64,000 bases of DNA from Niabella beijingensis (GTDB lineage: Bacteria; Bacteroidota; Bacteroidia; Chitinophagales; Chitinophagaceae), in assembly GCF_020034665.1 (NCBI RefSeq), contig NZ_JAIQDI010000002.1, positions 1,426,001 through 1,490,000 on the forward strand, given 5' to 3'. The notes under the pieces were generated by a model. That model ran no database searches and was not told the origin of the DNA. It worked only from the letters and a program-made list of their open reading frames with translations. A program made the position numbers and the translations under genes. Position 1 is the first letter of the stretch. Every line of letters begins with the position of its first letter. This document shows positions 1 to 64,000 of the stretch, piece after piece.

Positions 1-28
1 TGCCAACGGTGCAACCGGGACTGTATGG

Positions 29-493
29 TCACACAAGCGGGCAGCGGTACAACAAAAATTCTGTGCCCGGCTGCTGCTGCAGGAACCCGATCTTTTCGTA
101 CAATTTCTGGGCATTAATATTATCCGTGGCTGTTTCCAACTGCAAAAAATGAGCCCCGTTCTCAATTGCAAAATGCAGGGCCCGCCGGATGAGGGCTTCC
201 CCGATACCATTTTTCCGGTAAACATCCTGAACAAAAAGATCATTCAGGATCCAGTTCTTTATGGTCCTTACAGAAGAGTAGGTGGGGTAAAGTTGTGTAA
301 AACCGACCGGATGCTTTTCACCGGTGATATCCGCAAACGCTGCAAAAATGACGGATTCATTATTGTTTAAGCGTGTTTCCAGGAATTGTTGTGCCCGTTG
401 CAGGTCCGATGCCTGCTTATAAAATACCCGGTACTGGTCGAAAAGCCGCACCACCAGGGCTACTTCGTGCGGGCGGATCTGTCTGATCTCCAT
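29..493 (-). CDS. GNAT family N-acetyltransferase
   Basis: A 154-residue single-domain protein of normal GNAT length. It should transfer an acetyl group from acetyl-CoA to an amine; the substrate is not predictable. The acetyl-CoA binding motif region is visible as VQDVYRKNGIGEALIRRAL (about residues 89-107), followed by the usual C-terminal LYEKIGF segment (about 131-137). No signal peptide or membrane segment is present, so it is cytosolic. It ends near the window edge and is read away from the DUF4249 gene behind it, so no operon can be shown. Family assignment is firm; the substrate is unknown. Confidence 0.88.
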   Translation of the reverse strand: MEIRQIRPHEVALVVRLFDQYRVFYKQASDLQRAQQFLETRLNNNESVIFAAFADITGEKHPVGFTQLYPTYSSVRTIKNWILNDLFVQDVYRKNGIGEALIRRALHFAIENGAHFLQLETATDNINAQKLYEKIGFLQQQPGTEFLLYRCPLV

Positions 494-572
494 TTGATTG
501 TTTCTGATTTTTTATTGCTGCTGATAATGATATCAAAAGTAAGGATTAAATAGGGTGTCCGCCGGCGGATCT

Positions 573-1385
573 TTAATCGGCAAACAATTCTTTTCGCTCC
601 GAGGTGTGCACACTGAAATAACCCAGGGCACCACCGGTGATATTTGATCCAGGATTTCCGGGGTTGGCAGTGCCGCCATCGCCCAGCGCATTTCCTTTTA
701 ACTGGTAGAGATAATCATAGGTTTCCTTGGTAATGCATTGCATCTCTACGGTAACCCGGTCGTATTTGTCAACAAATGTAGGCGTTCCCTCATCTGTAAA
801 CACATCCAGCAACTCCATGGTCATCTGGTTCCCGTTAAAAAGCCGGTCATTTTCAATAAAGATCGTCGTATTCTCAAAACCATCTACCCAAAGTATAAAA
901 CGATAGTAATTACCGGGAGCAGGAGGGTCGCGGAATACTACTGTCGGAATGCGGAGGTTCCGGCCAAGGATCGTGCGGCGTGTAATGAACAATGAATCCA
1001 TCCTGATTTTTGCAGGCATTACAGACCGGGCTGAAAATTGTTCCGTTTCTGTGCGGATGTGAAGGGTATAGGAGCTGCCGGTACTGGCAGTAAGGTGTCC
1101 GCCAAATCTTCCGTTCCCAAGATTGGTTAGAAGTACCGGTGTGCTGTCATCACGGGCTATCGACACCACAGCGCCATCTTTACCCGAATAACTGTTAGGC
1201 TCATATATGGCAAGTGTTTCGGAAATAAAAACGATGGCCGTGTCTTTCAGGTCGGAAACGGATGCCTCGATGACCGTTTTACGGGTGCCGTCGTCATCAA
1301 AGTCCGGATAAATGACCTTCCTGCAGGAAAACAGGGTCGTCAGTAACAGACAAATGCCGAAAATGTATTTGCAGTTGGTCATCAT
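573..1385 (-). CDS. DUF4249 family lipoprotein
   Basis: A 270-residue exported protein. The N-terminus has a short charged start, a hydrophobic stretch and a lipobox ending TLFSC near residue 21, so it is probably a lipoprotein. The body (VIEASVSDLKDTAIVFISET, then repeated beta-strand segments, a YYRFILWVDG segment and a C-terminal GGALGYFSVHTSERKEL) is typical of DUF4249. These Bacteroidota proteins usually lie beside TonB-dependent receptors and carry beta-sandwich folds. No receptor gene is adjacent in the visible sequence. A second methionine directly follows the first, so the start may be one codon later. Function unknown. Confidence 0.8.
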   Translation of the reverse strand: MMTNCKYIFGICLLLTTLFSCRKVIYPDFDDDGTRKTVIEASVSDLKDTAIVFISETLAIYEPNSYSGKDGAVVSIARDDSTPVLLTNLGNGRFGGHLTASTGSSYTLHIRTETEQFSARSVMPAKIRMDSLFITRRTILGRNLRIPTVVFRDPPAPGNYYRFILWVDGFENTTIFIENDRLFNGNQMTMELLDVFTDEGTPTFVDKYDRVTVEMQCITKETYDYLYQLKGNALGDGGTANPGNPGSNITGGALGYFSVHTSERKELFAD

Positions 1386-1428
1386 CAGGGCAACGAAATT
1401 AATCTTTTATTTTCTAAAATATTTTTTG

Positions 1429-1494
1429 TATCTTGGTCCCGGTGTTTTTCATAGGTTAGCAACGGCCAGCTCTTTTCAGGGCCGGCCTTTTTTT
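1429..1494 (+). terminator. Orphan promoter-like box followed by an intrinsic terminator
   Basis: Plus-strand TATCTTGG at 1429-1436 resembles the Bacteroidota -7 element. About 28 nt later comes a hairpin, GGCCAGCTC (1464-1472) pairing with GGGCCGGCC (1479-1487), followed by seven T residues (1488-1494). The only upstream gene runs on the other strand, so this terminator ends nothing annotated. A transcript of about 50 nt is possible. The hairpin is clear; the transcript is inference. Confidence 0.45.
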
Positions 1495-1525
1495 ATGCAA
1501 AGAAACCATGAAGAGTTGCGTTCAC

Positions 1526-1638
1526 GGATTACACGGACTGTTAAGTATGTTAGTGGTGGCATTTCTGTGTGGATCTGTGGCATCAGTGAGCCCTTCTAAA
1601 ATCGCTAGGGCCACAAAGGCGCGAAGGCACAAAGAATC
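1526..1638 (+). repeat. Intergenic direct repeat, copy 1
   Basis: About 113 nt beginning GGATTACACGGACTG and ending CACAAAGAATC. It is repeated 30 nt downstream with roughly ten differences. Copy 1 contains no plausible gene. The tail (CACAAAGGCGCGAAGGCACA) is itself made of short A/G-rich near-repeats, typical of dispersed intergenic repeats in Bacteroidota. Confidence 0.8.
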
Positions 1639-1668
1639 TATACGGTTATTGCCGGTATTTGTTCCTGA

Positions 1669-1782
1669 GGATTACACGGACTGTTAAGTATATTAGCGGT
1701 GGCATTTCTGTGTGAGTCTGTGGCATCAGTGAGCCCTTTCTAAAATCGCTGGGGCCACAAAGGCACGAAGTCACAAAGAATC
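1669..1782 (+). repeat. Intergenic direct repeat, copy 2
   Basis: Second tandem copy of the repeat at 1526-1638, starting GGATTACACGGACTG and ending CACAAAGAATC. Differences are mostly transitions plus one-base indels. It lies between the DUF4249 gene and the 3' end of dinB; no transposase is nearby. Confidence 0.8.
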
Positions 1783-1863
1783 ACGAAGATTTTTTCTTTG
1801 GGTTTTACTGTTCTTATTTATCACGATCCCGACCGCCTGTCTCCGGGCGCTGGAGTTGAACCG

Positions 1864-2949
1864 CTAAAAAAGCACCAGCTGGTTGCTGCCGGGGGGCGTA
1901 CCGGAATCAGTTCCGGATACATCAAAATTAGACAGGCCAACACCCAGGAGTCTTACCCGTTTCTGAAAGAAGTCTGTTTTGTCCAGGATCATACGGATGG
2001 TATCCAATATGCGCACCTCGTCGTTGAAAGCAGTAAGAAGCGAATGACTGCGGGTATTGATGGTAAAATCATGGAACTTGAACTTTACGGTTACGGTCCG
2101 GCCCTTTAGTCCTGCCCGCGTTACACGTTCTGCGAGCCTCCCGGTCAGAATCTCCAGTTCGTGAAGCATGGCTTCTTTTGTAGTAAGATCTTCCTGGTAC
2201 GTATCCTCCACGCTGATGGATTTTGTTTCCCGGTCCGGTACCACAGGCCGCTCATCGATACCGCGCACGATCTGGTAATAAAATTTACCTGGTTTGCCAA
2301 AATGCTGTACGAGTTCGGCTTCGGTAAGCCTTTTGAGGTCAGCGCCGGTATGAAGTCCCATGCTCTTCATTTTTCCCGCCGTTACTTTGCCCACACCAAA
2401 GAATTTTTCCACCGGCAGCCTTTCCATAAAGGCTTCTATTTTTGAAGGGCCGATAAAGGTAAGGCCGTCTGGTTTTTCCATGTCGGAAGCGATCTTGGCG
2501 ACGAATTTATTAACCGAAACCCCTGCAGAAGCCGTCAGCTGTAATTCTTCCCGGATCGACTGCTTGATCTCCCTGGCGATATCGAGTGCCGAACCAATAC
2601 CCATTTTGTCCTCTGTTACATCAAGAAAGGCTTCGTCCAGCGAAAGCGGTTCTATCTGATCGGTATAACGGTGAAAGATCGCCCGTATCTGTTGGGAGAC
2701 CATTTTGTAAACCGGGAACCGGGGAGTGATAAACAACGCATCCGGACAAAGCCGCTGCGCCGTTTTGGAGGGCATCGCCGACCGGATACCGTATTTCCGG
2801 GCCTCATAACTTGCAGTGGCCACAACACCGCCACGTCCTTCCGGCGAGCCGCCCACTACTATTGGCTTGCCCCTGTATCCGGGAAAATCGCGCTGTTCCA
2901 CAGAAGCATAGAAAGCGTCCATGTCGATATGGATGATCTTACGTTGCAA
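1864..2949 (-). CDS. dinB: DNA polymerase IV (Y family)
   Basis: A 361-residue error-prone translesion polymerase of full family length. The N-terminus HIDMDAFYASVEQRD carries the first catalytic aspartate, and PLSLDEAFLDVTED (about residues 101-114) carries the second catalytic acidic pair. The thumb helix-hairpin-helix and the little-finger region with RTVTVKFKFHDF follow. The C-terminus ends QLVLF, a good beta-clamp binding peptide (QLxLF). The start used is TTG at 2949, because the usual DinB N-terminus begins exactly there. It is divergent from the superoxide dismutase gene with a 181-nt shared upstream region. Confidence 0.95.
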   Translation of the reverse strand: MQRKIIHIDMDAFYASVEQRDFPGYRGKPIVVGGSPEGRGGVVATASYEARKYGIRSAMPSKTAQRLCPDALFITPRFPVYKMVSQQIRAIFHRYTDQIEPLSLDEAFLDVTEDKMGIGSALDIAREIKQSIREELQLTASAGVSVNKFVAKIASDMEKPDGLTFIGPSKIEAFMERLPVEKFFGVGKVTAGKMKSMGLHTGADLKRLTEAELVQHFGKPGKFYYQIVRGIDERPVVPDRETKSISVEDTYQEDLTTKEAMLHELEILTGRLAERVTRAGLKGRTVTVKFKFHDFTINTRSHSLLTAFNDEVRILDTIRMILDKTDFFQKRVRLLGVGLSNFDVSGTDSGTPPGSNQLVLF

Positions 2950-3040
2950 GCGGCTTTTAAATGCAAATTAATAAACATTCTGCGGAAAGCTGCAGGTGCC
3001 GGCGGCATGTTATTTTTATACGCGTCGTTTTTAATAAAAT

Positions 3041-3090
3041 TAATAAACAAAGTGTTTATTTTGTTTATTAATTATTACCACTTACCTTTG
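3041..3090 (+). promoter_or_regulatory. Superoxide dismutase promoter with overlapping inverted repeat
   Basis: TACCTTTG at 3083-3090 is a perfect Bacteroidota -7 box, with TTG 19 nt upstream at 3061-3063. A perfect 11-bp inverted repeat, TAATAAACAAA (3041-3051) and TTTGTTTATTA (3060-3070), covers the -33 element with an 8-nt spacer. Its position suggests a repressor operator for the dismutase gene; the regulator is unknown. Confidence 0.65.
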
Positions 3091-3130
3091 CCGGGACAAC
3101 ACTCTTTTTAAAACAATAAACAGCAGCATT

Positions 3131-3739
3131 ATGAAACATGAACTTCCCGTATTACCTTATGCACCTTCCGCACTTGAACCGTATATTGACACTCTTACAA
3201 TGGAGATTCATCATGGAAAGCATCATCAGGCCTATGTAGATAACCTCAACAAAGCCATCGCCGGTACGGCGTATGAGAATCATACCCTCGAGCAGCTGGT
3301 GGCAGAGGCAGGTGCTATCAGCCCGGCTGTAAGGAACAATGCCGGCGGACACTGGAACCACCGTTTTTTCTGGAATATCCTTTCTCCGTCCGGTGGTGGC
3401 GTGCCCGGTGGCGCACTGGCAGCAGCCATTGATACTGCATTTGGTTCTTTCAATGATTTCAAAGACCGGTTCAATGCCGCAGGAGCTGCCCGATTCGGTT
3501 CAGGATGGGTATGGCTGATCGTTACTGAAGCCGGTAAACTGGAGATCACTTCCACGCCAAACCAGGATAACCCGCTGATGGATGTGGCGGAAACAAAAGG
3601 CCGGCCGGTTATCGGCGCCGATGTATGGGAGCATGCCTATTACCTCAACTATCAGAACAAACGCCCGGATTATCTTGCTGCTTTCTGGAATGTCGTGAAC
3701 TGGGAAGCTGCAGGAAAATGGTATGCATCCGGGAAATAA
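3131..3739 (+). CDS. Superoxide dismutase, Fe/Mn family
   Basis: A 202-residue protein converting superoxide to oxygen and hydrogen peroxide in the cytosol; no signal peptide is present. Metal ligands are visible as the histidine in [12 protein letters not shown] (about residue 27), the histidine in NHRFFWN (about 81), and aspartate and histidine in [11 protein letters not shown] (about 166 and 170). The length and the C-terminal [14 protein letters not shown] are standard. Sequence alone does not settle Fe against Mn, so no symbol is given. It stands alone, with its own promoter and a palindromic operator-like element. Confidence 0.95.
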
Positions 3740-3810
3740 GAAAGCAGCATTCTTCCAAAACCTGTATTACGTTCCGGGTGTGATCTGTTCGCTATTGTGT
3801 TAGGACTACG

Positions 3811-6000
3811 TCATTCAACTACCCACCACGAGTAACTGCCGGGTGCCAGGGTGACCGGTAACCGGATCTCGTAGTTCCGGTTGAGCCGGTAATTTTTGGG
3901 AGCACCTTCCTTTTCGCGGACCCGTGCTGTGGTATGGAGTCCCGTATAATACAATGGTATGACGAGCTGCTGTTCTATCGGTTTACTGGTGGGGTTGAAG
4001 AGCAGCAGCAGTCCTTTTTCTTTTAGCAACGGGTTTACATGCAGCCAGCCGTCCCAATCCCTCCCGTCGGCCCTGCGTACATGAATGATATCCGAATTGA
4101 GAATGGACCGGTATTTTTTATACCACCCGATCACTCTGGTTACAAGGGCTTTCGTACGGTCTGTGTCATAGAGACGCGGACCGCGGTAACAGGCCTGTAT
4201 GCCGGCGCCGTAGTACTGCATCATCAGTTGCTCATAATCGTCCAGGTGTTCGGAAAGCGGCTCCAGCACTGCTTCGGGCCCGCCTCCCTGGTAACGGGTC
4301 AGGGGTACGAAACCCCAGCCCATGGAAGGTGTTTTGTCCCAGGTACCGTCGAAGATGTTTTGCCGGTTCAGTATTTTTTGCTGGGCACGGGAGAGGGAGA
4401 AGTTCACTTCCCGGTAGCCGAGCGCGATCTTATTGGTGCCGTCAAGAAAATACCAATCCGGGGCATTAATATAGATACCACGGGCATTCAGCCAGTGGTA
4501 CAGCTCTTTCTGCAGTTCCATTTGCCGCCACTGGCTGTCGTCCAGGTCGCGGTGGCCCGGGTGTTGTGTGGAGGCACAGCGGTCGCCGGGGTAGGGACCG
4601 TCATTTTCCCAGATATCAAAACCGGTGGCATTGAAAAACTGTTTTACTTTATCCCGGTAGGCCAGTCCCCACTTACTTCCAAAGCAGGGTGCATTACCAA
4701 AAAAAGCACCGCCTGTTTTTCCCGTTTTAGGATTGATCACGTCATCTTCCTCACTGATACGCCGGGAGCTGAAAAGGGAATACACGCCGATCCGGATGCC
4801 CTTTTTATGGGCATAGTCTGCCAGTTTTTTGCAGCGGCTGATGTTCCCGGGGGAAACATCTTCCATATTGATATGACTCCCAAAGCTTAGTATCACGGCT
4901 TCACAGCCGGTGGCAGCGCATTGATCTACCGCATGGTATACCTCTTCATCTTTTTTGCTGACAAGGTGCATAAAAATGGGATTGGCAGTGATCCAAGGAG
5001 CAATGGTGCGGTACATTTTCTGAATGGCCATTCCCCTTCGCTGGCGGTCGTAACTGTCGGTGGCCAGCTCGTAGGTGCGGATGGAGGTGAAGCTTTCATT
5101 GGGCCGCAGATCAATCCCGGGGCCATATTCAGGGTAGACCTCCATCAGGCAGGGGGTCTGCAGCTCATAGTTGACCTGCGAAGTGTAGGCGGGATCTGTT
5201 TTCCAGTGCAGGGTCTGGTCGCTCAGGTTATAACGCATGGCGTTGTTAAATGCGTAATTGGATTCAATATAAAGACCGGAAGGTTTCTCCATTTGTTCGG
5301 GACTGCCCACAACCGCGCTTTGCTCTTCCACCATTCCCAGGATCTCATTTACCACACGGCCAAGACGGAAAGTCCGGCCGGACCTGTTTTCGATACTGAG
5401 CCATTTGGCGATCAGCGGCAGGCCATCATAGAGCTCATAATGCACGGTCACCTTCAGACCCCGGAGCGGAACGAGCGGCGAATGATAGGTAAAGCTTAGC
5501 AGCTTCCCTGTGGCCGGTTTCGTGTTGGTAGCCCAGCTCTTGGTCTGCGGCGCAAGATAGGGTGGGAGGTCAGTGACCTTATATTCTGTAAAAACAAAAT
5601 CGCTGTCGTTCTTCTTAAATGAATCGACCCATTCCGGAAGCAGGTAAGCCTGCTCCTGTTGCCCGTAAAGCCCCCCGATGTTATAAGGGAGGCCGTCAAT
5701 GCTGATCCGGGCTTCGGGCTTTACTGAGCGCAGCAGCTGTTGTCCGGTTATCCTGTTTTTATAATCGATACATGCAAGATTGGGCCGAAGGCGGAACCGC
5801 CGCTGAACAAGGCCGTTGCTTAACAGAAGCTCTTTTTTATCAGCGCTGCTGTAAACTCCGGCCCTGGCCGTAACGGGGGTGACCAGCCAGTCGCCGGATA
5901 CAGCGGGGAGCGTTGTTTCAGAAGGCAGGGGCAGCATCTGCTGGGTTACTCCCTTGTGACTATAAAAAAGGAACATTAAAAGAATGGCAAGACGGATCAT
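3811..6000 (-). CDS. Secreted alpha-galactosidase-like glycoside hydrolase
   Basis: A 729-residue protein with a short signal peptide (hydrophobic residues 3-13). The first ~300 residues form a beta-rich domain (LLSNGLVQRRFRL... GLKVTVHYELYDGLPLIAKWL). A (beta/alpha)8 domain follows, with GIRIGVYSLFSSRR, GFDIWENDGPYPGDRC (about 458-473) and WYFLDGTNKIALGYREVNF. The last ~90 residues are a C-terminal beta domain. The ENDGPYP acidic cluster sits where clan GH-D alpha-galactosidases carry the nucleophile. Related GH36-like retaining alpha-glycosidases are possible alternatives. It acts on an exported or periplasmic glycan; the linkage is not resolved. Confidence 0.72.
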   Translation of the reverse strand: MIRLAILLMFLFYSHKGVTQQMLPLPSETTLPAVSGDWLVTPVTARAGVYSSADKKELLLSNGLVQRRFRLRPNLACIDYKNRITGQQLLRSVKPEARISIDGLPYNIGGLYGQQEQAYLLPEWVDSFKKNDSDFVFTEYKVTDLPPYLAPQTKSWATNTKPATGKLLSFTYHSPLVPLRGLKVTVHYELYDGLPLIAKWLSIENRSGRTFRLGRVVNEILGMVEEQSAVVGSPEQMEKPSGLYIESNYAFNNAMRYNLSDQTLHWKTDPAYTSQVNYELQTPCLMEVYPEYGPGIDLRPNESFTSIRTYELATDSYDRQRRGMAIQKMYRTIAPWITANPIFMHLVSKKDEEVYHAVDQCAATGCEAVILSFGSHINMEDVSPGNISRCKKLADYAHKKGIRIGVYSLFSSRRISEEDDVINPKTGKTGGAFFGNAPCFGSKWGLAYRDKVKQFFNATGFDIWENDGPYPGDRCASTQHPGHRDLDDSQWRQMELQKELYHWLNARGIYINAPDWYFLDGTNKIALGYREVNFSLSRAQQKILNRQNIFDGTWDKTPSMGWGFVPLTRYQGGGPEAVLEPLSEHLDDYEQLMMQYYGAGIQACYRGPRLYDTDRTKALVTRVIGWYKKYRSILNSDIIHVRRADGRDWDGWLHVNPLLKEKGLLLLFNPTSKPIEQQLVIPLYYTGLHTTARVREKEGAPKNYRLNRNYEIRLPVTLAPGSYSWWVVE

Positions 6001-6300
6001 GTATAAAAATTATCGTACTAAGATAAGGCAGCAGCGTTGACTGACATGATACGCGGAATAGTTTATTTTGATAAATGGTGATGGTTGATTGTCCGTTTTA
6101 AGGAACCGGTGGCTGTCCGGGTTCAAAAATACCGGTTTGCCGGTATTGATACAGCGACGAACAGTGTCTTGTTTTGTGTTTTATTGGACCCTGGTCGTCC
6201 GGCCGGTTGCCTGTAAGCGCCCTGTGCCGGCTACCGGGTCTGCTTTTTGAAACAACTATTATCTTAAATTTATTGACCTGATACAAAAACCACAATTTAT
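6001..6300. other. Divergent intergenic region, hydrolase and NIPSNAP genes
   Basis: A 300-nt gap between two divergent genes. A possible -7 box, TAAATTTA at 6265-6272, has TTG at 6247-6249 and would serve the NIPSNAP gene. I see no other feature or coding remnant. Confidence 0.4.
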
Positions 6301-7083
6301 ATGCAACGCAGAAAATTTCTTCAATCGTCGCTTGCTGTTACTGCAGGTATGACATTAGCCGTGAACCAGGCGGACGCAGGTGGCCGGTCTTCCGCACAAA
6401 AAGAGGTGTACGAATGGCGGGAATATGAAATGCGCTTCGGTTCCGATCAGGGACAACTGGAAGATTATTTTAAGACGGCGCTGATCCCCGCATTGAATCA
6501 ATACGGGGTGAAAAAGGTCGGTGTCTTCAGGGAATGGAGCCCTTCGGAACCCGCCAGGATCTATTTGCTGGTGCCTTATGCATCGCTTGATCACTACCTT
6601 TCTGCGAATACAAAAATAAAAACGGACGCAGGGTATATAAAGAACAGCGCGGCATACGACAGCATACCGGCTGACAAACCCGTATACAACCGGTTTGGCT
6701 CTTCCCTGATGATCGCTTTTGATGGCTTTCCTGCAATGGTGGCACCCCCCGGCGGATCGCGGATCTTTGAATTAAGGACTTATGAGGGATATAGTGAAGA
6801 CGCGGTACGGAGAAAAATTAAAATGTTTCATGACGGGGAATTTCCCATTTTTAACCGGGCGAAACTGAACCCGGTGTTCTGTGGTGAAGTGATTGCCGGT
6901 GACAGGCAGCCCCGCCTTACTTATATGATCACCTGCAACAATATGGAGGAACGGAACAAAGGATGGTCCGCCTTCATCAGCGATCCTGCGTGGAAAAAGC
7001 TGGTAGCGGACCCTCAATATGCCAATACGATTTCCAAGATCAGCAATACTTTTTTGATTCCCACAGCTTATTCGCAGGTCTAA
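6301..7083 (+). CDS. Tat-exported NIPSNAP family protein
   Basis: A 260-residue protein. The N-terminus QRRKFLQSSLAVTAGMTLA is a twin-arginine signal (RRKFLQ) with an AxA-like cleavage region near residue 27. Two NIPSNAP (dimeric alpha-beta barrel) units follow: VYEWREYEMRFGSDQGQLEDYF (about 37-58) and RIFELRTYEGYSEDAVRRKI (about 152-171). Bacteroidota Tat-NIPSNAP proteins often accompany carbohydrate-catabolic loci, which agrees with the glycoside hydrolase next door. No catalytic residue can be named and the function is unknown. Confidence 0.85.
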   Translation: MQRRKFLQSSLAVTAGMTLAVNQADAGGRSSAQKEVYEWREYEMRFGSDQGQLEDYFKTALIPALNQYGVKKVGVFREWSPSEPARIYLLVPYASLDHYLSANTKIKTDAGYIKNSAAYDSIPADKPVYNRFGSSLMIAFDGFPAMVAPPGGSRIFELRTYEGYSEDAVRRKIKMFHDGEFPIFNRAKLNPVFCGEVIAGDRQPRLTYMITCNNMEERNKGWSAFISDPAWKKLVADPQYANTISKISNTFLIPTAYSQV

Positions 7084-7108
7084 GATACCGCCATCTTGCT
7101 TTAACCGG

Positions 7109-8011
7109 CTATTTGGCGAACAGGACCGGCTTATGTTCTTTTACCTGCTGCAATTTTTTTATATGCTCCTCCCGGAATGCTTTTGGAGACATCCCGGTAT
7201 TGTTTTTAAAGAACCCGGAAAGAGAGGAGATGCCGGTAAAGTTAAGATCATACGCGATCGCCTTTATCGACTTGATAGGATTGATCAGCTGGTGTTTGAT
7301 CTCAAGAATGACCTCGCTATGAATGATAGCAGACGCCGTATTGCCATAATACTGCTTGCAGAGAATGGTAAGATAGTTGGGTGACAAGAACAGCTTGTCT
7401 GCATAGAACCTGACGGACCGTTCTTCTTTAAAGTGGAGCATCACGAGGTCCATAAACCGGATGATGATGGGCGGGATCGCTAATCGGTCTTCTGCCGGAA
7501 AAGTGGTATATATCTCCCTGCTGACCATTAATGATATGATAAAAAGCCGGTAATTAATGATCTCCAGCAAGCCTCTTTGGATGCTTAGTTCGTCCCCGAT
7601 GCTTTTCAGTTCATGTACAAGTTTATAAAAGGTGTCCCGGGGCAAATCCACCACGGGATTTTGCTTATAATAGTAGTAAGGATATTTTAATAAATTGCTG
7701 AAGACCTCGAATAATTTCCTTGATAACAGGATCTCATGCACAAGAGTATCGCCGTCCAGTGACCAGTGATGGATCTGCTCGGGGAAATAGAGATGCATTT
7801 GCAGGGGGGCTATATTGTAACCGACGCCATCAATAGTATTGATACCTGCACCATTTTCAAACAGCATCAGCACAAAATAATCGTGCCTGGTGGGAAAATG
7901 ACACTGATAGTTATCGCCTTTCATCTCCAGGTAAATAACATCCGTATATCGGTTCAAAAATTGCTGTATTTCCGAAAAGTTCAAACTGGGATACTCTTTT
8001 GTTTGCTCCAT
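7109..8011 (-). CDS. AraC family transcriptional regulator
   Basis: A 300-residue regulator with an N-terminal cupin-like effector domain (about residues 25-120) and a C-terminal double helix-turn-helix (about 205-290). The second HTH ends with the diagnostic TGISSLSGFFKNNTGMSPKAFRE. It converges on the NIPSNAP gene with a 25-nt gap and faces away from the surface-protein gene. A likely target is nearby carbohydrate genes, but this is inference and the inducer is unknown. Confidence 0.88.
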   Translation of the reverse strand: MEQTKEYPSLNFSEIQQFLNRYTDVIYLEMKGDNYQCHFPTRHDYFVLMLFENGAGINTIDGVGYNIAPLQMHLYFPEQIHHWSLDGDTLVHEILLSRKLFEVFSNLLKYPYYYYKQNPVVDLPRDTFYKLVHELKSIGDELSIQRGLLEIINYRLFIISLMVSREIYTTFPAEDRLAIPPIIIRFMDLVMLHFKEERSVRFYADKLFLSPNYLTILCKQYYGNTASAIIHSEVILEIKHQLINPIKSIKAIAYDLNFTGISSLSGFFKNNTGMSPKAFREEHIKKLQQVKEHKPVLFAK

Positions 8012-8487
8012 CTGTTTATTTGATCAGGTATAAAATAGCGCTGTTTGTCCTGCAAGGACTGCAATAAATACCGCGAAAGAAGAAACGCTTTTTTTGCTAT
8101 GATGCACGGGCACAAGTTATCTATTTGACGGAGCTTTGTCTTTCTTAAAAAGAAGTAATACTTATATGGATCATTCCAATATTTATTTAAATTATAACTT
8201 ATGGTTTCCTGCTAGTGCTGAAGTTGTTCCTGCCTTAAATTTAATCGGTCCGATGTTATTTTAAAATACATCGATTAAATTCCTTTATCAGTTAAATAGG
8301 GACTGATAAGGCTATCTGTATTTCTTGTCAGGGTTTATATAACTATAATTTTCCCCGTTCTTCTATAAACCCCTGGAAAGCTATAATATTCAAAACTTTT
8401 TTAAGAATATTTGAAAGTTGCATGAAGCCTCGTTAAGTATCTTGCCGGCATATTTGGCAATAACTTTTAATCTTACAATCCTTCCAA
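8012..8487. other. 476-nt AT-rich intergenic region
   Basis: It lies between the divergent AraC gene and the fibronectin-III surface-protein gene. A weak promoter can be drawn for the latter, TTG 8418-8420 and TATCTTGC 8438-8445. No reading frame, hairpin with T-run or repeat worth naming was seen. Confidence 0.35.
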
Positions 8488-10071
8488 ATGATAGTCAGGA
8501 ACATGCTGCTGGTGTTTGCCTTACTGGTCAGTATAATCAGCGTTGCGCAACGGGATAAGCTGCATTTCTTATCCGGCAAATATGAATGGGCTTTGAGAGC
8601 CGCAAATCAGAAGATGCTGGCGCCCGGTAATAATACTACCTACGGGTATGAGCTCTTTGAGCTGGATAATGCAACCGGAGCTGTAAGCGGTTCCAATGCC
8701 TATAATAAAATACCTGATGAATATGCTTCCGGGTTAGATCAGGCTATTGGCGTAAACACGGCCAATTATCTCTATTACATCGGTGCCAATGAAAACTATA
8801 ATGCATACAATATCTATTCGGCGAACACGACCGGAGGGTATCAGCCGGGCACTAACCGGCTGGTTGCAGCAAATCTTGGAACCTATACTTCAGACGGGGC
8901 GGCTATGGCTGTGGACAGATCTGATAAAGCATGGTTTATTACCAACACCGGGGAAGAAGATGCTGATTATAATATTATAGGATTCAGTGCTCAGGCCTAT
9001 TCATTTCAAACCAATGGAAGCGGAGATCTCGCCGACTTCGCTTCAAATGGGAAAATACAGGCAGGGGATCTTCCTTACACTACTATCCAGGACATTTGTT
9101 TTGATAATAACGACAATATGTACTTGCTGGTTGCCAACGGCAGCCCCTATGTTGGATATTCCTATGCAACACCTCCCGACGAGGTGACGTATTATATTTA
9201 CAGGCTGACGGCAGCACAGATCGCTGATTTAGCAGCAGGCTCAGACGTCACTATGCAGCGGCTCTGGCAAATTACCCGCGCTGATGGAACGCCCATAACA
9301 GGCTCAATCAATGGAACTCCGCAGAACCCCACCTATCCTGCCGGTCAATCCGTGCTTGGCGGACTGGCAATAACCGCCACAGGCCGGCTACTGGTGTCGG
9401 CCGCAGAATCACCGGACGAAAATACCTTTGCACAATATGTTTGGGAGTTGGCTCCAGGCGGCAATAATACCGTTATCAGTAACACCAGCACTACAGATGT
9501 ACAAACTACCGGTGCTGGTGATCAATGGGGTTTTTATGCTTCGGATTTAGCCACCAATATTTTTGATGTGGCACTGCCGGTCAAATTTGGTAAAATTGCC
9601 GGCCGGTTCCTGAGGAATCGTCTTGAGCTAAACTGGGTTTCGGAAACTGAAACCGGTAATGATTATTTTGAAGTGCAGGTCTCCCGTAATGGCACCGATT
9701 TCCGGGCAATTGGAGACAGAGTCAGATCGAAAGCACCTGATGGCACATCAGGAGCGGCTTTAAACTACGATTTTATCTATGAAATGAAAGAGCAACCGGA
9801 TGTTGCGGGATGGTATTTCTGGGGGTCGGGCTTGTTCATGCTGCTGCTCGCATTGTCTTTTTGTTTGCAACCTCAAAAAAGACGGGGTAACCTGTTTCTG
9901 CCGGGGATGGTTATTCTCCTGGCCACCATTGGAATCAGCTGCCAAAAAAAGGCAGACAGCGAACTGGAGCAAAATTCCGGTAACAGGTATTACATACGTA
10001 TTGCCCAGGTGGATAAAGACGGGAAGAAAGCATTTTCGAAGGTGATTTCCATACAAAAAGAAAGCGAATAA
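8488..10071 (+). CDS. Secreted surface protein, FN3-like domain split by a membrane hairpin
   Basis: A 527-residue protein with a signal peptide ending near SVAQ. Residues ~25-360 form a repeat-poor beta domain that I do not recognise (possibly propeller-like: DICFDNNDNMYLLVANGS, GGLAITATGRLLVSA). From about 362 a fibronectin-III-like module starts (LPVKFGKIAGRF, LELNWVSETETGNDYFEVQ) and is completed only at the very C-terminus (YYIRIAQVDKDGKKAFSKVI). Between the two halves, ~445-485, lie two hydrophobic helices separated by QPQKRRGN, the second ending in a lipobox-like GISC. Function unknown; cell-surface role inferred. Confidence 0.7.
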   Translation: MIVRNMLLVFALLVSIISVAQRDKLHFLSGKYEWALRAANQKMLAPGNNTTYGYELFELDNATGAVSGSNAYNKIPDEYASGLDQAIGVNTANYLYYIGANENYNAYNIYSANTTGGYQPGTNRLVAANLGTYTSDGAAMAVDRSDKAWFITNTGEEDADYNIIGFSAQAYSFQTNGSGDLADFASNGKIQAGDLPYTTIQDICFDNNDNMYLLVANGSPYVGYSYATPPDEVTYYIYRLTAAQIADLAAGSDVTMQRLWQITRADGTPITGSINGTPQNPTYPAGQSVLGGLAITATGRLLVSAAESPDENTFAQYVWELAPGGNNTVISNTSTTDVQTTGAGDQWGFYASDLATNIFDVALPVKFGKIAGRFLRNRLELNWVSETETGNDYFEVQVSRNGTDFRAIGDRVRSKAPDGTSGAALNYDFIYEMKEQPDVAGWYFWGSGLFMLLLALSFCLQPQKRRGNLFLPGMVILLATIGISCQKKADSELEQNSGNRYYIRIAQVDKDGKKAFSKVISIQKESE

Positions 10072-10128
10072 AAAGTGATTGACAGAGGAAGCCCCGCGGT
10101 CTTTATTATAATAGTTCTGTTTAGATGA

Positions 10129-10860
10129 ATGTTGCAAAACGGGTTTTCAAATATCAGGATGCTGGCCCATGCATTTCTTCTATGTGTGGTGATTATCGAT
10201 TTCTCCTGTCATGTAAAAAGTACGGCCCCAAGCCAGGAAGTTATCAGAAGAGAGGGTCTTTGTTTAAAAATACGAAACCCGGCAGCTTTGGATACCTTTC
10301 TGCTCGGCAGGCTGGTGACCACTTTTTTCGGCCGGTATCCTAAATTTTGCGAACAATTCAATCCCAATGCTCCTAAAACAATAACCTTAATTTTTATAAA
10401 CGATACAAAAGAATCAGGCCCGGGCAGCTCCATACGAAGTGTGATTTATTTGTATCCCTGTCAGTTGCAGGGCAACCCTGATCAGTTACCCGAAACGTTT
10501 TGTCATGAATTAATGCACCAGGTACTTCCTTATAAGAACAATGTTGAAAAATGGTTGATTGAAGGAATGGCTGATTATGGAAATTATTACTATGGAACAA
10601 CTTCGCCGCAATGGCATAGAGATAGTTTTAATAATACTCCCCGAAACGATATATCATGGCAAAGCGGTTACCAGCATACAGCAAAATTCTTAATGTGGTT
10701 AGACACAAAGTTCCCCGGTTTTACCCTTTCGCTTCATAAAGCCTGCTTACAGGGGACCTATAAAAAGCAAAAATATTTTATTGATAAAACGGACAAAACA
10801 ATGGAACAGTTATGGGCGCTGTATAGAAAAAGTAATTTTAAGATTGGTGCCGCCGATTAG
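10129..10860 (+). CDS. Basic-secretory-protein-like zinc metallopeptidase
   Basis: A 243-residue protein. The N-terminal hydrophobic segment ends VVIIDFSC (cysteine near residue 27), so it is a probable lipoprotein; the upstream ATG is preferred because it supplies the charged n-region. The zinc motif HELMH lies in TFCHELMHQVLP (about 125-136), and WLIEGMADYGNYY follows, which together match basic secretory protein (BSP) peptidases. Later residues (QHTAKFLMWLDTKFPGF) fit the family too. Its substrate is unknown. It is probably expressed alone or weakly downstream of the surface-protein gene (57-nt gap). Confidence 0.72.
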   Translation: MLQNGFSNIRMLAHAFLLCVVIIDFSCHVKSTAPSQEVIRREGLCLKIRNPAALDTFLLGRLVTTFFGRYPKFCEQFNPNAPKTITLIFINDTKESGPGSSIRSVIYLYPCQLQGNPDQLPETFCHELMHQVLPYKNNVEKWLIEGMADYGNYYYGTTSPQWHRDSFNNTPRNDISWQSGYQHTAKFLMWLDTKFPGFTLSLHKACLQGTYKKQKYFIDKTDKTMEQLWALYRKSNFKIGAAD

Positions 10861-11416
10861 ATCAAGCCTTTTGCAGGAGAGGGGACGGATGGTCTATATT
10901 TCGGATTGTAAAAGCTGATCTCCATGTTGCGGCAATATGTTCCGTTTGTGAGAAGATGGGTACAATATCTTTCTTGTTTTTAATAAAAAGGCATTTCTTA
11001 TTGTGCCTGGCAACGTTGCGTTGCTTTAACTCTATGCGAAAAACGGACTGACCGGGAAATGATCCGACAGGTTAAGTGTAAAATAAAACCCGATTTAAGA
11101 AATTGATTGACAGTTGAATGAACTCAAGGAGCTTTTTTTCAGATAATGAACTAGAACTGCTCATTTGGATTAAAGGTCTTTAGCATCTCAAAGAGTTTAG
11201 CCGATTTTTTTCATTTAGTAAATTGGGTTTAAATGATAAACACAGAAGTTTGATAGTGTCCTCAAGTCTTAAACTCGGTGAATACCATAACCAGACCGCC
11301 AGGCGTAAACCAATCAAATAATTCAGCACTCAAAAATTGAGATATTTTCAAGATAGATTAAATTTGTAAAGTCGGCGGGTGATACTGTCGTGAAACCATT
11401 TAAAAAATAGTATACA
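10861..11416. other. 556-nt intergenic region with one clear promoter
   Basis: No recognisable coding remnant. At its end lies a textbook Bacteroidota promoter, TTG at 11337-11339, 19 nt, then TAAATTTG at 11359-11366, about 50 nt before the next start codon. This region also marks the visible change from GC-richer to AT-richer sequence. Confidence 0.55.
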
Positions 11417-11875
11417 ATGGCCAGCACTCAAAAACTAAAATTTAAAACCACCTTATTGCAGTCGGGTAAAACAGCAACGGGAATAAAAATCCCGGATGCG
11501 ATAATAGAAAAATTAGGTGGTGGGAAAAAGCCTTTGGTAAAAGTTACGATTAATAATTTTACTTACCGCAGTGCCGTAGCTGTAATGGGAGGCGCTTATA
11601 TGGTAGGTGTTAATGCTGAAAATCGTGAGGCCGCGAAAATAAAAGGTGGTGATAAGATTGATGTAACTATTGAATTGGATACGGAAGAAAGAACGGTGGA
11701 TGTGCCTGTTGAGCTGCAAAAAATGCTCAATAAAAATGCAGCTGCAAAAAAGACTTTTGAAGCGCTTTCGAATAGCAGGAAAAAAGCGCTGGTTGCGCCT
11801 ATCGTAAATGCTAAAACCGATGAAACGAGGGATAGAAATGTAAAAAAAGCGTTTTCCGCTTTAACGGTAGTTTAA
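11417..11875 (+). CDS. DUF1905/YdeI-OmdA domain protein
   Basis: A 152-residue cytosolic protein. The N-terminal half is a DUF1905 domain (KFKTTLLQSGKTATGIKIPD, then LVKVTINNFTYRSAVAVMGG), a small beta barrel. The C-terminal ~45 residues (LNKNAAAKKTFEALSNSRKKALVAPIVNAKTDETRDRNVKKA) form the OmdA/YdeI helical tail. Relatives are annotated as bacteriocin-protection or OmpD-associated proteins, but the biochemical role is unknown. It has its own canonical promoter without the TGA-N6-TCA dyad and so appears to lie just outside the regulon. Confidence 0.8.
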   Translation: MASTQKLKFKTTLLQSGKTATGIKIPDAIIEKLGGGKKPLVKVTINNFTYRSAVAVMGGAYMVGVNAENREAAKIKGGDKIDVTIELDTEERTVDVPVELQKMLNKNAAAKKTFEALSNSRKKALVAPIVNAKTDETRDRNVKKAFSALTVV

Positions 11876-11902
11876 AACCAATCATTGAAAATTCGGATAT
11901 CT

Positions 11903-12631
11903 TCAAAAAGTATGTACTGATGTTGAAAACGTAGGAACCGAGGTAAAGAAAACGGCCACAAAAATTAAACTATTTGATTTTAAAATATAGGGTTCCGCAT
12001 TTTTGAAATGTGCATTGACATACTCTTCTAGTAATTCTAGATCGGGAATTTTATCACTTTCTTCATTTTTGACATACACAAAATTTGCGGGCAAATTACT
12101 ATACTGAGGAAATGTTTTACAAAACGCCGTTAGAGCATGTGTAGATTCCTGAGAACCGTCATAAGCTCCGATAATCTGTTCAAAATTTGTTGCTTTTTCC
12201 GGAACTGACAATACAGGGCAGTCCGCCCAACGAAGTAACTCCAGCATATACTCATTGGGTTGCTGTGCGTCAATATTATTGCAAAGCATTTTCTGACTGA
12301 TGATCATAAGATCGGCAAATCTGGTTTCTTTTCTCCAAAAAACCTTGTTCCAGGAGGTGCCCATCTCTTCTTTTACAATATGCTGGATGTTATTCGTTTT
12401 GCATTGATTGACAAAACGCTCAATAACTTGGGATGGAATACCCTTTTCGGCATCTCGCAACTCATTATTATTCTCTAATGCGTAGCTTGCATAGATTAGT
12501 TCGCTTATCTCAACGGTTGAGAAGAAAATGCCTTTTACTAATAAGGGTTCATATTGCTGAATTTGCTTAATAAACTCAAAAGCTTCGTGCGAATAATTGT
12601 CGCCATCACAAACAAAAAGTATCTTTTTCAC
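11903..12631 (-). CDS. Universal stress protein, tandem domains, aberrant C-terminus
   Basis: A 242-residue tandem-UspA protein. Domain 1 starts MKKILFVCDGDNYSHEAFEF and ends CPVLSVPEKATNF; domain 2 starts IIGAYDGSQESTHAL. Other members of this set are about 270 residues and end with a GAxGRS nucleotide-loop segment and a PLFxAH tail. Here the protein stops after AHFKNAEPYILKSNS and a hydrophobic run VAVFFTSVPTFSTSVHTF, which looks like a frameshifted or deleted end. It is 27 nt downstream of the alcohol dehydrogenase and probably co-transcribed from that gene's dyad promoter. Confidence 0.82.
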   Translation of the reverse strand: MKKILFVCDGDNYSHEAFEFIKQIQQYEPLLVKGIFFSTVEISELIYASYALENNNELRDAEKGIPSQVIERFVNQCKTNNIQHIVKEEMGTSWNKVFWRKETRFADLMIISQKMLCNNIDAQQPNEYMLELLRWADCPVLSVPEKATNFEQIIGAYDGSQESTHALTAFCKTFPQYSNLPANFVYVKNEESDKIPDLELLEEYVNAHFKNAEPYILKSNSLIFVAVFFTSVPTFSTSVHTF

Positions 12632-12658
12632 CGTGTTGTTATTATTGGGTTTTTATGC

Positions 12659-13699
12659 TTAGGAATTGTTTAAAATTACTTTCAATGCCTTTTGAGATGC
12701 AGCATGTTCAAACGTATCATATGCCTTTATGATATCGTCTAATTTGAAGTAATGCGTAATAAGCTTTTTGGCATCAATTTTTTTTGCGTTTACCGTTTTT
12801 AGTAGCATAGGCGTTGTGACAGTGTCAACGAGCCTGGTTGTGATGGTGATATTTCTGGACCACAATTTTTCCAGGTGTAAATCTACACTTTTCCCATGCA
12901 CCCCGATATTGGCAATGACCCCTCCCGGCGCAATAATGGATTGACAAAGTTCAAATGTAGCCGGTATCCCAACTGCTTCAATAGCTGTGTCCACACCGAT
13001 GTTTGAAGTAAGGGTCATAACCTGTGCTACTCCGTTTCCCTGCCGGTTGTTAATAATGTGAGTAGCGCCGAACTGCCTGGCAATAGCCAGCCGGTTATCA
13101 TCGGGGTCAATCATAATAATTTCAGACGGCGTATAAAATTGGGCTGTAAGAAGGGCGGCCAATCCTATAGGGCCAGCACCTACAATAGCTATAATACTGC
13201 CAGGTTGTACTTTTCCATTTAAAACGCCACATTCAAATCCCGTTGGTAATATGTCACTTAACATTACCAGGGCGTCTTCATCGCTTCCTTCGGTAATTGG
13301 ATAGAGACTGGAATCGGCATAAGGAATTCTAACATACTCTGCCTGGGTTCCATCAATTAAATGTCCCAATATCCACCCGCCATTTATGCAATGAGAATAC
13401 ATGCCTCTTTTACAGTAGCTGCATTTGCTGCAAGAAGTTATGCATGAAATTAAGACCCGGTCACCTTGTTTAAAATTAGTGACTGCTCCACCGATTTCTT
13501 CAATGACGCCAACACCCTCATGCCCGAGTATGCGTCCTTTAGTCACCTCAGGTACGTCGCCCTTTAAAATATGGAGGTCAGTACCACAAATGGTGGTCTT
13601 TGTTATGCGCACAATTACATCTGTTGGCTCGAGAATAACAGGTTTTGGTTTTTCTTCCCATGATTTATCTCCGGGACCCTGATAAACTAATGCTTTCAT
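12659..13699 (-). CDS. Zinc-dependent alcohol dehydrogenase family protein
   Basis: A 346-residue medium-chain dehydrogenase. Catalytic zinc ligands: Cys in TICGTDLH (about 38) and the GHEGVGVIEEIG block (about 59-70). The structural-zinc cysteines are in CITSCSKCSYCKRGMYSHC (about 91-109). The Rossmann nucleotide loop is VGAGPIGLAA (about 173-182) followed by MIDPDDNRLAIA, whose aspartate favours NAD. It resembles the secondary-alcohol/threonine dehydrogenase-like branch. In the regulon it would reoxidise NADH by alcohol formation (inference). It is the first gene of a minus-strand pair with the USP. Confidence 0.9.
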   Translation of the reverse strand: MKALVYQGPGDKSWEEKPKPVILEPTDVIVRITKTTICGTDLHILKGDVPEVTKGRILGHEGVGVIEEIGGAVTNFKQGDRVLISCITSCSKCSYCKRGMYSHCINGGWILGHLIDGTQAEYVRIPYADSSLYPITEGSDEDALVMLSDILPTGFECGVLNGKVQPGSIIAIVGAGPIGLAALLTAQFYTPSEIIMIDPDDNRLAIARQFGATHIINNRQGNGVAQVMTLTSNIGVDTAIEAVGIPATFELCQSIIAPGGVIANIGVHGKSVDLHLEKLWSRNITITTRLVDTVTTPMLLKTVNAKKIDAKKLITHYFKLDDIIKAYDTFEHAASQKALKVILNNS

Positions 13700-13739
13700 T
13701 TTAATATGTTTTCTTGCAATCTAATGAGGTTTGAGTGTA

Positions 13740-13783
13740 CAAGTCTATGATAATGGTTAACAGGGGCAGTGATTACTGTCATC
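13740..13783 (-). promoter_or_regulatory. Dyad promoter for alcohol dehydrogenase-USP operon
   Basis: The dyad is 13769-13783 (plus-strand GTGATtactgTCATC). On the minus strand the -7-like box TAGACTTG occupies 13747-13740, with its first base 28.5 nt from the dyad centre. This is slightly shorter than the usual spacing and the box has one mismatch. Confidence 0.6.
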
Positions 13784-13885
13784 TTTATTATAGGACTTTT
13801 TGCTGGAAGCTGGATTTTCTTATGATACGGTTGAAATGGTTGGCTTATGCCGACGAAATGTTTTTGATGGCCGTTAGCGGCGGAA

Positions 13886-13930
13886 GTGATGATCATCATT
13901 GATTTTGCAGTGTGCAAGGAAATACATTTG
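13886..13930 (+). promoter_or_regulatory. Dyad promoter for USP at 13947
   Basis: GTGATgatcaTCATT at 13886-13900 and a perfect -7 box TACATTTG at 13923-13930; centre-to-box distance 30.5 nt. The predicted transcript start lies just upstream of ATG 13947, which fixes that codon as the gene start. Confidence 0.75.
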
Positions 13931-13946
13931 GAGAATAATCGCAATT

Positions 13947-14720
13947 ATGTTTAAAGTATTAGTTGCTTCTGAAGGTGCGACGATCAGTCCGACGGTTTTT
14001 GAGTTTATTAAGCAAATGAACCGAAATACTCCCGTTTTGCTTTCCGGTTTGTTTTTGCCAAAATTACATTTTATTGATCTGTTGTCTGCTGGTTCTTCCG
14101 TAAGGGAGGAACTGTTGTATGATGAAAAAATGCATTGGGAATTAGTTACAATCGTTTATGAGTTTATAAATTTTTGCAAATGCAATAATATCAATTATAC
14201 ACTCTATTCGGATAGCGGCCAATTTGAGCTGCCAGAATTGCAACGTGAAACCCGATTCGCGGATCTGCTCATTATTGGCGAAGAGCTATTGAAGAGTGGT
14301 AACACAGACAGTCGGCCTGGAAAATACCTGGAAAAGCTCCTCCAAGATTGTGAGTGTCCGGTGGTTGTAATTCCTGAAAAGTATACTGCTCCGACTAAGA
14401 ATATTATTGCTTTTGATGGGAGCGAAGCTGCTGTTCTTGCGTTGAAACAGTTTTCACATCTATTGCCTGGATTTGCAGCAAATGAGACATTGTTTGTCGC
14501 CGTTTCCAATGATAGCGTGAGAGACGATTCAATACTTAAAGAAGGGCAGTTAACTGAGGTAGCAAACAGTCATTATCCATTTTATAGGATGGAGCCGGAG
14601 ATTGGGAATATGCTGGAGTATTTTTCCGGGGAAAAGAGTTCAGAGAAAGCGATGATTGTTGCCGCAACTTGTACAGCGCTTCCCTGCTTTGGAGCGCCTA
14701 TGTTTATAACTGGCTATTAA
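13947..14720 (+). CDS. Universal stress protein, tandem domains, shortened C-terminus
   Basis: A 257-residue tandem UspA protein from ATG 13947 (MFKVLVASEGATISPTVFEF). A longer in-frame start at 13899 is rejected because the promoter lies inside it. Domain 1 ends ECPVVVIPEKYTAPTKN and domain 2 begins IIAFDGSEAAVLALKQF. The end (KAMIVAATCTALPCFGAPMFITGY) keeps the final strand but lacks the GAxGRSxxSQxF loop seen at 34523-35341, as if an internal segment had been lost. It should bind nucleotide poorly in domain 2 (inference). The next USP follows after 33 nt. Confidence 0.85.
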   Translation: MFKVLVASEGATISPTVFEFIKQMNRNTPVLLSGLFLPKLHFIDLLSAGSSVREELLYDEKMHWELVTIVYEFINFCKCNNINYTLYSDSGQFELPELQRETRFADLLIIGEELLKSGNTDSRPGKYLEKLLQDCECPVVVIPEKYTAPTKNIIAFDGSEAAVLALKQFSHLLPGFAANETLFVAVSNDSVRDDSILKEGQLTEVANSHYPFYRMEPEIGNMLEYFSGEKSSEKAMIVAATCTALPCFGAPMFITGY

Positions 14721-14753
14721 GTGATAGGTCTCAAGGTTTTAAAAATAGTAATT

Positions 14754-15590
14754 ATGAAAAAAGTAATATTTATGACAGATGCGTGCTCTTTAGATTGTAA
14801 TGCCCTGGACTTCGCCTGTTTTATTGCAGGCAACGCAAAGGCTTCACTAAAGGGCTTGTTTTTCGAAGACGCTGATTATGTTGATGATGCTGTATTATCT
14901 GATTTAAGTCCTTCTCCATGTGGGGATATCCTGGGAGAACCGGATACCGTGGGTTTCGAAACCAGTACCGAAATTCAGGCACTTAATATTCAGCGGTTTA
15001 AAGATTTCTGTGCAAAAAGGAATATAACGTGCACCGTTCGCTGTTTGGGGAAGGCAGATTTAGATAATGCTTTGATAGAGAGCCGGTTTGCCGATCTCAT
15101 TGTTGCCGGAGGAAAAATGTCCTTTCCTGATGAGAAAAACCGCTTCCCATCTCCCTTTTTAAGGGGAGTACTACAAAAAGCCGAATGTCCGATAATCATT
15201 TCATCTGAGCGGATCAGGTATGTTGAAGAGATCATTTTAGCGTATGATGGTTCTGCATCATCGGTATTTGCAATCCGGCAATTTGCGTACCTATTATCTT
15301 TTTTTGACAGCAAGCGCATTATTGTAGTTCAGGTTGGAGATGTTTCGGAAGTATCCTATAAGCAACAGATTAGTGAATTACTAAAAGGATACTATTCGCA
15401 AATAGGATATGAGGTTTTACATGGAGAAGACCCTGCGTTTGAGTTGTTTAATTTTTTGAAAAAAAGGGATCATTGTTTTATTGTTATGGGGGCCTACGGC
15501 CGCGCCTATTTATCTCAATTATTTAAGGACAGTACAGCAACACCTCTGATACAATTATTGAAGCAGCCTGTTTTTATTACACATTGCTAA
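14754..15590 (+). CDS. Universal stress protein, tandem domains
   Basis: A 278-residue tandem UspA protein from ATG 14754 (MKKVIFMTDACSLDCNALDF); the in-frame start 33 nt upstream adds residues lacking in paralogues. Domain 1 contains ESRFADLIVAGGKMSF and ends CPIIISSERI. Domain 2 starts EIILAYDGSASSVFAIRQFAYL and ends with an intact nucleotide-loop region CFIVMGAYGRAYLSQLF and PVFITHC. It is closely similar to 35378-36202. It is probably co-transcribed with the preceding USP, since no separate dyad is visible in the 33-nt gap. Confidence 0.9.
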   Translation: MKKVIFMTDACSLDCNALDFACFIAGNAKASLKGLFFEDADYVDDAVLSDLSPSPCGDILGEPDTVGFETSTEIQALNIQRFKDFCAKRNITCTVRCLGKADLDNALIESRFADLIVAGGKMSFPDEKNRFPSPFLRGVLQKAECPIIISSERIRYVEEIILAYDGSASSVFAIRQFAYLLSFFDSKRIIVVQVGDVSEVSYKQQISELLKGYYSQIGYEVLHGEDPAFELFNFLKKRDHCFIVMGAYGRAYLSQLFKDSTATPLIQLLKQPVFITHC

Positions 15591-15644
15591 AAGGATATTT
15601 TGGGATGGTCACGTTTTTTGAGATGACAAAGGTAAATTGATCTG

Positions 15645-15688
15645 GTGATCTGAGTCATTCCGTGGCAGTGTATCAGAAAATAGATTTG
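15645..15688 (+). promoter_or_regulatory. Dyad promoter for USP at 15796
   Basis: GTGATctgagTCATT at 15645-15659 with a perfect TAGATTTG at 15681-15688; centre-to-box distance 29.5 nt. The predicted 5' UTR is about 100 nt. Confidence 0.75.
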
Positions 15689-15795
15689 TATTTATAAGGA
15701 TCATTTTTAATACAGAATTAAATGAACAGCTATTAAAAGTATCATTTCTCACTCTAAGAGATTAATAAATTTTTAGAAATCAATATTTTTTAAAT

Positions 15796-16611
15796 ATGAA
15801 AACTATTATTGCCGCCACGAACTTCTCCAAGGCCGCCAATCATGCGGTTGCTTTTGCAGCGGATGTGGCCTGTTTACTAAAAGGCCGCCTGGTTATTTTT
15901 AATGTCGTCGATATTCTGCCGGTAACTACCGACGCACAGGTTCCCATAGATTTCTATGAGGTAGCGGAAGAAGAGGCAGATAAATCCTTGTCAGAATTGG
16001 CATTGGAAATGAAGAAGCGGACAAATAACGAGATTGAAATTAAAGCCCTTTATAAAGTAGGAACAGTGGCAACTCAGCTGGATACTTTGTGTGATGAAGA
16101 AGATCCACTGGCTATTTTTATTGCTTCTGAGTTTGTTACGGTGTTTGAGCGGTTGTTGTGGGGCTCACATGCTATTCCCATTGCAAAACATAGTTCCTTC
16201 CCGGTTATTGTTGTGCCGGCGAATGCAATGATGAAGGATTTTAAAAAGATGGGTATTGCGATCGACCTGGAGCATAGAAGTCACATTCAATGGCAGTTTT
16301 TACGGGACTGGTTAAAATTATTTAATGCTGAAGTGGATATAGTAGCGGTGTCACCCGCTGCAGAATTGACTTCCAGGGGGGTACCACTTACAATTGATAC
16401 ACAAGAGCAGCTGGGGAGCTACAAAGTGAGCTATCATTTTGTAGCCAATAATGATGTTGAGGACGGTATCAGGGAATATGTTACAAAAAATACTCCTGAT
16501 TTGCTGGTAATGTTTGTTCAGAAACATGGAATTCTTCATAAAAGTATAACAAAGTCATTTATCTTATTGCCTCCGGTGCCTGTCATGTTTATTTCCCAGG
16601 AAGTAAAGTGA
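15796..16611 (+). CDS. Universal stress protein, tandem domains
   Basis: A 271-residue tandem UspA protein starting MKTIIAATNFSKAANHAVAFAADVA, the branch shared with 30939-31757. Domain 1 shows WGSHAIPIAKHSSFPVIVVPA; domain 2 starts KMGIAIDLEHRS and ends PDLLVMFVQKHGILHKSITKSF and PPVPVMFISQE. Domain 2 has lost the typical DGS and GxxG signatures and is therefore probably structural. No membrane segment. It may be read through into PEP synthase 135 nt downstream, which lacks a clear dyad of its own. Confidence 0.87.
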   Translation: MKTIIAATNFSKAANHAVAFAADVACLLKGRLVIFNVVDILPVTTDAQVPIDFYEVAEEEADKSLSELALEMKKRTNNEIEIKALYKVGTVATQLDTLCDEEDPLAIFIASEFVTVFERLLWGSHAIPIAKHSSFPVIVVPANAMMKDFKKMGIAIDLEHRSHIQWQFLRDWLKLFNAEVDIVAVSPAAELTSRGVPLTIDTQEQLGSYKVSYHFVANNDVEDGIREYVTKNTPDLLVMFVQKHGILHKSITKSFILLPPVPVMFISQEVK

Positions 16612-16746
16612 AAATTGATAAAGCATTATGGCAAAGTTTTGCAGAGCAACCGGTTGTCTGGATGCGCCATTTTGGGTAGATTATTCCTCCGACTAAGGTT
16701 TTGATTTAGAGTAGACAAGAGTTGATGATCATTTTTTAGAAGCAGA

Positions 16747-19131
16747 ATGAAATATATTAAACATTTTTCCGAGATAGGGATAGCTGACATAGCCGTAGTA
16801 GGGGGTAAGAATGCTTCTATTGGTGAATTATACAGCTGCCTATCTACTCTGAATATTAAGGTTCCGGAAGGGTTTGCCACCACGGCTGATGCTTTCCGCC
16901 TTTTTATACACGAAAATCAGTTAGCATACCCGCTAAAACAGCTATTGGCAAAGCTGACTGTTCCCGATTACGATAATCTGGCGGAGGTAGGGAAGGCCTG
17001 CAGGGGATTGTTATTGACAGCTAATATCCCCGATGCAGTTCAGGAAGAGTTGCTAAGCGCATATCAAGCAATAAACACACCCGTTTTGGAGTCTGTTGCA
17101 GTAAGAAGCAGTGCTACTGCAGAAGATCTTCCCGAAGCCAGTTTTGCAGGATTGCACGAATCTTTTCTTAATATACACGGAGAACAGCCCCTTTTACAGG
17201 CAGTTGTAAAATGTTTTGCATCGCTTTACACGGACCGGGCGATCAAATACCGCATTGAAAATGGCTTCCCGCATGATAAGGTAGCATTATCTGTAGGCGT
17301 ACAGAAGATGATTCGATCTGATAAATCCTGCTCCGGAGTTTGTTTTACGCTGGAACCGGAAACGGGCTTTTCGGATGTTGTGCATATTTCGGGTGTCTGG
17401 GGTCTTGGGGAAAATATGGTACAGGGAACAGTAACACCTGATGAATTTCTGGTATTTAAGCCAACGCTAAAAATGGGTAAATATGCCATTTTGCAAAAGG
17501 CTTTGGGAAGTAAAGAAAAATGGATGCGATTCAGTGAAGATATAGGTAGTACGGGGATTATAAATACTGATACTCCGGAAGACATGCAGAACAAGTTTAT
17601 TCTGAACGATGAAGAGATACAGCAATTAGCTCGTTGGGCGGTGGTTATTGAAGACCATTATAAAAGGCCTATGGATATAGAGTGGGCCAGAGATGGGTTT
17701 ACTAATGGGTTATTCATACTACAGGCAAGGCCTGAAACGGTCCACGGTAAAAAAAAGGAACCAGCTTTCAGCCTATTTCGGTTAAAAGGTACTTACCCCT
17801 GCGTTACCAAAGGTATGGCAGTAGGTAATAAGATTGTTTCCGGAACGGCCCGTATACTGAATACACCTTCAGAAGCAACACGGCTACAGCCCGGGGATAT
17901 CCTGGTTACAGAGCTGACCAGCCCGGATTGGGATCCTTTCTTAAAAAAAGCTGGGGGTATAATTACTGACAAAGGTGGCCGTACCAGTCACGCATCTATT
18001 ATTGCACGGGAAATGGGCACTCCTGCTGTAGTGGGTTGTGGAGATGCAACACAGAAAATTACAGATGGAATGCAAATAACTATTAGCTGTGCCGAAGGAA
18101 AAGAAGGATATGTTTACAGGGGGCGGGGAGAGTGGACGGAGGAAATGGTCAGACCTGGCAATATACAGATGCCAAATCGGGTAGCACCTATGTTGATCAT
18201 AAGCGATCCGGATAAGGCATTTCTTTGGTCATTCTATCCTAATAAAGGAGTGGGACTGTTGCGCATGGAATTTATTATCAATAATGTTATCCGCATTCAT
18301 CCTATGGCCCTGGTACAATATGGAACGTTACGGGATGTTACAGCTAAGAAGCAGATTGAGCGGTTGACCACAGGATATGAAGATAAACGGAAATATTTTA
18401 TTGAGAAGCTGGCTCAGGCTGTAGCAACAATAGCTGCGGCCTTCTACCCAAAGGACGTGATTGTAAGAATGAGTGACTTTAAAACCAATGAGTATGCTCA
18501 TTTGCTGGGAGGCGACGCGTTTGAGCCCAAGGAAGAGAACCCAATGCTGGGCTTTCGTGGGGCGTCACGGTACTATCACCCTTTGTACAGGGAGGGCTTT
18601 GGGCTGGAGTGTGCAGCAATGAAAAAGGTGAGAGACGAAATGGGATTGACCAATGTTAAGCTTATGATCCCGTTTTGCAGAACAACAGAAGAAGGAAAAA
18701 AGGTAATTGCTGTAATGAGGGAGGAGGGATTGATACAAGGAGAGAATGGATTGGAGGTGTACATGATGGCGGAAATTCCATCAAATATTCTGCTGGCTGC
18801 TGAATTTGCCAAAATCTTCGATGGTTTTTCGATCGGTTCCAATGATCTGACCCAGCTGATTTTAGGCGTAGACCGGGATTCGGGAATTATAGCCCCTCTG
18901 TTTTCCGAAAGAGATCCTGCGGCAATGAAGATGATTGCCGAGATGATATTTCAGGCAAATAAACAAGGAAAGAAAATAGGTCTTTGTGGTCAGCGACCCA
19001 GTGATGATCCGGGCTTCGCTGAGTTCCTGGTTGAAGCAGGCATTGATAGCATTTCTTTTAACGCGGATGCCTTATTAAGTGGTATCGCCAATATGGTACA
19101 GGCAGAACTAAAAATAAGGCCTTTACACTGA
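16747..19131 (+). CDS. ppsA: Phosphoenolpyruvate synthase
   Basis: A 794-residue enzyme making PEP from pyruvate, ATP and water, the entry to gluconeogenesis. The N-terminal ATP-grasp domain carries VVGGKNASIGELY and VRSSATAEDLPEASFAG (about 118-134). The phosphohistidine domain has GGRTSHASIIAREMGTPAVVGC with the catalytic histidine near residue 418. The C-terminal TIM barrel has GSNDLTQLILGVDRD and the catalytic cysteine in GLCGQRPSD (near 750). The length is normal. It lies inside the stress island between a USP and an Hsp20; no canonical dyad is found immediately upstream. Confidence 0.96.
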   Translation: MKYIKHFSEIGIADIAVVGGKNASIGELYSCLSTLNIKVPEGFATTADAFRLFIHENQLAYPLKQLLAKLTVPDYDNLAEVGKACRGLLLTANIPDAVQEELLSAYQAINTPVLESVAVRSSATAEDLPEASFAGLHESFLNIHGEQPLLQAVVKCFASLYTDRAIKYRIENGFPHDKVALSVGVQKMIRSDKSCSGVCFTLEPETGFSDVVHISGVWGLGENMVQGTVTPDEFLVFKPTLKMGKYAILQKALGSKEKWMRFSEDIGSTGIINTDTPEDMQNKFILNDEEIQQLARWAVVIEDHYKRPMDIEWARDGFTNGLFILQARPETVHGKKKEPAFSLFRLKGTYPCVTKGMAVGNKIVSGTARILNTPSEATRLQPGDILVTELTSPDWDPFLKKAGGIITDKGGRTSHASIIAREMGTPAVVGCGDATQKITDGMQITISCAEGKEGYVYRGRGEWTEEMVRPGNIQMPNRVAPMLIISDPDKAFLWSFYPNKGVGLLRMEFIINNVIRIHPMALVQYGTLRDVTAKKQIERLTTGYEDKRKYFIEKLAQAVATIAAAFYPKDVIVRMSDFKTNEYAHLLGGDAFEPKEENPMLGFRGASRYYHPLYREGFGLECAAMKKVRDEMGLTNVKLMIPFCRTTEEGKKVIAVMREEGLIQGENGLEVYMMAEIPSNILLAAEFAKIFDGFSIGSNDLTQLILGVDRDSGIIAPLFSERDPAAMKMIAEMIFQANKQGKKIGLCGQRPSDDPGFAEFLVEAGIDSISFNADALLSGIANMVQAELKIRPLH

Positions 19132-19158
19132 CAGATACAGCAATGGTCATAAAGCTAG

Positions 19159-19203
19159 GTGATCCAGGTCATTGGATGATGACTGTTTGATCAACTACTT
19201 TTA
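19159..19203 (+). promoter_or_regulatory. Dyad promoter for Hsp20 at 19280
   Basis: GTGATccaggTCATT at 19159-19173 and TACTTTTA at 19196-19203; centre-to-box distance 30.5 nt. The dyad is almost identical to that of the USP at 15796. Confidence 0.75.
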
Positions 19204-19279
19204 TAAGAGATCGAAGTTTATCACTATAAGCAAAATATCAAAAAGTAAATTTTAACTACAAAAAACAAAGGAGGATGTT

Positions 19280-19720
19280 ATGTCTAAACAATCTTTAATC
19301 AGTTTGAAAGATGTTTTTCCTGGAGTTGTCGATGATTTTTTTACTCCATGGAGCGATTGGTTTCGAAGAAACAATTTTTTCAATCACGACACAGTACCAG
19401 CGCTGAACGTTTCTGATGAGAAAGACCGTTATAAGATAACGGTGGCTGCACCTGGATTGGAGAAGAGCGATTTTGACGTAGATGTGGATGATAATGTACT
19501 TACTATTAGCGCTAGTTCCGAAAAAGAACATGAAGAGAATGAAAAGAAGTATCGACGCAGGGAGTACAGCTACTCCAGCTTTTCCCGTACACTAACACTT
19601 CCCTCGGATGTAAAAACGGATGCAATCGAGGCACATTATGATAAAGGGATCCTTACCCTGGAATTGCCCAAAAATAAAGACGGCGAAGAACGGGTTGAAA
19701 AGAAAGTAGCGGTAAAATAG
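19280..19720 (+). CDS. Hsp20/alpha-crystallin small heat shock protein
   Basis: A 146-residue ATP-independent holdase. The alpha-crystallin domain spans about residues 40-138, beginning PALNVSDEKDRYKITVAAPG and containing the conserved GILTLELPK near residues 124-132; the N-terminal ~40 residues (VVDDFFTPWSDWFRRNNFF) are the variable oligomerisation arm. The start has a strong AAAGGAGG Shine-Dalgarno 6-7 nt before ATG, uncommon in this phylum and suggesting high translation. It is the second most direct parallel to DosR regulons, where Hsp20 (Acr) is a hallmark. An intrinsic terminator follows. Confidence 0.95.
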   Translation: MSKQSLISLKDVFPGVVDDFFTPWSDWFRRNNFFNHDTVPALNVSDEKDRYKITVAAPGLEKSDFDVDVDDNVLTISASSEKEHEENEKKYRRREYSYSSFSRTLTLPSDVKTDAIEAHYDKGILTLELPKNKDGEERVEKKVAVK

Positions 19721-19751
19721 CAGCTAAGTCTGCCTTATCCAGTTGTAATTA

Positions 19752-19778
19752 TTAAAGGGCGCATTTCGCGCCCTTTAA
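19752..19778. terminator. Bidirectional intrinsic terminator
   Basis: TTAAAGGGCGC (19752-19762) pairs perfectly with GCGCCCTTTAA (19768-19778) around a 5-nt loop. It lies between the converging Hsp20 and histidine-kinase genes and could stop transcription from both sides. Confidence 0.8.
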
Positions 19779-19861
19779 ACTGCCCGAAGATGTAGGGCTA
19801 TAAAAGCATGGGCCAGTTTCCGGCGGCAAATATAAAACAGCGTATTAAGACTGAAAGAGGG

Positions 19862-21451
19862 TTAGGATTCCATTTGAAAGTTGAGCTCAAATGTAGTTCC
19901 TGTATCCAATTGACTGTCACAGGTAATGGTGCCGTTTAACAGTTCAACATATTTGCTAACGATATGAAGCCCCAGGCCGGTTCCCTGAACATTCACTGCG
20001 TTCGCACCACGAAAAAATCGTTCAAACAAATGGTGCTGATCTTCCTGCGAGATCCCGATGCCTTTATCAGCGACTGATATTTTCAGGTTCTCTGGTGTTC
20101 GTGTACTTCGGAGTTCGATAACGCTATCTTCAGGTGAGAATTTTATCGCATTGGAAAGCAAGTTCATTAAAATGTGTTTCATCAGGGATGGATCCAGGTC
20201 AATTTGCAATGCTCCATTGTGTTGGTAGTGTATTTGCTGATTTTTTTTTAGTAATCCGTTCAACTCATTTGTGATCTGCTGTAAGTGTTGTTTTATATCG
20301 AATATACTACGCCGTAATTGAATTTTGCCTTCTTCGATCTTTCCTACAGAAAGAAAGTCATTTAATATATCTGTGAGCATATTTACAGAGGAAACAATAC
20401 GCTGTATATGCTTGTCTCTGCGATGCTGGTCTTCCTTTTCGGCGTATTTAGATATCAGATAGGCTGATGAGAGTACTGTGCTAAGAGGTGTTCTAAATTC
20501 GTGGGAAGCAATGGACACAAATCTCGACTTTAACTCACTCAGTTCTTTCTCCTTTTGCAACGCAACAAGCAGGTCCGTTTCAGCTTTCTTTCGCTTGGAG
20601 ATATCCATGGCGATCATTAGGTATCCTTCAATTTCTCCCTTAATGTTACGCATTGCGGTAAAAGTTTGAGAGACGGGGAAGTGCGTATCATCTTTTCTTT
20701 CATAATATACTTCTACTTCACTTGATATTCCACTATTGGCTTTCTCAAGCAAGCTGGATAAAGATATTTCTGTTTCGTTCAGGAAAATGGAAGGGGTCTT
20801 TTTACCGACCAATTCTGTACCACTATATTGCAATAGCCTTTCGGCAGCAGGGTTAATCATCCTGATAACGCTGGCATCATCTGTTACAATAATAATGGCT
20901 TCAGCATGGTTCCAGATGTTTTTTAGGAATATATTAATCCGGTTAAGTTCGGTATCCTTTGCTTCGGTTTCTGCTATGAGCGCTGCTAATTGTTTTACAG
21001 TGCTTTTAAGCGTCACCGTTCGTTCTTCGACCTTTTGTTCCAGTTCTTCGTTGAGTCGCTGCAAGGCCTGTTCTACTTCCTTTCTTTTAGAGATATCGCT
21101 TAAGAACGCAATCACATATTTACCCTGTTCTGTTTGGTAACTTCCCAGGCTGACTTCTACCGGGAATTCCGTTCCATTCTTTCGGATTGCATATAAATCC
21201 AGGCCCAATCCCATGGGCCTGTTTTTGGGGTGCTCATTATAGTGCTGTACATGAGTGACATGCCGTTCATGATAGCGTTCGGGAATCAATTTTTCAATTT
21301 TCTGCCCAAGCAATTCTTTTTCTGAATAGCCAAATTGTTTGAGAAGAAATGGGTTTACTAATACAATGACTCCTAGCTCATTTGCTACCATTATGCCTAA
21401 TGATGCATTGGTGAAGAGGACGTCGAATCCAATGCCGGTATCCTTATTCAT
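19862..21451 (-). CDS. PAS-PAS sensor histidine kinase
   Basis: A 529-residue cytosolic hybrid-free kinase without membrane segments. PAS 1 (about 10-125) and PAS 2 (about 175-295) are separated by a coiled coil (LQRLNEELEQKVEERTVTLK). HisKA carries the phospho-accepting histidine in SIASHEFRTPLSTV (about 314). HATPase_c has the N box LMNLLSNAIKF, G1 VADKGIGI and G2 GTGLGLHIV (about 501-509). Being soluble, it should sense an internal cue such as oxygen or redox through PAS; no heme or flavin ligand can be proven. The receiver-CRP protein at 28016-29074 is a plausible partner (inference). Its upstream lacks the dyad. Confidence 0.92.
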   Translation of the reverse strand: MNKDTGIGFDVLFTNASLGIMVANELGVIVLVNPFLLKQFGYSEKELLGQKIEKLIPERYHERHVTHVQHYNEHPKNRPMGLGLDLYAIRKNGTEFPVEVSLGSYQTEQGKYVIAFLSDISKRKEVEQALQRLNEELEQKVEERTVTLKSTVKQLAALIAETEAKDTELNRINIFLKNIWNHAEAIIIVTDDASVIRMINPAAERLLQYSGTELVGKKTPSIFLNETEISLSSLLEKANSGISSEVEVYYERKDDTHFPVSQTFTAMRNIKGEIEGYLMIAMDISKRKKAETDLLVALQKEKELSELKSRFVSIASHEFRTPLSTVLSSAYLISKYAEKEDQHRRDKHIQRIVSSVNMLTDILNDFLSVGKIEEGKIQLRRSIFDIKQHLQQITNELNGLLKKNQQIHYQHNGALQIDLDPSLMKHILMNLLSNAIKFSPEDSVIELRSTRTPENLKISVADKGIGISQEDQHHLFERFFRGANAVNVQGTGLGLHIVSKYVELLNGTITCDSQLDTGTTFELNFQMES

Positions 21452-21635
21452 GACTGTTGATTTGGCAACTCAAAGGTAATGATTATTACTTGTTATTTTT
21501 TAACAATAATATTTTGATAATCAGCGAATTGCTTTCTGTTGGTTAAATGGTTGCTTAACCTGGGAATGTTGTTTTTTTATAATAAGCTATTAATCCTCTG
21601 CGAGACTCAAAACAATAATAATAATCAGCAAATAG

Positions 21636-21680
21636 TTAATCACTGTCATTTATTTGCCTCCCTTATCAGGTTTATATTTG
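21636..21680 (+). promoter_or_regulatory. Dyad promoter for sRNA copy 1
   Basis: TTAATcactgTCATT at 21636-21650 (left half degenerate, right half perfect) and a perfect -7 box TATATTTG at 21673-21680; centre-to-box distance 30.5 nt, the same as for copy 2. Confidence 0.7.
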
Positions 21681-21684
21681 TACC

Positions 21685-21889
21685 AGATTCAATTCAATTG
21701 CAGTCGGAAAGTAAGAATTTCAGATATAGCTGTATTAAAGGGCAGTAAACTGAATATTTTAAACGCAGAAAAAAAACTGTTAGCTTAACCGGGACACAAC
21801 TGAATTGATTAAGTTTCCACAGAATAAACGTTGTAAAAGACCATAAACTGTGGTCATCGGTTTAAGGCAGGCTGAAAGCCTGCCTTTTT
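21685..21889 (+). ncRNA. Candidate regulatory sRNA, copy 1 (about 205 nt)
   Basis: It runs from the predicted start just after TATATTTG to an intrinsic terminator (GGCAGGC 21866-21872, loop, GCCTGCC and T-run to about 21889). It is paired with a paralogue at 23020-23223 that is nearly identical in its last 70 nt. A long-range helix is possible between 21689-21700 and 21797-21808 (11 pairs with one mismatch), conserved in both copies. Two mutually exclusive hairpins near the 3' end are GACCA/TGGTC (21839-21855) and CCACAG/CTGTGG (21817-21853). The two copies differ by a 1-nt indel that breaks any shared reading frame, and no ATG opens after the start site, so it is read as noncoding. Target and identity are unknown. 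Confidence 0.7.
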
Positions 21890-22041
21890 ATGCAGAACTG
21901 AATTGGGAACGAATCTGGAAAGACCTCCTTGCACTGTTTTCTGCTCATAGGGAACCTCAATTTGCCATTGCTTTTTGCCATATTGTCAACGCTGGTACAA
22001 ACCGGCCATTAAAAATTACATAGCAACGTTCATGATTTGAA

Positions 22042-22686
22042 TTATATAGAGATTATACCTCTACGAAGCATATTCTTAACTATATAATGTGCATAGCTGG
22101 CAGCCATAGTCTGCGTGAGATCTCTGCTGAATGCTTTGGATTGCCCAGACCATAAAAGTGTTCCTGCAGACACTTGGTACAGATTGCTTTCTAACAAAAC
22201 TTCTAAATTTATTATCATATATCCCGGATCTCTATAAGACTCCCATACCCTATAACAATAACCGTAAAATCTATGATAAAAATCAACCGGAGTATAATAA
22301 CCATTACCTGGAACCCATCGATCATGCTCCTGACTGTCCAGCACTCTTACCGTCAATATGCCATCGAATTGTTTGGACAATAACGCCTCTCTCATCTTTG
22401 TAGAATCCTGTTGGGTCGCAAAATCAGGACCAAATTCATCAAGACTTGTCATTGCAGGTATAGAATTTGCCCACAACTCCCTCTTTATCTGATCTTCCTC
22501 CAGCTTTCTCTTTGGCAGATCCTGCCCGATAGCCACAACTAATATTTTGGAAAACTTTATTGCCCGACTATCCTTATCGCTCCAGGATGCTGTTAGACGA
22601 ATTGAAGAGCCACAGGAAATGAATAAGCACTGACCAAAAAATAAAAACAGCAGGAAAAGTAATTTTGAGTTGATATTCTTCTTCAT
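22042..22686 (-). CDS. DUF4136-like lipoprotein
   Basis: A 214-residue lipoprotein from ATG 22686 (MKKNINSKLLFLLFLFFGQC, lipobox ending FISC near residue 25); an earlier in-frame ATG at 22716 is less likely. The body has LTASWSDKDSRAIKFSKILVV, then DGILTVRVLDSQEHDRWVPG and a tyrosine-rich stretch, ending LLWSGQSKAFSRDLTQTMAASYAHYIV, which resembles DUF4136-type outer-membrane lipoproteins. Function unknown. It sits between the two sRNA copies on the opposite strand and has its own dyad promoter. Confidence 0.7.
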   Translation of the reverse strand: MKKNINSKLLFLLFLFFGQCLFISCGSSIRLTASWSDKDSRAIKFSKILVVAIGQDLPKRKLEEDQIKRELWANSIPAMTSLDEFGPDFATQQDSTKMREALLSKQFDGILTVRVLDSQEHDRWVPGNGYYTPVDFYHRFYGYCYRVWESYRDPGYMIINLEVLLESNLYQVSAGTLLWSGQSKAFSRDLTQTMAASYAHYIVKNMLRRGIISI

Positions 22687-22805
22687 AACATCTGAGTTTT
22701 CAATATTTGCTACCAAGTTTTAATCCTTTGTTGAATGTTTCTATCAGACCGAACGCTATTGCATCACTTTTCGATGCCAATTAGAAAATGTCCATTATAT
22801 ACATT

Positions 22806-22850
22806 GTAAGATAGCGTGGACCCTGGTCAAGAAAAAATGAGCATTATCAA
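22806..22850 (-). promoter_or_regulatory. Dyad promoter for DUF4136-like lipoprotein
   Basis: On the minus strand: TTGATaatgcTCATT (plus coordinates 22836-22850) and box TATCTTAC at 22813-22806; centre-to-box distance 30.5 nt. The box deviates at its last two positions but matches the TATCTTAG boxes of other units. Confidence 0.65.
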
Positions 22851-22970
22851 TGAACCAGATGATTATATGTTTTTTAGTATAATGTTTCTGTAATCATAGA
22901 GATCGCTCTATTACCAATGACAATATGGCCATTCATTATGGAGGAAAAATGATGACAATTGCCGGAATTG

Positions 22971-23015
22971 TTGACCGTTGTCATTTTATTGGCCTATTCG
23001 GAGCGTTTATCTTTA
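22971..23015 (+). promoter_or_regulatory. Dyad promoter for sRNA copy 2
   Basis: TTGACcgttgTCATT at 22971-22985 and TATCTTTA at 23008-23015; centre-to-box distance 30.5 nt. The flanking sequence is poorly conserved relative to copy 1 apart from these elements, which argues for selection on them. Confidence 0.75.
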
Positions 23016-23019
23016 TACT

Positions 23020-23223
23020 AGATTCAATTCAATTGCAGTCGGAAAGTAAGGAGTTCAGATATATCTGTTTAAAGGGCAGTAAGCTGAATATTTTAAACGC
23101 AGAATAAAAACTGTTAACTTAACCAGGATACAACTGAATTGATTAGGTCACCACAGAATAAACGTTGTAAAAGACCATAAACTGTGGTCATCGGTTTAAG
23201 GCAGGCTGAAAAGCCTGCCTTTT
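23020..23223 (+). ncRNA. Candidate regulatory sRNA, copy 2 (about 204 nt)
   Basis: Paralogue of 21685-21889. Both share AGATTCAATTCAATTGCAGT near the 5' end, TATTTTAAACGCAGAA in the middle and the whole 3' third. The terminator is GGCAGGC (23200-23206) with its complement GCCTGCC and a short T-run ending near 23223. Roughly fifteen substitutions and a few one-base indels separate the copies, and the conserved pairings (TCAATTCA/TGAATTGA, GACCA/TGGTC, CCACAG/CTGTGG) are kept. No coding frame is shared. Alternative: part of a 6S-like RNA family, which cannot be decided by eye. Confidence 0.72.
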
Positions 23224-23350
23224 GTTAATCAAATTGGATAACAGAACCTGGCATTTTAGTTGGGCTTCTGTGAATACCTTTTTTTTGCGCTTCAATATGC
23301 CCAGTGTGATTGCTTGTTGAAGTAGATTCCAGTTTCTCTTTTTTCCCGTA

Positions 23351-24187
23351 TTAGGTGTGTGCAACAAATAAAGGATACTTCATTTCTTTCATTAATACAT
23401 CAGCCATACTGGTCCGGAACCAACGGCTGACCGCGCTACGGCTATAAGCGCCTAAGGCTATAAATATCCCTTCTTTCTCCCGTTTCAGATAATTGATAAT
23501 TTCCGTTTCAGGAGCTCCTTTCAGCGCAGTATATTGGGCCTTCGGGAAATGGCGTTTCAGGAATTCTTTAAGTAATTTATTGTCAGGAAAATGCAGTGTC
23601 TCGTCGTCTGCCTTTACTGTTAATACTGTCGTTGGCAATTGCTTCAAAGCGTCCAGTGTATAGCTAAGCATTTTGATAGCATGTACAGACGACGGCTCGC
23701 CATCATATAATAATATTACTTTGTTGATCGGCTTAAAGGAATGTGGTACCAGGATAACGGGGCAGTACACACCGCTTAGCAGGTCGCGGATAAACATACT
23801 CGGAATTTTTTCAGTGTATGACGTGAGGGTTTCTGTGCTGTCAATTAATAAAAGATCGGCAAAAATACTTTCATGCAATAACTCTTGTATGGCGACACAT
23901 TTATTACGATGCAGCGAATAGGTTAGCGATGCATGCTGGCAGGCCTTTTCGAAATCAGACACAGACTGATCTCTCATCTTTTCGTCCTTCTGTTCGTATT
24001 TCTTTCGTTTTGCTTCAAATTCGCCGTCTTGCTTTAGCAATTCAGCTATTTTGTAACTGTGGTGCATAAAATCATCAAGGAAAACCCCGATTAAATGTGC
24101 ATTGTTTTGTGTTGCAAGCTGGATGGCATAGTCTCTAACACTTTCCGAATATTTAAGGCCGTCAAATGCTACAATATATTTTTTCAT
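23351..24187 (-). CDS. Universal stress protein, tandem domains
   Basis: A 278-residue tandem UspA protein from ATG 24187 (MKKYIVAFDGLKYSESVRDYAIQLA). Domain 1 contains HESIFADLLLIDS and ends CPVILVPHSFKPI. Domain 2 begins KVILLYDGEPSSVHAIKML and has the nucleotide-loop segment FIALGAYSRSAVSRWFRTSMADVLM and PLFVAHT. Both DG(S/L/E) signatures are kept, so ATP binding is plausible. It is transcribed alone from a dyad promoter. Confidence 0.92.
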   Translation of the reverse strand: MKKYIVAFDGLKYSESVRDYAIQLATQNNAHLIGVFLDDFMHHSYKIAELLKQDGEFEAKRKKYEQKDEKMRDQSVSDFEKACQHASLTYSLHRNKCVAIQELLHESIFADLLLIDSTETLTSYTEKIPSMFIRDLLSGVYCPVILVPHSFKPINKVILLYDGEPSSVHAIKMLSYTLDALKQLPTTVLTVKADDETLHFPDNKLLKEFLKRHFPKAQYTALKGAPETEIINYLKREKEGIFIALGAYSRSAVSRWFRTSMADVLMKEMKYPLFVAHT

Positions 24188-24248
24188 GATGAGAAATTTT
24201 ATTTTGCTTGAACAGTAAGGTTTCATCCTTTCTTCTCAAGGTTGTATA

Positions 24249-24292
24249 CAAAGCTATATAGCCAATATTGCTTTCTTATTGAGGAAAATTAA
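24249..24292 (-). promoter_or_regulatory. Dyad promoter for USP at 23351-24187
   Basis: On the minus strand: TTAATtttccTCAAT (plus 24278-24292) and a perfect box TAGCTTTG at 24256-24249; centre-to-box distance 29.5 nt. The left half is identical to that of sRNA copy 1. A second, better dyad lies just upstream at 24301-24315. Confidence 0.6.
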
Positions 24293-24300
24293 TATTTTGA

Positions 24301-24315
24301 CTGATTGTGATCACA
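24301..24315. promoter_or_regulatory. Additional CRP-like dyad
   Basis: CTGATtgtgaTCACA is TGA-N6-TCA, embedded in the perfect palindrome ATTGTGATCACAAT (24304-24317). It is 22 nt upstream of the proximal site for the minus-strand USP and has no -7 box at the usual distance on either strand. It may be a second, cooperating site. Confidence 0.45.
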
Positions 24316-24485
24316 ATTTGACCGGTGTTGGATAAAAAAATTACTGGAGTCTTTGGGCATCAGATATACGGGGCTTCAGGGGATGGTATCAGTGATGCAG
24401 GCGTATTAACGGAGTTCCGGCAGCTCATGGAATCAGAAATGATGACTGGTCGTTTTATTGGTTCTTCTTTCGGACTTTAATTATG

Positions 24486-24528
24486 GTGATGACCGTCACG
24501 ATCCCGATCGACAGCAATCATAGATTTT
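24486..24528 (+). promoter_or_regulatory. Dyad promoter for PNPOx-like protein at 24569
   Basis: GTGATgaccgTCACG at 24486-24500 and TAGATTTT at 24521-24528; centre-to-box distance 28.5 nt, one mismatch in the box. Confidence 0.6.
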
Positions 24529-24568
24529 CGGTATCATCTGATCTAATTTGGCCACAAAGAATCATACA

Positions 24569-25018
24569 ATGAATACAAAGATCCAAACAGAATTTTTAAT
24601 GAGCAAAATTATGGAATTAGATACTGCCCTGTTTCGGGATCAGAGTGACCAGGTGTTGCGATGCCCGACTTCCCTGATCAGAGTATTTGATTTTGATTTG
24701 CATGGGAATATATACTTTTTTATTGAAAGGCCTTATCTTGATATCAACGGTATGCGTGAACAATTTCCAGCTCAATTACATTTTCATAAAAAAGGCATAC
24801 AATGGAGCATTGACCTTTGTGGAACCGCTTCTGTCGACTGCAGCGCGAACGTGGCCTCAAATAAAGTCCTGATAAAGTTTAGAACCTTACAGGCAAAGTG
24901 TTTCTACGCCCGGAAACATCATTCTTCAGCTATTTCCAATTTGTGGCAGCACGTGGGTTATTTGATAAAGAAACTTTACCAGGATGCCCCTGACTGTCTT
25001 GAAATGGCGCTGGAATAA
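24569..25018 (+). CDS. Pyridoxamine 5'-phosphate oxidase-fold protein
   Basis: A 149-residue protein from ATG 24569 (MNTKIQTEFLMSKIMELDTALF). The central strand pattern LIRVFDFDLHGNIYFFIERPYLD (about 39-61) matches the split beta-barrel of general-stress PNPOx-like proteins; the C-terminus is helical (HVGYLIKKLYQDAPD). FMN or F420 binding cannot be shown. Function unknown. Divergent from the USP at 23351-24187 and followed by a second PNPOx-fold gene. Confidence 0.65.
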   Translation: MNTKIQTEFLMSKIMELDTALFRDQSDQVLRCPTSLIRVFDFDLHGNIYFFIERPYLDINGMREQFPAQLHFHKKGIQWSIDLCGTASVDCSANVASNKVLIKFRTLQAKCFYARKHHSSAISNLWQHVGYLIKKLYQDAPDCLEMALE

Positions 25019-25096
25019 CCTATGATATCAATAAAACTTTCCCTGATTGCCGGGTTATATGCTCTTTAGTCAATTTAACAGATGTTAGCTGAATTG

Positions 25097-25141
25097 TTGA
25101 TAATAATCATTGTAATCTGCTTGCTATATAGCGCAACTTTA
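25097..25141 (+). promoter_or_regulatory. Dyad promoter for NimA-like protein
   Basis: TTGATaataaTCATT at 25097-25111 and CAACTTTA at 25134-25141; centre-to-box distance 30.5 nt. The first box base is C instead of T. Predicted 5' UTR about 110 nt. Confidence 0.65.
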
Positions 25142-25254
25142 CTTGTATTCGATATCTCCGGAATTAGCATTAATTAGCCGGAAAGTTATTAGTGGTGGGA
25201 TCGGGGTAGTGGTTGATAGTAATCTAGTTTTTTTAATTTATTTAAGTATCAGCA

Positions 25255-25767
25255 ATGTTTCAGGAATTAAGCAGGAATCAGATTGAAAGTGTATTGCAGC
25301 ATCGGGTTTTCGGCCATATCGGTTGTCACGCCAATGGTCTTACCTATGTTGTCCCTATTTGTTATGCCTATGCTCAAGGCTGCGTTTTTGGCCGAACGGC
25401 TGAAGGGCTAAAACTAAAAATAATGCGTGAAAATCCAGATGTATGCTTTCAGGTAGAGAATATTGAGACAATGGTGAAGTGGGAAAGCGTTGTTTGCTGG
25501 GGGAAATTTAAGGAGCTGAACTCAGCAGAGGACCGCCAGAACGCGATTCGTGTATTACAGGCACGGATTGCAGCCAAAGTGGGAAGCGACGACCTCCTGA
25601 AATCTTCCTACTGGCCGTTTGCTATTTCAGATTCTGATAAAGATGGTATCCTTTTTTGTATAGAACTGAAGCAAATGACAGGCCGTTGTGCCATTGGTAC
25701 AAATGACCTGGGAACGCTGAAATGGAGATACCCGGATGCCAGGGAAAACTATATTGATTCTTTATAG
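25255..25767 (+). CDS. NimA-like PNPOx-family flavin protein
   Basis: A 170-residue split-beta-barrel flavin protein. The N-terminus LSRNQIESVLQHRVFGHIGCHANGLTYVVPICYAY (about 4-38) and GRTAEGLKLKIMRENPDVCFQVE (about 46-68) are the FMN-binding halves seen in NimA/5-nitroimidazole-resistance-like proteins and related DUF447-type flavoproteins. The likely role is FMN-dependent reduction, with unknown substrate. A nitroreductase-type gene in a low-oxygen regulon parallels DosR (established for Acg-like genes there; analogy here). Confidence 0.82.
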   Translation: MFQELSRNQIESVLQHRVFGHIGCHANGLTYVVPICYAYAQGCVFGRTAEGLKLKIMRENPDVCFQVENIETMVKWESVVCWGKFKELNSAEDRQNAIRVLQARIAAKVGSDDLLKSSYWPFAISDSDKDGILFCIELKQMTGRCAIGTNDLGTLKWRYPDARENYIDSL

Positions 25768-25891
25768 ATGGCTCTCACATTTCATCTATAACTGTAGACT
25801 ACAAAAAATAATTCCGGCCTTAATATGGATAAGGCTGTAATGGTTTTCCGTAAATTTCCGGATCCACCTCAAAATATAAGGATGCCTGTTC

Positions 25892-26050
25892 TTAACGAGC
25901 CTTAACGACCATGTCGTATAGCTTCCAAAACAGGTCAATAAAGGCGTCTTTGATTATATGGCGGCCAAAAAACAAAACAGAACTAATAATAAAGGCGCTT
26001 GTTATAAAAGCCATTAACTTTTCTTTACTTATATACGGGTATGCTTCCAT
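25892..26050 (-). CDS. Small membrane protein, about 52 aa
   Basis: The start is set at ATG 26050 because the predicted transcript begins near 26077. It encodes MEAYPYISKEKLMAFITSAF, then ISSVLFFGRH, one transmembrane helix at about residues 13-32, followed by an amphipathic, charged tail (IKDAFIDLFWKLYDMVVKAR). No family recognised. Its best support is external: a dyad with a perfect -7 box at the standard distance directly upstream. Without that, I would not have called so short a frame. Confidence 0.6.
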   Translation of the reverse strand: MEAYPYISKEKLMAFITSAFIISSVLFFGRHIIKDAFIDLFWKLYDMVVKAR

Positions 26051-26080
26051 GATATAAACTGATTTGGATGAATGGATACC

Positions 26081-26125
26081 CAAAGCTATTGTCAGGATAA
26101 CTGTAATACAATGAACCTGGTCATC
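26081..26125 (-). promoter_or_regulatory. Dyad promoter for the small membrane protein
   Basis: Minus-strand GATGAccaggTTCAT (plus 26111-26125, TGA-N6-TCA) and a perfect TAGCTTTG at 26088-26081; centre-to-box distance 29.5 nt. The box is identical to that of the USP at 23351-24187. Confidence 0.7.
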
Positions 26126-26236
26126 GCAGATGCTGATAAAAGTTGTGATTTGTCATTGCTTTGTTTTTGGCAATAAAATTTTCAATTTTATTTTAACGAA
26201 ATGATATTCGCTTTTGTCTGATAGTGCCGAGCCTTA

Positions 26237-26282
26237 ATGATTTAAATCAGCAGCGATATTCTCTTATGTCATTTTAGTGTTG
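26237..26282 (+). promoter_or_regulatory. Dyad promoter for alcohol dehydrogenase at 26427
   Basis: ATGATttaaaTCAGC at 26237-26251 and a weaker box TAGTGTTG at 26275-26282; centre-to-box distance 31.5 nt, the longest of the set. Predicted 5' UTR about 140 nt. Confidence 0.5.
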
Positions 26283-26426
26283 CTCGCATAATACGAAATT
26301 TGGTGAATTATATTTAAAAAATTTAAGAGCGATAGTAAACGGTTCGTAAAATTTATGAACCATGTTTTCAGCTTTATGGCCTACTCTAATTGACTATTTT
26401 CTTTCAAAACTTAATTTTCATCGATT

Positions 26427-27440
26427 ATGAATTTACCAAGTACTATAAATGCAATGGTGCTATATCAGCAAGGTGAACCATTACAATATGCCACATTGCC
26501 TATGCCGCTGCCACAGGAAGGACAAGTGCTTGTTAAAGTATTAGCCTGCGGCGTATGCCGGACAGACCTGCATATTATTGACGGTGAGTTATTGCAGCCT
26601 AAATTGCCACTGGTGCCCGGTCATGAGATCGTCGGATATGTAGTAAGCGCCGGACCAAATGTCCGGCAACTAAAAGAAGGCGATTGGATCGGAGTTCCCT
26701 GGTTGGGCCATACATGCGGTGTATGCAGTTATTGCTGCAGTGGCCGTGAGAACCTTTGTGAGCATGCGATCTATACAGGGTATAATATAGACGGAGGGTA
26801 TGCTTCTTATACTGTGGCCTGGGAGCAGTTTTGTTTCCCATTAACTGAAAGCTTTCATGACGCCGCCGCTGCACCACTTTTATGTGCCGGCCTGATTGGT
26901 TACCGGTCCTACCGGAAGGTGCCTGGCACAGCGCGTCGGATCGGGTTATATGGTTTTGGAGCGGCTGCCCACCTGCTGTTACAGCTGGCTATCTTTGAAG
27001 GAAAAGAAATATATGCCTTCACCCGTCCGGGCGATACCGACGGCCAGAGGTTTGCCCGCCAGGCCGGTGCAGTTTGGGCTGGAGATTCTTTACAGGATCC
27101 GCCGAAACCTTTAGATGCTGCAATTATCTTTGCTCCTCATGGTCCACTGGTCCCCAAGGCACTGGCTGATGTTGATAGGGGAGGAATTGTTGTATGTGGG
27201 GGAATCCATATGTCTGATATCCCTTCTTTCTCATACGATCTTTTATGGCAGGAACGCACAATTTGTTCGGTCGCCAATTTAAAACGAAGCGATGGGCGGG
27301 AGTACCTGGAACTTGCGCCTAAGGTTCCTGTAAAGGCTTCTGTTCAGCTTTTTGAGCTTCAGCGGGCTAATGATGCGCTTGATGCGCTCCGCAAGGGTAG
27401 CGTGCAAGGTGCTGCTGTATTGGTAATGCCACAGGATTAA
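26427..27440 (+). CDS. Zinc-dependent alcohol dehydrogenase
   Basis: A 337-residue medium-chain dehydrogenase. Catalytic zinc: Cys in GVCRTDLH (about 38) and VPGHEIVGYVVSAG (about 62-75). The structural-zinc loop has CGVCSYCCSGRENLC (about 97-111). The nucleotide loop GLYGFGAAAHLLLQLA (about 174-189) is a degenerate GxGxxG. The C-terminus is shorter and lacks the usual acidic NAD selector, so cofactor choice is open. It is more like AdhA-type acetaldehyde/alcohol dehydrogenases than the enzyme at 12659. Role in fermentation of reducing equivalents is inferred. Confidence 0.88.
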   Translation: MNLPSTINAMVLYQQGEPLQYATLPMPLPQEGQVLVKVLACGVCRTDLHIIDGELLQPKLPLVPGHEIVGYVVSAGPNVRQLKEGDWIGVPWLGHTCGVCSYCCSGRENLCEHAIYTGYNIDGGYASYTVAWEQFCFPLTESFHDAAAAPLLCAGLIGYRSYRKVPGTARRIGLYGFGAAAHLLLQLAIFEGKEIYAFTRPGDTDGQRFARQAGAVWAGDSLQDPPKPLDAAIIFAPHGPLVPKALADVDRGGIVVCGGIHMSDIPSFSYDLLWQERTICSVANLKRSDGREYLELAPKVPVKASVQLFELQRANDALDALRKGSVQGAAVLVMPQD

Positions 27441-27580
27441 GCCGACGTTGAGTTAGCCCTGGCTATGATCACAAATGATCAATCAGGGTGTCAGAAAGTG
27501 CAGTATGACTCCGTCATCGATCTCAAACATGCTGGTATACAACGTTTTCTGAATAACAATGACCTCAATCTTGTAAACCG

Positions 27581-27624
27581 ATGATTTAAATTAGGATCAT
27601 ACGTGATAGCGAACATTACCTTTA
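27581..27624 (+). promoter_or_regulatory. Dyad promoter for hypothetical protein at 27682
   Basis: ATGATttaaaTTAGG at 27581-27595 (left half perfect, right half TTA for TCA) and TACCTTTA at 27617-27624; centre-to-box distance 29.5 nt. The first ten bases are identical to the site at 26237. Confidence 0.55.
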
Positions 27625-27681
27625 AACAGATGCTGAAAAGATAAATAGAATAAGGCCGTTTGAAAGGAATAGAAATTTTAT

Positions 27682-28023
27682 ATGAAAGAAGACAGGAAAT
27701 GGATCACCATTTTAACGGAACTTAAGATGGATAATGTTCAACTTAAGGATTGGCTTTCGAAAGCTATCAGCGGGCAAGTGTCTTCTGATTTTGTTGAGAA
27801 AGCTGAGTTATTTCAACAGCAGTTTATAGAAAAAGACCTGGTTATTGATTTGTTGCGAAGGGATATCGTAGTATTACGGGAAGAAACATCGGTTAATGAA
27901 ATGACAGATGAGGATAAAGCACAATATAAGATGCTGGAAAAAGCTGTGAAACAGTTACAGGTCGAATTTCAAAAAATGAAATTGTCTTTTATTGCCTTTC
28001 TTAATAGAAGCGAGTTTAGTTGA
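27682..28023 (+). CDS. Hypothetical helical protein, 113 aa
   Basis: MKEDRKWITILTELKMDNVQ opens a protein with no recognised domain. It is predicted all-helical with a heptad-like C-terminal half (EEDKAQYKMLEKAVKQLQVEF pattern) consistent with a coiled coil. No signal peptide or membrane helix. Its 3' end overlaps the receiver-CRP gene's 3' end by 8 nt on the opposite strand. It belongs to the regulon by promoter. Such small helical proteins are common partners of regulators, but any link with the neighbouring regulator is a guess. Confidence 0.7.
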   Translation: MKEDRKWITILTELKMDNVQLKDWLSKAISGQVSSDFVEKAELFQQQFIEKDLVIDLLRRDIVVLREETSVNEMTDEDKAQYKMLEKAVKQLQVEFQKMKLSFIAFLNRSEFS

Positions 28024-29074
28024 ACATGTCCTCCAGTTTGGGATAATTCAGAATTTTTATCTTGCTTCCTTGCAGACCAATTAGTTTTTCTTCTTTCAGT
28101 TCACTGAGCATACGGATCAGCGATTCTTTTGCTACGCCTGCTATTGCGGCCAGGTTTTCACGCGACAAATCGATATGAAAACTTTCATCGTTATCCTTGT
28201 TGTATTTTCTGTTGAGGGTGACCAGAGTATCTGCTACTTTTTTTCGTAATGAATTGTAAGCGACTGCAAGTAATTGTTCAGCTTTTTCATCAACATTACG
28301 AGCCAATATGCCCATAAACTTTTTCATCACGGTGGGATTACTGCCGAGCAATTCTTCAAATTCGGATCGGGGAATAATTGAGAGTTCTACTTCCTCCATA
28401 GCTTCAGCAGTTTCACGATAAGTTCTCCCTTCCATCAGGGGTAGATAGCCCAGGAAATCTCCTTCGGCGTATAGCCCGACAATAAGTTCTTTCCCATCAT
28501 CGTTACGCTTAAAAGTTTTTACCTTTCCTTTTTGTATATAATATAAGCGGGAGGGGTGATTGCCCTCAGAATAAATAACCTGTTTCTTTTTATACCGGTT
28601 AATATTCCTGTCTTTTCTGAGTTCTTCCAGGTAATCTTTACCATAGGTAACAGTTATCAGCTCATTGACACCTTCCAGATTGCCCTGGAACGGCTGTTTT
28701 AGTCGTTCAATCTTTTTTAAACGCATTTCGATCGCATTCAACAATTCTGTACTATCAAACGGTTTCGTGATATAATCATCTGCTCCGGATTCCATTCCCT
28801 TGCGGATTTCATTCCTTTCGGATTTTGCGGTAAGAAATATGAACGGAACGCTTTGCAGTTGGGGGTGTTTCTGCACCATATGCAGCACGCCATAACCGTC
28901 CAGCACCGGCATCATAATATCGCAGAGAATGAGATTAGGTTGCTCCCTGATGGCGGTATCAACACCGTCTTTCCCGTTTGGAGCCGTAAATACTTCATAA
29001 CCTGCAAGCTCCAGAATTTCGGTCATGTTTTCTCTTATTTCTGGATTGTCTTCGATAAGCAATATTCTTGTCAT
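28016..29074 (-). CDS. Receiver-CRP fusion response regulator
   Basis: A 352-residue protein from ATG 29074 (MTRILLIEDNPEIRENMTEI). A receiver domain (1-125) has the phospho-acceptor Asp 52 in LILCDIMMP, Thr in FIFLTAKS and Lys in YITKPFDS. A linker follows, then a cyclic-nucleotide-binding-type beta barrel (about 160-270, VKTFKRNDDGKELIVGLYAEGDFLGY) and a CRP-type HTH (about 300-345, LSRENLAAIAGVAKESLIRMLSELKEE). No FNR-like N-terminal cysteine cluster is visible. Phosphorylation-controlled CRP output makes it the best candidate for the TGA-N6-TCA operator (inference). Its own upstream lacks the dyad. Confidence 0.93.
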   Translation of the reverse strand: MTRILLIEDNPEIRENMTEILELAGYEVFTAPNGKDGVDTAIREQPNLILCDIMMPVLDGYGVLHMVQKHPQLQSVPFIFLTAKSERNEIRKGMESGADDYITKPFDSTELLNAIEMRLKKIERLKQPFQGNLEGVNELITVTYGKDYLEELRKDRNINRYKKKQVIYSEGNHPSRLYYIQKGKVKTFKRNDDGKELIVGLYAEGDFLGYLPLMEGRTYRETAEAMEEVELSIIPRSEFEELLGSNPTVMKKFMGILARNVDEKAEQLLAVAYNSLRKKVADTLVTLNRKYNKDNDESFHIDLSRENLAAIAGVAKESLIRMLSELKEEKLIGLQGSKIKILNYPKLEDMFN

Positions 29075-29506
29075 TGTGCTAAGTGTTCTTAATGTAAGAA
29101 AAATACCAAAGGCAACTGATGATAATTCCAAATAGCAATTTCCAAAATTGGCTGATCCAAATCCTGACTCCAAAAGCGATCAAATGTGGTTGTCTGGCCG
29201 ACATTCAAGAGGAAATTATTGTCAGGGGAGTGTCAATGTATTAATATGAACTGACCTGCTAACCGTACCTTTAAATATCCTTTGGTTTAACAAATATACC
29301 AATAAATTGATGGGTTAATTTATATTTCCTTTATATTTGATAAATGCGATTTTATTTGTTATAAAATAATTTAAAATGTTGATTATCATTTTATTATAAA
29401 AAATGACAGAAACTATAAATACACCGGTGGAGTAGTAAATGCCGGGCACTTCCAGCATCCGGTTTTTAATGCCTCAAACAGCATTCCGTGATAGGCTGCT
29501 GCTCGA
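29075..29506. other. 432-nt intergenic region
   Basis: It lies between the regulator's start and the end of the BON gene on the same strand. The part next to the BON stop is AT-rich with a run TTTATTATAAAAAATGACAG but no clear terminator. I see no dyad at standard spacing and no coding remnant. Confidence 0.35.
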
Positions 29507-30157
29507 TTACCGGACTTCGATCTCATCAATTACGTTGGTTACTCCTGGCGAACACCATGCCGCGTTTTCAATCAGCGTTCGCTCCTGCCAGGTCCCAACG
29601 GATCCTTTTAGAATGACTTTTCTACCAGAGATGTCGATGTCTATTTTACTGGATTTAATATCGGCATTCCGGGTCATTGCTTTTTTAATTTGATCTTTCA
29701 CCAATGCTTTACTAATTGCAGGTTTAACGGATAGTAAATTATAAACTTCTTTGACTCCAAGCAACGGTTTGATCGTGTTGTATGCTTCTTGTTTTTGGTA
29801 TTGCCACTCAACACCCCCTTCCAGCGTTACATAACCGTTTTCCACTTTAACCTTAATTTTGTCCTGCGGTATCAGGCTGTTCCAACGGAAAGCGTTGATG
29901 ATGGCTTCGCCTATTTCTGTATCATTGCTGTTGTCGCTGGCCGAGATTTCAACAGAAATGTTTATTGCGACGGCCTTTACGTTTTTAACTCTTTTGGCGA
30001 CAGATTCTGCTTTCCATTTCTTTATGTACTTATCAACATGTCCACTCAGCGTTACGACTCCATTCGTTACTGCAACACCGATTTCTTCGGCATTAAGGAT
30101 GGGTTCCCACTGAAGGGCTGCTATTACATCCTGCTGAATTGTTTTATCTGATTTCAT
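29507..30157 (-). CDS. Triple BON-domain protein
   Basis: A 216-residue protein made of three BON domains, each about 65-70 residues (DVIAALQWEPILNAEEIGVAV, then EAIINAFRWNSLIPQDKIKV, then DQIKKAMTRNADIKSSKIDI), with the characteristic VTLSGHV / VTLEGGV / VILKGSV strand in each. BON domains are thought to bind phospholipid or protect membranes under osmotic stress. No export signal is visible, so the site of action is unclear. It is close paralogue of 38855-39526 and is 7 nt downstream of the Hsp20 gene in the same operon. Confidence 0.9.
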   Translation of the reverse strand: MKSDKTIQQDVIAALQWEPILNAEEIGVAVTNGVVTLSGHVDKYIKKWKAESVAKRVKNVKAVAINISVEISASDNSNDTEIGEAIINAFRWNSLIPQDKIKVKVENGYVTLEGGVEWQYQKQEAYNTIKPLLGVKEVYNLLSVKPAISKALVKDQIKKAMTRNADIKSSKIDIDISGRKVILKGSVGTWQERTLIENAAWCSPGVTNVIDEIEVR

Positions 30158-30164
30158 TCTATTG

Positions 30165-30605
30165 CTATTTATAGTTAGAAAATATAGTTGTCTTCAGATC
30201 CGGGCATTTTGACGTTTTAGGCAGGTAAATGGAAAGGGCACCTTCATCCAAATGAGCAGCAATCATGCTTTGTTTTACTTCGCGTGGTAAAATGATGGAA
30301 CAAGAGAAGTCACAATGGTCTTTTTTCTTTGAAACCGGATCCTTTTGCACTATCTGCTTCCTGTCATTTAATATTTTAATGATAAGCTCATCGCGGATTG
30401 TCTTAAGCAAAAAATCATTTTTGTGAATACCGGGCGCTGCGACGGTGATTTTGTAAAGATCTTTTTCGTCAGAAACTTTTAATGCCGGTACCGTCGTTTG
30501 CTCAATAAAGCCGTTCATTCTTAACCAGGCTGTCCATGGAAGAAAGAAATGATCAATGATCCGGGGAATAAAATAAAATCTTTTAAAAAAGGATTCTTTT
30601 GACAT
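30165..30605 (-). CDS. Divergent Hsp20/alpha-crystallin protein
   Basis: A 146-residue paralogue of 19280-19720 with a related N-terminal arm (HFFLPWTAWLRMNGF) and alpha-crystallin core (PALKVSDEKDLYKITVAAPG). The second half has drifted: the charged loop is replaced by DPVSKKKDHCDFSCSI and the GILTLELPK motif has become GALSIYLPK. It is full length and in frame, so probably functional. It is the first gene of a minus-strand operon with the triple-BON gene. The pairing of a holdase and BON protein is kept in one stress transcript. Confidence 0.88.
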   Translation of the reverse strand: MSKESFFKRFYFIPRIIDHFFLPWTAWLRMNGFIEQTTVPALKVSDEKDLYKITVAAPGIHKNDFLLKTIRDELIIKILNDRKQIVQKDPVSKKKDHCDFSCSIILPREVKQSMIAAHLDEGALSIYLPKTSKCPDLKTTIFSNYK

Positions 30606-30652
30606 CGCTGGTAGTGAGCGTTTTCAAAAAATATAATAAAACATTTCCTTTT

Positions 30653-30696
30653 CTAAAATAAGAACAAAAATGAAGGGTTACAATGACCAAAATCAT
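30653..30696 (-). promoter_or_regulatory. Dyad promoter for Hsp20-BON operon
   Basis: Minus-strand ATGATtttggTCATT (plus 30682-30696), flanked so that CAATGA and TCATTG form a six-base perfect dyad, and box TATTTTAG at 30660-30653; centre-to-box distance 29.5 nt. Confidence 0.7.
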
Positions 30697-30825
30697 TGAT
30701 TCATTTGACGGATATTAGTCTTTGTAAGATCCTGTGCTGCTGTATTTTCCTCAAAAGATGTATTTCCTTGGCCGTATATTTTTTATTCGTTCATGGTAGC
30801 CTGTTAATAATGATCAGAAAGCGAC

Positions 30826-30869
30826 CTGATTAATCTCATTGATTCAAAAAAAGGCTGATTTTATTTTTA
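30826..30869 (+). promoter_or_regulatory. Dyad promoter for USP at 30939
   Basis: CTGATtaatcTCATT at 30826-30840 and TATTTTTA at 30862-30869; centre-to-box distance 29.5 nt. Predicted 5' UTR about 65 nt. Confidence 0.7.
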
Positions 30870-30938
30870 ATCTGCTTCAGGTTTCCAATCTGGAGTTGAG
30901 CTGCCCCGGATTTTCTGGGTCTTAATAAAATAATGTTT

Positions 30939-31757
30939 ATGAAAACAATACTTGTTCTGGTAGATTTTTCTAAAGCTGCTTTTAATGCAGTTAACTATGC
31001 CGTTGAAGTGGCAATGACCTGTAAAGCAAGCCTATTCCTATTATATGTTTGCGATTTGCCGGTTAATTTTACCCAGGTGCCGGTATCCCTGGATATTGAT
31101 GATGAGCGTCTCAATGCGGAAGCAGAATTGATAAAATTAAAAGTGAAAATTCACGAAAGAACCAGAGGTGACCTCAATATATTTAGTGAAGTGCGCAATG
31201 GCAATTTTTTTTCGGAGGTGAAATCGTTTTGTGAGTACGTCAGACCCTATATCGTCATAATGGGTAGCCAGGGAACTTCCATAATGGAAAAACTGGTGTT
31301 GGGTGGACATGCTGTCTATGAAATGCAGCATTTACCATGTACATCGCTCGCAGTGCCCTGCAAGATGAGGTTTTCAGAAATAAAAAAAGTTGCACTTGCC
31401 TGGGATTTTCAAAACCCAATGGACCGATCGTTTATTGAAAAAATTGGTCAGCTTATTTCTGATTTTGGTGCGGAATTGCATGTAATTAGCGTAATTATAG
31501 GGGAAAAGGATCTTCTTCAGTTACGCATTAAGACCCTGAAATCTCAAATGGAATTTTCGCGTCTGGCACCTGTATTCCACTGCCTGGAAGGTAAAAAGAC
31601 TTCAAAAAGTATAATGGAGTATGTTGAAAACAATGGATTTGACTTATTGGTTCTTTTTCCCGGAGAATATTCGTTATTCGAAGAGCTGATTTTCCCCACT
31701 CATACCAAAAAACTTGTCCTTCACTGTAGCGTGCCCATTATGGCACTTCATCCATAG
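30939..31757 (+). CDS. Universal stress protein, tandem domains
   Basis: A 272-residue tandem UspA protein from ATG 30939 (MKTILVLVDFSKAAFNAVNYAVEVA); an in-frame ATG two codons earlier is possible. It belongs with 15796-16611. Domain 1 has the clear nucleotide-loop segment VIMGSQGTSIMEKLVLGGHAVYEM; domain 2 (KKVALAWDFQNPMDRSFIEK) has lost the DGS motif and ends LVLHCSVPIMALHP. It precedes a gene with its own dyad, so it is likely monocistronic. Confidence 0.9.
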   Translation: MKTILVLVDFSKAAFNAVNYAVEVAMTCKASLFLLYVCDLPVNFTQVPVSLDIDDERLNAEAELIKLKVKIHERTRGDLNIFSEVRNGNFFSEVKSFCEYVRPYIVIMGSQGTSIMEKLVLGGHAVYEMQHLPCTSLAVPCKMRFSEIKKVALAWDFQNPMDRSFIEKIGQLISDFGAELHVISVIIGEKDLLQLRIKTLKSQMEFSRLAPVFHCLEGKKTSKSIMEYVENNGFDLLVLFPGEYSLFEELIFPTHTKKLVLHCSVPIMALHP

Positions 31758-31848
31758 CGAATACTAAGCACCGGGTTAATTCTTTGATGATCATTACATA
31801 TAGTGGTGGAATTTTAGACGAAAATGTTGATACCTGTAATCTTCGGAG

Positions 31849-31892
31849 ATGACGAATGTCATTAAAATCTGTCGTATGATAGAATAATTTTG
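31849..31892 (+). promoter_or_regulatory. Dyad promoter for hypothetical-CoA transferase operon
   Basis: ATGACgaatgTCATT at 31849-31863 and a perfect TAATTTTG at 31885-31892; centre-to-box distance 29.5 nt. The start codon at 31910 is only about 13 nt after the predicted transcript start. Confidence 0.75.
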
Positions 31893-31909
31893 AAGAATAA
31901 AATAAGAAT

Positions 31910-32320
31910 ATGAATATTAATTTTGATGAGCATACATCAATGGAAGATATCCAGTCAAGTTTTCACGAACAGTATCCGTATTTAAAACTTGAGTTTTATA
32001 GACATCCTCATCTGCAGGGAGAGGCCTCATGGTTCAATGACAAGTTAGGCAAGCAATCATTGGTCAAAAAAGAGGCGTCCATGACTGGCAATCAGTCTAT
32101 TAATGCCGGAGGCAATCAGACTGTGGCCGATTTTGAATCAGAATTTTTTCAAAAAACAGGTATAGCTGTACAGGTAATGCGTTTCTCTGGTCGTGTATGG
32201 ATCCAGACAACCGAGACGGACGATTGGACCTTGCAACAGCAGAATGAAAAAGGATACGAAGACAGTAAGCTTACCGTGCCTGATAAGCCGGAAGATTTTG
32301 ATTTGCAAGAAGACGACTAG
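31910..32320 (+). CDS. Conserved-looking hypothetical protein, 136 aa
   Basis: MNINFDEHTSMEDIQSSFHE opens a soluble acidic protein (very acidic tail PDKPEDFDLQEDD). I do not recognise the fold. It has a beta-strand section with AVQVMRFSGRVWIQTTETDDWTLQQQNEKG and a basic-hydrophobic first half. It is the first gene of a two-gene unit with the CoA transferase (31-nt gap), so it may be linked to acyl-CoA handling or be an unrelated stress protein. No signal peptide. Confidence 0.75.
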   Translation: MNINFDEHTSMEDIQSSFHEQYPYLKLEFYRHPHLQGEASWFNDKLGKQSLVKKEASMTGNQSINAGGNQTVADFESEFFQKTGIAVQVMRFSGRVWIQTTETDDWTLQQQNEKGYEDSKLTVPDKPEDFDLQEDD

Positions 32321-32351
32321 CAGCTATTGAACAGGAATTAAAACGGAAAAG

Positions 32352-33650
32352 ATGGAAATCCATTATGAGAATGCAGATACCGCATTAGGTCTTGTCAAAA
32401 GCGGGGACCGTGTTTTTGTTCATGGCAGCGCTGCAACTCCCAGGTTCCTGTTGAACAAATTATTGGCTAAGGCAGGAATAATTAAAAACATTGAGCTGAC
32501 CTGTATCAGTACCTATGGAGAAATAGAATGGAATCGGCCCAAAGTGATTAATAACGGCTTTTTCATAAATTCTTTATTTGTTTCTTCGAATGTACGTGAA
32601 TGGGTAAATGGACGCAATGGAAATTATGTTCCCGTTTTCCTCAGCGAGATCCCCGCTTTGTTTGAAGAAGGCCTTTTGCGGCTGGACGTTGCGATGGTAC
32701 AGGTTTCACCTCCTGACCGGCATGGCTATTGTACCTTAGGGACCTCTGTGGATGCAGCTCTTTGTGCTACCAGGATGGCGCCGGTAGTAATCGCACAGGT
32801 CAATCCACAAATGCCAAGAGTTATGGGGGATGGGATTATCCATTATTCTGAATTCACGGCTATGGTTTGGGAAGACAGCCCACTTCCTGAAATCGACTAC
32901 AGTCTTGAAGTAGACGAAACCGCAATCAAAATTGGTAAAAATGTAGCTTCTTTAATTGAAGATGAGGCCACTCTGCAAATGGGCATCGGAACAATCCCGG
33001 ATGCAGTCTTGCAGCAACTTTCAGGACATAAAGATCTGGGAGTACATACAGAAATGTTTTCGGATGGGCTGGTGCCCTTAGTGGAAAAGGGGGTAATTAC
33101 CAATGAATATAAAAAAGTACAACCAGGCAGAATCGTAACCAGTTTTATCCTTGGCACACGAAAAGTCTATGATTTTGTCAATGATAACCCGTTTGTAAAT
33201 TGCATGAACGTCGCTTTTGTAAATGACAGTGATGTAATTCGTAGAAATCCAAAAGTAGTGGCGATTAACAGTGCCATTGAGATTGATCTTACGGGTCAGA
33301 TCTGTGCAGATTCCATTGGTACCTTTCAATATTCAGGAATTGGGGGACAAATGGATTTTATGCGGGGAGCCTCTTTATCAGAAGGAGGAAAACCTATCAT
33401 TGCAATGCCTTCTATAACGCGTACAGGTATTTCAAGAATTGTACCTTTTTTAAAACCGGGTGCAGGAGTGGTTACTACCAGAGGACATGTTCATTATATT
33501 GCTACTGAATTCGGGATTGTGAATCTGTATGGCCGGAATATGGAGCAACGGGCCCGGTTGCTAATTAGTATTGCACATCCTGATCATAGAGCGGTGTTAG
33601 AGCAGGCCTATTACGAACGATTCCGGAAATTATACGCGGAGGTTAAATGA
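32352..33650 (+). CDS. Acetyl-CoA hydrolase/CoA-transferase family enzyme
   Basis: A 432-residue enzyme of the acetyl-CoA hydrolase/4-hydroxybutyrate CoA-transferase family. N-terminal VKSGDRVFVHGSAATPRFLL; VQVSPPDRHGYCTLGTSVD (about 116-134); QMGIGTIPDAVL (about 209-220); the catalytic glutamate in HTEMFSDG (about 234-241); GGQMDFMRGA oxyanion region (about 330-339). It moves CoA between acyl-CoA and acetate or releases acetate. In the island it could conserve energy by acetate formation, complementing AckA-Xfp at the far end. Substrate preference unknown. Confidence 0.93.
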   Translation: MEIHYENADTALGLVKSGDRVFVHGSAATPRFLLNKLLAKAGIIKNIELTCISTYGEIEWNRPKVINNGFFINSLFVSSNVREWVNGRNGNYVPVFLSEIPALFEEGLLRLDVAMVQVSPPDRHGYCTLGTSVDAALCATRMAPVVIAQVNPQMPRVMGDGIIHYSEFTAMVWEDSPLPEIDYSLEVDETAIKIGKNVASLIEDEATLQMGIGTIPDAVLQQLSGHKDLGVHTEMFSDGLVPLVEKGVITNEYKKVQPGRIVTSFILGTRKVYDFVNDNPFVNCMNVAFVNDSDVIRRNPKVVAINSAIEIDLTGQICADSIGTFQYSGIGGQMDFMRGASLSEGGKPIIAMPSITRTGISRIVPFLKPGAGVVTTRGHVHYIATEFGIVNLYGRNMEQRARLLISIAHPDHRAVLEQAYYERFRKLYAEVK

Positions 33651-33692
33651 TTTATATTTTGGGGTGCTCTGAAGTCTGTTTGCTGTTGTTGA

Positions 33693-34268
33693 TTAAAGGA
33701 TAATTGGAAGATTCTTTTTAAATGTTTTGTTTTTCAGATTGATGAAGATATTTAAGAACCCTATAAGAAATAACAGGAGGCAGATCCATTGAATAGTTTG
33801 TCTTGCCTTTATAAATGGGAGATGCAGCAGTATCCCTCCAATTACAATTGCACACGCACCTTCGGCAGATAAGAGGTACCATCCTCTGAGCTCTTTTTTT
33901 TGAAATAGAGATTGCACAATTTTCAGGCAACCCCAACAGATTGCCCAGATGCTGGTAAAATATGAAAAAAGAAGGAAATTTAACAAAGGATTGAACAGCA
34001 TCAGTGCGCCGAATAAACTATTTAATACACTCTCCATAAGCAACCAGATAGAGCGAGTAAGAAGTGCTCCCTCGATATAGTATAAAACTATGAGTAATAA
34101 GCCATTTAACAGAATTCCAATCCCTGAAAGTTTGATTAGCTGAAGATAGCTATCCCAGGGATAAGTAAAAATATAAACACTTATTCCAATCAATAGTATA
34201 CTTGCGATCGGGGTTATCGGCCATAATGGTAGCCTATTTGTCCTGGGTTTAATTGTTACTGGTTGCAT
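33693..34268 (-). CDS. HdeD/DUF308-like membrane protein
   Basis: A 191-residue protein with about six hydrophobic helices (from ASILLIGISVYIFTYPW to WICLLLFLIGFLNIFINL), which fits the HdeD family of inner-membrane acid-resistance proteins. The termini are basic. Function in this phylum is unknown. It converges on the CoA-transferase gene (42-nt gap) and is divergent from the USP pair. Its upstream has only a half-dyad site. Confidence 0.75.
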   Translation of the reverse strand: MQPVTIKPRTNRLPLWPITPIASILLIGISVYIFTYPWDSYLQLIKLSGIGILLNGLLLIVLYYIEGALLTRSIWLLMESVLNSLFGALMLFNPLLNFLLFSYFTSIWAICWGCLKIVQSLFQKKELRGWYLLSAEGACAIVIGGILLHLPFIKARQTIQWICLLLFLIGFLNIFINLKNKTFKKNLPIIL

Positions 34269-34323
34269 AGTAAGGCATTTATTTAAATTAAAATGGACGA
34301 CTTGTTTTTTTGTCGCCGAAATG

Positions 34324-34367
34324 ACAAGATATATTTTGTCAAAGTGCCATCCAATGAGAAGGACCTG
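34324..34367 (-). promoter_or_regulatory. Possible degenerate dyad promoter for the HdeD-like gene
   Basis: On the minus strand a box TATCTTGT (34331-34324) lies 29.5 nt from the centre of CAGGTccttcTCATT (plus 34353-34367). Only the right half matches the dyad. An inverted repeat TGACAA-N8-TTGTCA (34322-34341) overlaps the box and might be a separate operator. Confidence 0.35.
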
Positions 34368-34375
34368 ATATCACC

Positions 34376-34390
34376 ATGATTCCAGTCATA
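34376..34390. promoter_or_regulatory. Unassigned TGA-N6-TCA dyad
   Basis: ATGATtccagTCATA has the full dyad but no -7 box at the standard distance on either strand. It lies between the HdeD-like gene and the USP pair, 82 nt upstream of the USP dyad; possibly an auxiliary site. Confidence 0.4.
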
Positions 34391-34457
34391 GTTGTTTGTT
34401 CGAAATAAATTGATGGGACTAACGGCATTTGATGTTTAATCAGCATCATTGGGCAAG

Positions 34458-34501
34458 TTGATTATTGTCATAGATAAGCGACAGTGGTTACCGTAGTTTT
34501 A
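34458..34501 (+). promoter_or_regulatory. Dyad promoter for USP pair and PolX operon
   Basis: TTGATtattgTCATA at 34458-34472 and TAGTTTTA at 34494-34501; centre-to-box distance 29.5 nt. The next start codon is about 20 nt downstream. Confidence 0.72.
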
Positions 34502-34522
34502 AACCAATATTGAAAGGCTATG

Positions 34523-35341
34523 ATGAAGGTATTATTTATATCTGATGGTGTTGATGTTGAACAAGGTGCATTTGAGTTTATCAAAGAAATAAATCGAAGG
34601 TCGCCTGTGTTTTTATATGGAATATTTTTACCAAAACGGTCGCTGGGGTATTGGCTGCTGAGGGCGGGCTCTTTTTTTTTGCTACCTCCCTATAATTTTC
34701 AAACAGAGGAAAAGCTGATTGCTGCGGCCTGCAGGTTCTCAGATTTATGCCGGGAACATCATATTAACCATTCATCCTATTCCGGAAGAGGAGAAGCCCC
34801 CCTGTTAAAACTCAGAAGGGAAAGCCGGTATGCAGATTATCTTGTGGTTAGCTATACAATTTTTCAGCAAAAGAACAAAAAATTGCGCAAGCCGCGGCAG
34901 TATTTATCCCGGATTCTGCATCATTGTGAATGTCCGGTAATCGTCGTCCCCGATCAGTTCGTGTTTCCAAGTAAAAATATTATTGCTTTTGATGCAAGCG
35001 CTTCCTCAGTATATGCCCTTAAACAATTTTTCTATTTATTACCTGATCTCGGAGCTAATTCCACGATTCTTGTAAATGTTGGCGCCAATAATAACAAAAA
35101 TGGGGGGTTAAATAAAACGAATTTGGAAAGTCTTACCATAAACCATTATCATTCACTGGATCCGACCTGTTTGAGATTGAATACGGCTAATGAATTATCT
35201 GAATGGGTGGTAAGTCAACAGGCGGCAATATTAGTTGCCGGTGCTTGTGGTCGATCGAGGGCATCGCAACTGATTAAGAGAAGCTTTTTATCAGGGATAC
35301 TGAAAGACAAGCGTATGCCTTTGTTTGTTGCGCACCGTTAA
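34523..35341 (+). CDS. Universal stress protein, tandem domains
   Basis: A 272-residue tandem UspA protein (MKVLFISDGVDVEQGAFEF), with an alternative ATG one codon earlier. It is the intact version of the type seen truncated at 13947-14720. Domain 1 has RESRYADYLVVSYTIF and ends CPVIVVPDQF; domain 2 starts IIAFDASASSVYALKQFFYLL and ends with GACGRSRASQLIKRSFLSGIL and MPLFVAHR. First gene of an operon with 35378-36202 and possibly PolX. Confidence 0.92.
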   Translation: MKVLFISDGVDVEQGAFEFIKEINRRSPVFLYGIFLPKRSLGYWLLRAGSFFLLPPYNFQTEEKLIAAACRFSDLCREHHINHSSYSGRGEAPLLKLRRESRYADYLVVSYTIFQQKNKKLRKPRQYLSRILHHCECPVIVVPDQFVFPSKNIIAFDASASSVYALKQFFYLLPDLGANSTILVNVGANNNKNGGLNKTNLESLTINHYHSLDPTCLRLNTANELSEWVVSQQAAILVAGACGRSRASQLIKRSFLSGILKDKRMPLFVAHR

Positions 35342-35377
35342 AGGTCAAAAAAATAAACTATTCTAAAACTTACTTTC

Positions 35378-36202
35378 ATGGAAAATTTGCTTTTGGTTAT
35401 TAATGATATTGCTTTGAATGATAAATCGCTGGAGTTTGCCTGCTACCTGGCAAGGGTAACCCAGTCCCGGCTTCAGGGGTTGTTACTGACAAAAGCTCAG
35501 GAAGAAGTGCCGTATACGGAGGGTGCGGGTAGTGAGGTCACATCGGTAGCTTCGGTTAAAAAATTACCGGGAAGTCTCCGCGAAGCCGCCCAGAATGATA
35601 TCCGTCAATTCAAGAAAATTTGTAAGAAAGAACAGATTCCCTGTGTTGTAAACTGCCTGGAAGGCGATCCGTTGATGGATGCTGTTTCTGAGAGTCGTTT
35701 TGCTGATTTGATGGTGCTAGGAGGAGCAATGTCATTTGATGCTGATGATAAGCAATATCTGAGCCCGTTTGTTTGGGCATTTCTTCAGGTTGCTGAATGT
35801 CCGGTTGTTATTGTATCCGATCAGTCGTCCGAAATCGATGAAATCGTGCTCACTTATGATGGCTCTGCATCTTCTTTGTTCGCCTTCAGACGATTTGCCC
35901 ATTTGTTTCCATGTTTTAAAAATAAACAGATTGTTGTAGTCTCCGCAGATCGGTTCCCTGAAATTAGGCATGAGCGATTGATAAGAGATCAGTTGGAGGA
36001 ATATTATCCTCAAATAGAATTTGAGGTGTTGTACACTAAGAATTTTGACAGTAAACTATTTGATTTTTACCGGAGAAGAAGCAATTGCTTTATTGTAATG
36101 GGAGCATCGGGAAGAACGAATCTTTCAGAAGTGGTATCGAATGACAAAATGCCTTTGGATAGAGAAGCGATTGGGCATCCTGTTTTTATCTCCCATTTTT
36201 AA
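35378..36202 (+). CDS. Universal stress protein, tandem domains
   Basis: A 274-residue tandem UspA protein beginning MENLLLVINDIALNDKSLEFACYLA, closely similar to 14754-15590. Domain 1 has ESRFADLMVLGGAMSF and ends CPVVIVSDQSS; domain 2 begins EIVLTYDGSASSLFAFRRFAHLF and ends CFIVMGASGRTNLSEV and PVFISHF. Both nucleotide-binding signatures look intact. The order (13947-type then 14754-type) repeats the order at 13947-15590, so the two pairs look like a duplicated gene pair. Confidence 0.92.
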   Translation: MENLLLVINDIALNDKSLEFACYLARVTQSRLQGLLLTKAQEEVPYTEGAGSEVTSVASVKKLPGSLREAAQNDIRQFKKICKKEQIPCVVNCLEGDPLMDAVSESRFADLMVLGGAMSFDADDKQYLSPFVWAFLQVAECPVVIVSDQSSEIDEIVLTYDGSASSLFAFRRFAHLFPCFKNKQIVVVSADRFPEIRHERLIRDQLEEYYPQIEFEVLYTKNFDSKLFDFYRRRSNCFIVMGASGRTNLSEVVSNDKMPLDREAIGHPVFISHF

Positions 36203-36219
36203 GAGATTAATTTTCTATA

Positions 36220-37242
36220 ATGCAAAAGCCGGAGCAAAAAAACAACGAGGCGATAGCCTTTATATTCCAACAGATAGCACTCTGCTACCGCTACCTGGGT
36301 GGGGAGCAGTTCCGGGTGTCAGCCTATGAAAGAGCAGCTAACAGGCTGCTTAATATGCAGGAAGATATTGGGGTCTATGCTTCGGATACCAAAAGACTGG
36401 AGGCTCTTGGTAATATTGGCGTTAGCACGGCAAAGAAAATATCCGAATATCTCAGAACGGGTAAGATCGCACTGTTCAGCCGTTTAAAAAGGCAAGTGCC
36501 CTACGGGTTGTTAGACTTAATGGATATAAATGGTTTTGGCCCTGCAACGATAAGAATTCTTTACAATCAATTGGGCATAAAGAATGAAAGCGAGCTTCTG
36601 GATGCGCTGAATGGTCGGCGACTTGAAGGAGTTAAAGGGATCGGTAAACGGAAGATTGAAGACATGAAGGTGTCATTGGCGGTAACAAGGAAGGGAACAC
36701 CCCTGTTGCTTAAGGATGGCCGGAGAATCGGAAACGCCCTGATTGGTGTACTAAGAAAAATGCCGGGCGTGCAACATGCGGAACTGTGTGGCAGTATCCG
36801 CAGAAAAAGTAAACTAATAGGAGATATTGACATCCTTATTATTGCGGAGCCTGAAGACCGGTCAGCAATTGTAAAGGCTTTTATTGCCTCCAAACATATT
36901 CTGCGGGTATTGGTTAAAGGAATCAATAAGACGAGTGTTTTACTGAAGTGCCGGAATATCCAGGTAGATATTCGGCTCGTTCGCGCCTATGAATATGGTG
37001 CAGCATTGCTTTATATGACGGGGTCCCGGGAACATACGATTCATTTACGCCTGATTGCCAAACGGAAAGGTTATACGATGAATGAATACGGGATTTTTGA
37101 AGTTGCAACGCACCGGAGGTTAGCCGGATTGACAGAAGAAGATATGTATAGCGTATTGGGATTAAGGTATATTCCCCCGGAATTACGCTTAAACAATGGT
37201 GAAATTGAGGCGGCAGCCTTGAATCGGGCTATTGCCATATAA
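36220..37242 (+). CDS. Family X DNA polymerase lacking the PHP domain
   Basis: A 340-residue PolX. Helix-hairpin-helix modules (GNIGVSTAKKISEYL near 67-81; LDLMDINGFGPATIRIL near 97-113) precede the catalytic palm. GSIRRKSKLIGDIDIL holds the paired metal-binding aspartates (about 206-208) and VDIRLV the third (about 248). Bacterial PolX is usually ~570 residues with a C-terminal PHP nuclease; here the protein stops after the palm/thumb, so the PHP 3'-5' exonuclease is missing. It would fill short gaps at DNA ends. It follows the USP pair by 18 nt, suggesting co-transcription. Confidence 0.9.
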   Translation: MQKPEQKNNEAIAFIFQQIALCYRYLGGEQFRVSAYERAANRLLNMQEDIGVYASDTKRLEALGNIGVSTAKKISEYLRTGKIALFSRLKRQVPYGLLDLMDINGFGPATIRILYNQLGIKNESELLDALNGRRLEGVKGIGKRKIEDMKVSLAVTRKGTPLLLKDGRRIGNALIGVLRKMPGVQHAELCGSIRRKSKLIGDIDILIIAEPEDRSAIVKAFIASKHILRVLVKGINKTSVLLKCRNIQVDIRLVRAYEYGAALLYMTGSREHTIHLRLIAKRKGYTMNEYGIFEVATHRRLAGLTEEDMYSVLGLRYIPPELRLNNGEIEAAALNRAIAI

Positions 37243-37342
37243 GGTCGCTGTCAGTAGCATCTATAGGAATTTTACGAAGACCCAATCGGATACAAGGCTC
37301 TTTTATTTGAACAAACTGTGGCAACGGTTTCAAAAGATAACT

Positions 37343-38674
37343 ATGCTAATTAAAAATAAAATACAGGAATTATGTAGCAATTGCATACGGGATTTTTTCG
37401 CTATTCTGCTGATTCTGTGTACAATAATGGCAACCAGTACAAATGCACAAGGACGCTTTATTAGCAGGCCATTGTCAAATCCCTCAATGGTGGACGCATT
37501 TTACCGTCAACGGGAAGGCCGTTTATTCTGGTTTGGGGCTGGAGCTGGAACGGAAGGAACCATGCGAAACGAACTGATCAGAATATTTAAGGAGGAGGCA
37601 GTTCTTCAGGGGTTGGACTCCCTGAAGTATCTGTCAATGCTGCCAGCCACTATTGCAGACCTGGATTCGTCTGAAAGTGAGGTGTGTGACCGCATGTTTA
37701 CAGATGCCGCGTTCGCCTATTTTGCGGATCTCTATGGGGGGGATCCCAGGGTAAGGACACGGGTTGGTAGTGATGAAATCACCGGGAAATATGGGATGAT
37801 TGATCGTCAATATATTGTCGACCGTCTAAGCGAAGTAAATAGTAGCGCTCTCCTGAAGGCCCTGGTGCCGGCTCTCGAGCCATCGCAACCCCTGTATTTG
37901 TCATTAAAAGATGAACTGCAAAAGCAGTTGGAGTTGGGAGACCGGAAGAAAATCGCATCACTGGTGATCAGTCTCAATAATTTTCGCTGGTTCTGTCATT
38001 TCAGATTTAAGAATTTTATAGTGGTTAATATCGCTTCAGCGGAGTTAAATTATTTTGAGCAAGACTCGGTAATATTAAATATGCGGATTGTAGCGGGGAA
38101 GCCTTCAACGATGACACCGCGATTTGTTACGTACTGCGATCAGGTTATTCTTTATCCCTATTGGAATGTGCCCAGGAGCATTGCCGTTAATGAAATTCTT
38201 CCCTTTTGCAAGAAAAGCCTCGTGGTGCTCGATATCCTAAAAATGCAGGTGATTAACAGTAAAGGCGAAATTGTTGATCCAAAACGATTGGATTGGAAAA
38301 AGTTTACAGCCAAGAATTTTCCCTATCGCTTTCGCCAATCTACGGGCTGTGATAATGCATTAGGTGTTATAAAGTTCAACTTAACCAGTCCCTATAGTGT
38401 CTACCTGCATGATACAAACCTGAAATCAGATTTTAAGGCGGAGAAAAGATATTTCAGTCATGGTTGTATACGGATCGAGCAACCGCTTGAACTGGCGAAT
38501 GAGATTTTGGAAGACAAGCTCGATGAGGGTTTTTTAAAAGCCAGTATTAAGGGCCAGCAACCTATTGCAAAAAAAGTAGCTGAACCTGTACCGGTTTTTG
38601 TTTTGTACATGACGGCTGAGGCCACTGCCAGTGGCGCAGTGAAGTATTTCCCGGATGTATATGGCTTGTTATAG
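37343..38674 (+). CDS. Secreted L,D-transpeptidase, YkuD/YcbB type
   Basis: A 443-residue protein from ATG 37343 with signal peptide (CIRDFFAILLILCTIMATST, cleavage near NAQ). The N-terminal half resembles the scaffold and peptidoglycan-binding-like region of YcbB. The YkuD catalytic domain (about 245-410) carries PYWNVPRSIAVNEILP and the active-site motif FSHGCIRIEQPLELA with Cys near 374. It should cross-link peptidoglycan stems (3-3 links), a known stress or stationary-phase adaptation. Just outside the PolX end (101-nt gap). An intrinsic terminator follows. Confidence 0.88.
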   Translation: MLIKNKIQELCSNCIRDFFAILLILCTIMATSTNAQGRFISRPLSNPSMVDAFYRQREGRLFWFGAGAGTEGTMRNELIRIFKEEAVLQGLDSLKYLSMLPATIADLDSSESEVCDRMFTDAAFAYFADLYGGDPRVRTRVGSDEITGKYGMIDRQYIVDRLSEVNSSALLKALVPALEPSQPLYLSLKDELQKQLELGDRKKIASLVISLNNFRWFCHFRFKNFIVVNIASAELNYFEQDSVILNMRIVAGKPSTMTPRFVTYCDQVILYPYWNVPRSIAVNEILPFCKKSLVVLDILKMQVINSKGEIVDPKRLDWKKFTAKNFPYRFRQSTGCDNALGVIKFNLTSPYSVYLHDTNLKSDFKAEKRYFSHGCIRIEQPLELANEILEDKLDEGFLKASIKGQQPIAKKVAEPVPVFVLYMTAEATASGAVKYFPDVYGLL

Positions 38675-38695
38675 ACTCCCGCCTTTATGCATTTT

Positions 38696-38723
38696 GACCG
38701 TTCGGTTTTGTGCGGTCTTTTTT
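38696..38723 (+). terminator. Intrinsic terminator after the L,D-transpeptidase
   Basis: GACCG (38696-38700) and CGGTC (38713-38717) form a 5-bp stem with a 12-nt loop followed by six T residues. Confidence 0.6.
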
Positions 38724-38747
38724 CGATGACAGGACTCAAACATGCCG

Positions 38748-38791
38748 GTGATGACAGTCATTGAAATAGGATGAAGCCAAAGTTAAATTTG
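38748..38791 (+). promoter_or_regulatory. Dyad promoter for BON protein at 38855
   Basis: GTGATgacagTCATT at 38748-38762 and a perfect TAAATTTG at 38784-38791; centre-to-box distance 29.5 nt. It is one of the best sites of the set. Confidence 0.8.
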
Positions 38792-38854
38792 ATTTTAAAG
38801 CTATGAGTTAGCTTAAAAAAAATTTATTATTTAAAAACATTAAAACAAAAGATC

Positions 38855-39526
38855 ATGAAAAGTGACATTCAAATTCAAAAAGATGTAATGGAAGAATTGA
38901 ATTGGGACCCGGTTTTAAGCGCAGCTGAAATCGGAGTGGCTGTAAAAGAGGGGGTGGTGACGCTGGGAGGTCAGGTGAGCACTTATTCTCAAAAACTTGC
39001 GGCAGAAAAAGATGCAAAAAAAGTCGCCGGGGTAAAAGCAGTGGCAGAAGATATCCAGGTCGGCGTTTCCTCTGCTTATCGCAAGACAGACACAGAAATA
39101 GCGGAAGCAGTATTGAACGCTTTAAAATGGCATTCGGCTGTACAGGAAGAGAAAATCAAAATTAAAGTCGAAGATGGGATTGTGCAGCTTGATGGAGAAG
39201 TGGAATGGGAATATCAGCGTAATAACGCAAAATCAGCCATACAAAATCTGGCCGGAGTACGCAGCGTACTGAATTATATTACTGTAAAGCCAAAAGTAAC
39301 CACCTCAGGCGTTCAGCAAAAAATAAGGGATGCATTCGACCGCAGCGCAACTGTTGACGCAGAGCGTATTGGTATTGATGTTTCTGGCAGTAAAGTTACG
39401 CTGCACGGTAAAGTGCGTTCATTTGCGGAAAAAGAAGATGCTGAACAGGCTGCCTGGAATGCTCCGGGTGTCTCCAGTGTAGAAAATGAGCTTGAGATTG
39501 ATTTGGTGGAATTTGCCTTTGATTAA
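38855..39526 (+). CDS. Triple BON-domain protein
   Basis: A 223-residue protein with three BON domains ([61 protein letters not shown]) and VVTLGGQV / IVQLDGEV / KVTLHGKV core strands. Paralogue of 29507-30157; no signal peptide. It is monocistronic, between its own dyad promoter and a strong terminator. The likely role is membrane or envelope protection under stress, from family knowledge only. Confidence 0.92.
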
Positions 39527-39625
39527 AAAGTGAGCTGAGAGATAAGGATTTGGGCAACACAATTTGAAAAAGTATCTCCCGGCATATTTGTTTAAACCAG
39601 GAATCATAAACCCTCATTGTCGTTT

Positions 39626-39657
39626 GGGCAGGTTTCGATTTGAAACCTGCCCTTTTT
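39626..39657 (+). terminator. Strong intrinsic terminator after BON gene
   Basis: GGGCAGGTTTC (39626-39636) pairs with GAAACCTGCCC (39642-39652), 11 bp with a 5-nt loop, followed by five T residues. Confidence 0.88.
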
Positions 39658-39828
39658 CCGGGGCAATACCAGGGGTAACTGAAAAAACTGAAATATCTCA
39701 ATGATGGAACCGGTTGAGTGCTCTCAAATGTAGCAAAATTAGTTGGGTGCAATAATAGAAGAGGGGGCATTATGGCACTGCAGTTAATGGAAAGATTGGA
39801 TGATAGCCACGCATAGAGAGCGTAACGG

Positions 39829-39875
39829 CAAACCTCCCTGACTCATCAGGCAATCTGTTGAGTCAGGGAGGTTTG
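39829..39875. repeat. Perfect 17-bp inverted repeat, 13-nt loop
   Basis: CAAACCTCCCTGACTCA (39829-39845) and TGAGTCAGGGAGGTTTG (39859-39875) are exact complements. There is no T-run on either side to make it an ordinary terminator. The interval from the BON terminator to the dodecin stop (39658-39935) holds nothing else that I recognise. Confidence 0.75.
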
Positions 39876-39935
39876 TATCGGGTATTATTGCAGCTCTGTG
39901 TCTGTTTGGGGGAGCCAGCCTTGGCGCAGCTGATT

Positions 39936-40157
39936 TTAAGTTTTTTTTGCTCCGTTAGGCTCAATTTCAAAGCTGAGTTTGGCAACAATGCGATACTCAG
40001 TAATTTTATTGTTTTTAACTACAGCACTGTGATCTTTGATATACACAGAGCGGATATTTTTGACGGTTTGGGAAGCTTCATGTACCGCTTGAGATACGGC
40101 GTCCTCCCAACTTTTAGTGGAGCTGGCCATTAGTTCCAATACTTTTACAATTGCCAT
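39936..40157 (-). CDS. Dodecin
   Basis: A 73-residue dodecin beginning MAIVKVLELMASSTKSWEDA with the family sequence SQTVKNIRSVYIKDHSAVVKNNKI and beta-rich end EYRIVAKLSFEIE. Dodecins form dodecamers that store or buffer flavins and bind their isoalloxazine between tryptophans; Trp 17 is the candidate stacking residue. It lies 48 nt downstream of the YtxH gene on the same strand and is probably co-transcribed from the dyad promoter. The flavin link agrees with the PNPOx-type flavoproteins in the island. Confidence 0.93.
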   Translation of the reverse strand: MAIVKVLELMASSTKSWEDAVSQAVHEASQTVKNIRSVYIKDHSAVVKNNKITEYRIVAKLSFEIEPNGAKKT

Positions 40158-40205
40158 AAAAAAATTTTAAGATGAAAGAATCTGCTGGAATTTGAGTTAT
40201 TGCAT

Positions 40206-40397
40206 TTATGCGGGTTCCTGCTTTGTTGCTTTTGACCGGCCAAATGCATTGTCCGTTTTTGACGCCATTTTTTTGCAGGCTGCCATTATTTTTTTTCTGG
40301 TGTCACTACCTTTTTCTGGAGCAAATAGGCTGCCTATAGTAGCACCCGCGGCCAGACCCGCTGCAACCGCTGTCAAAGTTTTACTAAGCTGATTCAT
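40206..40397 (-). CDS. YtxH domain protein
   Basis: A 63-residue protein with a glycine/alanine-rich membrane helix (TLTAVAAGLAAGATIGSLFAPEKG) followed by a basic helix (DTRKKIMAACKKMASKTDNA). It matches the YtxH family of general-stress proteins, typically induced with stress regulons in Firmicutes and Bacteroidota. Function unknown. It is first in the YtxH-dodecin pair and preceded by a dyad promoter. Confidence 0.85.
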   Translation of the reverse strand: MNQLSKTLTAVAAGLAAGATIGSLFAPEKGSDTRKKIMAACKKMASKTDNAFGRSKATKQEPA

Positions 40398-40422
40398 GAT
40401 TTTTTTTTATTGTTAATAATCT

Positions 40423-40468
40423 CTAAGATAATCTGATCAGTGGCCGATAAAAAATGATGCGACTCATC
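40423..40468 (-). promoter_or_regulatory. Dyad promoter for YtxH-dodecin
   Basis: Plus-strand ATGATgcgacTCATC at 40454-40468 (minus GATGAgtcgcATCAT) and minus box TATCTTAG at 40430-40423; centre-to-box distance 30.5 nt. A second dyad, ATGATgcaggTCAAT (40476-40490), is 22 nt further upstream, the same offset seen at 24301. Confidence 0.7.
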
Positions 40469-40570
40469 AGACGTGATGATGCAGGTCAATTTGAAGCAGG
40501 ACTGTTAGGAAGTGCATAAAAGATAGGAACTGATGATTGCTGCCGCTGGCTTTGGCAGTCATTATTAGGG

Positions 40571-40615
40571 ATGATTAAAGTCATTTATTCTATGAGGAAT
40601 TTCCTGGTATTTTAG
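40571..40615 (+). promoter_or_regulatory. Dyad promoter for phospholipase D
   Basis: ATGATtaaagTCATT at 40571-40585 and TATTTTAG at 40608-40615; centre-to-box distance 30.5 nt. Confidence 0.7.
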
Positions 40616-40643
40616 TTATTATTATGACGCTAAGATTCTTTTT

Positions 40644-41831
40644 GTGCATCTTCATAAAAAGCATAGTAAAAGTAGTTATCAGCCTCAGGACAGGCTATTA
40701 CTTCTCAAAGGCGGGATTGAATATTTTGAATTATTGCGTGATTTGATCCTTACCGCCGAGCAGAGTATACATATTCAAATGTATATTTTTCGCTATGACA
40801 ATGCCGGCCAAATGGTTATGGAATGGTTGTGCCAGGCTGCCAGGAGAGGAGTCAGTGTTTATCTGCTGGTTGATGGCTATACAACACATCTGGCTTTTAA
40901 TATACTGCACCGTATTGAAAGTGAGGGCGTACAAGTGGAGCGGTATGAGCCGCTGTTTAAAAACGGTGCCTTTTATTTTGGCAGAAGGATGCATCATAAA
41001 ATTGTAGTGGCAGATGGACGTCGCGCGCTTGTGGGAAGTAATAATATTGATGACGATTATTATGGTAGCCTAAGTCATCCCGCCTGGTTGGATATGGCCT
41101 TGTTTGTAGAGGGTACCGTGGCGGGAGAACTGGAACGAATATGTGTACAGTTGTGGAATAAGGAAGCTGCTCGTAACAGACCAATGTGCCAGACAACGCA
41201 GCAGGTGAGATATTTAGAAAAAGGAGTTGAGCGTATATCGGTAAGAGTACTCCGTAATGACTGGGTCCGTAACCGGAATGACATTTGGAAAAGCTATTTT
41301 AACCTGCTGAGCAAAGCCAAGGAGGAAGTATATCTTGTGAGTAGTTATTTTCTGCCCGGGAAGCGGTTACGCAGACAAATGAAATTGGCGGCTTGCAGAG
41401 GGGTTAAGATCAAAGTAATTACTGCAGGCTTGTCGGATGTTTTAATTGCCAAGCAGGCCGAGCGTTATCTTTACCCCTGGCTGCTTCGTAACCACATAGA
41501 AGTGTATGAGTACCAGGATAGTATATTGCATGCTAAAATGGGAGTCAGAGATGGCCGTTGGCTGACCCTTGGCTCTTTCAATATCAATAATATCAGCACT
41601 TATGCCAGTATTGAGTTAAATCTTGAAGTTCGTAACCGCCCATTTGTTCGTCGGGTGCAGCAGGAGCTGGAGCAGCTGATCGTAGCTCATTGTACGCCGG
41701 TCAGCCCGGATCACTATCTTCATCAAAGGCCATTTGTAAGGTTGTTTGAACGTCTTTGCTACAACTTTATTCGCATCCTACTTTATGTGTGCACTTTTTA
41801 TTTCAAACGTGAGCGTTTCGGCAATCAATAG
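40644..41831 (+). CDS. Phospholipase D/cardiolipin synthase family protein
   Basis: A 395-residue PLD enzyme with two HKD motifs: HHKIVVADGRRALVGSNN (about 117-134) and HAKMGVRDGRWLTLGSFN (about 296-313). It uses two PLD half-domains typical of bacterial cardiolipin synthases, but without N-terminal membrane helices, so closer to ClsB/YwiE-like soluble forms. It should transfer phosphatidyl groups. The start is GTG 40644, about 24 nt after the predicted transcript start; ATG 40624 is out of frame. Membrane remodelling fits the adjacent Mla genes. Confidence 0.9.
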   Translation: MHLHKKHSKSSYQPQDRLLLLKGGIEYFELLRDLILTAEQSIHIQMYIFRYDNAGQMVMEWLCQAARRGVSVYLLVDGYTTHLAFNILHRIESEGVQVERYEPLFKNGAFYFGRRMHHKIVVADGRRALVGSNNIDDDYYGSLSHPAWLDMALFVEGTVAGELERICVQLWNKEAARNRPMCQTTQQVRYLEKGVERISVRVLRNDWVRNRNDIWKSYFNLLSKAKEEVYLVSSYFLPGKRLRRQMKLAACRGVKIKVITAGLSDVLIAKQAERYLYPWLLRNHIEVYEYQDSILHAKMGVRDGRWLTLGSFNINNISTYASIELNLEVRNRPFVRRVQQELEQLIVAHCTPVSPDHYLHQRPFVRLFERLCYNFIRILLYVCTFYFKRERFGNQ

Positions 41832-41948
41832 AATGGTAGGCCTGTTCACGCGCATTTTGAAGCGCCGAAGAGATTAACTGGCTTGCAGCCAGGGTAGAAG
41901 TGGATGCTTGTTAATGGTTTAAGTTGAAAAGTACGATCAGGGGTAGGG

Positions 41949-41992
41949 ATGATGAAGATCATCGGTCTTTGCGATGTAGAATGATAATTTCG
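41949..41992 (+). promoter_or_regulatory. Dyad promoter for mlaEFD
   Basis: ATGATgaagaTCATC at 41949-41963 and TAATTTCG at 41985-41992; centre-to-box distance 29.5 nt, one mismatch in the box. Confidence 0.65.
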
Positions 41993-42041
41993 AATATGGA
42001 TCAATGATTGGCGTGCAACTATTAAAAAGATCCTATCCACT

Positions 42042-42812
42042 ATGCCACAAGCTATTTCAATAAAACTATTCTTATCTGAAGCAGGTGATTTAGCCCAGTT
42101 TGCAGGGAGGTTTTTTCGCCAGTGTTTCAGGCCACCTTATGAAGTTGCAGAATTTATTAGGCAGTGTTTTGTGATTGGTTACCGGTCACTTGGTCTGGTA
42201 AGTCTTACCACGTTTATTATGGGATTGGTATTGACCATGCAGCTTCGTCCTTCTATGGTAGCATATGGTGTGGCCTCACAGATCCCGGCCATTGTGGGTA
42301 TTGCTATTGTACGGGAGATAGGCCCCGTGATTACTGCTTTGATATTTGCAGGAAAGATCGGTAGTAGTATCGGTGCAGAACTGGGCTCTATGAAAGTAAC
42401 AGAGCAGATAGATGCTATGGAAGTAAGCGGAACCAATCCGTTTCGATATTTGGTGGTGACCCGCATTTTAGCAGCTACACTGATGCTGCCGGTATTGGTG
42501 ATGCTGGGCGATGCCATTGCTCTGTATGGGGCTTATCTTGGTGTCAATATACGGGGGATTACAAGCTTTAACCTGTTCTGGTCACAGGTCTTTGATAATC
42601 TTTCATTCAGTGATGTGCTGCCTGCTTTTATCAAAAGCTACTTTTTTGGATTTGCTGTAGGAACGGTTGGCTGTTACAAAGGATATAGCAGCCGCAAAGG
42701 CACAGAAGGCGTTGGTCGCTCTGCCAATTCCGCAGTGGTGGTCTCTTCCGTTGTGATTTTCATCATTGATTTACTTACCGTACAAATTGCAGATGCAATG
42801 GGTCTTAACTAA
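42042..42812 (+). CDS. mlaE: MlaE-type ABC lipid transporter permease
   Basis: A 256-residue inner-membrane permease with about five helices. The conserved VREIGPVITALIFAGKIGSSIGAELGSMKVTEQIDAMEVSG region (about 86-130) identifies the MlaE/permease family. It is the membrane part of a retrograde phospholipid transporter. The three-gene order permease-ATPase-MCE protein is complete, but MlaB and periplasmic MlaC are not next to it. First gene after the dyad promoter. Confidence 0.95.
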   Translation: MPQAISIKLFLSEAGDLAQFAGRFFRQCFRPPYEVAEFIRQCFVIGYRSLGLVSLTTFIMGLVLTMQLRPSMVAYGVASQIPAIVGIAIVREIGPVITALIFAGKIGSSIGAELGSMKVTEQIDAMEVSGTNPFRYLVVTRILAATLMLPVLVMLGDAIALYGAYLGVNIRGITSFNLFWSQVFDNLSFSDVLPAFIKSYFFGFAVGTVGCYKGYSSRKGTEGVGRSANSAVVVSSVVIFIIDLLTVQIADAMGLN

Positions 42813-42824
42813 AATTTGGACGGT

Positions 42825-43592
42825 ATGCGTATACACACCCAAATAGAACAGGATTTGCCGGAAGCGTTACCCGTGTTAATTGTAAGGCATCTTTATAAGT
42901 CGTTCGGAGAGAATCAAGTACTCGTTGATTTCAACCTGGAACTGAAAAAAGGAGAGAGCGTAGTAGTACTGGGAAGATCGGGATCCGGTAAGTCTGTTTT
43001 GATTAAATGCATTATTGGTTTGCTAAAACCAGATCAGGGTGATGTGGTGCTTTTAGACGTACGTGTACCGGATGCAACGGGAGAGAGCCTGGATCAGCTA
43101 CGGGCTAAAGTGGGATTTCTGTTTCAAAGTAATGCGCTCTATGATTCGATGACGGTACGGGAAAACCTGGAATTTCCGCTGCGCCGCCACTGGATGCGCC
43201 TGACACATCAGCAGGTTAACGAAAGGGTATTGGAAGCATTGAATGATGTGGGCCTGGCGCATACCATAGAAATGATGCCGGAAGAGCTGTCAGGGGGGAT
43301 GCGCAAACGGATTGCATTGGCACGTACACTGATCCTGAAACCGGAGGTGATTCTGTACGATGAGCCTACGACCGGCCTGGATCCGATAACCGGTAGGGAA
43401 ATTATCGGATTAATGATGGATATGCAGAAAAAATACAATACGACATCGCTGATTATCTCCCACGATATGAATTGCGTAAAAATCGCAGGAAAAAGAATTG
43501 TGATACTGATCGACGGGAAGTGTTATGCTGATGGGAACTATGAAACTTTTTGCCGGAGCAATGATGTCCGGATTAAACAATTTTTTGAATAA
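42825..43592 (+). CDS. mlaF: MlaF-type ABC transporter ATP-binding protein
   Basis: A 255-residue ATPase from ATG 42825 (an in-frame TTG nine bases earlier is possible). Walker A GRSGSGKSVL (about 49-58), signature LSGGMRKRIALAR (about 152-164), Walker B VILYDEPTTGLDP (about 173-185) and H-loop ISHDMN are all intact. It powers the MlaE permease. Twelve nt after the mlaE stop and 5 nt before mlaD, so the genes form one operon. Confidence 0.95.
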   Translation: MRIHTQIEQDLPEALPVLIVRHLYKSFGENQVLVDFNLELKKGESVVVLGRSGSGKSVLIKCIIGLLKPDQGDVVLLDVRVPDATGESLDQLRAKVGFLFQSNALYDSMTVRENLEFPLRRHWMRLTHQQVNERVLEALNDVGLAHTIEMMPEELSGGMRKRIALARTLILKPEVILYDEPTTGLDPITGREIIGLMMDMQKKYNTTSLIISHDMNCVKIAGKRIVILIDGKCYADGNYETFCRSNDVRIKQFFE

Positions 43593-43597
43593 ATAAC

Positions 43598-44575
43598 ATG
43601 GCCAAGCGAACTTCTGATAATATAAGGTTAGGAACCTTTGTCCTGGCGGGGCTGCTGGTATTGGTCTTGCTGTTGTATATGATTGGTAAGAACGAGCACC
43701 TTTTCGGAGCAACCTATATGCTAAAAGCGCGATTTTTTAATGCACGGGGGCTTGTGAAAGGTAATAACGTACGCTTTTCCGGTATACAGGTAGGTACTGT
43801 AAGAAAGATCACAATAGAGGAAAACACGCAGATAGAAATAGTGATGTCAATCGACAGAAAGATGCGGCAGGTGATCCGCAAGGATGCTGTTGTTGCTATT
43901 GGCACAGACGGATTGGTTGGTGATAAAGTGGTAGATATTACGCCAGTCTCTTTAACCAGTAGGCTGGCTCAGGAAGGTGATACATTGATTACGAGAGCCT
44001 CTGCAAACCTGACGAACATGTTAGATACACTGGATCAATCAAGTAGGGATATTGCCGTGGTTGCTGCGGAACTGAAAATTACGGCGCAGCGTATTAACAG
44101 GAGTGCTATTTGGCGCCTATTGGATGACAGCACGGTTCCTGAAGATGTGAAAGCGACGCTGTTCAATATCCGGAAAGCCAGCAGCCGGGTATCGGGAATT
44201 GCCGGCAAATTGGATGAAATGGTGAACGATGTCCAGAATGGGCAGGGCGCAGCAGGAACGATTTTAAAGGACTCCCTGTTTGCGAGCAATATTCGCCTGG
44301 CAGGGGATAAGATCTATTCGGCCAGCGAAACTGCCGACTCTCTGGTTGTACTGCTCAAAAATGTGGCGGACAATGTGCATAATGGGGTGGTAGAGAAAAA
44401 TGGGCCGGTCCATGCGCTGCTCTACGATACAACAATCGCACAAAAGCTGAATATCAGTCTCGATAATATTCAGAAGGGAACGGATGGATTCAACCAAAGC
44501 ATGGAGGCGTTGAAGCACAACTTCCTATTAAGAGGTTATTTCAGGAAACAGGAGAAGAAAAAAATAAGTAAATGA
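43598..44575 (+). CDS. mlaD: MlaD-type MCE domain protein
   Basis: A 325-residue protein with one N-terminal membrane helix (LGTFVLAGLLVLVLLLYMIG, about 11-30) and an MCE domain (about 40-118: LKARFFNARGLVKGNNVRFSGIQVGTV). The long helical C-terminal part (about 120-300) is typical of longer single-MCE proteins such as MlaD homologues with a periplasmic tail. It binds substrate phospholipid at the periplasmic face of MlaEF. Last gene of the operon. Confidence 0.93.
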   Translation: MAKRTSDNIRLGTFVLAGLLVLVLLLYMIGKNEHLFGATYMLKARFFNARGLVKGNNVRFSGIQVGTVRKITIEENTQIEIVMSIDRKMRQVIRKDAVVAIGTDGLVGDKVVDITPVSLTSRLAQEGDTLITRASANLTNMLDTLDQSSRDIAVVAAELKITAQRINRSAIWRLLDDSTVPEDVKATLFNIRKASSRVSGIAGKLDEMVNDVQNGQGAAGTILKDSLFASNIRLAGDKIYSASETADSLVVLLKNVADNVHNGVVEKNGPVHALLYDTTIAQKLNISLDNIQKGTDGFNQSMEALKHNFLLRGYFRKQEKKKISK

Positions 44576-44624
44576 TGTTCTAACGAGGAGATAGGTTCCA
44601 CACCTGGAAGGAAAGCATATTTCC

Positions 44625-45176
44625 CTATGAGGTATACTTCTTATTCTTTAAATTTTCTCCTGTGATTATTAGTAATGCCTGGGTATTTTTATTAATATCA
44701 TATTGGGTTAATTGCGACAGACAATGATCAATATGTTTTTCATTCGTCTCCATTTCACGGAATGTTATTGCCGCCTTTTCCATTCCCAATTCTTTTGCAA
44801 AAACGCCTGCAGTTTTATATAAAAGTATTTTAAAGTGATTGATCGCTTGTATACAGGTAACTAAACAGGCATCCATTATTTCCGGATCGCTGCACTGTTT
44901 TATCTTTTCATTTGCCTCTTTCACAAATGCCTCCAATGCCCGGTCAATAACAATTGGGGCATTAACCTCCTCTTGATAAAAGCTTTCCAGTTTTGCAGCA
45001 TGTTGCCGTACAACATCATGATAATCATATAAAATGGTTCTTAACTGTCTTGATCTTGCCAGAATAATCCATTCCCTGAGGTTCTGTTTCATCTGTGTTT
45101 CAATTGAGGTCAGTTTGCCGGCTTCATGATTGCAGAAATGATGGAGGGACGAAATACTATTGTCATTTTTTACCAT
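44625..45176 (-). CDS. YciF-like (DUF892) ferritin-like protein
   Basis: A 183-residue all-helical protein. Two longer helix regions with Glu and His residues (AFVKEANEKIKQCSDPEIMDACLV, then CIQAINHFKILLYKTAGVFAKELG and FREMETNEKHIDHCLSQL) follow the pattern of DUF892/YciF ferritin-like stress proteins. Metal binding is possible but not proven. It is divergent from the bactofilin-like gene and has its own adjacent dyad. Confidence 0.7.
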   Translation of the reverse strand: MVKNDNSISSLHHFCNHEAGKLTSIETQMKQNLREWIILARSRQLRTILYDYHDVVRQHAAKLESFYQEEVNAPIVIDRALEAFVKEANEKIKQCSDPEIMDACLVTCIQAINHFKILLYKTAGVFAKELGMEKAAITFREMETNEKHIDHCLSQLTQYDINKNTQALLIITGENLKNKKYTS

Positions 45177-45194
45177 ATCGCTTTTTAATCCCTA

Positions 45195-45238
45195 TAAATG
45201 TACAACCGTCATCCATCTGCCAGGATGATACTTATCAA
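45195..45238 (-). promoter_or_regulatory. Dyad promoter for YciF-like gene
   Basis: Minus-strand TTGATaagtaTCATC (plus 45224-45238) and box TACATTTA at 45202-45195; centre-to-box distance 29.5 nt. Its dyad centre is only 22 nt from that of the divergent plus-strand promoter. Confidence 0.72.
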
Positions 45239-45246
45239 AATCAATT

Positions 45247-45291
45247 CTGATTGAAGTCATTGGTTCCCTATTATTGAATAGAGTTACTTTG
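45247..45291 (+). promoter_or_regulatory. Dyad promoter for bactofilin-like membrane protein
   Basis: CTGATtgaagTCATT at 45247-45261 and TTACTTTG at 45284-45291; centre-to-box distance 30.5 nt. It predicts a long 5' UTR of about 170 nt before the start codon at 45468. Confidence 0.6.
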
Positions 45292-45467
45292 AAATAAGTC
45301 AAAATAGATTGGTATAGCAGGAATTTAACAAAGGATGCTTCGCCAAACAAAATGAAGGACTTTACGGTAAGGATATACTGGTGAAAAATCGTTAGTGAGG
45401 CTAAGGCTTACCGGGAATAGGGGTAAATATTTTATAAATAGCGGCTTTATACTTAAATAATTTGTTT

Positions 45468-46643
45468 ATGAAAAAGATTTTTATTCTTGGTATATTCCTT
45501 GCTCAGTTTTTACCGGTTACTGCTTTCCATTTTGAATTTGGCAGTCGTGTGATCATCAGCCAGCCCGTATATGGTGATCTCTATGTTGGAGGGGAAAATA
45601 TCACGATCAATGCACCCGTCTACGGAGATCTGGTTATCGCTGGTGGAACAATCATCATTAATGATACAGTTGAAAATGATATCCTGTTAGCCGGTGGTAC
45701 CGTCCTCTTTAATGGTTACGTAGGAGATGATATACGCTGTACCGGTGGCAATATTCGCATCAGTAAAAATGTAACCGGTGACGTTTTGGTTGCAGGCGGT
45801 GAGGTAGTTGTTGACAGGGGCGTTACTATTGGAGGTTTGGCGTTCTGTGGGGGGCGGATTACGGTTAATGGAAATGTAGACGGAGCCGTCAGCGGTATTG
45901 TTGGGCAGCTCAATCTTAACGGAGATATTGCAAAAGGTATCACCTATCGCGGGGGAACGCTCAGTATAAATGGCAGCGTTGGAGACACGTCCATACTTGG
46001 CGCGCAATACATTATCTTAGGAGATAAAGCTGTTTTTAATAAGGATGTCCGATACTGGAGTGAGCAGGGAAAGATTGATTTTAGTAACCACATGAAAAAT
46101 GCGAAAGCGATTTACGATCCCGCCTTGCGCGTAGAAAACGCAAAGTGGTATTTTCTAGGCATGACCAGCGTCTTTTTATTGTTATGGTACCTGGGCATGG
46201 TGCTTTTGATGATTCTGATTATACAATACTTATTTCCCCGTACCCTAAAAAATGCTGCCAATAACGTGTTTGATCATCCATTAAAATCTATTGGATTTGG
46301 GTGCCTGTTTTTTATTGGAGTTCCGGTAGCTGCCGGAATCACTTTTTTGACTTTAGTGGGTATGCCTGTGAGTATACTATTGATTTTCGCTTACCTGGTC
46401 CTTGTTCTTCTTGCAACAGTAATTACGGCGGTTGTTATGGCAAACTGGCTCAATAACAGATTTGAAATGAAATGTAGTTATTGGCGTCTGGCATTTGCAG
46501 CCTTCTGGATTTTTGTAGCATTGAAATTGATAACCTTGATGCCTGTCATCGGGTGGATTATAGTGATCCTTTTAATATGTGCTTGTTTTGGTGCTATAGT
46601 ACTGAGTATTTCCTGGAGGAAAAAATCAACAGTTACAATATAA
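45468..46643 (+). CDS. Bactofilin-like beta-helix protein with membrane tail
   Basis: A 391-residue protein from ATG 45468 with signal peptide (MKKIFILGIFLAQFLPVTAF). Residues ~20-200 are a repeat-rich beta-helix (YVGGENITINAPVYGDLVIA, then GGTIIIND and GGTVLFNG, pattern GGxxxINGxVxGD), similar to polymer-forming bactofilins (DUF342-like). The C-terminal ~160 residues hold four or five membrane helices. The combination, exported beta-helix fused to a membrane domain, is unusual for bactofilins, which are normally cytosolic and unanchored. Function unknown. Confidence 0.75.
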   Translation: MKKIFILGIFLAQFLPVTAFHFEFGSRVIISQPVYGDLYVGGENITINAPVYGDLVIAGGTIIINDTVENDILLAGGTVLFNGYVGDDIRCTGGNIRISKNVTGDVLVAGGEVVVDRGVTIGGLAFCGGRITVNGNVDGAVSGIVGQLNLNGDIAKGITYRGGTLSINGSVGDTSILGAQYIILGDKAVFNKDVRYWSEQGKIDFSNHMKNAKAIYDPALRVENAKWYFLGMTSVFLLLWYLGMVLLMILIIQYLFPRTLKNAANNVFDHPLKSIGFGCLFFIGVPVAAGITFLTLVGMPVSILLIFAYLVLVLLATVITAVVMANWLNNRFEMKCSYWRLAFAAFWIFVALKLITLMPVIGWIIVILLICACFGAIVLSISWRKKSTVTI

Positions 46644-46768
46644 TACGTAATATTTTATTATATAAGCAATGCCCGCAAAAATGACTTTCACGTCCGGCCG
46701 TGCTGCCTGCAGGTTAAATCAAAGAGTTAATGGTATATATCAAAGTTGATGAAAAAAATTATTTCATT

Positions 46769-47899
46769 ATGAAAACTAAAATTCCTGTGAATGGTACACT
46801 TTCCTCCTTGAGAAAGGAGGATGGGAATACTTGCATCTCCGTAATACTTCCGGCACATCAATTCTCGACAGAAAAAGCACTGATCAAAAATACTTTGAAT
46901 GATGCCCTGGCTAAAGTGAAGGAATTATTGTATTACGAGGGTCGGGAGGCTGAAATAGAAGTTTTAATGCGATACGCAGATGAGTTGTCAGGGACCATCG
47001 ATTTTACAAACAATGCAGAAGGTTTGGGACTTTTTGTATCTTCTGGTGCTAAATTGGTTGTAAGATTTCCTTTTCCGGTAGAGGAAAAGGTAATGGTGAC
47101 GGATCATTTTGAATTACGAGAATTAATGTACAAGGAGTACTATGCAACTCCTTATTATCTTCTATTGCTTACGGCACAGGGCGGCCGCTTGTTTCAGGGC
47201 AGCTGGAATACAGTTTTTGAAATAAAGGATAATGGTTTTCCAATGAGTTATACAGATGATTATATATACGCAAGGCCTGCACATAGTTCGTCTTCTGCAG
47301 GCTATGCGCATGTAAAAGATTTTGAAAAAGATAAATCGGAATTGGAAACCATACGGTTGAGAGACTTTTTCCGGCATCTGGATAAAGCGCTGGACGCCTG
47401 TCTGGTAACGGATGCACCATTGATAGTACTGGGAGTAAAGAAAGAACTGTCCCTGTTTGCTCAGGTTAGTAGCCATTTACAACAGGTTATTGATAAAATT
47501 GCAGGTAACTATAATCATGATAATAAAAAACAACTTGCCCAGCTGGCCTGGAACGTGATGCTGCGGTATTTTGAGAATGAAGCAAAAGATCTTATGGAAA
47601 CATTTGAGGAAAAACTAGGTGAGCATCTTGGCCTTTCAGACATCCAGGATATCTGGGTGGCTGCCCGGGAAGGAAGAGGACTAAAGTTGCTGGTGGAAAA
47701 AGATTACAGGCGACCTGCATTTCTTGCAGAAAACGAGTATCATCTTTATCTGCATCCTCCCAAAAAAATGAAAAAAGCATTGCCGGATGTTGTTGCCGTT
47801 ATTATTGAAAGCGTATTAGAGAAAAATGGCAGTATTTGTTTTGTAGAGAACGGGTTACTAAAACAGTATAACAGGATGGCTTTAATATTGCGTTATTGA
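46769..47899 (+). CDS. baeRF/Balon-like ribosome hibernation factor candidate
   Basis: A 376-residue protein, starting at ATG 46769 (an earlier ATG at 46730 is possible). CISVILPAHQFSTEKALIKNTLNDAL near the start, then beta-rich AKLVVRFPFPVEEKV and LLLLTAQGGRLFQG, and a C-terminal domain with VVAVIIESVLEKNGSICFVE. This layout matches bacterial homologues of archaeo-eukaryotic release factor subunit 1 (baeRF), a group including Balon and the mycobacterial DosR-regulated Rv2629. The assignment is from memory of family features and is moderate. No dyad directly upstream; may be read through from the 45468 gene. Confidence 0.6.
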   Translation: MKTKIPVNGTLSSLRKEDGNTCISVILPAHQFSTEKALIKNTLNDALAKVKELLYYEGREAEIEVLMRYADELSGTIDFTNNAEGLGLFVSSGAKLVVRFPFPVEEKVMVTDHFELRELMYKEYYATPYYLLLLTAQGGRLFQGSWNTVFEIKDNGFPMSYTDDYIYARPAHSSSSAGYAHVKDFEKDKSELETIRLRDFFRHLDKALDACLVTDAPLIVLGVKKELSLFAQVSSHLQQVIDKIAGNYNHDNKKQLAQLAWNVMLRYFENEAKDLMETFEEKLGEHLGLSDIQDIWVAAREGRGLKLLVEKDYRRPAFLAENEYHLYLHPPKKMKKALPDVVAVIIESVLEKNGSICFVENGLLKQYNRMALILRY

Positions 47900-47970
47900 A
47901 TAATGCCCTGAATCCGGCTTTTAAATCGATCCGATATATCCAGAATACATTCAACCTGAAAAAAAGGCAT

Positions 47971-48966
47971 ATGTCAAAGCAAGAAAAAAGCGCAATACCG
48001 AAGCAGATAGCTCCGATGCTTTGTAAATTAGTGAGGGCGCTTCCTGAACTGGAAAATTATTTGTATGAGATCAAATGGGACGGTTACCGCGCTATTTCCT
48101 ATGTAAAGGAGAGTATGGTTCATATGGATTCCAGAGGCGGACTTAACTATACTGCCAGGTACCCGCAAATAGAAAAAGCGCTGAGGAACTTAAAGCATGA
48201 TGTAATCATTGACGGAGAGATAGTAGTTTTCAATGATGAAGGGAAACCTGATTTTGATGCACTTCAAAAATATAATGGTGAAAATACGCCAATCAGCTAC
48301 TGCGTTTTTGATTTGCTGTGGCTGGACGGCCAAAACCTGGAACAGCGTCCACTGACGGAAAGAAAGGAATTATTGAAGGAACTTGTAAATAAGCGTGCAG
48401 TTTTTAAGTTCAGTAAAAGCTTTGATGATGGGCAGTCATTATACAAGCAAATGCTGTCTCAGAATCTTGAAGGCGTTGTAGCAAAGCGCAAAGATAGTCC
48501 ATATAGGGAAGGGGAGCGTGGTAATGACTGGTTAAAAATCCCAACAAGGAAGCGGCAGGAGTTTGTAATTGGGGGCTGGGCTGAATCTTCCAAAAAGCGT
48601 CCTTTTAAAAGCCTTCTTTTCGGGGCCTATGAAAATGACCGGTTTACCTGGATTGGCCGTAGCGGAGGTGGCTATAAGGAAAAAGAAATGGTTGATATTC
48701 TGGAGAAGCTTAAGGCACTGGAAATGAAAACTTCTCCCTTTGTGAATCCGGTCCTGGACGCTAAAGGGGCGATGGTACATTATGTACGCCCAAGGCTTGT
48801 TGCTAATTTTGAATTCGCTACCTGGACAAAAACGGGAAGAATCCGAAAACCTGCAACATTTTTGGGTTTCCGCAACGACAAAAGGCCTGCAGATGTGGTA
48901 CGGGAAATACCCGAAACCCTAAATGCAATCAAGAATGAGGTTGCGAATGCCAAAACGGATCGCTAA
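47971..48966 (+). CDS. ATP-dependent DNA ligase
   Basis: A 331-residue ligase from ATG 47971. The nucleotidyl lysine lies in YEIKWDGYRAISY (Lys about 30). Other motifs include IDGEIVVF (about 82-89), YCVFDLLWLDG, EGVVAKRKDSPY (about 168-179) and WLKIPTRKRQEFVIGG, followed by an OB domain. It resembles the ligase domain of LigD without polymerase and nuclease domains. It should seal nicks with ATP; the cell will also have NAD-dependent LigA. Together with PHP-less PolX it may form an end-repair pair in the regulon. Confidence 0.92.
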   Translation: MSKQEKSAIPKQIAPMLCKLVRALPELENYLYEIKWDGYRAISYVKESMVHMDSRGGLNYTARYPQIEKALRNLKHDVIIDGEIVVFNDEGKPDFDALQKYNGENTPISYCVFDLLWLDGQNLEQRPLTERKELLKELVNKRAVFKFSKSFDDGQSLYKQMLSQNLEGVVAKRKDSPYREGERGNDWLKIPTRKRQEFVIGGWAESSKKRPFKSLLFGAYENDRFTWIGRSGGGYKEKEMVDILEKLKALEMKTSPFVNPVLDAKGAMVHYVRPRLVANFEFATWTKTGRIRKPATFLGFRNDKRPADVVREIPETLNAIKNEVANAKTDR

Positions 48967-49044
48967 AAAAGCCGTTTTTGAATTTAATGCAGCACAAATA
49001 ACAAATGCAAAATTGTTATGCGGGAAACCCGGGCTAAGCTGAGA

Positions 49045-50058
49045 TCATTCGCTTCGCATTTTTCTATATACAAAAAAACCAACAATCATTGGCAGCCAAA
49101 ATGATAATGCCCTATATAAGATCGTGATTATCAGTGCTGAGCTAAGATGTACGCCGAGTCTTGAAAAAAAATAGGTCATACCACTTTCATATAAAATAAG
49201 CCCACCGGGAGATATTGGTAACAGAGAGATGATTCTTGTTAACAGAAAACCTGCAGATACCGTAAGCAGATTAATTGCTAAACCAAAGCCGTGAAACAGG
49301 GCCAAAATTGTAAAAGCATCTGAAAGGAAAATAAGAAACTGCAACCCCACTGCCCGATATACCGCCGTTTTGTGTTCGTGAAAAAATTGCGTAGGCCTTT
49401 CCACCTGCTCCTTTGTCGTAAAAAAGGTTTGAAACTTATCCGCCAGCTTTGTAAATAACTTTATTGATGCCAGTTTTTTTTGGAGGGCATCTATTGTATA
49501 TTTATTTGAAAGAACATTTACACTCAGGCCAAATAAAAAATAGACAATAAAACCGGTACCAAAAATAATATACAGTGAACCAGGTATGTTTAGAAAAAGC
49601 ATGCTGAGCATCACTACCAAAATAATAATGATTTCAATGGAAGCATAAAAACTTAAAAGCTCTACCGAAATGAGCGAAATTATATTAGAGACGGCAATTT
49701 TGCTTTTCTGCAAATAATTAAATAAAAAAGTATTACCACTGATTCCTGCGCTTGGGATGGTTTGATTAAAAAATAATGTAATAAAGCTGATCTTAAATAA
49801 CCTCCATACGGTCTGATGGATATGAATATCAAATCCGAGCAATAACTGCTGATAGACCATTGCCCCAAAGAAATAAGTGCCGATTTGACCTAAAACGGCG
49901 AGCAAAAGCCAATATGGATTTATCGTTTGGAAAAGCTCGAAATCCGTTTTGATTTCTCCAAAATAATAAACAGCAAATAGGGATATTAAAATGGCAAGCC
50001 CATAGAAGATGAGATTTCCTATTGAAAATAGTTTTTTATTTTCCGGTTTTTCATCCAT
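49045..50058 (-). CDS. LPG synthase/flippase-like (UPF0104) membrane protein
   Basis: A 337-residue protein with about eight helices, of the lysylphosphatidylglycerol synthase transmembrane/flippase family (AglD/MprF N-domain-like): NQTIPSAGISGNTFLFNYL (about 95-113) and LPISPGGLILYESGMTYFFS (about 276-295) carry the conserved signature. No C-terminal aminoacyltransferase domain, so it probably acts as a lipid flippase. It lies 60 nt downstream of the beta-barrel gene on the same strand. Confidence 0.82.
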   Translation of the reverse strand: MDEKPENKKLFSIGNLIFYGLAILISLFAVYYFGEIKTDFELFQTINPYWLLLAVLGQIGTYFFGAMVYQQLLLGFDIHIHQTVWRLFKISFITLFFNQTIPSAGISGNTFLFNYLQKSKIAVSNIISLISVELLSFYASIEIIIILVVMLSMLFLNIPGSLYIIFGTGFIVYFLFGLSVNVLSNKYTIDALQKKLASIKLFTKLADKFQTFFTTKEQVERPTQFFHEHKTAVYRAVGLQFLIFLSDAFTILALFHGFGLAINLLTVSAGFLLTRIISLLPISPGGLILYESGMTYFFSRLGVHLSSALIITILYRALSFWLPMIVGFFVYRKMRSE

Positions 50059-50118
50059 GACTTTAGGGCAGTTTAAAATTAGGTCCTGACTGGTTGGGAA
50101 AAAAGGTACAACTTCAGG

Positions 50119-50871
50119 TCACAATTCATATTGATATCCAAGACTTATTACAGCAGCCCCTGTTTTATTTTTGCCGTTAGCGCTATTTTTCTGAATGATG
50201 ATTAAACCATAATTGCCGCCAACTTCAAAAAAAATGCTGCCCCTTACAATCTTATAGCCTAAGCCCAGGTGACCCGTTATCCCCGCATTGAAACGATGCA
50301 AATCACTGATGATATTATCATTGCTATCGAATGATTGGGGCTCTGGACTAAGCGGCTGGGTTTTATTTTTATCCAGATAAATGAGGCTGGAGCCTTTTGT
50401 ACTATTTTTTGCATTTAAAAGGTAGCTGGCAAATGGTCCTGCCGCAATATAGGCTCCCCAGTTCTTTTTTAGATCCAAGCGATACTTAACTAATATGGGC
50501 AACATGAGGTAAGTCATTTTTGACTGGCTTTTGTAATCAGCATAAAGATAAGCTGGTGCGGCTCCGGGCGGGAATTGTTGCGCCATCTCATCCGGTATTT
50601 TAAAGGCCTGCATTCCATTCTTTTTCCCACCCTGAACTGAATGTTCCAATTGCGGCTGAATAGAGAAATGTTTATTGATGTGAAATTCAGCCTGTATGGC
50701 ACCATACCCATTTAATTGTGAGCTATACCCGGAACTAAGGGGGTTATCTGAATTTCCGGAAGTTAAATTAGGGATGCTTAGCCCCACTTTGAAACCCATT
50801 TCTATTTTCGATTGGGCGAAGGAAATCTTGACAATCAAAATAACTACTATAAAAAGCGTATAACGTTTCAT
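50119..50871 (-). CDS. Outer-membrane beta-barrel protein
   Basis: A 250-residue barrel (PorT/OmpA-like family), with signal peptide (hydrophobic residues 4-16, cleavage near FAQ). Repeated amphipathic strands (IEMGFKVGLSIPNL, AIQAEFHINKHFSIQPQLEH, GAYIAAGPFASYLL, GHLGLGYKIVRGSIFFEVGG) end AAVISLGYQYEL with the terminal aromatic typical of outer-membrane barrels. Ligand unknown. It is preceded by a dyad promoter on its own strand, so an outer-membrane protein belongs to the regulon. Confidence 0.85.
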   Translation of the reverse strand: MKRYTLFIVVILIVKISFAQSKIEMGFKVGLSIPNLTSGNSDNPLSSGYSSQLNGYGAIQAEFHINKHFSIQPQLEHSVQGGKKNGMQAFKIPDEMAQQFPPGAAPAYLYADYKSQSKMTYLMLPILVKYRLDLKKNWGAYIAAGPFASYLLNAKNSTKGSSLIYLDKNKTQPLSPEPQSFDSNDNIISDLHRFNAGITGHLGLGYKIVRGSIFFEVGGNYGLIIIQKNSANGKNKTGAAVISLGYQYEL

Positions 50872-50948
50872 TTGAATTCGATTTTTTTAGTGCAGTTGTC
50901 TCTCGTTAATAGTTGATCTATTGTTTTTTTAAAAAAACTAATTCAATG

Positions 50949-50994
50949 TAAAATTATCATTCCCGTTAAAGGCAGATCAATGATGTCAGTCACA
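50949..50994 (-). promoter_or_regulatory. Dyad promoter for beta-barrel gene
   Basis: Minus-strand TGTGActgacATCAT (plus 50980-50994) and box TAATTTTA at 50956-50949; centre-to-box distance 30.5 nt. The left half is a CRP-like TGTGA. Confidence 0.65.
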
Positions 50995-51074
50995 GCTAAA
51001 TGTGATGTTAATTATAGTCAGTAAGCTTTATCCGTTGTAAAAGCCAGATGTAGGAACCTGTTACAGTCAGCATT

Positions 51075-51293
51075 ATGACTATGCCCTTAAAACAATGGTT
51101 GTTTTCCCGGATTTTCTTTAGGAATATGCTTGCCTCTTTTGGGCTTATTCTGGTGCACCGGGTGCGTGATTACCAAAATAACTACCACCTGTATTTTCAA
51201 AAGGAACCCTTTGCGCTTCGTTATGTAAATGAAATCTTCAATAAGTTACATGAATATCATATGATCATCAATCGTAAAAGGGGTGTTATTTAA
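51075..51293 (+). CDS. Possible small protein, 72 aa
   Basis: An open frame MTMPLKQWLFSRIFFRNMLA with one hydrophobic stretch (MLASFGLILV) and a basic C-terminus. No RBS, no dyad, no family recognised. It stands alone between the beta-barrel gene and the CPBP gene. Could equally be chance. Confidence 0.25.
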   Translation: MTMPLKQWLFSRIFFRNMLASFGLILVHRVRDYQNNYHLYFQKEPFALRYVNEIFNKLHEYHMIINRKRGVI

Positions 51294-51624
51294 AAACGCA
51301 AATTACCTTGTTATAGTTGTGATTGTCTGACCAAACTATTGTATATTCCAATAAGGCAAAAACAACCACTGAAAACAGGGAGTATGTAAAAATTAATGAA
51401 TCCTATTTAATTTAAAATCTAAATTCGGATAATGTCTCCAAACTGGTTAATGAATAAGTCGATTGTAAATCAATGTATTAGGGGTGAAGAGGATGGTTCT
51501 GGTTTCTTTATTGGCAATTTTAAAATCTTCCTCTCTGGAAGAAGTGGCCAGCATTACATTGAGTTCCTGAGATTTCCTCTGCGATGGCTTCTTTAAGAGT
51601 GGGATGGGCGTATTATTGAAATAA
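51294..51624. other. Intergenic region with a possible gene remnant
   Basis: No intact gene. On the minus strand, 51612-51520 reads YAHPTLKEAIAEEISGT and then a stop, resembling the HPTL...EA segment at the C-terminus of dihydrolipoamide dehydrogenase. It is too short to call a pseudogene with confidence. Confidence 0.3.
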
Positions 51625-52401
51625 CTAAACATCTTCTCTTTTATATCTGGCAATTACAACCATGGTGATCGTAATCACTACCAGGTATAGAAATGTTGTA
51701 TTGTAGAATGAATAGTGTTCCATATTGCTCTGCGTAACATTGAATAACGTAAAGGCATTATCGCCTGTCCTTGAGACCAGTGCCTGCGCATAATTCCAGC
51801 CAAAATGCAACCCAATCGGAAATAATAGCTTTTTTGTTTTTATGTAACCCAGGCCAAATAACAAGGATCCCATTCCTGTGGTAAGCATCACTTTTCCCAT
51901 TTCAAGTGGCGTCATCGAGGAATTGATATGCATCAGCCCAAAGGGAATAGCAATGGCAATTTGTGCGACCCACGGCCTGTAGTTTTTCAACAATTCCTGA
52001 AAAGGATATCCTCTAAATACAAATTCCTGAACAAAGGCTGACCATAAAACCATAATGAGTGTTATCACTAAATTTATGACCGAAATTTGTTTATTCAGAT
52101 GCCATTGCTCCTTTGCAAACCATATTATTAAAAGGGATGTGACAATAAACATCAGAAGGCCGATCCCTGATCCAATAAAAAAATTTTTCCAATCCCTTTT
52201 GCGTGTGGGAATAAACCCGATTGTAGTAATTGCTAGCTTTTGCTTGCGCAAGATCCATAAGCTCGATAAAAATGATACGCAAAAATAAAAGAACAGGTTA
52301 TCCAGTACGGGGACAAATTTTGCAATTACTGTTGCTATTGATAAAACCAGAAAATACATCATGACCGTTAACCACGGCTGCAATCCTTTTGGCGTAGACA
52401 T
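51625..52401 (-). CDS. CPBP family intramembrane metalloprotease
   Basis: A 258-residue protein with about seven helices. Catalytic-type motifs are present: QEFVFRGYPFQELL (EExxxR variant, about 125-138), PFGLMHI (about 154-160) and LHFGWNYAQ (about 198-206). CPBP (CAAX/ABI) proteases cleave in the membrane and often give immunity or signal roles in bacteria; the substrate is unknown. No dyad promoter was found. Confidence 0.85.
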   Translation of the reverse strand: MSTPKGLQPWLTVMMYFLVLSIATVIAKFVPVLDNLFFYFCVSFLSSLWILRKQKLAITTIGFIPTRKRDWKNFFIGSGIGLLMFIVTSLLIIWFAKEQWHLNKQISVINLVITLIMVLWSAFVQEFVFRGYPFQELLKNYRPWVAQIAIAIPFGLMHINSSMTPLEMGKVMLTTGMGSLLFGLGYIKTKKLLFPIGLHFGWNYAQALVSRTGDNAFTLFNVTQSNMEHYSFYNTTFLYLVVITITMVVIARYKREDV

Positions 52402-52790
52402 TCTTTTGAATTTATAGTAAAGATAGAATAGCGGATCTTTGATAAGGCGAAAAACCGGTAAACTGCTATAACTAATCGGTAAATAAGATTGCTTTCTGTT
52501 TTTGAGCTTTGGATTGTGGCGAACCTATAACTTATGAAAGTACAATCCAATACTTGGTATGGCCTTCAGTTTGAAAACCTGATTTGTCTGGATAATGAGA
52601 GGAATGTTACGACGCGCGCATATTACAAATCAAGCCGGCGGATTGCAGGATGGAGACAAAATAACAGAATATAAGGATTAAGACGAAGTTGTCGTATCTT
52701 TTACATTGGCAATCAGCTCCTGTTCGAATTGAAACAGAGGGTATTTGCCATGACGAACTATTATTTATTTGAGTATAGCTCTGAATTCCA
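52402..52790. other. 389-nt intergenic region
   Basis: It lies between divergent CPBP and P-type ATPase genes. Weak -7-like boxes exist on both strands (minus TATCTTTA 52425-52418; plus TATCTTTT 52695-52702), but neither has the dyad at the regulon distance. No coding remnant seen. Confidence 0.35.
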
Positions 52791-55301
52791 ATGTCTTATA
52801 ATATTCCCGATCATTTTAAGGGCCTGACGGAGCGCCAGGTGATTGCTTCGAGAAAGCAGTACGGTTACAACCAAATGGGAAAAGTAAATAAAGGCAGCTG
52901 GCTTGAATTATTGATGGGTGTACTGAAAGAACCAATGCTTATCCTGCTTTTTGCCATTTCAATTATTTACGTTTTGATCGGTGATTATGGAGAAGCCTCG
53001 TTTATGTTTTTTGCAATCATCGCTGTTTCTGCGATTTCTTTTTATCAGGATAATCGCAGTAAAAAAGCCCTGGAAGCATTGGAAAGACTGAATGAGCCTT
53101 TGAGTGTTGTGATCAGGACTTCTGCAGTAGTACAAATTCCCACACATGAAATAGTAGTAGGTGATCTCTGTATTACGGAAGAGGGGAAAATGATCAATGC
53201 TGACGGGCGCATTGTACACAGCAACGATTTTTCGGTGAACGAGGCTTCGCTTACTGGTGAGAGTTTATCAGTTTTCAAGAACAGTAATGCAGAAGATAAT
53301 AAAGTCTATAGTGGTACAGTCGTTGTTTCCGGTTTGGCAATCTTTGAAGTAGAAAAAGTAGGAAAAGAAACCCGTATCGGCAAAATTGGTGAATCGATAG
53401 CCGGAATAAAGGATGAAACATCTCCACTGCAATTGCAGATCCGAAGGTTTGTTAAGGTGATGGCTATTACCGGTATTGTTATTTTTCTGATAGTCTGTGC
53501 TTTTAATTATTACCATACCAGGAACCTCATTGAAAGCCTGCTTAACGGTCTTACGCTTGCCATGTCTGTACTTCCTGAGGAAATCCCCGTTGCTTTTACC
53601 ACTTTTATGGCACTGGGTGCCTGGGAGCTGATGCGGGAAGGTATTATTATCAAGAGAAGCGCTATTGTTGAAACTCTGGGCAGCACAACGGTGATCTGTA
53701 CCGACAAAACGGGAACCATTACTGAGAATAGCATGGAACTAAAATACCTGTACGATTACCAGTCGGACAAGACTTTTAGTGAAGGAGAATTTGGTGCTGC
53801 CAGCCTTGAAACGCTGATCGATTACGCTATGTGGAGCAGTGAACCCGTTCCGTTTGACCCGATGGAAAAAACACTACATCGGGTATATGAGCAAACGAAA
53901 AAAAAAGATTTGCGTAAAGAGTACCAGCTCTTTTATGAATATCCTTTGGAGGGGAAGCCTCCAATGATGACCCATCTTTTTGAAAATGGGGATGAGAAGC
54001 GCGTTATAGCTGCAAAGGGTGCGCCGGAAGCTATTATTGCTGTTTCCAGACTCTCTGGGGAAGCGAAAAATAAGATAAGAAGTGTTGTAGAAAAATTTGC
54101 CCGACAGGGATATCGGGTTTTGGGCGTTGCCCGGTCAGGTTTTGAGGGTAATAACTTCCCCAAGAAGCAGCAGGAATTTGAGTTTGGATTTATTGGGCTT
54201 GTTGTATTTTATGATCCGCCCAAAAAAGGCATTAACGAGGTGTTTCAACATATTTATGATGCGGGTATAAAAGTAAAAGTAATTACGGGAGATAATATTG
54301 ATACCACAAAAAGTATTGCTTCGCAGGCAGGAATTAGAAATACCGCAGCTGTAGTAGAAGGAAAACAGATCGCCGGATACACAGAAACAGAGTTGATGCA
54401 GGTCTGTGAAGAAAAAGTGTTGTTTACCCGTATGTTCCCTGACGCAAAGTTGGCTGTAGTTAATGCCTTGAAAAAGAGAGGGGAAGTGGTGGCAATGCTG
54501 GGTGATGGTGTAAACGACGGTCCCGCACTTAAAGCGGCTCATATTGGTGTAGCCATGGGGAGTAAGGGCACCGAAATAGCAAAAGCAGCAGCCTCATTGG
54601 TAATTACAAATGATGATCTGGGAAAACTGGTTATTGGTATTGCCGCCGGCAGAAGGATTTATTCCAACATCAAGAAGGCCGTCCAGTATATTATTTCTAT
54701 TCACATTCCTATTATACTTACTGTATCATTACCGTTGTTTCTGGGATGGAGATTCCCTCAAATATTTACTCCGGTACACGTTATTTTTCTGGAATTGGTG
54801 ATGGGTCCCACTTGTTCCATTGTATATGAGAACGAGCCCATGGAAAAAAACACGATGAAACTGCCGCCAAGAATAATGACGGATACTTTTTTGAACTGGC
54901 GAGAATTAACCATTAGTATCTTTCAGGGGCTGGCAATTACTGCTGGCGTGCTGTTTGCGTATCAGTTAGGTGTACAAAGCGGCGGTAATGAGCAAAAGAC
55001 CCGGGCAATGGTTTTTAGCACGTTGATCTTTGCTAATATAATGCTAAGTCTGGTAAACCGCTCTTTTTTTTACAGCCTGTTTGAAAGTTTTAAAAATAGA
55101 AACCCTCTTTTTGTAATCATTAACGGATTGACATTAGTGCTTCTTTTTGCCATATTATATATCAGACCGTTCTCTGTTTTTTTTAAAACTGCAGGATTGA
55201 ACTTGTCTGAACTAGGAACCGTTGCTCTTATTGCGGTAGTATCTGTCGTATGGTTTGAACTTTATAAGATGATCAAAAGAAACAAAAAAAGGGGCTTGTA
55301 G
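52791..55301 (+). CDS. P-type cation-transporting ATPase
   Basis: An 836-residue ATPase. The actuator region has SLTGESLSVFK (TGES, about 152-162), the phosphorylation motif ICTDKTGTITEN (Asp about 305), KGAPEAI (about 411-417) and the hinge MLGDGVNDGPALKAA (about 569-583). M4 contains VLPEEIPVAF, the PEEIP variant of the P2 ATPase PEGLP motif, so the cation is uncertain (Ca/Mn-type likely). About ten membrane helices. It is monocistronic and next to the persulfide module. Confidence 0.92.
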   Translation: MSYNIPDHFKGLTERQVIASRKQYGYNQMGKVNKGSWLELLMGVLKEPMLILLFAISIIYVLIGDYGEASFMFFAIIAVSAISFYQDNRSKKALEALERLNEPLSVVIRTSAVVQIPTHEIVVGDLCITEEGKMINADGRIVHSNDFSVNEASLTGESLSVFKNSNAEDNKVYSGTVVVSGLAIFEVEKVGKETRIGKIGESIAGIKDETSPLQLQIRRFVKVMAITGIVIFLIVCAFNYYHTRNLIESLLNGLTLAMSVLPEEIPVAFTTFMALGAWELMREGIIIKRSAIVETLGSTTVICTDKTGTITENSMELKYLYDYQSDKTFSEGEFGAASLETLIDYAMWSSEPVPFDPMEKTLHRVYEQTKKKDLRKEYQLFYEYPLEGKPPMMTHLFENGDEKRVIAAKGAPEAIIAVSRLSGEAKNKIRSVVEKFARQGYRVLGVARSGFEGNNFPKKQQEFEFGFIGLVVFYDPPKKGINEVFQHIYDAGIKVKVITGDNIDTTKSIASQAGIRNTAAVVEGKQIAGYTETELMQVCEEKVLFTRMFPDAKLAVVNALKKRGEVVAMLGDGVNDGPALKAAHIGVAMGSKGTEIAKAAASLVITNDDLGKLVIGIAAGRRIYSNIKKAVQYIISIHIPIILTVSLPLFLGWRFPQIFTPVHVIFLELVMGPTCSIVYENEPMEKNTMKLPPRIMTDTFLNWRELTISIFQGLAITAGVLFAYQLGVQSGGNEQKTRAMVFSTLIFANIMLSLVNRSFFYSLFESFKNRNPLFVIINGLTLVLLFAILYIRPFSVFFKTAGLNLSELGTVALIAVVSVVWFELYKMIKRNKKRGL

Positions 55302-55331
55302 AGCGGAAAGGAGTGGATACGTAAAATCGGC

Positions 55332-55362
55332 TTGTGAGAGTAGAATGTAGTAAGTAAATTTG
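55332..55362 (+). promoter_or_regulatory. Canonical promoter for the Crp gene
   Basis: TTG at 55332-55334, 20 nt, then a perfect -7 box TAAATTTG at 55355-55362, about 25 nt before ATG 55388. It has no TGA-N6-TCA dyad at the regulon position. Confidence 0.65.
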
Positions 55363-55387
55363 GTGTATTTTTATATTATTTTTTATT

Positions 55388-56011
55388 ATGGAATTATTGG
55401 AGCAGATTGTGGAATTTAAATCTTCCCCTGGGTTAATAGCGGAATTGTATAAATATGGGATTCAAAAAAACTACAAAGCCGGAAGTATCATACTGAATGA
55501 AAATGCTTCTGTTCGTTCGATTCCAATTGTTACAAAGGGAATGCTGAAGGTTATCCGGACCGAAGAAGACGGCCGGGAAATTCTACTGTATTATATTAAG
55601 GCAGGTGAAAGCTGTATCATGTCTTTTTTGGGTGGACTGCACAATGAAACAAGTAAAGTTAAGGCAGAGGCAGATGATGATGTGGAGATCCTCTTCTTGC
55701 CAATTGAAAAAGTGTCATTGTTCATTAAAGAATATCCGCAGTGGCTGGATTATATTTTTCGCTTGTATCACAAACGTTTTGAGGAGCTGCTGGAAATTGT
55801 TAATGCGATCGCTTTTAAGAAAGTAGATGAGCGATTGCTGTCCTTACTTCAGAAGAAAAAAGTGCTAACAGGAAATAAAACATTAAATATTACACACGAA
55901 CAATTGGCTAACGAACTGGGAACAGCCCGGGTTGTAGTGTCACGGTTATTAAAGCAGTTAGAGGAAAACAAAATGGTCCAGCTGGGCAGAAATAAAATTA
56001 CGCTTGTGTAA
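55388..56011 (+). CDS. Crp/Fnr family transcriptional regulator
   Basis: A 207-residue regulator. Cyclic-nucleotide-binding-type beta barrel (about 20-120; RTEEDGREILLYYIKAGESCIMSFLGG) and C-terminal HTH (about 155-200; ITHEQLANELGTARVVVSRLLKQLEE). The cysteine in GESCIMSF may act as a persulfide or redox sensor, but this is a guess. It opens a sulfur-detoxification cluster and probably controls it. It is a second candidate for the island dyad, though it sits at the far end. Confidence 0.92.
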   Translation: MELLEQIVEFKSSPGLIAELYKYGIQKNYKAGSIILNENASVRSIPIVTKGMLKVIRTEEDGREILLYYIKAGESCIMSFLGGLHNETSKVKAEADDDVEILFLPIEKVSLFIKEYPQWLDYIFRLYHKRFEELLEIVNAIAFKKVDERLLSLLQKKKVLTGNKTLNITHEQLANELGTARVVVSRLLKQLEENKMVQLGRNKITLV

Positions 56012-56071
56012 CTAAAGTAGCTGTACAGGTTTTTGAATTGTTGCAGTTTTGTACGATCAATTCAAAAGTCA

Positions 56072-56866
56072 ATGGTTATAGCAGGTTATATGGCATCGGT
56101 TTTTATTGGCTTCTCTCTCGGGCTCATAGGCGGTGGAGGCAGCATTCTTACTGTTCCTGTATTAGTATATCTTTTTGAAATAGACCCTGTTCTGGCAACA
56201 ACTTATTCACTTTTTATTGTGAGTGTCACCAGTGCCGTGGGGTCGGTCTCATACCTGAGAAAAAGATGGGTAAATGTTAAGGCTGCGATTGTTTTTGGTA
56301 TCCCGTCAATCGCTGCTATTTTTCTTACAAGAACCTATTTTCTTCCATTAATTCCCCAGGAGATTTTCAGTATAACAACTTTTAAGGTTACAAAAAGTAT
56401 TTTATTAATGTTGCTTTTTGCGATATTGATGATCGTTGCGTCTTATAGTATGATACGTGCGGAAAGGAAAGAAAGTGACCGCAGCACACAACAGGAACCT
56501 CTTCGATACACACAATTGATTATCCAGGGTGTTTTTATCGGAGGCGTTACCGGATTGGTGGGTGCCGGTGGAGGATTCCTGATTATTCCTGCCTTAGTGC
56601 ACTTAATAAAATTGCCAATGAAAACTGCCGTTGGTACGTCGCTGGTTATTATCTCGGCTAATTCTCTGTTAGGATTCCTTTTTTCCTTGCCCCATATGTC
56701 GGTGCAGTGGACGCTTTTGACCGGTATTACTTTTATTGCAATAATCGGTATCCTGATCGGTAGCTATCTATCATCTAAAATTGAAGGTAAAATATTAAAG
56801 CCGGCTTTTGGATGGTTTGTGTTAGTGATGGGCATTTACATACTGGTAAAAGAAATTGCGCTATAG
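56072..56866 (+). CDS. TauE/SafE family sulfite/sulfur-compound exporter
   Basis: A 264-residue membrane protein from ATG 56072 with about eight helices and the two internal repeats of the TauE/SafE family: GFSLGLIGGGGSILTVPVLVY (about 11-31) and GGVTGLVGAGGGFLIIPALVHL. It should export sulfite or another sulfur anion across the inner membrane. It follows the Crp gene and precedes the MBL-rhodanese gene, the usual order in persulfide modules. Confidence 0.9.
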   Translation: MVIAGYMASVFIGFSLGLIGGGGSILTVPVLVYLFEIDPVLATTYSLFIVSVTSAVGSVSYLRKRWVNVKAAIVFGIPSIAAIFLTRTYFLPLIPQEIFSITTFKVTKSILLMLLFAILMIVASYSMIRAERKESDRSTQQEPLRYTQLIIQGVFIGGVTGLVGAGGGFLIIPALVHLIKLPMKTAVGTSLVIISANSLLGFLFSLPHMSVQWTLLTGITFIAIIGILIGSYLSSKIEGKILKPAFGWFVLVMGIYILVKEIAL

Positions 56867-56982
56867 CCTGAGTAGAGCTATATAGAGGTGATTTTAGCTA
56901 ATGTAACAAAAGTAGCAGTAGAAGATAAATAATCGTCAGAAATTTACAATATCAAAGTACATAATTATTAAAACAATTCAGT

Positions 56983-58386
56983 ATGTTTTTTCAACACATT
57001 TACGACAAGAGTTTGGCGCAGAGTAGTTACATAATAGGTTGCCAAGCAACGGGGGAGGCAATAATAATAGATGCCAAAAGAGATATCGATGTATACCTGG
57101 AAATAGCAAAACAGAACAATCTTCGTATCACGCATATTACAGAAACGCATATTCATGCAGACTTCCTTTGTGGCTCCCGGGAGCTTGCTGCCGTTACAGG
57201 AGCAACGATGTACCTTTCGGATGAAGGTGGTGAGAACTGGCAATATCAATTTGCGCATCAAGGTCTAAAAAATGGCGATAGGATCAGGGTAGGCAATCTG
57301 ATGCTGGAAGTTATGCACACACCCGGGCATACTCCGGAAAGTATCAGCTTTTTGTTGACCGATCACCCGGCCACCGAAAAACCGGTAATGATATTTACAG
57401 GTGACTTTGTATTTGTTGGAGATATTGGACGCCCTGATTTATTGGAAAAAGCAGCAGGACTTTTCGGTACAAAAGAGATCGGAGCCAAACAGCTGTTTCA
57501 GTCGTTGAAAAAATTTGCTCCACTCCCCGAATATGTTCAGGTATGGCCGGCTCACGGGGCAGGCTCAGCTTGTGGAAAGGCTTTGGGAGCAGTTCATAAC
57601 AGTACAGTAGGTTACGAAAAAATCCGCAATTGGGCCTTTCAATATGATGAAGATGAAAAGAAGTTTACCAGTTATTTATTAGCAGATCAACCAGAACCGC
57701 CGAAATATTTTGCTATGATGAAGCACCTGAACAAGGTCAACCGTCCGCTGCTGATCGAAGTTCCGAAGCCTACTCGGTTAACCCAGGAACAGTTCCTTTC
57801 TGCCTATAAGAAAGGGATTAAAGTAATTGATACCCGTGATAAAGCTGATTTTGCTAAGGGATTTATTCCCGGCAGCTTTAACATTCAGGGCAATAACTCC
57901 TTTTCAACCTGGTGTGGTTGGTTATTGAACTATCAGGAACAATTCATGTTGGTGGCTGATAATAGCCAAATGGAAGATTTGACACGTAAACTGATGCGTA
58001 TCGGCATGGATAACATCTATGGCTATATTCCAGCGGTAGAGGAGTTAGACATCGAACTTCAGACGACAGATGTAATTTCTTTAGATGCATTTAAAACGTA
58101 CATCGGAAAAGAAGGTGTGCAGATTATAGATGTGCGTGGCGCATCCGAGTACGAAGCAGGGCATATAGACGGGGCAGACAATATTTTTGTCGGGACCATT
58201 CGGGAGAACCTTGATAAAATCAGTAAAGACAAACAAGTAGTTATTTACTGCCAGGCGGGAGATCGTTCAACAATTGCGTATTCCATACTTGCCAAAAATG
58301 GTTTTAGAAACGTAAAAATTTTTTCAGGAGGAATGAAAGAATGGTCTTCGGAGAATCGTGAAACAGCTTGCTGTGCATATTATTAA
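56983..58386 (+). CDS. MBL-fold persulfide dioxygenase-rhodanese fusion
   Basis: A 467-residue fusion. The metallo-beta-lactamase domain has THIHADFLCG (His 56, His 58, Asp 60) and HTPGHTPES (about 110-118) with IFTGDFVFVGDIGRPD (about 136-151). Two rhodanese domains follow: the first (about 270-345) has no active cysteine; the last (about 370-460) keeps it in IYCQAGDRSTIAYS. The family (ETHE1/CstB-like) oxidises persulfide to sulfite and moves sulfane sulfur. It is the catalytic heart of the cluster. Confidence 0.94.
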   Translation: MFFQHIYDKSLAQSSYIIGCQATGEAIIIDAKRDIDVYLEIAKQNNLRITHITETHIHADFLCGSRELAAVTGATMYLSDEGGENWQYQFAHQGLKNGDRIRVGNLMLEVMHTPGHTPESISFLLTDHPATEKPVMIFTGDFVFVGDIGRPDLLEKAAGLFGTKEIGAKQLFQSLKKFAPLPEYVQVWPAHGAGSACGKALGAVHNSTVGYEKIRNWAFQYDEDEKKFTSYLLADQPEPPKYFAMMKHLNKVNRPLLIEVPKPTRLTQEQFLSAYKKGIKVIDTRDKADFAKGFIPGSFNIQGNNSFSTWCGWLLNYQEQFMLVADNSQMEDLTRKLMRIGMDNIYGYIPAVEELDIELQTTDVISLDAFKTYIGKEGVQIIDVRGASEYEAGHIDGADNIFVGTIRENLDKISKDKQVVIYCQAGDRSTIAYSILAKNGFRNVKIFSGGMKEWSSENRETACCAYY

Positions 58387-58404
58387 TTCTTAAAATAGAG
58401 TACT

Positions 58405-58725
58405 ATGGGATTTTTTTCGAACATTTTCGGGAACACAGATAGTAATGATTTAACCAAAGCTATAAAAAATGGAGCTTTTTTGGTGGATGTACGCACAGGT
58501 GCAGAATTTTCGGGCGGCAGTGTAAATGGTGCAATAAACATTCCCGTAGAAAGCATACCATCCGAACTAGTAAAATTCAAAGGGAAAAAATGTATTGTTG
58601 TTTTTTGCATGAGTGGTGGCCGTAGCAGCCAGGCGAAACGCATATTGGAACAAAATGGTTTTCAAAATGTGGTCAACGGTGGATCCTGGCGAAACGTAAG
58701 GGAGGTCGTAATCAGAAATCTATAA
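58405..58725 (+). CDS. Single-domain rhodanese
   Basis: A 106-residue sulfurtransferase. The catalytic loop is FCMSGGRSSQAKRIL (Cys about 72). The short N-terminal GFFSNIFGN may be an amphipathic or membrane-near segment. It lies 18 nt after the MBL-rhodanese gene and is in one operon with it. It would hand sulfane sulfur to an acceptor. Confidence 0.93.
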   Translation: MGFFSNIFGNTDSNDLTKAIKNGAFLVDVRTGAEFSGGSVNGAINIPVESIPSELVKFKGKKCIVVFCMSGGRSSQAKRILEQNGFQNVVNGGSWRNVREVVIRNL

Positions 58726-58892
58726 TAATAAAAAAGAATACGGAGACAATTGGCAAAACGGTGTTCATACTGTTAATGATATTGGAAGGGTTGCTTTCAT
58801 AGTTTTTGAATACCGGTTGTTGCTGTGCCGAAGGCTGGGATACGACTATTTTAAAAAGCGATGAAAATAATTATTAAAAAGTGAAACCTATT

Positions 58893-59510
58893 ATGAATAA
58901 TGATAAACAAAAGAAGCACTGGGAGACAGTATATGAAACTACGCGCCCTAGTGAGGTAAGCTGGACACAGGAGATTCCCAGGATTTCATTGGATCTTATT
59001 GCTTCATTTGGTGTGGATAAGCAGGCAAAAATTATAGACGTGGGTGGTGGCGATAGTAAACTGGTTGATCATTTACTTGAACAAGGGTATAAAAATATAA
59101 CGGTTTTAGATATATCAGAAAAAGCACTTGAGAAAGCAAAAGAGCGTTTAGGAGTTAAAGCAGGTAACGTAAGCTGGATCGTAAGTGATATTATGGACTT
59201 TAAGCCCAAAACAACTTATGATATATGGCATGATAGAGCTACTTTTCATTTCCTGACAATGAGGGAGCAAGTTTCAATGTACGTAAGCATTGCTCAAAGA
59301 TCTGTAACAAAATTTCTGACGATTGGCACTTTTTCGGAATATGGCCCGCAAAAATGCAGCGGACTTCCTATTAAGCAATATAGTGAAACAACACTTTCTA
59401 ATAGCTTTGTCGGCAGTTTTGAAAAAATTCGTTGCACAACAGAAAATCACACCACACCTTTTCAGACCATACAGCAGTTCCTGTTCTGCAGCTTCAAAAG
59501 AAAAATATAA
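58893..59510 (+). CDS. Class I SAM-dependent methyltransferase
   Basis: A 205-residue enzyme from ATG 58893 (GTG 58881 is possible). SAM-binding motif [16 protein letters not shown] (about 47-61), motif [16 protein letters not shown] and motif IV-like [12 protein letters not shown] are present, with HDRATFHFL. The substrate is unknown, perhaps a thiol or arsenic/tellurium-type compound, since such enzymes accompany sulfur modules. It overlaps in operon with the YeeE gene (2 nt between). Confidence 0.9.
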
Positions 59511-59512
59511 AG

Positions 59513-60076
59513 ATGATGACATTCATAAAACAGCCCTGGCCCTGGTATGTGGCGGGACCTCTTATTGGACTTACAGTACCCATCTTATTAATTCTGGGAA
59601 ATAAATCGTTTGGGATCAGCTCATCCCTCCGGCATATCTGTGCTTCTTGTATGCCGGCTAATATTCCATTTTTTCAGTATGATTGGAAAAAAGAGGTATG
59701 GAACCTGTTTTTTGCCCTGGGGATTTTTTTAGGTGGTGCTATAGCTATAAACCTGTTATCAATCCCGTCTGTTATCCAGATCAATCCTAAGCTCGTACAA
59801 GAGCTAGCTGGATACGGTATTACCAATTATAACAATTTAGTTCCTGAAGATATCATTAGCTGGCAGTCGTTGTTTACGATGAAGGGATTTATATTAATGA
59901 TCATTGGTGGTTTTTTAGTGGGTTTTGGTACACGGTATGCCGGGGGATGTACCAGTGGCCATGCTATAATGGGCCTATCAAATTTGCAGCGACCTTCTTT
60001 AATTGCCACCATTTTCTTTATGATTGGAGGGTTCATTATGGCAAACCTGATTTTGCCCTTTGTTTTATCACTTTAA
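59513..60076 (+). CDS. YeeE/YedE family transporter, N-half
   Basis: A 187-residue membrane protein from ATG 59513 with about five helices. The conserved [24 protein letters not shown] (about 138-161) carries the Cys used to pass thiosulfate-like sulfur in YeeE proteins. It is a half-length unit; the second half is the next gene. Together they should form one two-subunit importer of sulfur. Confidence 0.92.
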
Positions 60077-60094
60077 TAAATTGAGCGCGATAAG

Positions 60095-60589
60095 ATGTAC
60101 TCTATGGGTAACAAAAATTTTGAAACACGTTCGCTGGATGCAATGTGTGTAAATGAAAGCATGTTAAAACACAAATGGTACCACAATCTGAAGTACCTGG
60201 TCGTCGGGATACTGTTTGGTATTGTATTGATTAAAGCCGAGGTTGTAAGCTGGTTTCGTATACAGGAAATGTTTCGCCTGCAATCATTCCATATGTATGG
60301 AATAATCGGAAGTGCCGTAATAACAGGCATTATTTCCATATGGGTTATTAAGAAATTCAATATCAAAACGATTTACGGCGAACCCATTACAATCTCGCCA
60401 AAGACGTTCAACAAAGGGCAAATTTATGGCGGATTGATTTTTGGTTTGGGCTGGGCTATGACGGGGGCTTGCCCGGGACCGATTTTTGCGCAAATCGGAA
60501 CGGGGAGCACTGTCATTTTGGTTACGCTTTTGAGTGCTGTTGCCGGCACCTGGGTTTATGGTTGGCTAAGAGAAAAATTGCCTCATTAA
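60095..60589 (+). CDS. YeeE/YedE family transporter, C-half
   Basis: A 164-residue membrane protein with about four helices. The signature GLGWAMTGACPGPIFAQIGTG (about 124-144) includes the partner cysteine in GACPGP. It lies 18 nt after the N-half gene, and the pair is split as in many Bacteroidota. Last gene of the module; about 140 nt then separate it from the convergent xfp gene. Confidence 0.92.
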   Translation: MYSMGNKNFETRSLDAMCVNESMLKHKWYHNLKYLVVGILFGIVLIKAEVVSWFRIQEMFRLQSFHMYGIIGSAVITGIISIWVIKKFNIKTIYGEPITISPKTFNKGQIYGGLIFGLGWAMTGACPGPIFAQIGTGSTVILVTLLSAVAGTWVYGWLREKLPH

Positions 60590-60730
60590 AGCCCATGTCC
60601 GTGTCAGATTTGTGCATTTACTAATCTGAAACGAATTGATGATTTGTTAAATCTCCAGCATATACCAGCCTGGATGTTCAGGCCACAATCAATGACAATA
60701 CAGATAACAATGTTTGTTTAGAAGCACTTT

Positions 60731-63082
60731 TTAGTACTCCCATTTCCAATTTTTAATTTCTGGTATATCATCAAAATAAGTGCTGATATACGCTTTATGC
60801 TCATTTAATTTTTGCTCACAATAAGCATCAAACTGGTCCCTTTTATATACCATCCCGGGAACGCGTCTAACTGCTTCCATTGCCAGTTGATATCTGCTCA
60901 TATTATTCAGTACCGTCATGTCAAATGGGGTAGTGGTTGTACCTTCTTCCATATACCCCCGTACATGAAACCTTGGAGGGTTGGGACGCCCATGAACCAG
61001 GTCATGGATAATGCGTACATAGCCGTGAAAAGCAAATATTACATGAGCATTATCTGTAAAGAGCTCGGTAAATTGCTCGTCGCTTAAACCATGTGGATGG
61101 TATAATACCGGTGATAATGTCATAAGATCCACAACATTTACGAGTCGTACCTTTAGCTCTGGAAGCTGTTTGCGTAAAATTGAAACGGCAGCCACAGCTT
61201 CTAGTGTAGGAACATCCCCTGCACAGGCGATGATGACATCTGGTTGGGTTCCGTCATCGTTACCGGCCCATTTCCATACGGATGCGCCACGCGCGCAATG
61301 TTCAACGGCTTCTTCGATTGTCAGCCATTGTAATTCGGGTTGTTTTCCTGCAACCACCAGGTTTGCATAATCCTTACTGGAAAAACAATGATGCATTACT
61401 GATAAAAGGGTATTTGCGTCTGGAGGGAAATAAATACGGGTGACGGTACTTTTTTTATTGATCACCGTATCAATAAATCCGGGGCCCTGATGGCTGTATC
61501 CATTATGGTCCTGGCGCCAGGAATGCGATGTTAACAGGTAATTCAATGAAGCTACCGGCTTGCGCCATGGCAGTTCCCTACTGGTTTTTATCCACTTTGC
61601 ATATTGGCTGAACATGGAGTCAATAATGGTTATGAAAGCTTCGTAGCAGGAAAACAGTCCATGCCTTCCGGTTAATAGATATCCTTCCAGCCAACCTTCA
61701 CAAAGGTGTTCACTTAAGACTTCCATTACCCGGCCATCTGCGGAAATATGGTCGTCTGTATCCAGTCTTTTTTCTAAAAAGCAACGCATTGTTTTTTCAA
61801 AAACTGCCTGTAACCGGTTTGAGGCTGTTTCATCCGGGCAAAATAACCTGAAATTCCGGTTTTCCTGGTTCAGTTCAAAAATATCGCGTAGATAATTACC
61901 GAAGATCCGGGTGCTTTCTGCTTCGGTGGTTCCGGGATGAGGAACGGTAATAGCGTATTTTTTGAAATCAGGGAGGTTCAATTCTTTAAGAACTGTTCCT
62001 CCGTTGGCCAGGGAAAGCATCCCCATCCGCTTGCCCCCATTAGGAACAATATTTTGCAATTCAGGAATCAGACTTCCATTTTTATTAAATAGTTTTTCCG
62101 GGGCATAACTGCGCATCCACTCTTCCAGAAGCTGTAGCTGTTCCGGGTTGGATTTTACATCGGTTAAGGGTACCTGATGCGACCTGAAGGAGTTTTCGAT
62201 CGGCTGATGATTCCATTCTTTTGGCCCTGTCCAGCCTTTTGGCGACCTCAGGACGATCATGGGCCACCCCTCGATTTCGGGCTCATTTGTAGTTCTGGCG
62301 CGTTGTTGAAGTGTTCTGATTTGTGAATAGGCTTTGTCAAATGTTTCTGCCATTGCACGGTGCATAAGTATAGGATCACTGCCCTCTACAAAATGCACTT
62401 CATACCCGTACCCGGTAAACAAGGCCTTAAGTTCGGGATCTGTTTTCCTTGCAAGTACAGTTGGCCCTGCTATCTTATATCCGTTTAAATGCAGAATAGG
62501 GAGTACCGCTCCGTCCCTTATCGGGTTCAAAAAGCTCAGAGATTTCCAGCTACCTTCCAGAGGGGCCGTTTCGGCCTCACCATCGCCGACTACGCAGGCA
62601 ACAATCAGGTCCGGATTGTCAAAAGCGGCACCAAAAGCATGTACCATTGCATATCCTAATTCTCCCCCTTCATGTATGGAACCCGGGGTATGTGCACTTA
62701 CATGGCTGGGAATGCCGCCAGGAGTCGAAAACTGCCTGAATAATTTTTTCATACCTTTTTCATCCATAGATACTTTCGGGTATACTTCCGAGTAACTCCC
62801 CTCCAGATAAGTATTAGCCACGATTGCCGGCGCCCCGTGTCCCGGACCACATACATAAAGGATATTGGCATTGGTATCCTTTATCAGGCGGTTAAGGTGT
62901 ACATAAATAAAGCTTAAACCCGGTGATGTGCCCCAATGGCCGAGTAGTCTAGGCTTAATATGTGCGGCCTTTAGCGGTTCACGCAGCAGCGGGTTATCTT
63001 GTAAATATATTTGCCCGGCTGCAAGATAATTGGCTGCTTGCCAGTACCGGTGCATACTTTGCAATTGTTGTTCTGTTGTCAT
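60731..63082 (-). CDS. xfp: Xylulose-5-phosphate/fructose-6-phosphate phosphoketolase
   Basis: A 783-residue enzyme from ATG 63082 (an upstream ATG at 63124 overlaps ackA and is not needed). It cleaves X5P or F6P with phosphate to acetyl phosphate plus G3P or E4P using ThDP. Motifs: [20 protein letters not shown] (about 46-65), [32 protein letters not shown] (about 166-180), and [17 protein letters not shown] (about 527-543). It is 13 nt downstream of ackA; acetyl phosphate would be turned into ATP by AckA. No dyad is visible upstream because the operon promoter lies beyond the window. Confidence 0.96.
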
Positions 63083-63095
63083 AATTATTACGTTT

Positions 63096-64000
63096 TTAAG
63101 AAAAAAGAAGCATATGTTTTGCAATCATATAAGCTTCATCTGTTTTTATCACCCGTACTTTAACTGCAGAATTTTTTGAAGAAATAAGTTCACCGCTATT
63201 GCCATTCCCGGAGTTGATGCGAATACCCAGATATTGAAGACCGTCGCAAATCCTGTTTCTGATAACGGAAGCATGCTCTCCTATACCGCCGGTAAAGATC
63301 AGGGTGTCAATACCATTTAACACAGCCGTCATCGCCCCGATCATCTTTCTTATATTATAACAGAATAGGTCCAGGGCTTCGGCCACCTGGCTGTTCTCCA
63401 GCTCCAAGGAAAGGAGCGTTTCCAGGTCCGCACTTACTTCCGATACACCTTTTAGCCCTGATTCATGACTTAATAAATGTTCCAGGTCTGGGGCAGTCAT
63501 TTTCTTTTGTATTAAGAGATATAATAACACGCCAGGGTCAACATCGCCACACCTTGTACCCATCATTAACCCTCCGATAGGCGTCATTCCCATTGTCGTG
63601 TCAACGGATACACCGTTATTAACAGCAGCCAGACTGGAACCATTACCCAGGTGCGCAATTACTATTTTTCCGTTAGTTTCATCTGGGACAGATCTCTGAA
63701 GGTATTGCATAATATATTCAAATGAAAGGCCATGAAACCCATATTTTTGAACTCCTTCTTTCCATAGAAATCTTGGGAGGGGGTAGTATTTTGCATGTGG
63801 AGGAATGGAACTGTGGAAAAAAGTATCAAAACAGGCAATATGTTTCACTGTCGGAAATACTTTCATAAATGTACTGATTACATTCATTTCATCGGGGATA
63901 TGAGTTGGTGCTAATGATCGTATAGATTTCAAATACTCCAAAAAAACACTATCGATAAGCTCTGGCTGACGATGGGCTGTACCTCCCTGAACGATTCTGT
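63096..64000 (-). CDS. ackA: Acetate kinase, 5' end beyond window
   Basis: The frame is open to the window edge and contains about 300 of the usual ~400 residues. Beyond the first internal start it continues upstream with RIVQGG...HRQPELID, matching the usual HRIVHGG substrate loop. Other motifs: [66 protein letters not shown], and [14 protein letters not shown]. It makes acetate and ATP from acetyl phosphate and ADP. It precedes xfp in one operon. Confidence 0.96.

Follow-up and report, generated by a model that had tools for sequence, protein, structure and literature searches.

A stretch of about 37 kb in Niabella beijingensis that carries stress genes (the island) contains a CRP/FNR-type operator recurring at one set distance from a Bacteroidota -7 box, and shuffled, matrix, and comparative controls support this arrangement. 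We conclude that the island is probably a regulon of class II promoters of the low-oxygen type, controlled by a histidine kinase and a receiver-CRP protein. The island comprises positions 13740..50994 of the window, by which we mean the whole 64,000-nt stretch of DNA analyzed (GCF_020034665.1, NZ_JAIQDI010000002.1, 1,426,001 to 1,490,000, forward strand).

The exact dyad TGA-N6-TCA was found 54 times in the window, while 100 shuffles gave 18.1 ± 4.2 and none reached 54; the original prediction had assumed a chance count of about 15 in 64 kb. In the intergenic DNA of the island (7168 bp), 30 exact dyads were detected versus 2.7 ± 1.6 (maximum, 10) in 300 shuffles. For pairing, a -7 box was accepted if it differed from TANNTTTG in no more than one position and lay at a gap of 22 to 25 nt, which places the dyad centre 28.5 to 31.5 nt from the box. 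Such pairs were formed by 19 of the 30 dyads, and the shuffle control that the prediction itself had named came nowhere near this number (0.23 pairs; maximum, 3). The centre lay at 29.5 or 30.5 in 16 of the 19 pairs (gap 23, nine pairs; gap 24, seven pairs). Thus, the predicted pattern held, while its by-eye counts of about 24 promoters, about 21 of them at 29.5 or 30.5, were somewhat high. The intergenic DNA of the flanks (3932 bp) contained one dyad and no dyad-box pair.

A site matrix trained on other genomes and used with a cut-off of 16 bits gave 20 matches in the island, corresponding to 19 distinct sites because the minus-strand match at 31850 is a palindrome read backwards (Table 1). 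At the same cut-off, no match was found in the window flanks, and the background in sampled DNA of the own genome was 0.56 matches per 37 kb. With wrong gaps, the matrix yielded 0 to 4 island matches, except for the tandem gap 45/46 with 8. The five promoters singled out at the outset (15645/6, 19159/60, 31849/50, 34458/9, and 38748/9) are all valid. A site within 320 bp upstream was present for 15 of the 34 tabulated island genes, and some of the others are located inside operons; the claim that almost every gene of the island has one was too strong. The claimed absence from the flanks is correct within the window, but the series continues past 51 kb, with a 23-bit site 355 bases beyond the window end. 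Confinement of the sites to the island is ruled out by further sites elsewhere with the same geometry.

Table 1. Predicted features of the island (window positions; gap between operator and box in nt; matrix score in bits).
Feature	Position	Strand	Gap	Score	Remarks
Operator TGATGATCATCA + box TACATTTG	13887..13930	+	24	24.2	Upstream of 13944-14720, no Pfam match
Operator + box	15646..15688	+	23	19.8	Upstream of 15796 USP gene
Operator + box	19160..19203	+	24	22.1	Upstream of 19280 Hsp20 gene
PAS-PAS histidine kinase	19862..21451	-			First PAS resembles FixL heme PAS
Operator (one mismatch) + box TATATTTG	21637..21680	+	24	18.6	Small RNA promoter (copy 1)
Structured small RNA copy 1	21684..21893	+			Operator without gene upstream
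Operator + box	22806..22849	-	24	18.7	Upstream of 22042-22686, no Pfam match
Operator TGACCGTTGTCA + box TATCTTTA	22972..23015	+	24	26.5	Small RNA promoter (copy 2)
Structured small RNA copy 2	23019..23228	+			Fold z -3.5; terminator stem 23198-23221
Operator + box CAACTTTA	25098..25141	+	24	20.5	Upstream of 25255 pyridoxamine-oxidase-like gene
Operator + box TAGCTTTG	26081..26123	-	23	20.1	Upstream of conserved small ORF
Receiver-CRP regulator P0001	28016..29077	-			Asp53, Lys105; recognition helix AKESLIR
Operator + box	30653..30695	-	23	26.9	Upstream of 30165 Hsp20-like gene, then BON gene
Operator + box	30827..30869	+	23	25.2	Upstream of 30933 USP gene
Operator + box	31850..31892	+	23	26.7	Upstream of 31910 gene (no Pfam match)
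Operator + box	34459..34501	+	23	23.0	Upstream of 34520 gene, without Pfam match
Tandem dyads 22 bp apart + box TAAATTTG	38727..38791	+	23	21.4	Upstream of 38855 BON gene
Tandem dyads (40455, 40477; 22 bp apart) + box	40423..40488	-	24	18.2	Upstream of small ORFs 40206-40397, 39936-40157
Operator + box	40572..40615	+	24	24.7	Upstream of 40644 phospholipase-D-like gene
Operator + box	41950..41992	+	23	17.0	Upstream of 42042 MlaE / ABC ATPase / MlaD genes
Operator + box	45195..45237	-	23	16.8	Upstream of 44625 DUF892 gene
Operator + box	45248..45291	+	24	20.6	Upstream of 45462 gene (no Pfam match); dyad 22 bp from that of 45195..45237
Operator + box	50949..50992	-	24	20.7	Upstream of 50119 outer-membrane beta-barrel gene

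The sites are conserved in relatives. Among the 34 genes from 13944 to 50119 compared with five relatives, a site was found in 39/49 gene-relative pairs for genes with a site in the window versus 8/68 for the others; the relatives' genes are best tblastn matches, which for USP genes may be paralogs. Counting all 48 genes from 11417 on gave 39/49 versus 10/95, and restriction to matches of at least 45% identity gave 30/39 versus 6/63. For example, the site was kept in 4/5 relatives for the Hsp20 gene at 19280 and in 3/3 relatives having the gene for the pyridoxamine-oxidase-like gene at 25255; the single relative carrying gene 22042-22686 has no site upstream of it. The small ORF behind 26081..26123 comprises 63 codons if read from TTG 26083, inside the box, and an internal ATG is its likelier start. 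An acetyl-CoA hydrolase gene adjoins the 31910 gene downstream.

We also analyzed Bacteroidota loci encoding a receiver-CRP. From 80 loci, 59 were kept; L080, L082, L084, and L086-L103 (21 loci) were dropped because their match covered the receiver alone or reached barely past it. Here, 161 intergenic dyads had a box at gap 23, and other gaps accounted for 2 to 12 dyads each (mean, 5.8), except gap 45 with 62, a peak caused by a second dyad 22 bp upstream. Indeed, a second exact dyad was present at -22 in 34 of 173 sites and at -23 in 4, while every other offset from -40 to -12 was seen in 0 to 2 sites each. Gaps 23 and 24 were represented by 34 and 29 sites in the window and five relatives (summed by hand from histograms); for the phylum loci, the corresponding numbers were 171 and 12 (P = 2e-11). 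A link between gap 24 and Lys317 was not supported, since K317 loci had nine sites at gap 23 and one at gap 24. The predicted lack of the usual TTG at -33 was correct but uninformative, because 161 dyad-less matches to TANNTTTG in the same loci were also without TTG. Altogether, the fixed distance first proposed for the island was borne out by shuffles, the externally trained matrix, the relatives, and the phylum loci; the tandem 22-bp operators, the extension past 51 kb, the small RNA, and the FixL-like kinase had not been anticipated.

Two island operators without a gene each precede one copy of a 210-nt structured RNA, which looks like an undescribed small RNA. At the gathering score, Rfam 15 gave no match in the window, and around the small RNAs (21560-23400) its matches were sub-threshold only. 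In Chitinophagales, the order searched, a model built without the promoter detected 17 further copies, with four weak matches (E values of 0.002 to 0.009) disregarded. The best -7 box was located 8 to 11 nt upstream of the RNA start in 17/17 of these copies. Since the RNA would start just after the box, this finding indirectly supports a class II operator position near -41.5.

The island encodes a regulator, P0001, composed of an N-terminal receiver followed by cNMP_binding and HTH_Crp_2 domains (Pfam). Using phmmer, 58 regulators were collected from the 59 loci (one locus had none over 250 bits). The response-regulator residues D53 and K105 were each kept in 58/58, as in two-component receivers, and the recognition-helix residues E318 and R322 were each invariant in 57/57, as in the CRP/FNR superfamily. 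P0001 lacks the LuxR/GerE-type output domain of FixJ, having the cNMP_binding and HTH_Crp_2 output instead, and its receiver distinguishes it from the stand-alone CRP/FNR form of FixK. It also lacks FNR-type 4Fe-4S cysteine ligands, its single Cys being located in the receiver. CRP contacts cAMP through E72, R82, and S83; by a by-eye alignment to CRP, these residues were not conserved in the regulators (position 211, Y/F/V and others; position 221, R in 3/58; position 222, E/D in 56/58). The exchange at residue 321 (I/S) showed no significant co-variation with the base preceding TGA (P = 0.32), and a structure model of full-length P0001 was of poor quality (pLDDT, 70). No site of at least 12 bits was found upstream of the regulator gene in the window and the five relatives; a weak 11.8-bit site is located at 29377 in the window.

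In 54 of 58 loci, the regulator gene follows an adjacent kinase gene. Among the other four, the locus edge truncates L059, a kinase was detected by tblastn in L074, and L024 and L046 have no kinase. The first PAS domain of the window kinase matches FixL in sequence (E = 6e-13), and its structure model (pLDDT, 92) has FixL as top PDB matches; in both sequence and fold it is nearest to the oxygen sensors FixL and Escherichia coli DosP. His64 aligns with the proximal His of FixL, and Leu84 is found at the distal Arg position. A PAS match was missing from five of the 54 adjacent kinases; among the other 49, 46 contained the FixL heme His and 31 also the distal Arg. The His was invariant in 37/37 PAS rows picked by hand. 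Judged from sequence and structure model, the PAS is a predicted FixL-like domain that would bind heme.

Behind the sites, USP genes were enriched (39/143 versus 7/130 controls; P = 7e-7), the site set being all 143 genes with a site and the control a random 130 of 862 genes without one. The evidence for other target classes was thin: 2-hydroxyacid dehydrogenases were found in 6/143 versus 3/130 and kinases in 7/143 versus 8/130, and hemerythrin domains occurred in 3/143 genes behind sites. A qNOR-like gene, recognized by eye, is located a few kb beyond the window.

According to the proposed mechanism, low oxygen would be sensed by the FixL-like heme-PAS of the histidine kinase, which would phosphorylate Asp53 of the receiver-CRP. 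Its CRP-type helix would bind [CA]TGA[TC]N4[AG]TCAT, as we infer from the invariance of E318 and R322. The regulator would thereby occupy the -33 place, 23 (here also 24) nt upstream of a TAnnTTT[GA] -7 box, and recruit RNA polymerase, often with a second dimer bound exactly 22 bp, or about two helical turns, further upstream. The targets would include universal stress proteins (USPs), Hsp20, BON, metabolic and envelope genes, and the 210-nt RNA. Such a system would play the part of FixL-FixJ-FixK or DosS-DosR, with a FixJ-like receiver and a FixK-like DNA-binding part joined in one chain. Of this scheme, the analysis shows the sites with their spacing and conservation, the linkage to the kinase, and the RNA structure with its promoter; binding, phosphorylation, heme, oxygen, and activation are proposed. 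Speaking against this reading are the 6.6 kb between kinase and regulator in the window, the Leu at the distal Arg position, the thin non-USP targets, the result for residue 321, the poor full-length model, the lack of a site of at least 12 bits upstream of the regulator gene, and the low share of listed sites (16 of 132) within 20 kb of a regulator gene. We give even chances to the broader proposal that a FixL-type kinase and a receiver-CRP of one chain control low-oxygen survival in much of Bacteroidota, acting at class II promoters of single geometry, often with two dimers 22 bp apart, and that in Chitinophagales this regulator also drives a new family of 210-nt structured regulatory RNA, the counterpart of FnrS in the phylum.

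Could the pattern have arisen by chance, in an AT-rich region with many TGA and TCA? The dyad is short, and matching boxes by eye invites false pairs, but no shuffle reached the observed counts, wrong gaps gave few matches, and the sites are conserved in relatives; we reject this explanation as hardly conceivable. The operators could be true class II CRP/FNR sites read by another protein, such as the FNR-like one at the cbb3 oxidase cluster. Where a genome gave no receiver-CRP match, the strict pattern was still enriched about 6-fold (1.05 versus 0.17 per Mb in the control), and therefore other CRP/FNR proteins use the same geometry. Moreover, CRP paralogs of the own genome have similar recognition helices (GTSTESAIR, GTATENAIR, and GTTYETISR), and some of its sites were also found in members of the genus that lack a close relative of P0001. 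A second receiver-CRP of this genome has no 16-bit site around it. Nevertheless, 50/59 receiver-CRP loci have an intergenic gap-23 site, and 16 of the 132 sites listed for the 15 genomes having a regulator lie within 20 kb of its gene, versus about 1.3 expected by arithmetic. Furthermore, sites were denser in genomes with a receiver-CRP match (1.87 versus 0.15 per Mb in the control; P = 4e-6 for the difference between genomes with and without it). We thus regard another reader as unlikely and the receiver-CRP as a plausible, albeit not proven, one.

The signal could instead be nitric oxide, redox, or energy state, perceived by the PAS kinase or as a ligand of the cNMP-like domain, which we consider rather doubtful. 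It would fit the missing distal Arg, the hemerythrin and qNOR-like genes, and the cNMP-binding domain itself. Against it stand the proximity of the PAS to known oxygen sensors, the lack of conserved cAMP-contact positions, and a USP/alpha-crystallin content resembling a known low-oxygen locus (PMC6127331). Carbon sensing has been predicted for certain CRP/FNR homologs in Flavobacteriales and Saprospiraceae (PMC8510549), so that further CRP proteins of Bacteroidota may respond to different signals. Because other CRP/FNR proteins share the geometry, both the reader protein and the oxygen signal of the preferred low-oxygen reading are inferred.

A literature search covering open-licence papers only found no description of a receiver-CRP paired with a FixL-like kinase in Bacteroidota, which is weak evidence. 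If the low-oxygen reading is true, Bacteroidota would possess a widespread low-oxygen regulon with a simple and testable promoter code, a three-step cascade would have shrunk to two proteins, and one more conserved structured RNA would exist outside Rfam 15. The exact 23-nt gap would also allow direct tests of activator-polymerase geometry in a phylum whose promoters are unlike those of E. coli.

At E. coli FNR/CRP class II promoters, the dyad is located near -41.5 and covers the -35 place. The predicted position here is the same, but the box is TAnnTTTG, and the regulator is receiver controlled, without Fe-S cysteines and cAMP residues. FnrS-type anaerobic small RNAs are transcribed from an FNR-type promoter, as the island RNA would be; in contrast, the latter is about 210 nt long and multi-stem, has no Rfam match, and was found in Chitinophagales, the sole order searched. 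The FixK box is a TGA-N6-TCA-type dyad, and the FixL-FixJ-FixK system of rhizobia shares with the island a FixL-like heme-PAS kinase (here predicted), a receiver, and a CRP/FNR-type activator with this dyad. Unlike in that system, receiver and CRP-type part are fused, a LuxR-type FixJ output is missing, control would be direct rather than by a cascade, and the -7 box is that of Bacteroidota. In Burkholderia, a FixLJ-FixK cascade has been described (PMC5234846). The low-oxygen-activated (lxa) locus of Burkholderia cenocepacia clusters USPs, alpha-crystallin, and metabolic genes, with a FixK-type CRP regulator proposed to act under FixLJ, and the Mycobacterium tuberculosis DosR regulon contains USPs and alpha-crystallin (both PMC6127331). 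The island has the same clustering as lxa but belongs to another phylum and locus, and the lxa regulator is not fused. The DosR regulon has heme sensor kinases and a regulated sRNA; its response regulator, DosR, is of the LuxR type and uses another operator. The island thus resembles it in USPs, alpha-crystallin, a putatively regulated sRNA, and a predicted heme sensor kinase, whereas its regulator is of the CRP type.

The dyad TGA-N6-TCA occurs 54 times in the window, a threefold excess over the 18 expected, and 30 times instead of 2.7 (elevenfold) in the 7168 bp of island intergenic DNA. For 19 of these 30 dyads, a Bacteroidota -7 box (TAnnTTT[GA]) was present at a dyad-to-box distance (gap) of 22 to 25, most often 23 (nine dyads) or 24 (seven). 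Shuffled sequence, the control named in the original prediction, gave 0.23 such pairs (maximum 3 in 300), and the window flanks, where intergenic DNA was counted as in the island, gave none. A weight matrix built solely from 174 sites of other Bacteroidota loci yielded 20 island matches of at least 16 bits (19 distinct). It matched 0 times in the flanks of the window (26.7 kb) and 6 times in 400 kb sampled at even intervals from the same genome, corresponding to 0.56 per 37.3 kb. Shifting the gap left 0 to 4 island matches, except for 8 at gap 45/46, where a tandem operator is expected. We conclude that the predicted fixed-distance pattern is real and that its reading is sound.

The extent originally given to the regulon, about 37 kb, was too small, since a 23-bit site lies 355 bases beyond the window end (L114:2356 = G000:C2:1490355). 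The genes downstream of it resemble ackA-xfp by eye; a USP gene diverges from the site, followed by P-type-ATPase- and qNOR-like genes (by eye). An ackA-xfp-like operon (by eye) runs off the window end.

The window corresponds to G000:C2:1426001-1490000 in a 6.59-Mb genome that consists of three contigs. A Pfam scan of the island revealed USP domains, two Hsp20 and two BON proteins, a PEP-synthase-like protein, Zn-ADHs, acetyl-CoA hydrolase, L,D-transpeptidase, a phospholipase-D-like protein, MlaE/ABC/MlaD, baeRF and an ATP-dependent DNA ligase, in addition to a kinase and the receiver-CRP regulator P0001, whose nearest named relative (91%) is annotated Niabella pedocola. Three small ORFs downstream of minus-strand sites are kept in three relatives.

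Coordinates of the features (window positions unless a locus is given)
Feature	Position	Strand	Source
PAS-PAS histidine kinase	19862-21451	-	Pfam scan
P0001, receiver + cNMP_binding + HTH_Crp_2	28016-29077	-	Pfam scan
Small RNA, copy 1	21684-21893	+	
Small RNA, copy 2	23019-23228	+	
Small ORF, YtxH-like	40206-40397	-	by eye
Small ORF, dodecin-like	39936-40157	-	by eye
Small ORF, no family assigned	25892-26083	-	by eye
ackA-xfp-like operon	60731-64000		by eye
Second receiver-CRP	L104 (G000:C2:1922500-1942400), 9829-12118	-	

A site was sought before the best match of each island gene in five relatives, whose regulators have identities of 92, 91, 91, 84 and 78%. For window genes with a site scoring 16 bits or more, one was present in 39 of 49 cases, versus 8 of 68 for window genes without (P = 6e-14). 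The gap may swap between 23 and 24 within one promoter, as at 34520, 40644 and 30165. Together, the islands of the window and these relatives (G202, G206, G211, G208 and G213) have 34 sites with gap 23 and 29 with gap 24 (5 and 1 in G208 alone), whereas loci from across the phylum use gap 23 almost exclusively. These loci come from a profile search of genome contigs with an alignment of 22 receiver-CRP proteins. Of the 80 loci found, 59 contain the full protein; the record titles name Chitinophagaceae, Sphingobacteriaceae, Flavobacteriaceae, Cytophagales-type genera and others. In the 59 loci, a box followed an intergenic dyad at gap 23 in 161 instances and at other gaps in 2 to 12 (mean, 5.8), apart from 62 at gap 45; at least one site was found in 50 of the 59 loci for gap 23, 32 for gap 45 and 2 to 10 for each other gap. 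Gap 45 reflects an additional dyad lying exactly 22 bp further upstream: among 173 sites, 34 had one at -22, 4 at -23, and 0 to 2 at any other offset from -40 to -12. The consensus is [CA]TGA[TC]N4[AG]TCAT-N22-TANNTTT[GA].

Alignment of 58 regulators showed that D53 and K105 are invariant, as are E318 and R322 in the 57 with letters there, and that positions matching the cAMP contacts of CRP are not conserved. The only cysteine of P0001 lies within the receiver, so the protein has no FNR-type cluster. On these residues, phosphorylation would be the likeliest input. A histidine kinase ends directly before the regulator gene in 54 of 58 loci. The window kinase lies 6.6 kb from the regulator; its first PAS domain matches the heme domains of FixL (1d06, E = 6e-13) and Escherichia coli DosP, and the best PDB matches of its model (pLDDT 92) are FixL structures. 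Of the 49 adjacent kinases with a PAS match, 46 have His at the position aligned with the FixL proximal histidine, and 31 also have the distal Arg (Leu in the window kinase); in an alignment of 37 hand-picked PAS domains, only six columns are invariant, and this His is among them.

Of 197 genomes of the class, 98 contain a receiver-CRP match, at E = 1e-60 or better and in some cases incomplete. The strict dyad-23-box pattern occurred 1.87 times per Mb in these and 1.05 times in the 99 others, versus 0.15 and 0.17 for the reversed pattern; since it is enriched even without a match, this spacing is used by more than one protein of the CRP/FNR family. Proximity favors the receiver-CRP protein: of 132 sites listed from 15 genomes with the regulator, 16 were within 20 kb of it, versus 1.3 expected by our own arithmetic (40 kb in about 4 Mb). 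However, some sites recur in genus members that lack a close relative of P0001, and the genome encodes several CRP paralogs with similar recognition helices. We therefore only infer the pairing of protein with site. A second receiver-CRP, 59% identical to P0001, immediately follows its own PAS kinase and has a neighbor that looks recombinase-like by eye; the matrix scan of its locus detected no site of at least 16 bits. Two sites outside the island, G000:C1:854522 and C1:3775787, seem to be shared by several members of the genus, not all of which have a close relative of P0001; a Cas9-like ORF, identified by eye, lies about 1.2 kb from the second site. At the cbb3 oxidase/FixI-like cluster, a gene judged FNR-like by eye (L113:6522-7533) has an upstream operator-box of 16.4 bits with gap 24.

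The strong sites at 21637 and 22972 have no gene downstream; each is followed by the same 210-nt sequence (93% identity over 220 bases), which is kept in three relatives and ends in a hairpin with a T run. A terminator scan flagged copy 2 alone (1.5 expected by chance), and the fold z score was -3.5. Among 79 genomes of the family, a covariance model detected this small RNA in 5 more genera (E = 1e-27 to 5e-13). A second model, run on 393 genomes of the order, detected it in 13, including this one, and added 12 copies. In 22 distinct copies, changes on both sides were found in 57 of 61 pairs, 88.7% of cells were paired versus at most 49% when slid, and 0 of 500 shuffles reached these scores, in an alignment whose fitting to the structure favors the result. 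No ORF is common to all copies (longest, 6 to 42 codons); three Niabella-type copies share a 24- to 29-codon frame from TTG that is absent from the others, and there was no Rfam match. Genome G395, from another family of the order, has three copies on contigs 219 and 261 (L182, L187 and L188), two of them 2.5 kb apart.

The RNA models exclude the promoter, and the best box was sought starting 6 to 16 nt upstream of 17 further copies. It lay 8 to 11 nt before the RNA in all 17 (exact TANNTTT in 12), with an exact dyad at gap 22 to 25 in 7. Dyad plus box reached at least 13 bits in 15 of these copies, among them 10 of the 12 newly found ones, versus 0.025% of 4000 random places in this genome that were scored in the same way; the two below (L182 and L184) have poor dyads. 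Since the genes around the small RNA vary between genomes, it is the promoter and the RNA that stay together.

Directly behind gap-23 sites, 39 of 143 genes encode USP domains, versus 7 of 130 random other genes from the same loci (P = 7e-7). Other classes were represented by small numbers (BON, 5; thioredoxin, 5; S30AE, 4; Hsp20, 3; hemerythrin, 3), including 2-hydroxyacid dehydrogenases (6 versus 3 in the controls) and histidine kinases (7 versus 8). Of four E1-E2 ATPases, three have the metal-binding domain of FixI-type pumps. In summary, we add the claim that a putative FixL-type kinase and a one-chain FixJ/FixK-like activator control stress proteins and a structured RNA in much of the Bacteroidota, with oxygen signal, heme, phosphorylation and binding as putative parts. 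The target set behind the Bacteroidota sites resembles the content of the Burkholderia lxa locus, for which a FixK under FixLJ control is proposed, and that of the DosR regulon (PMC6127331, PMC5234846).
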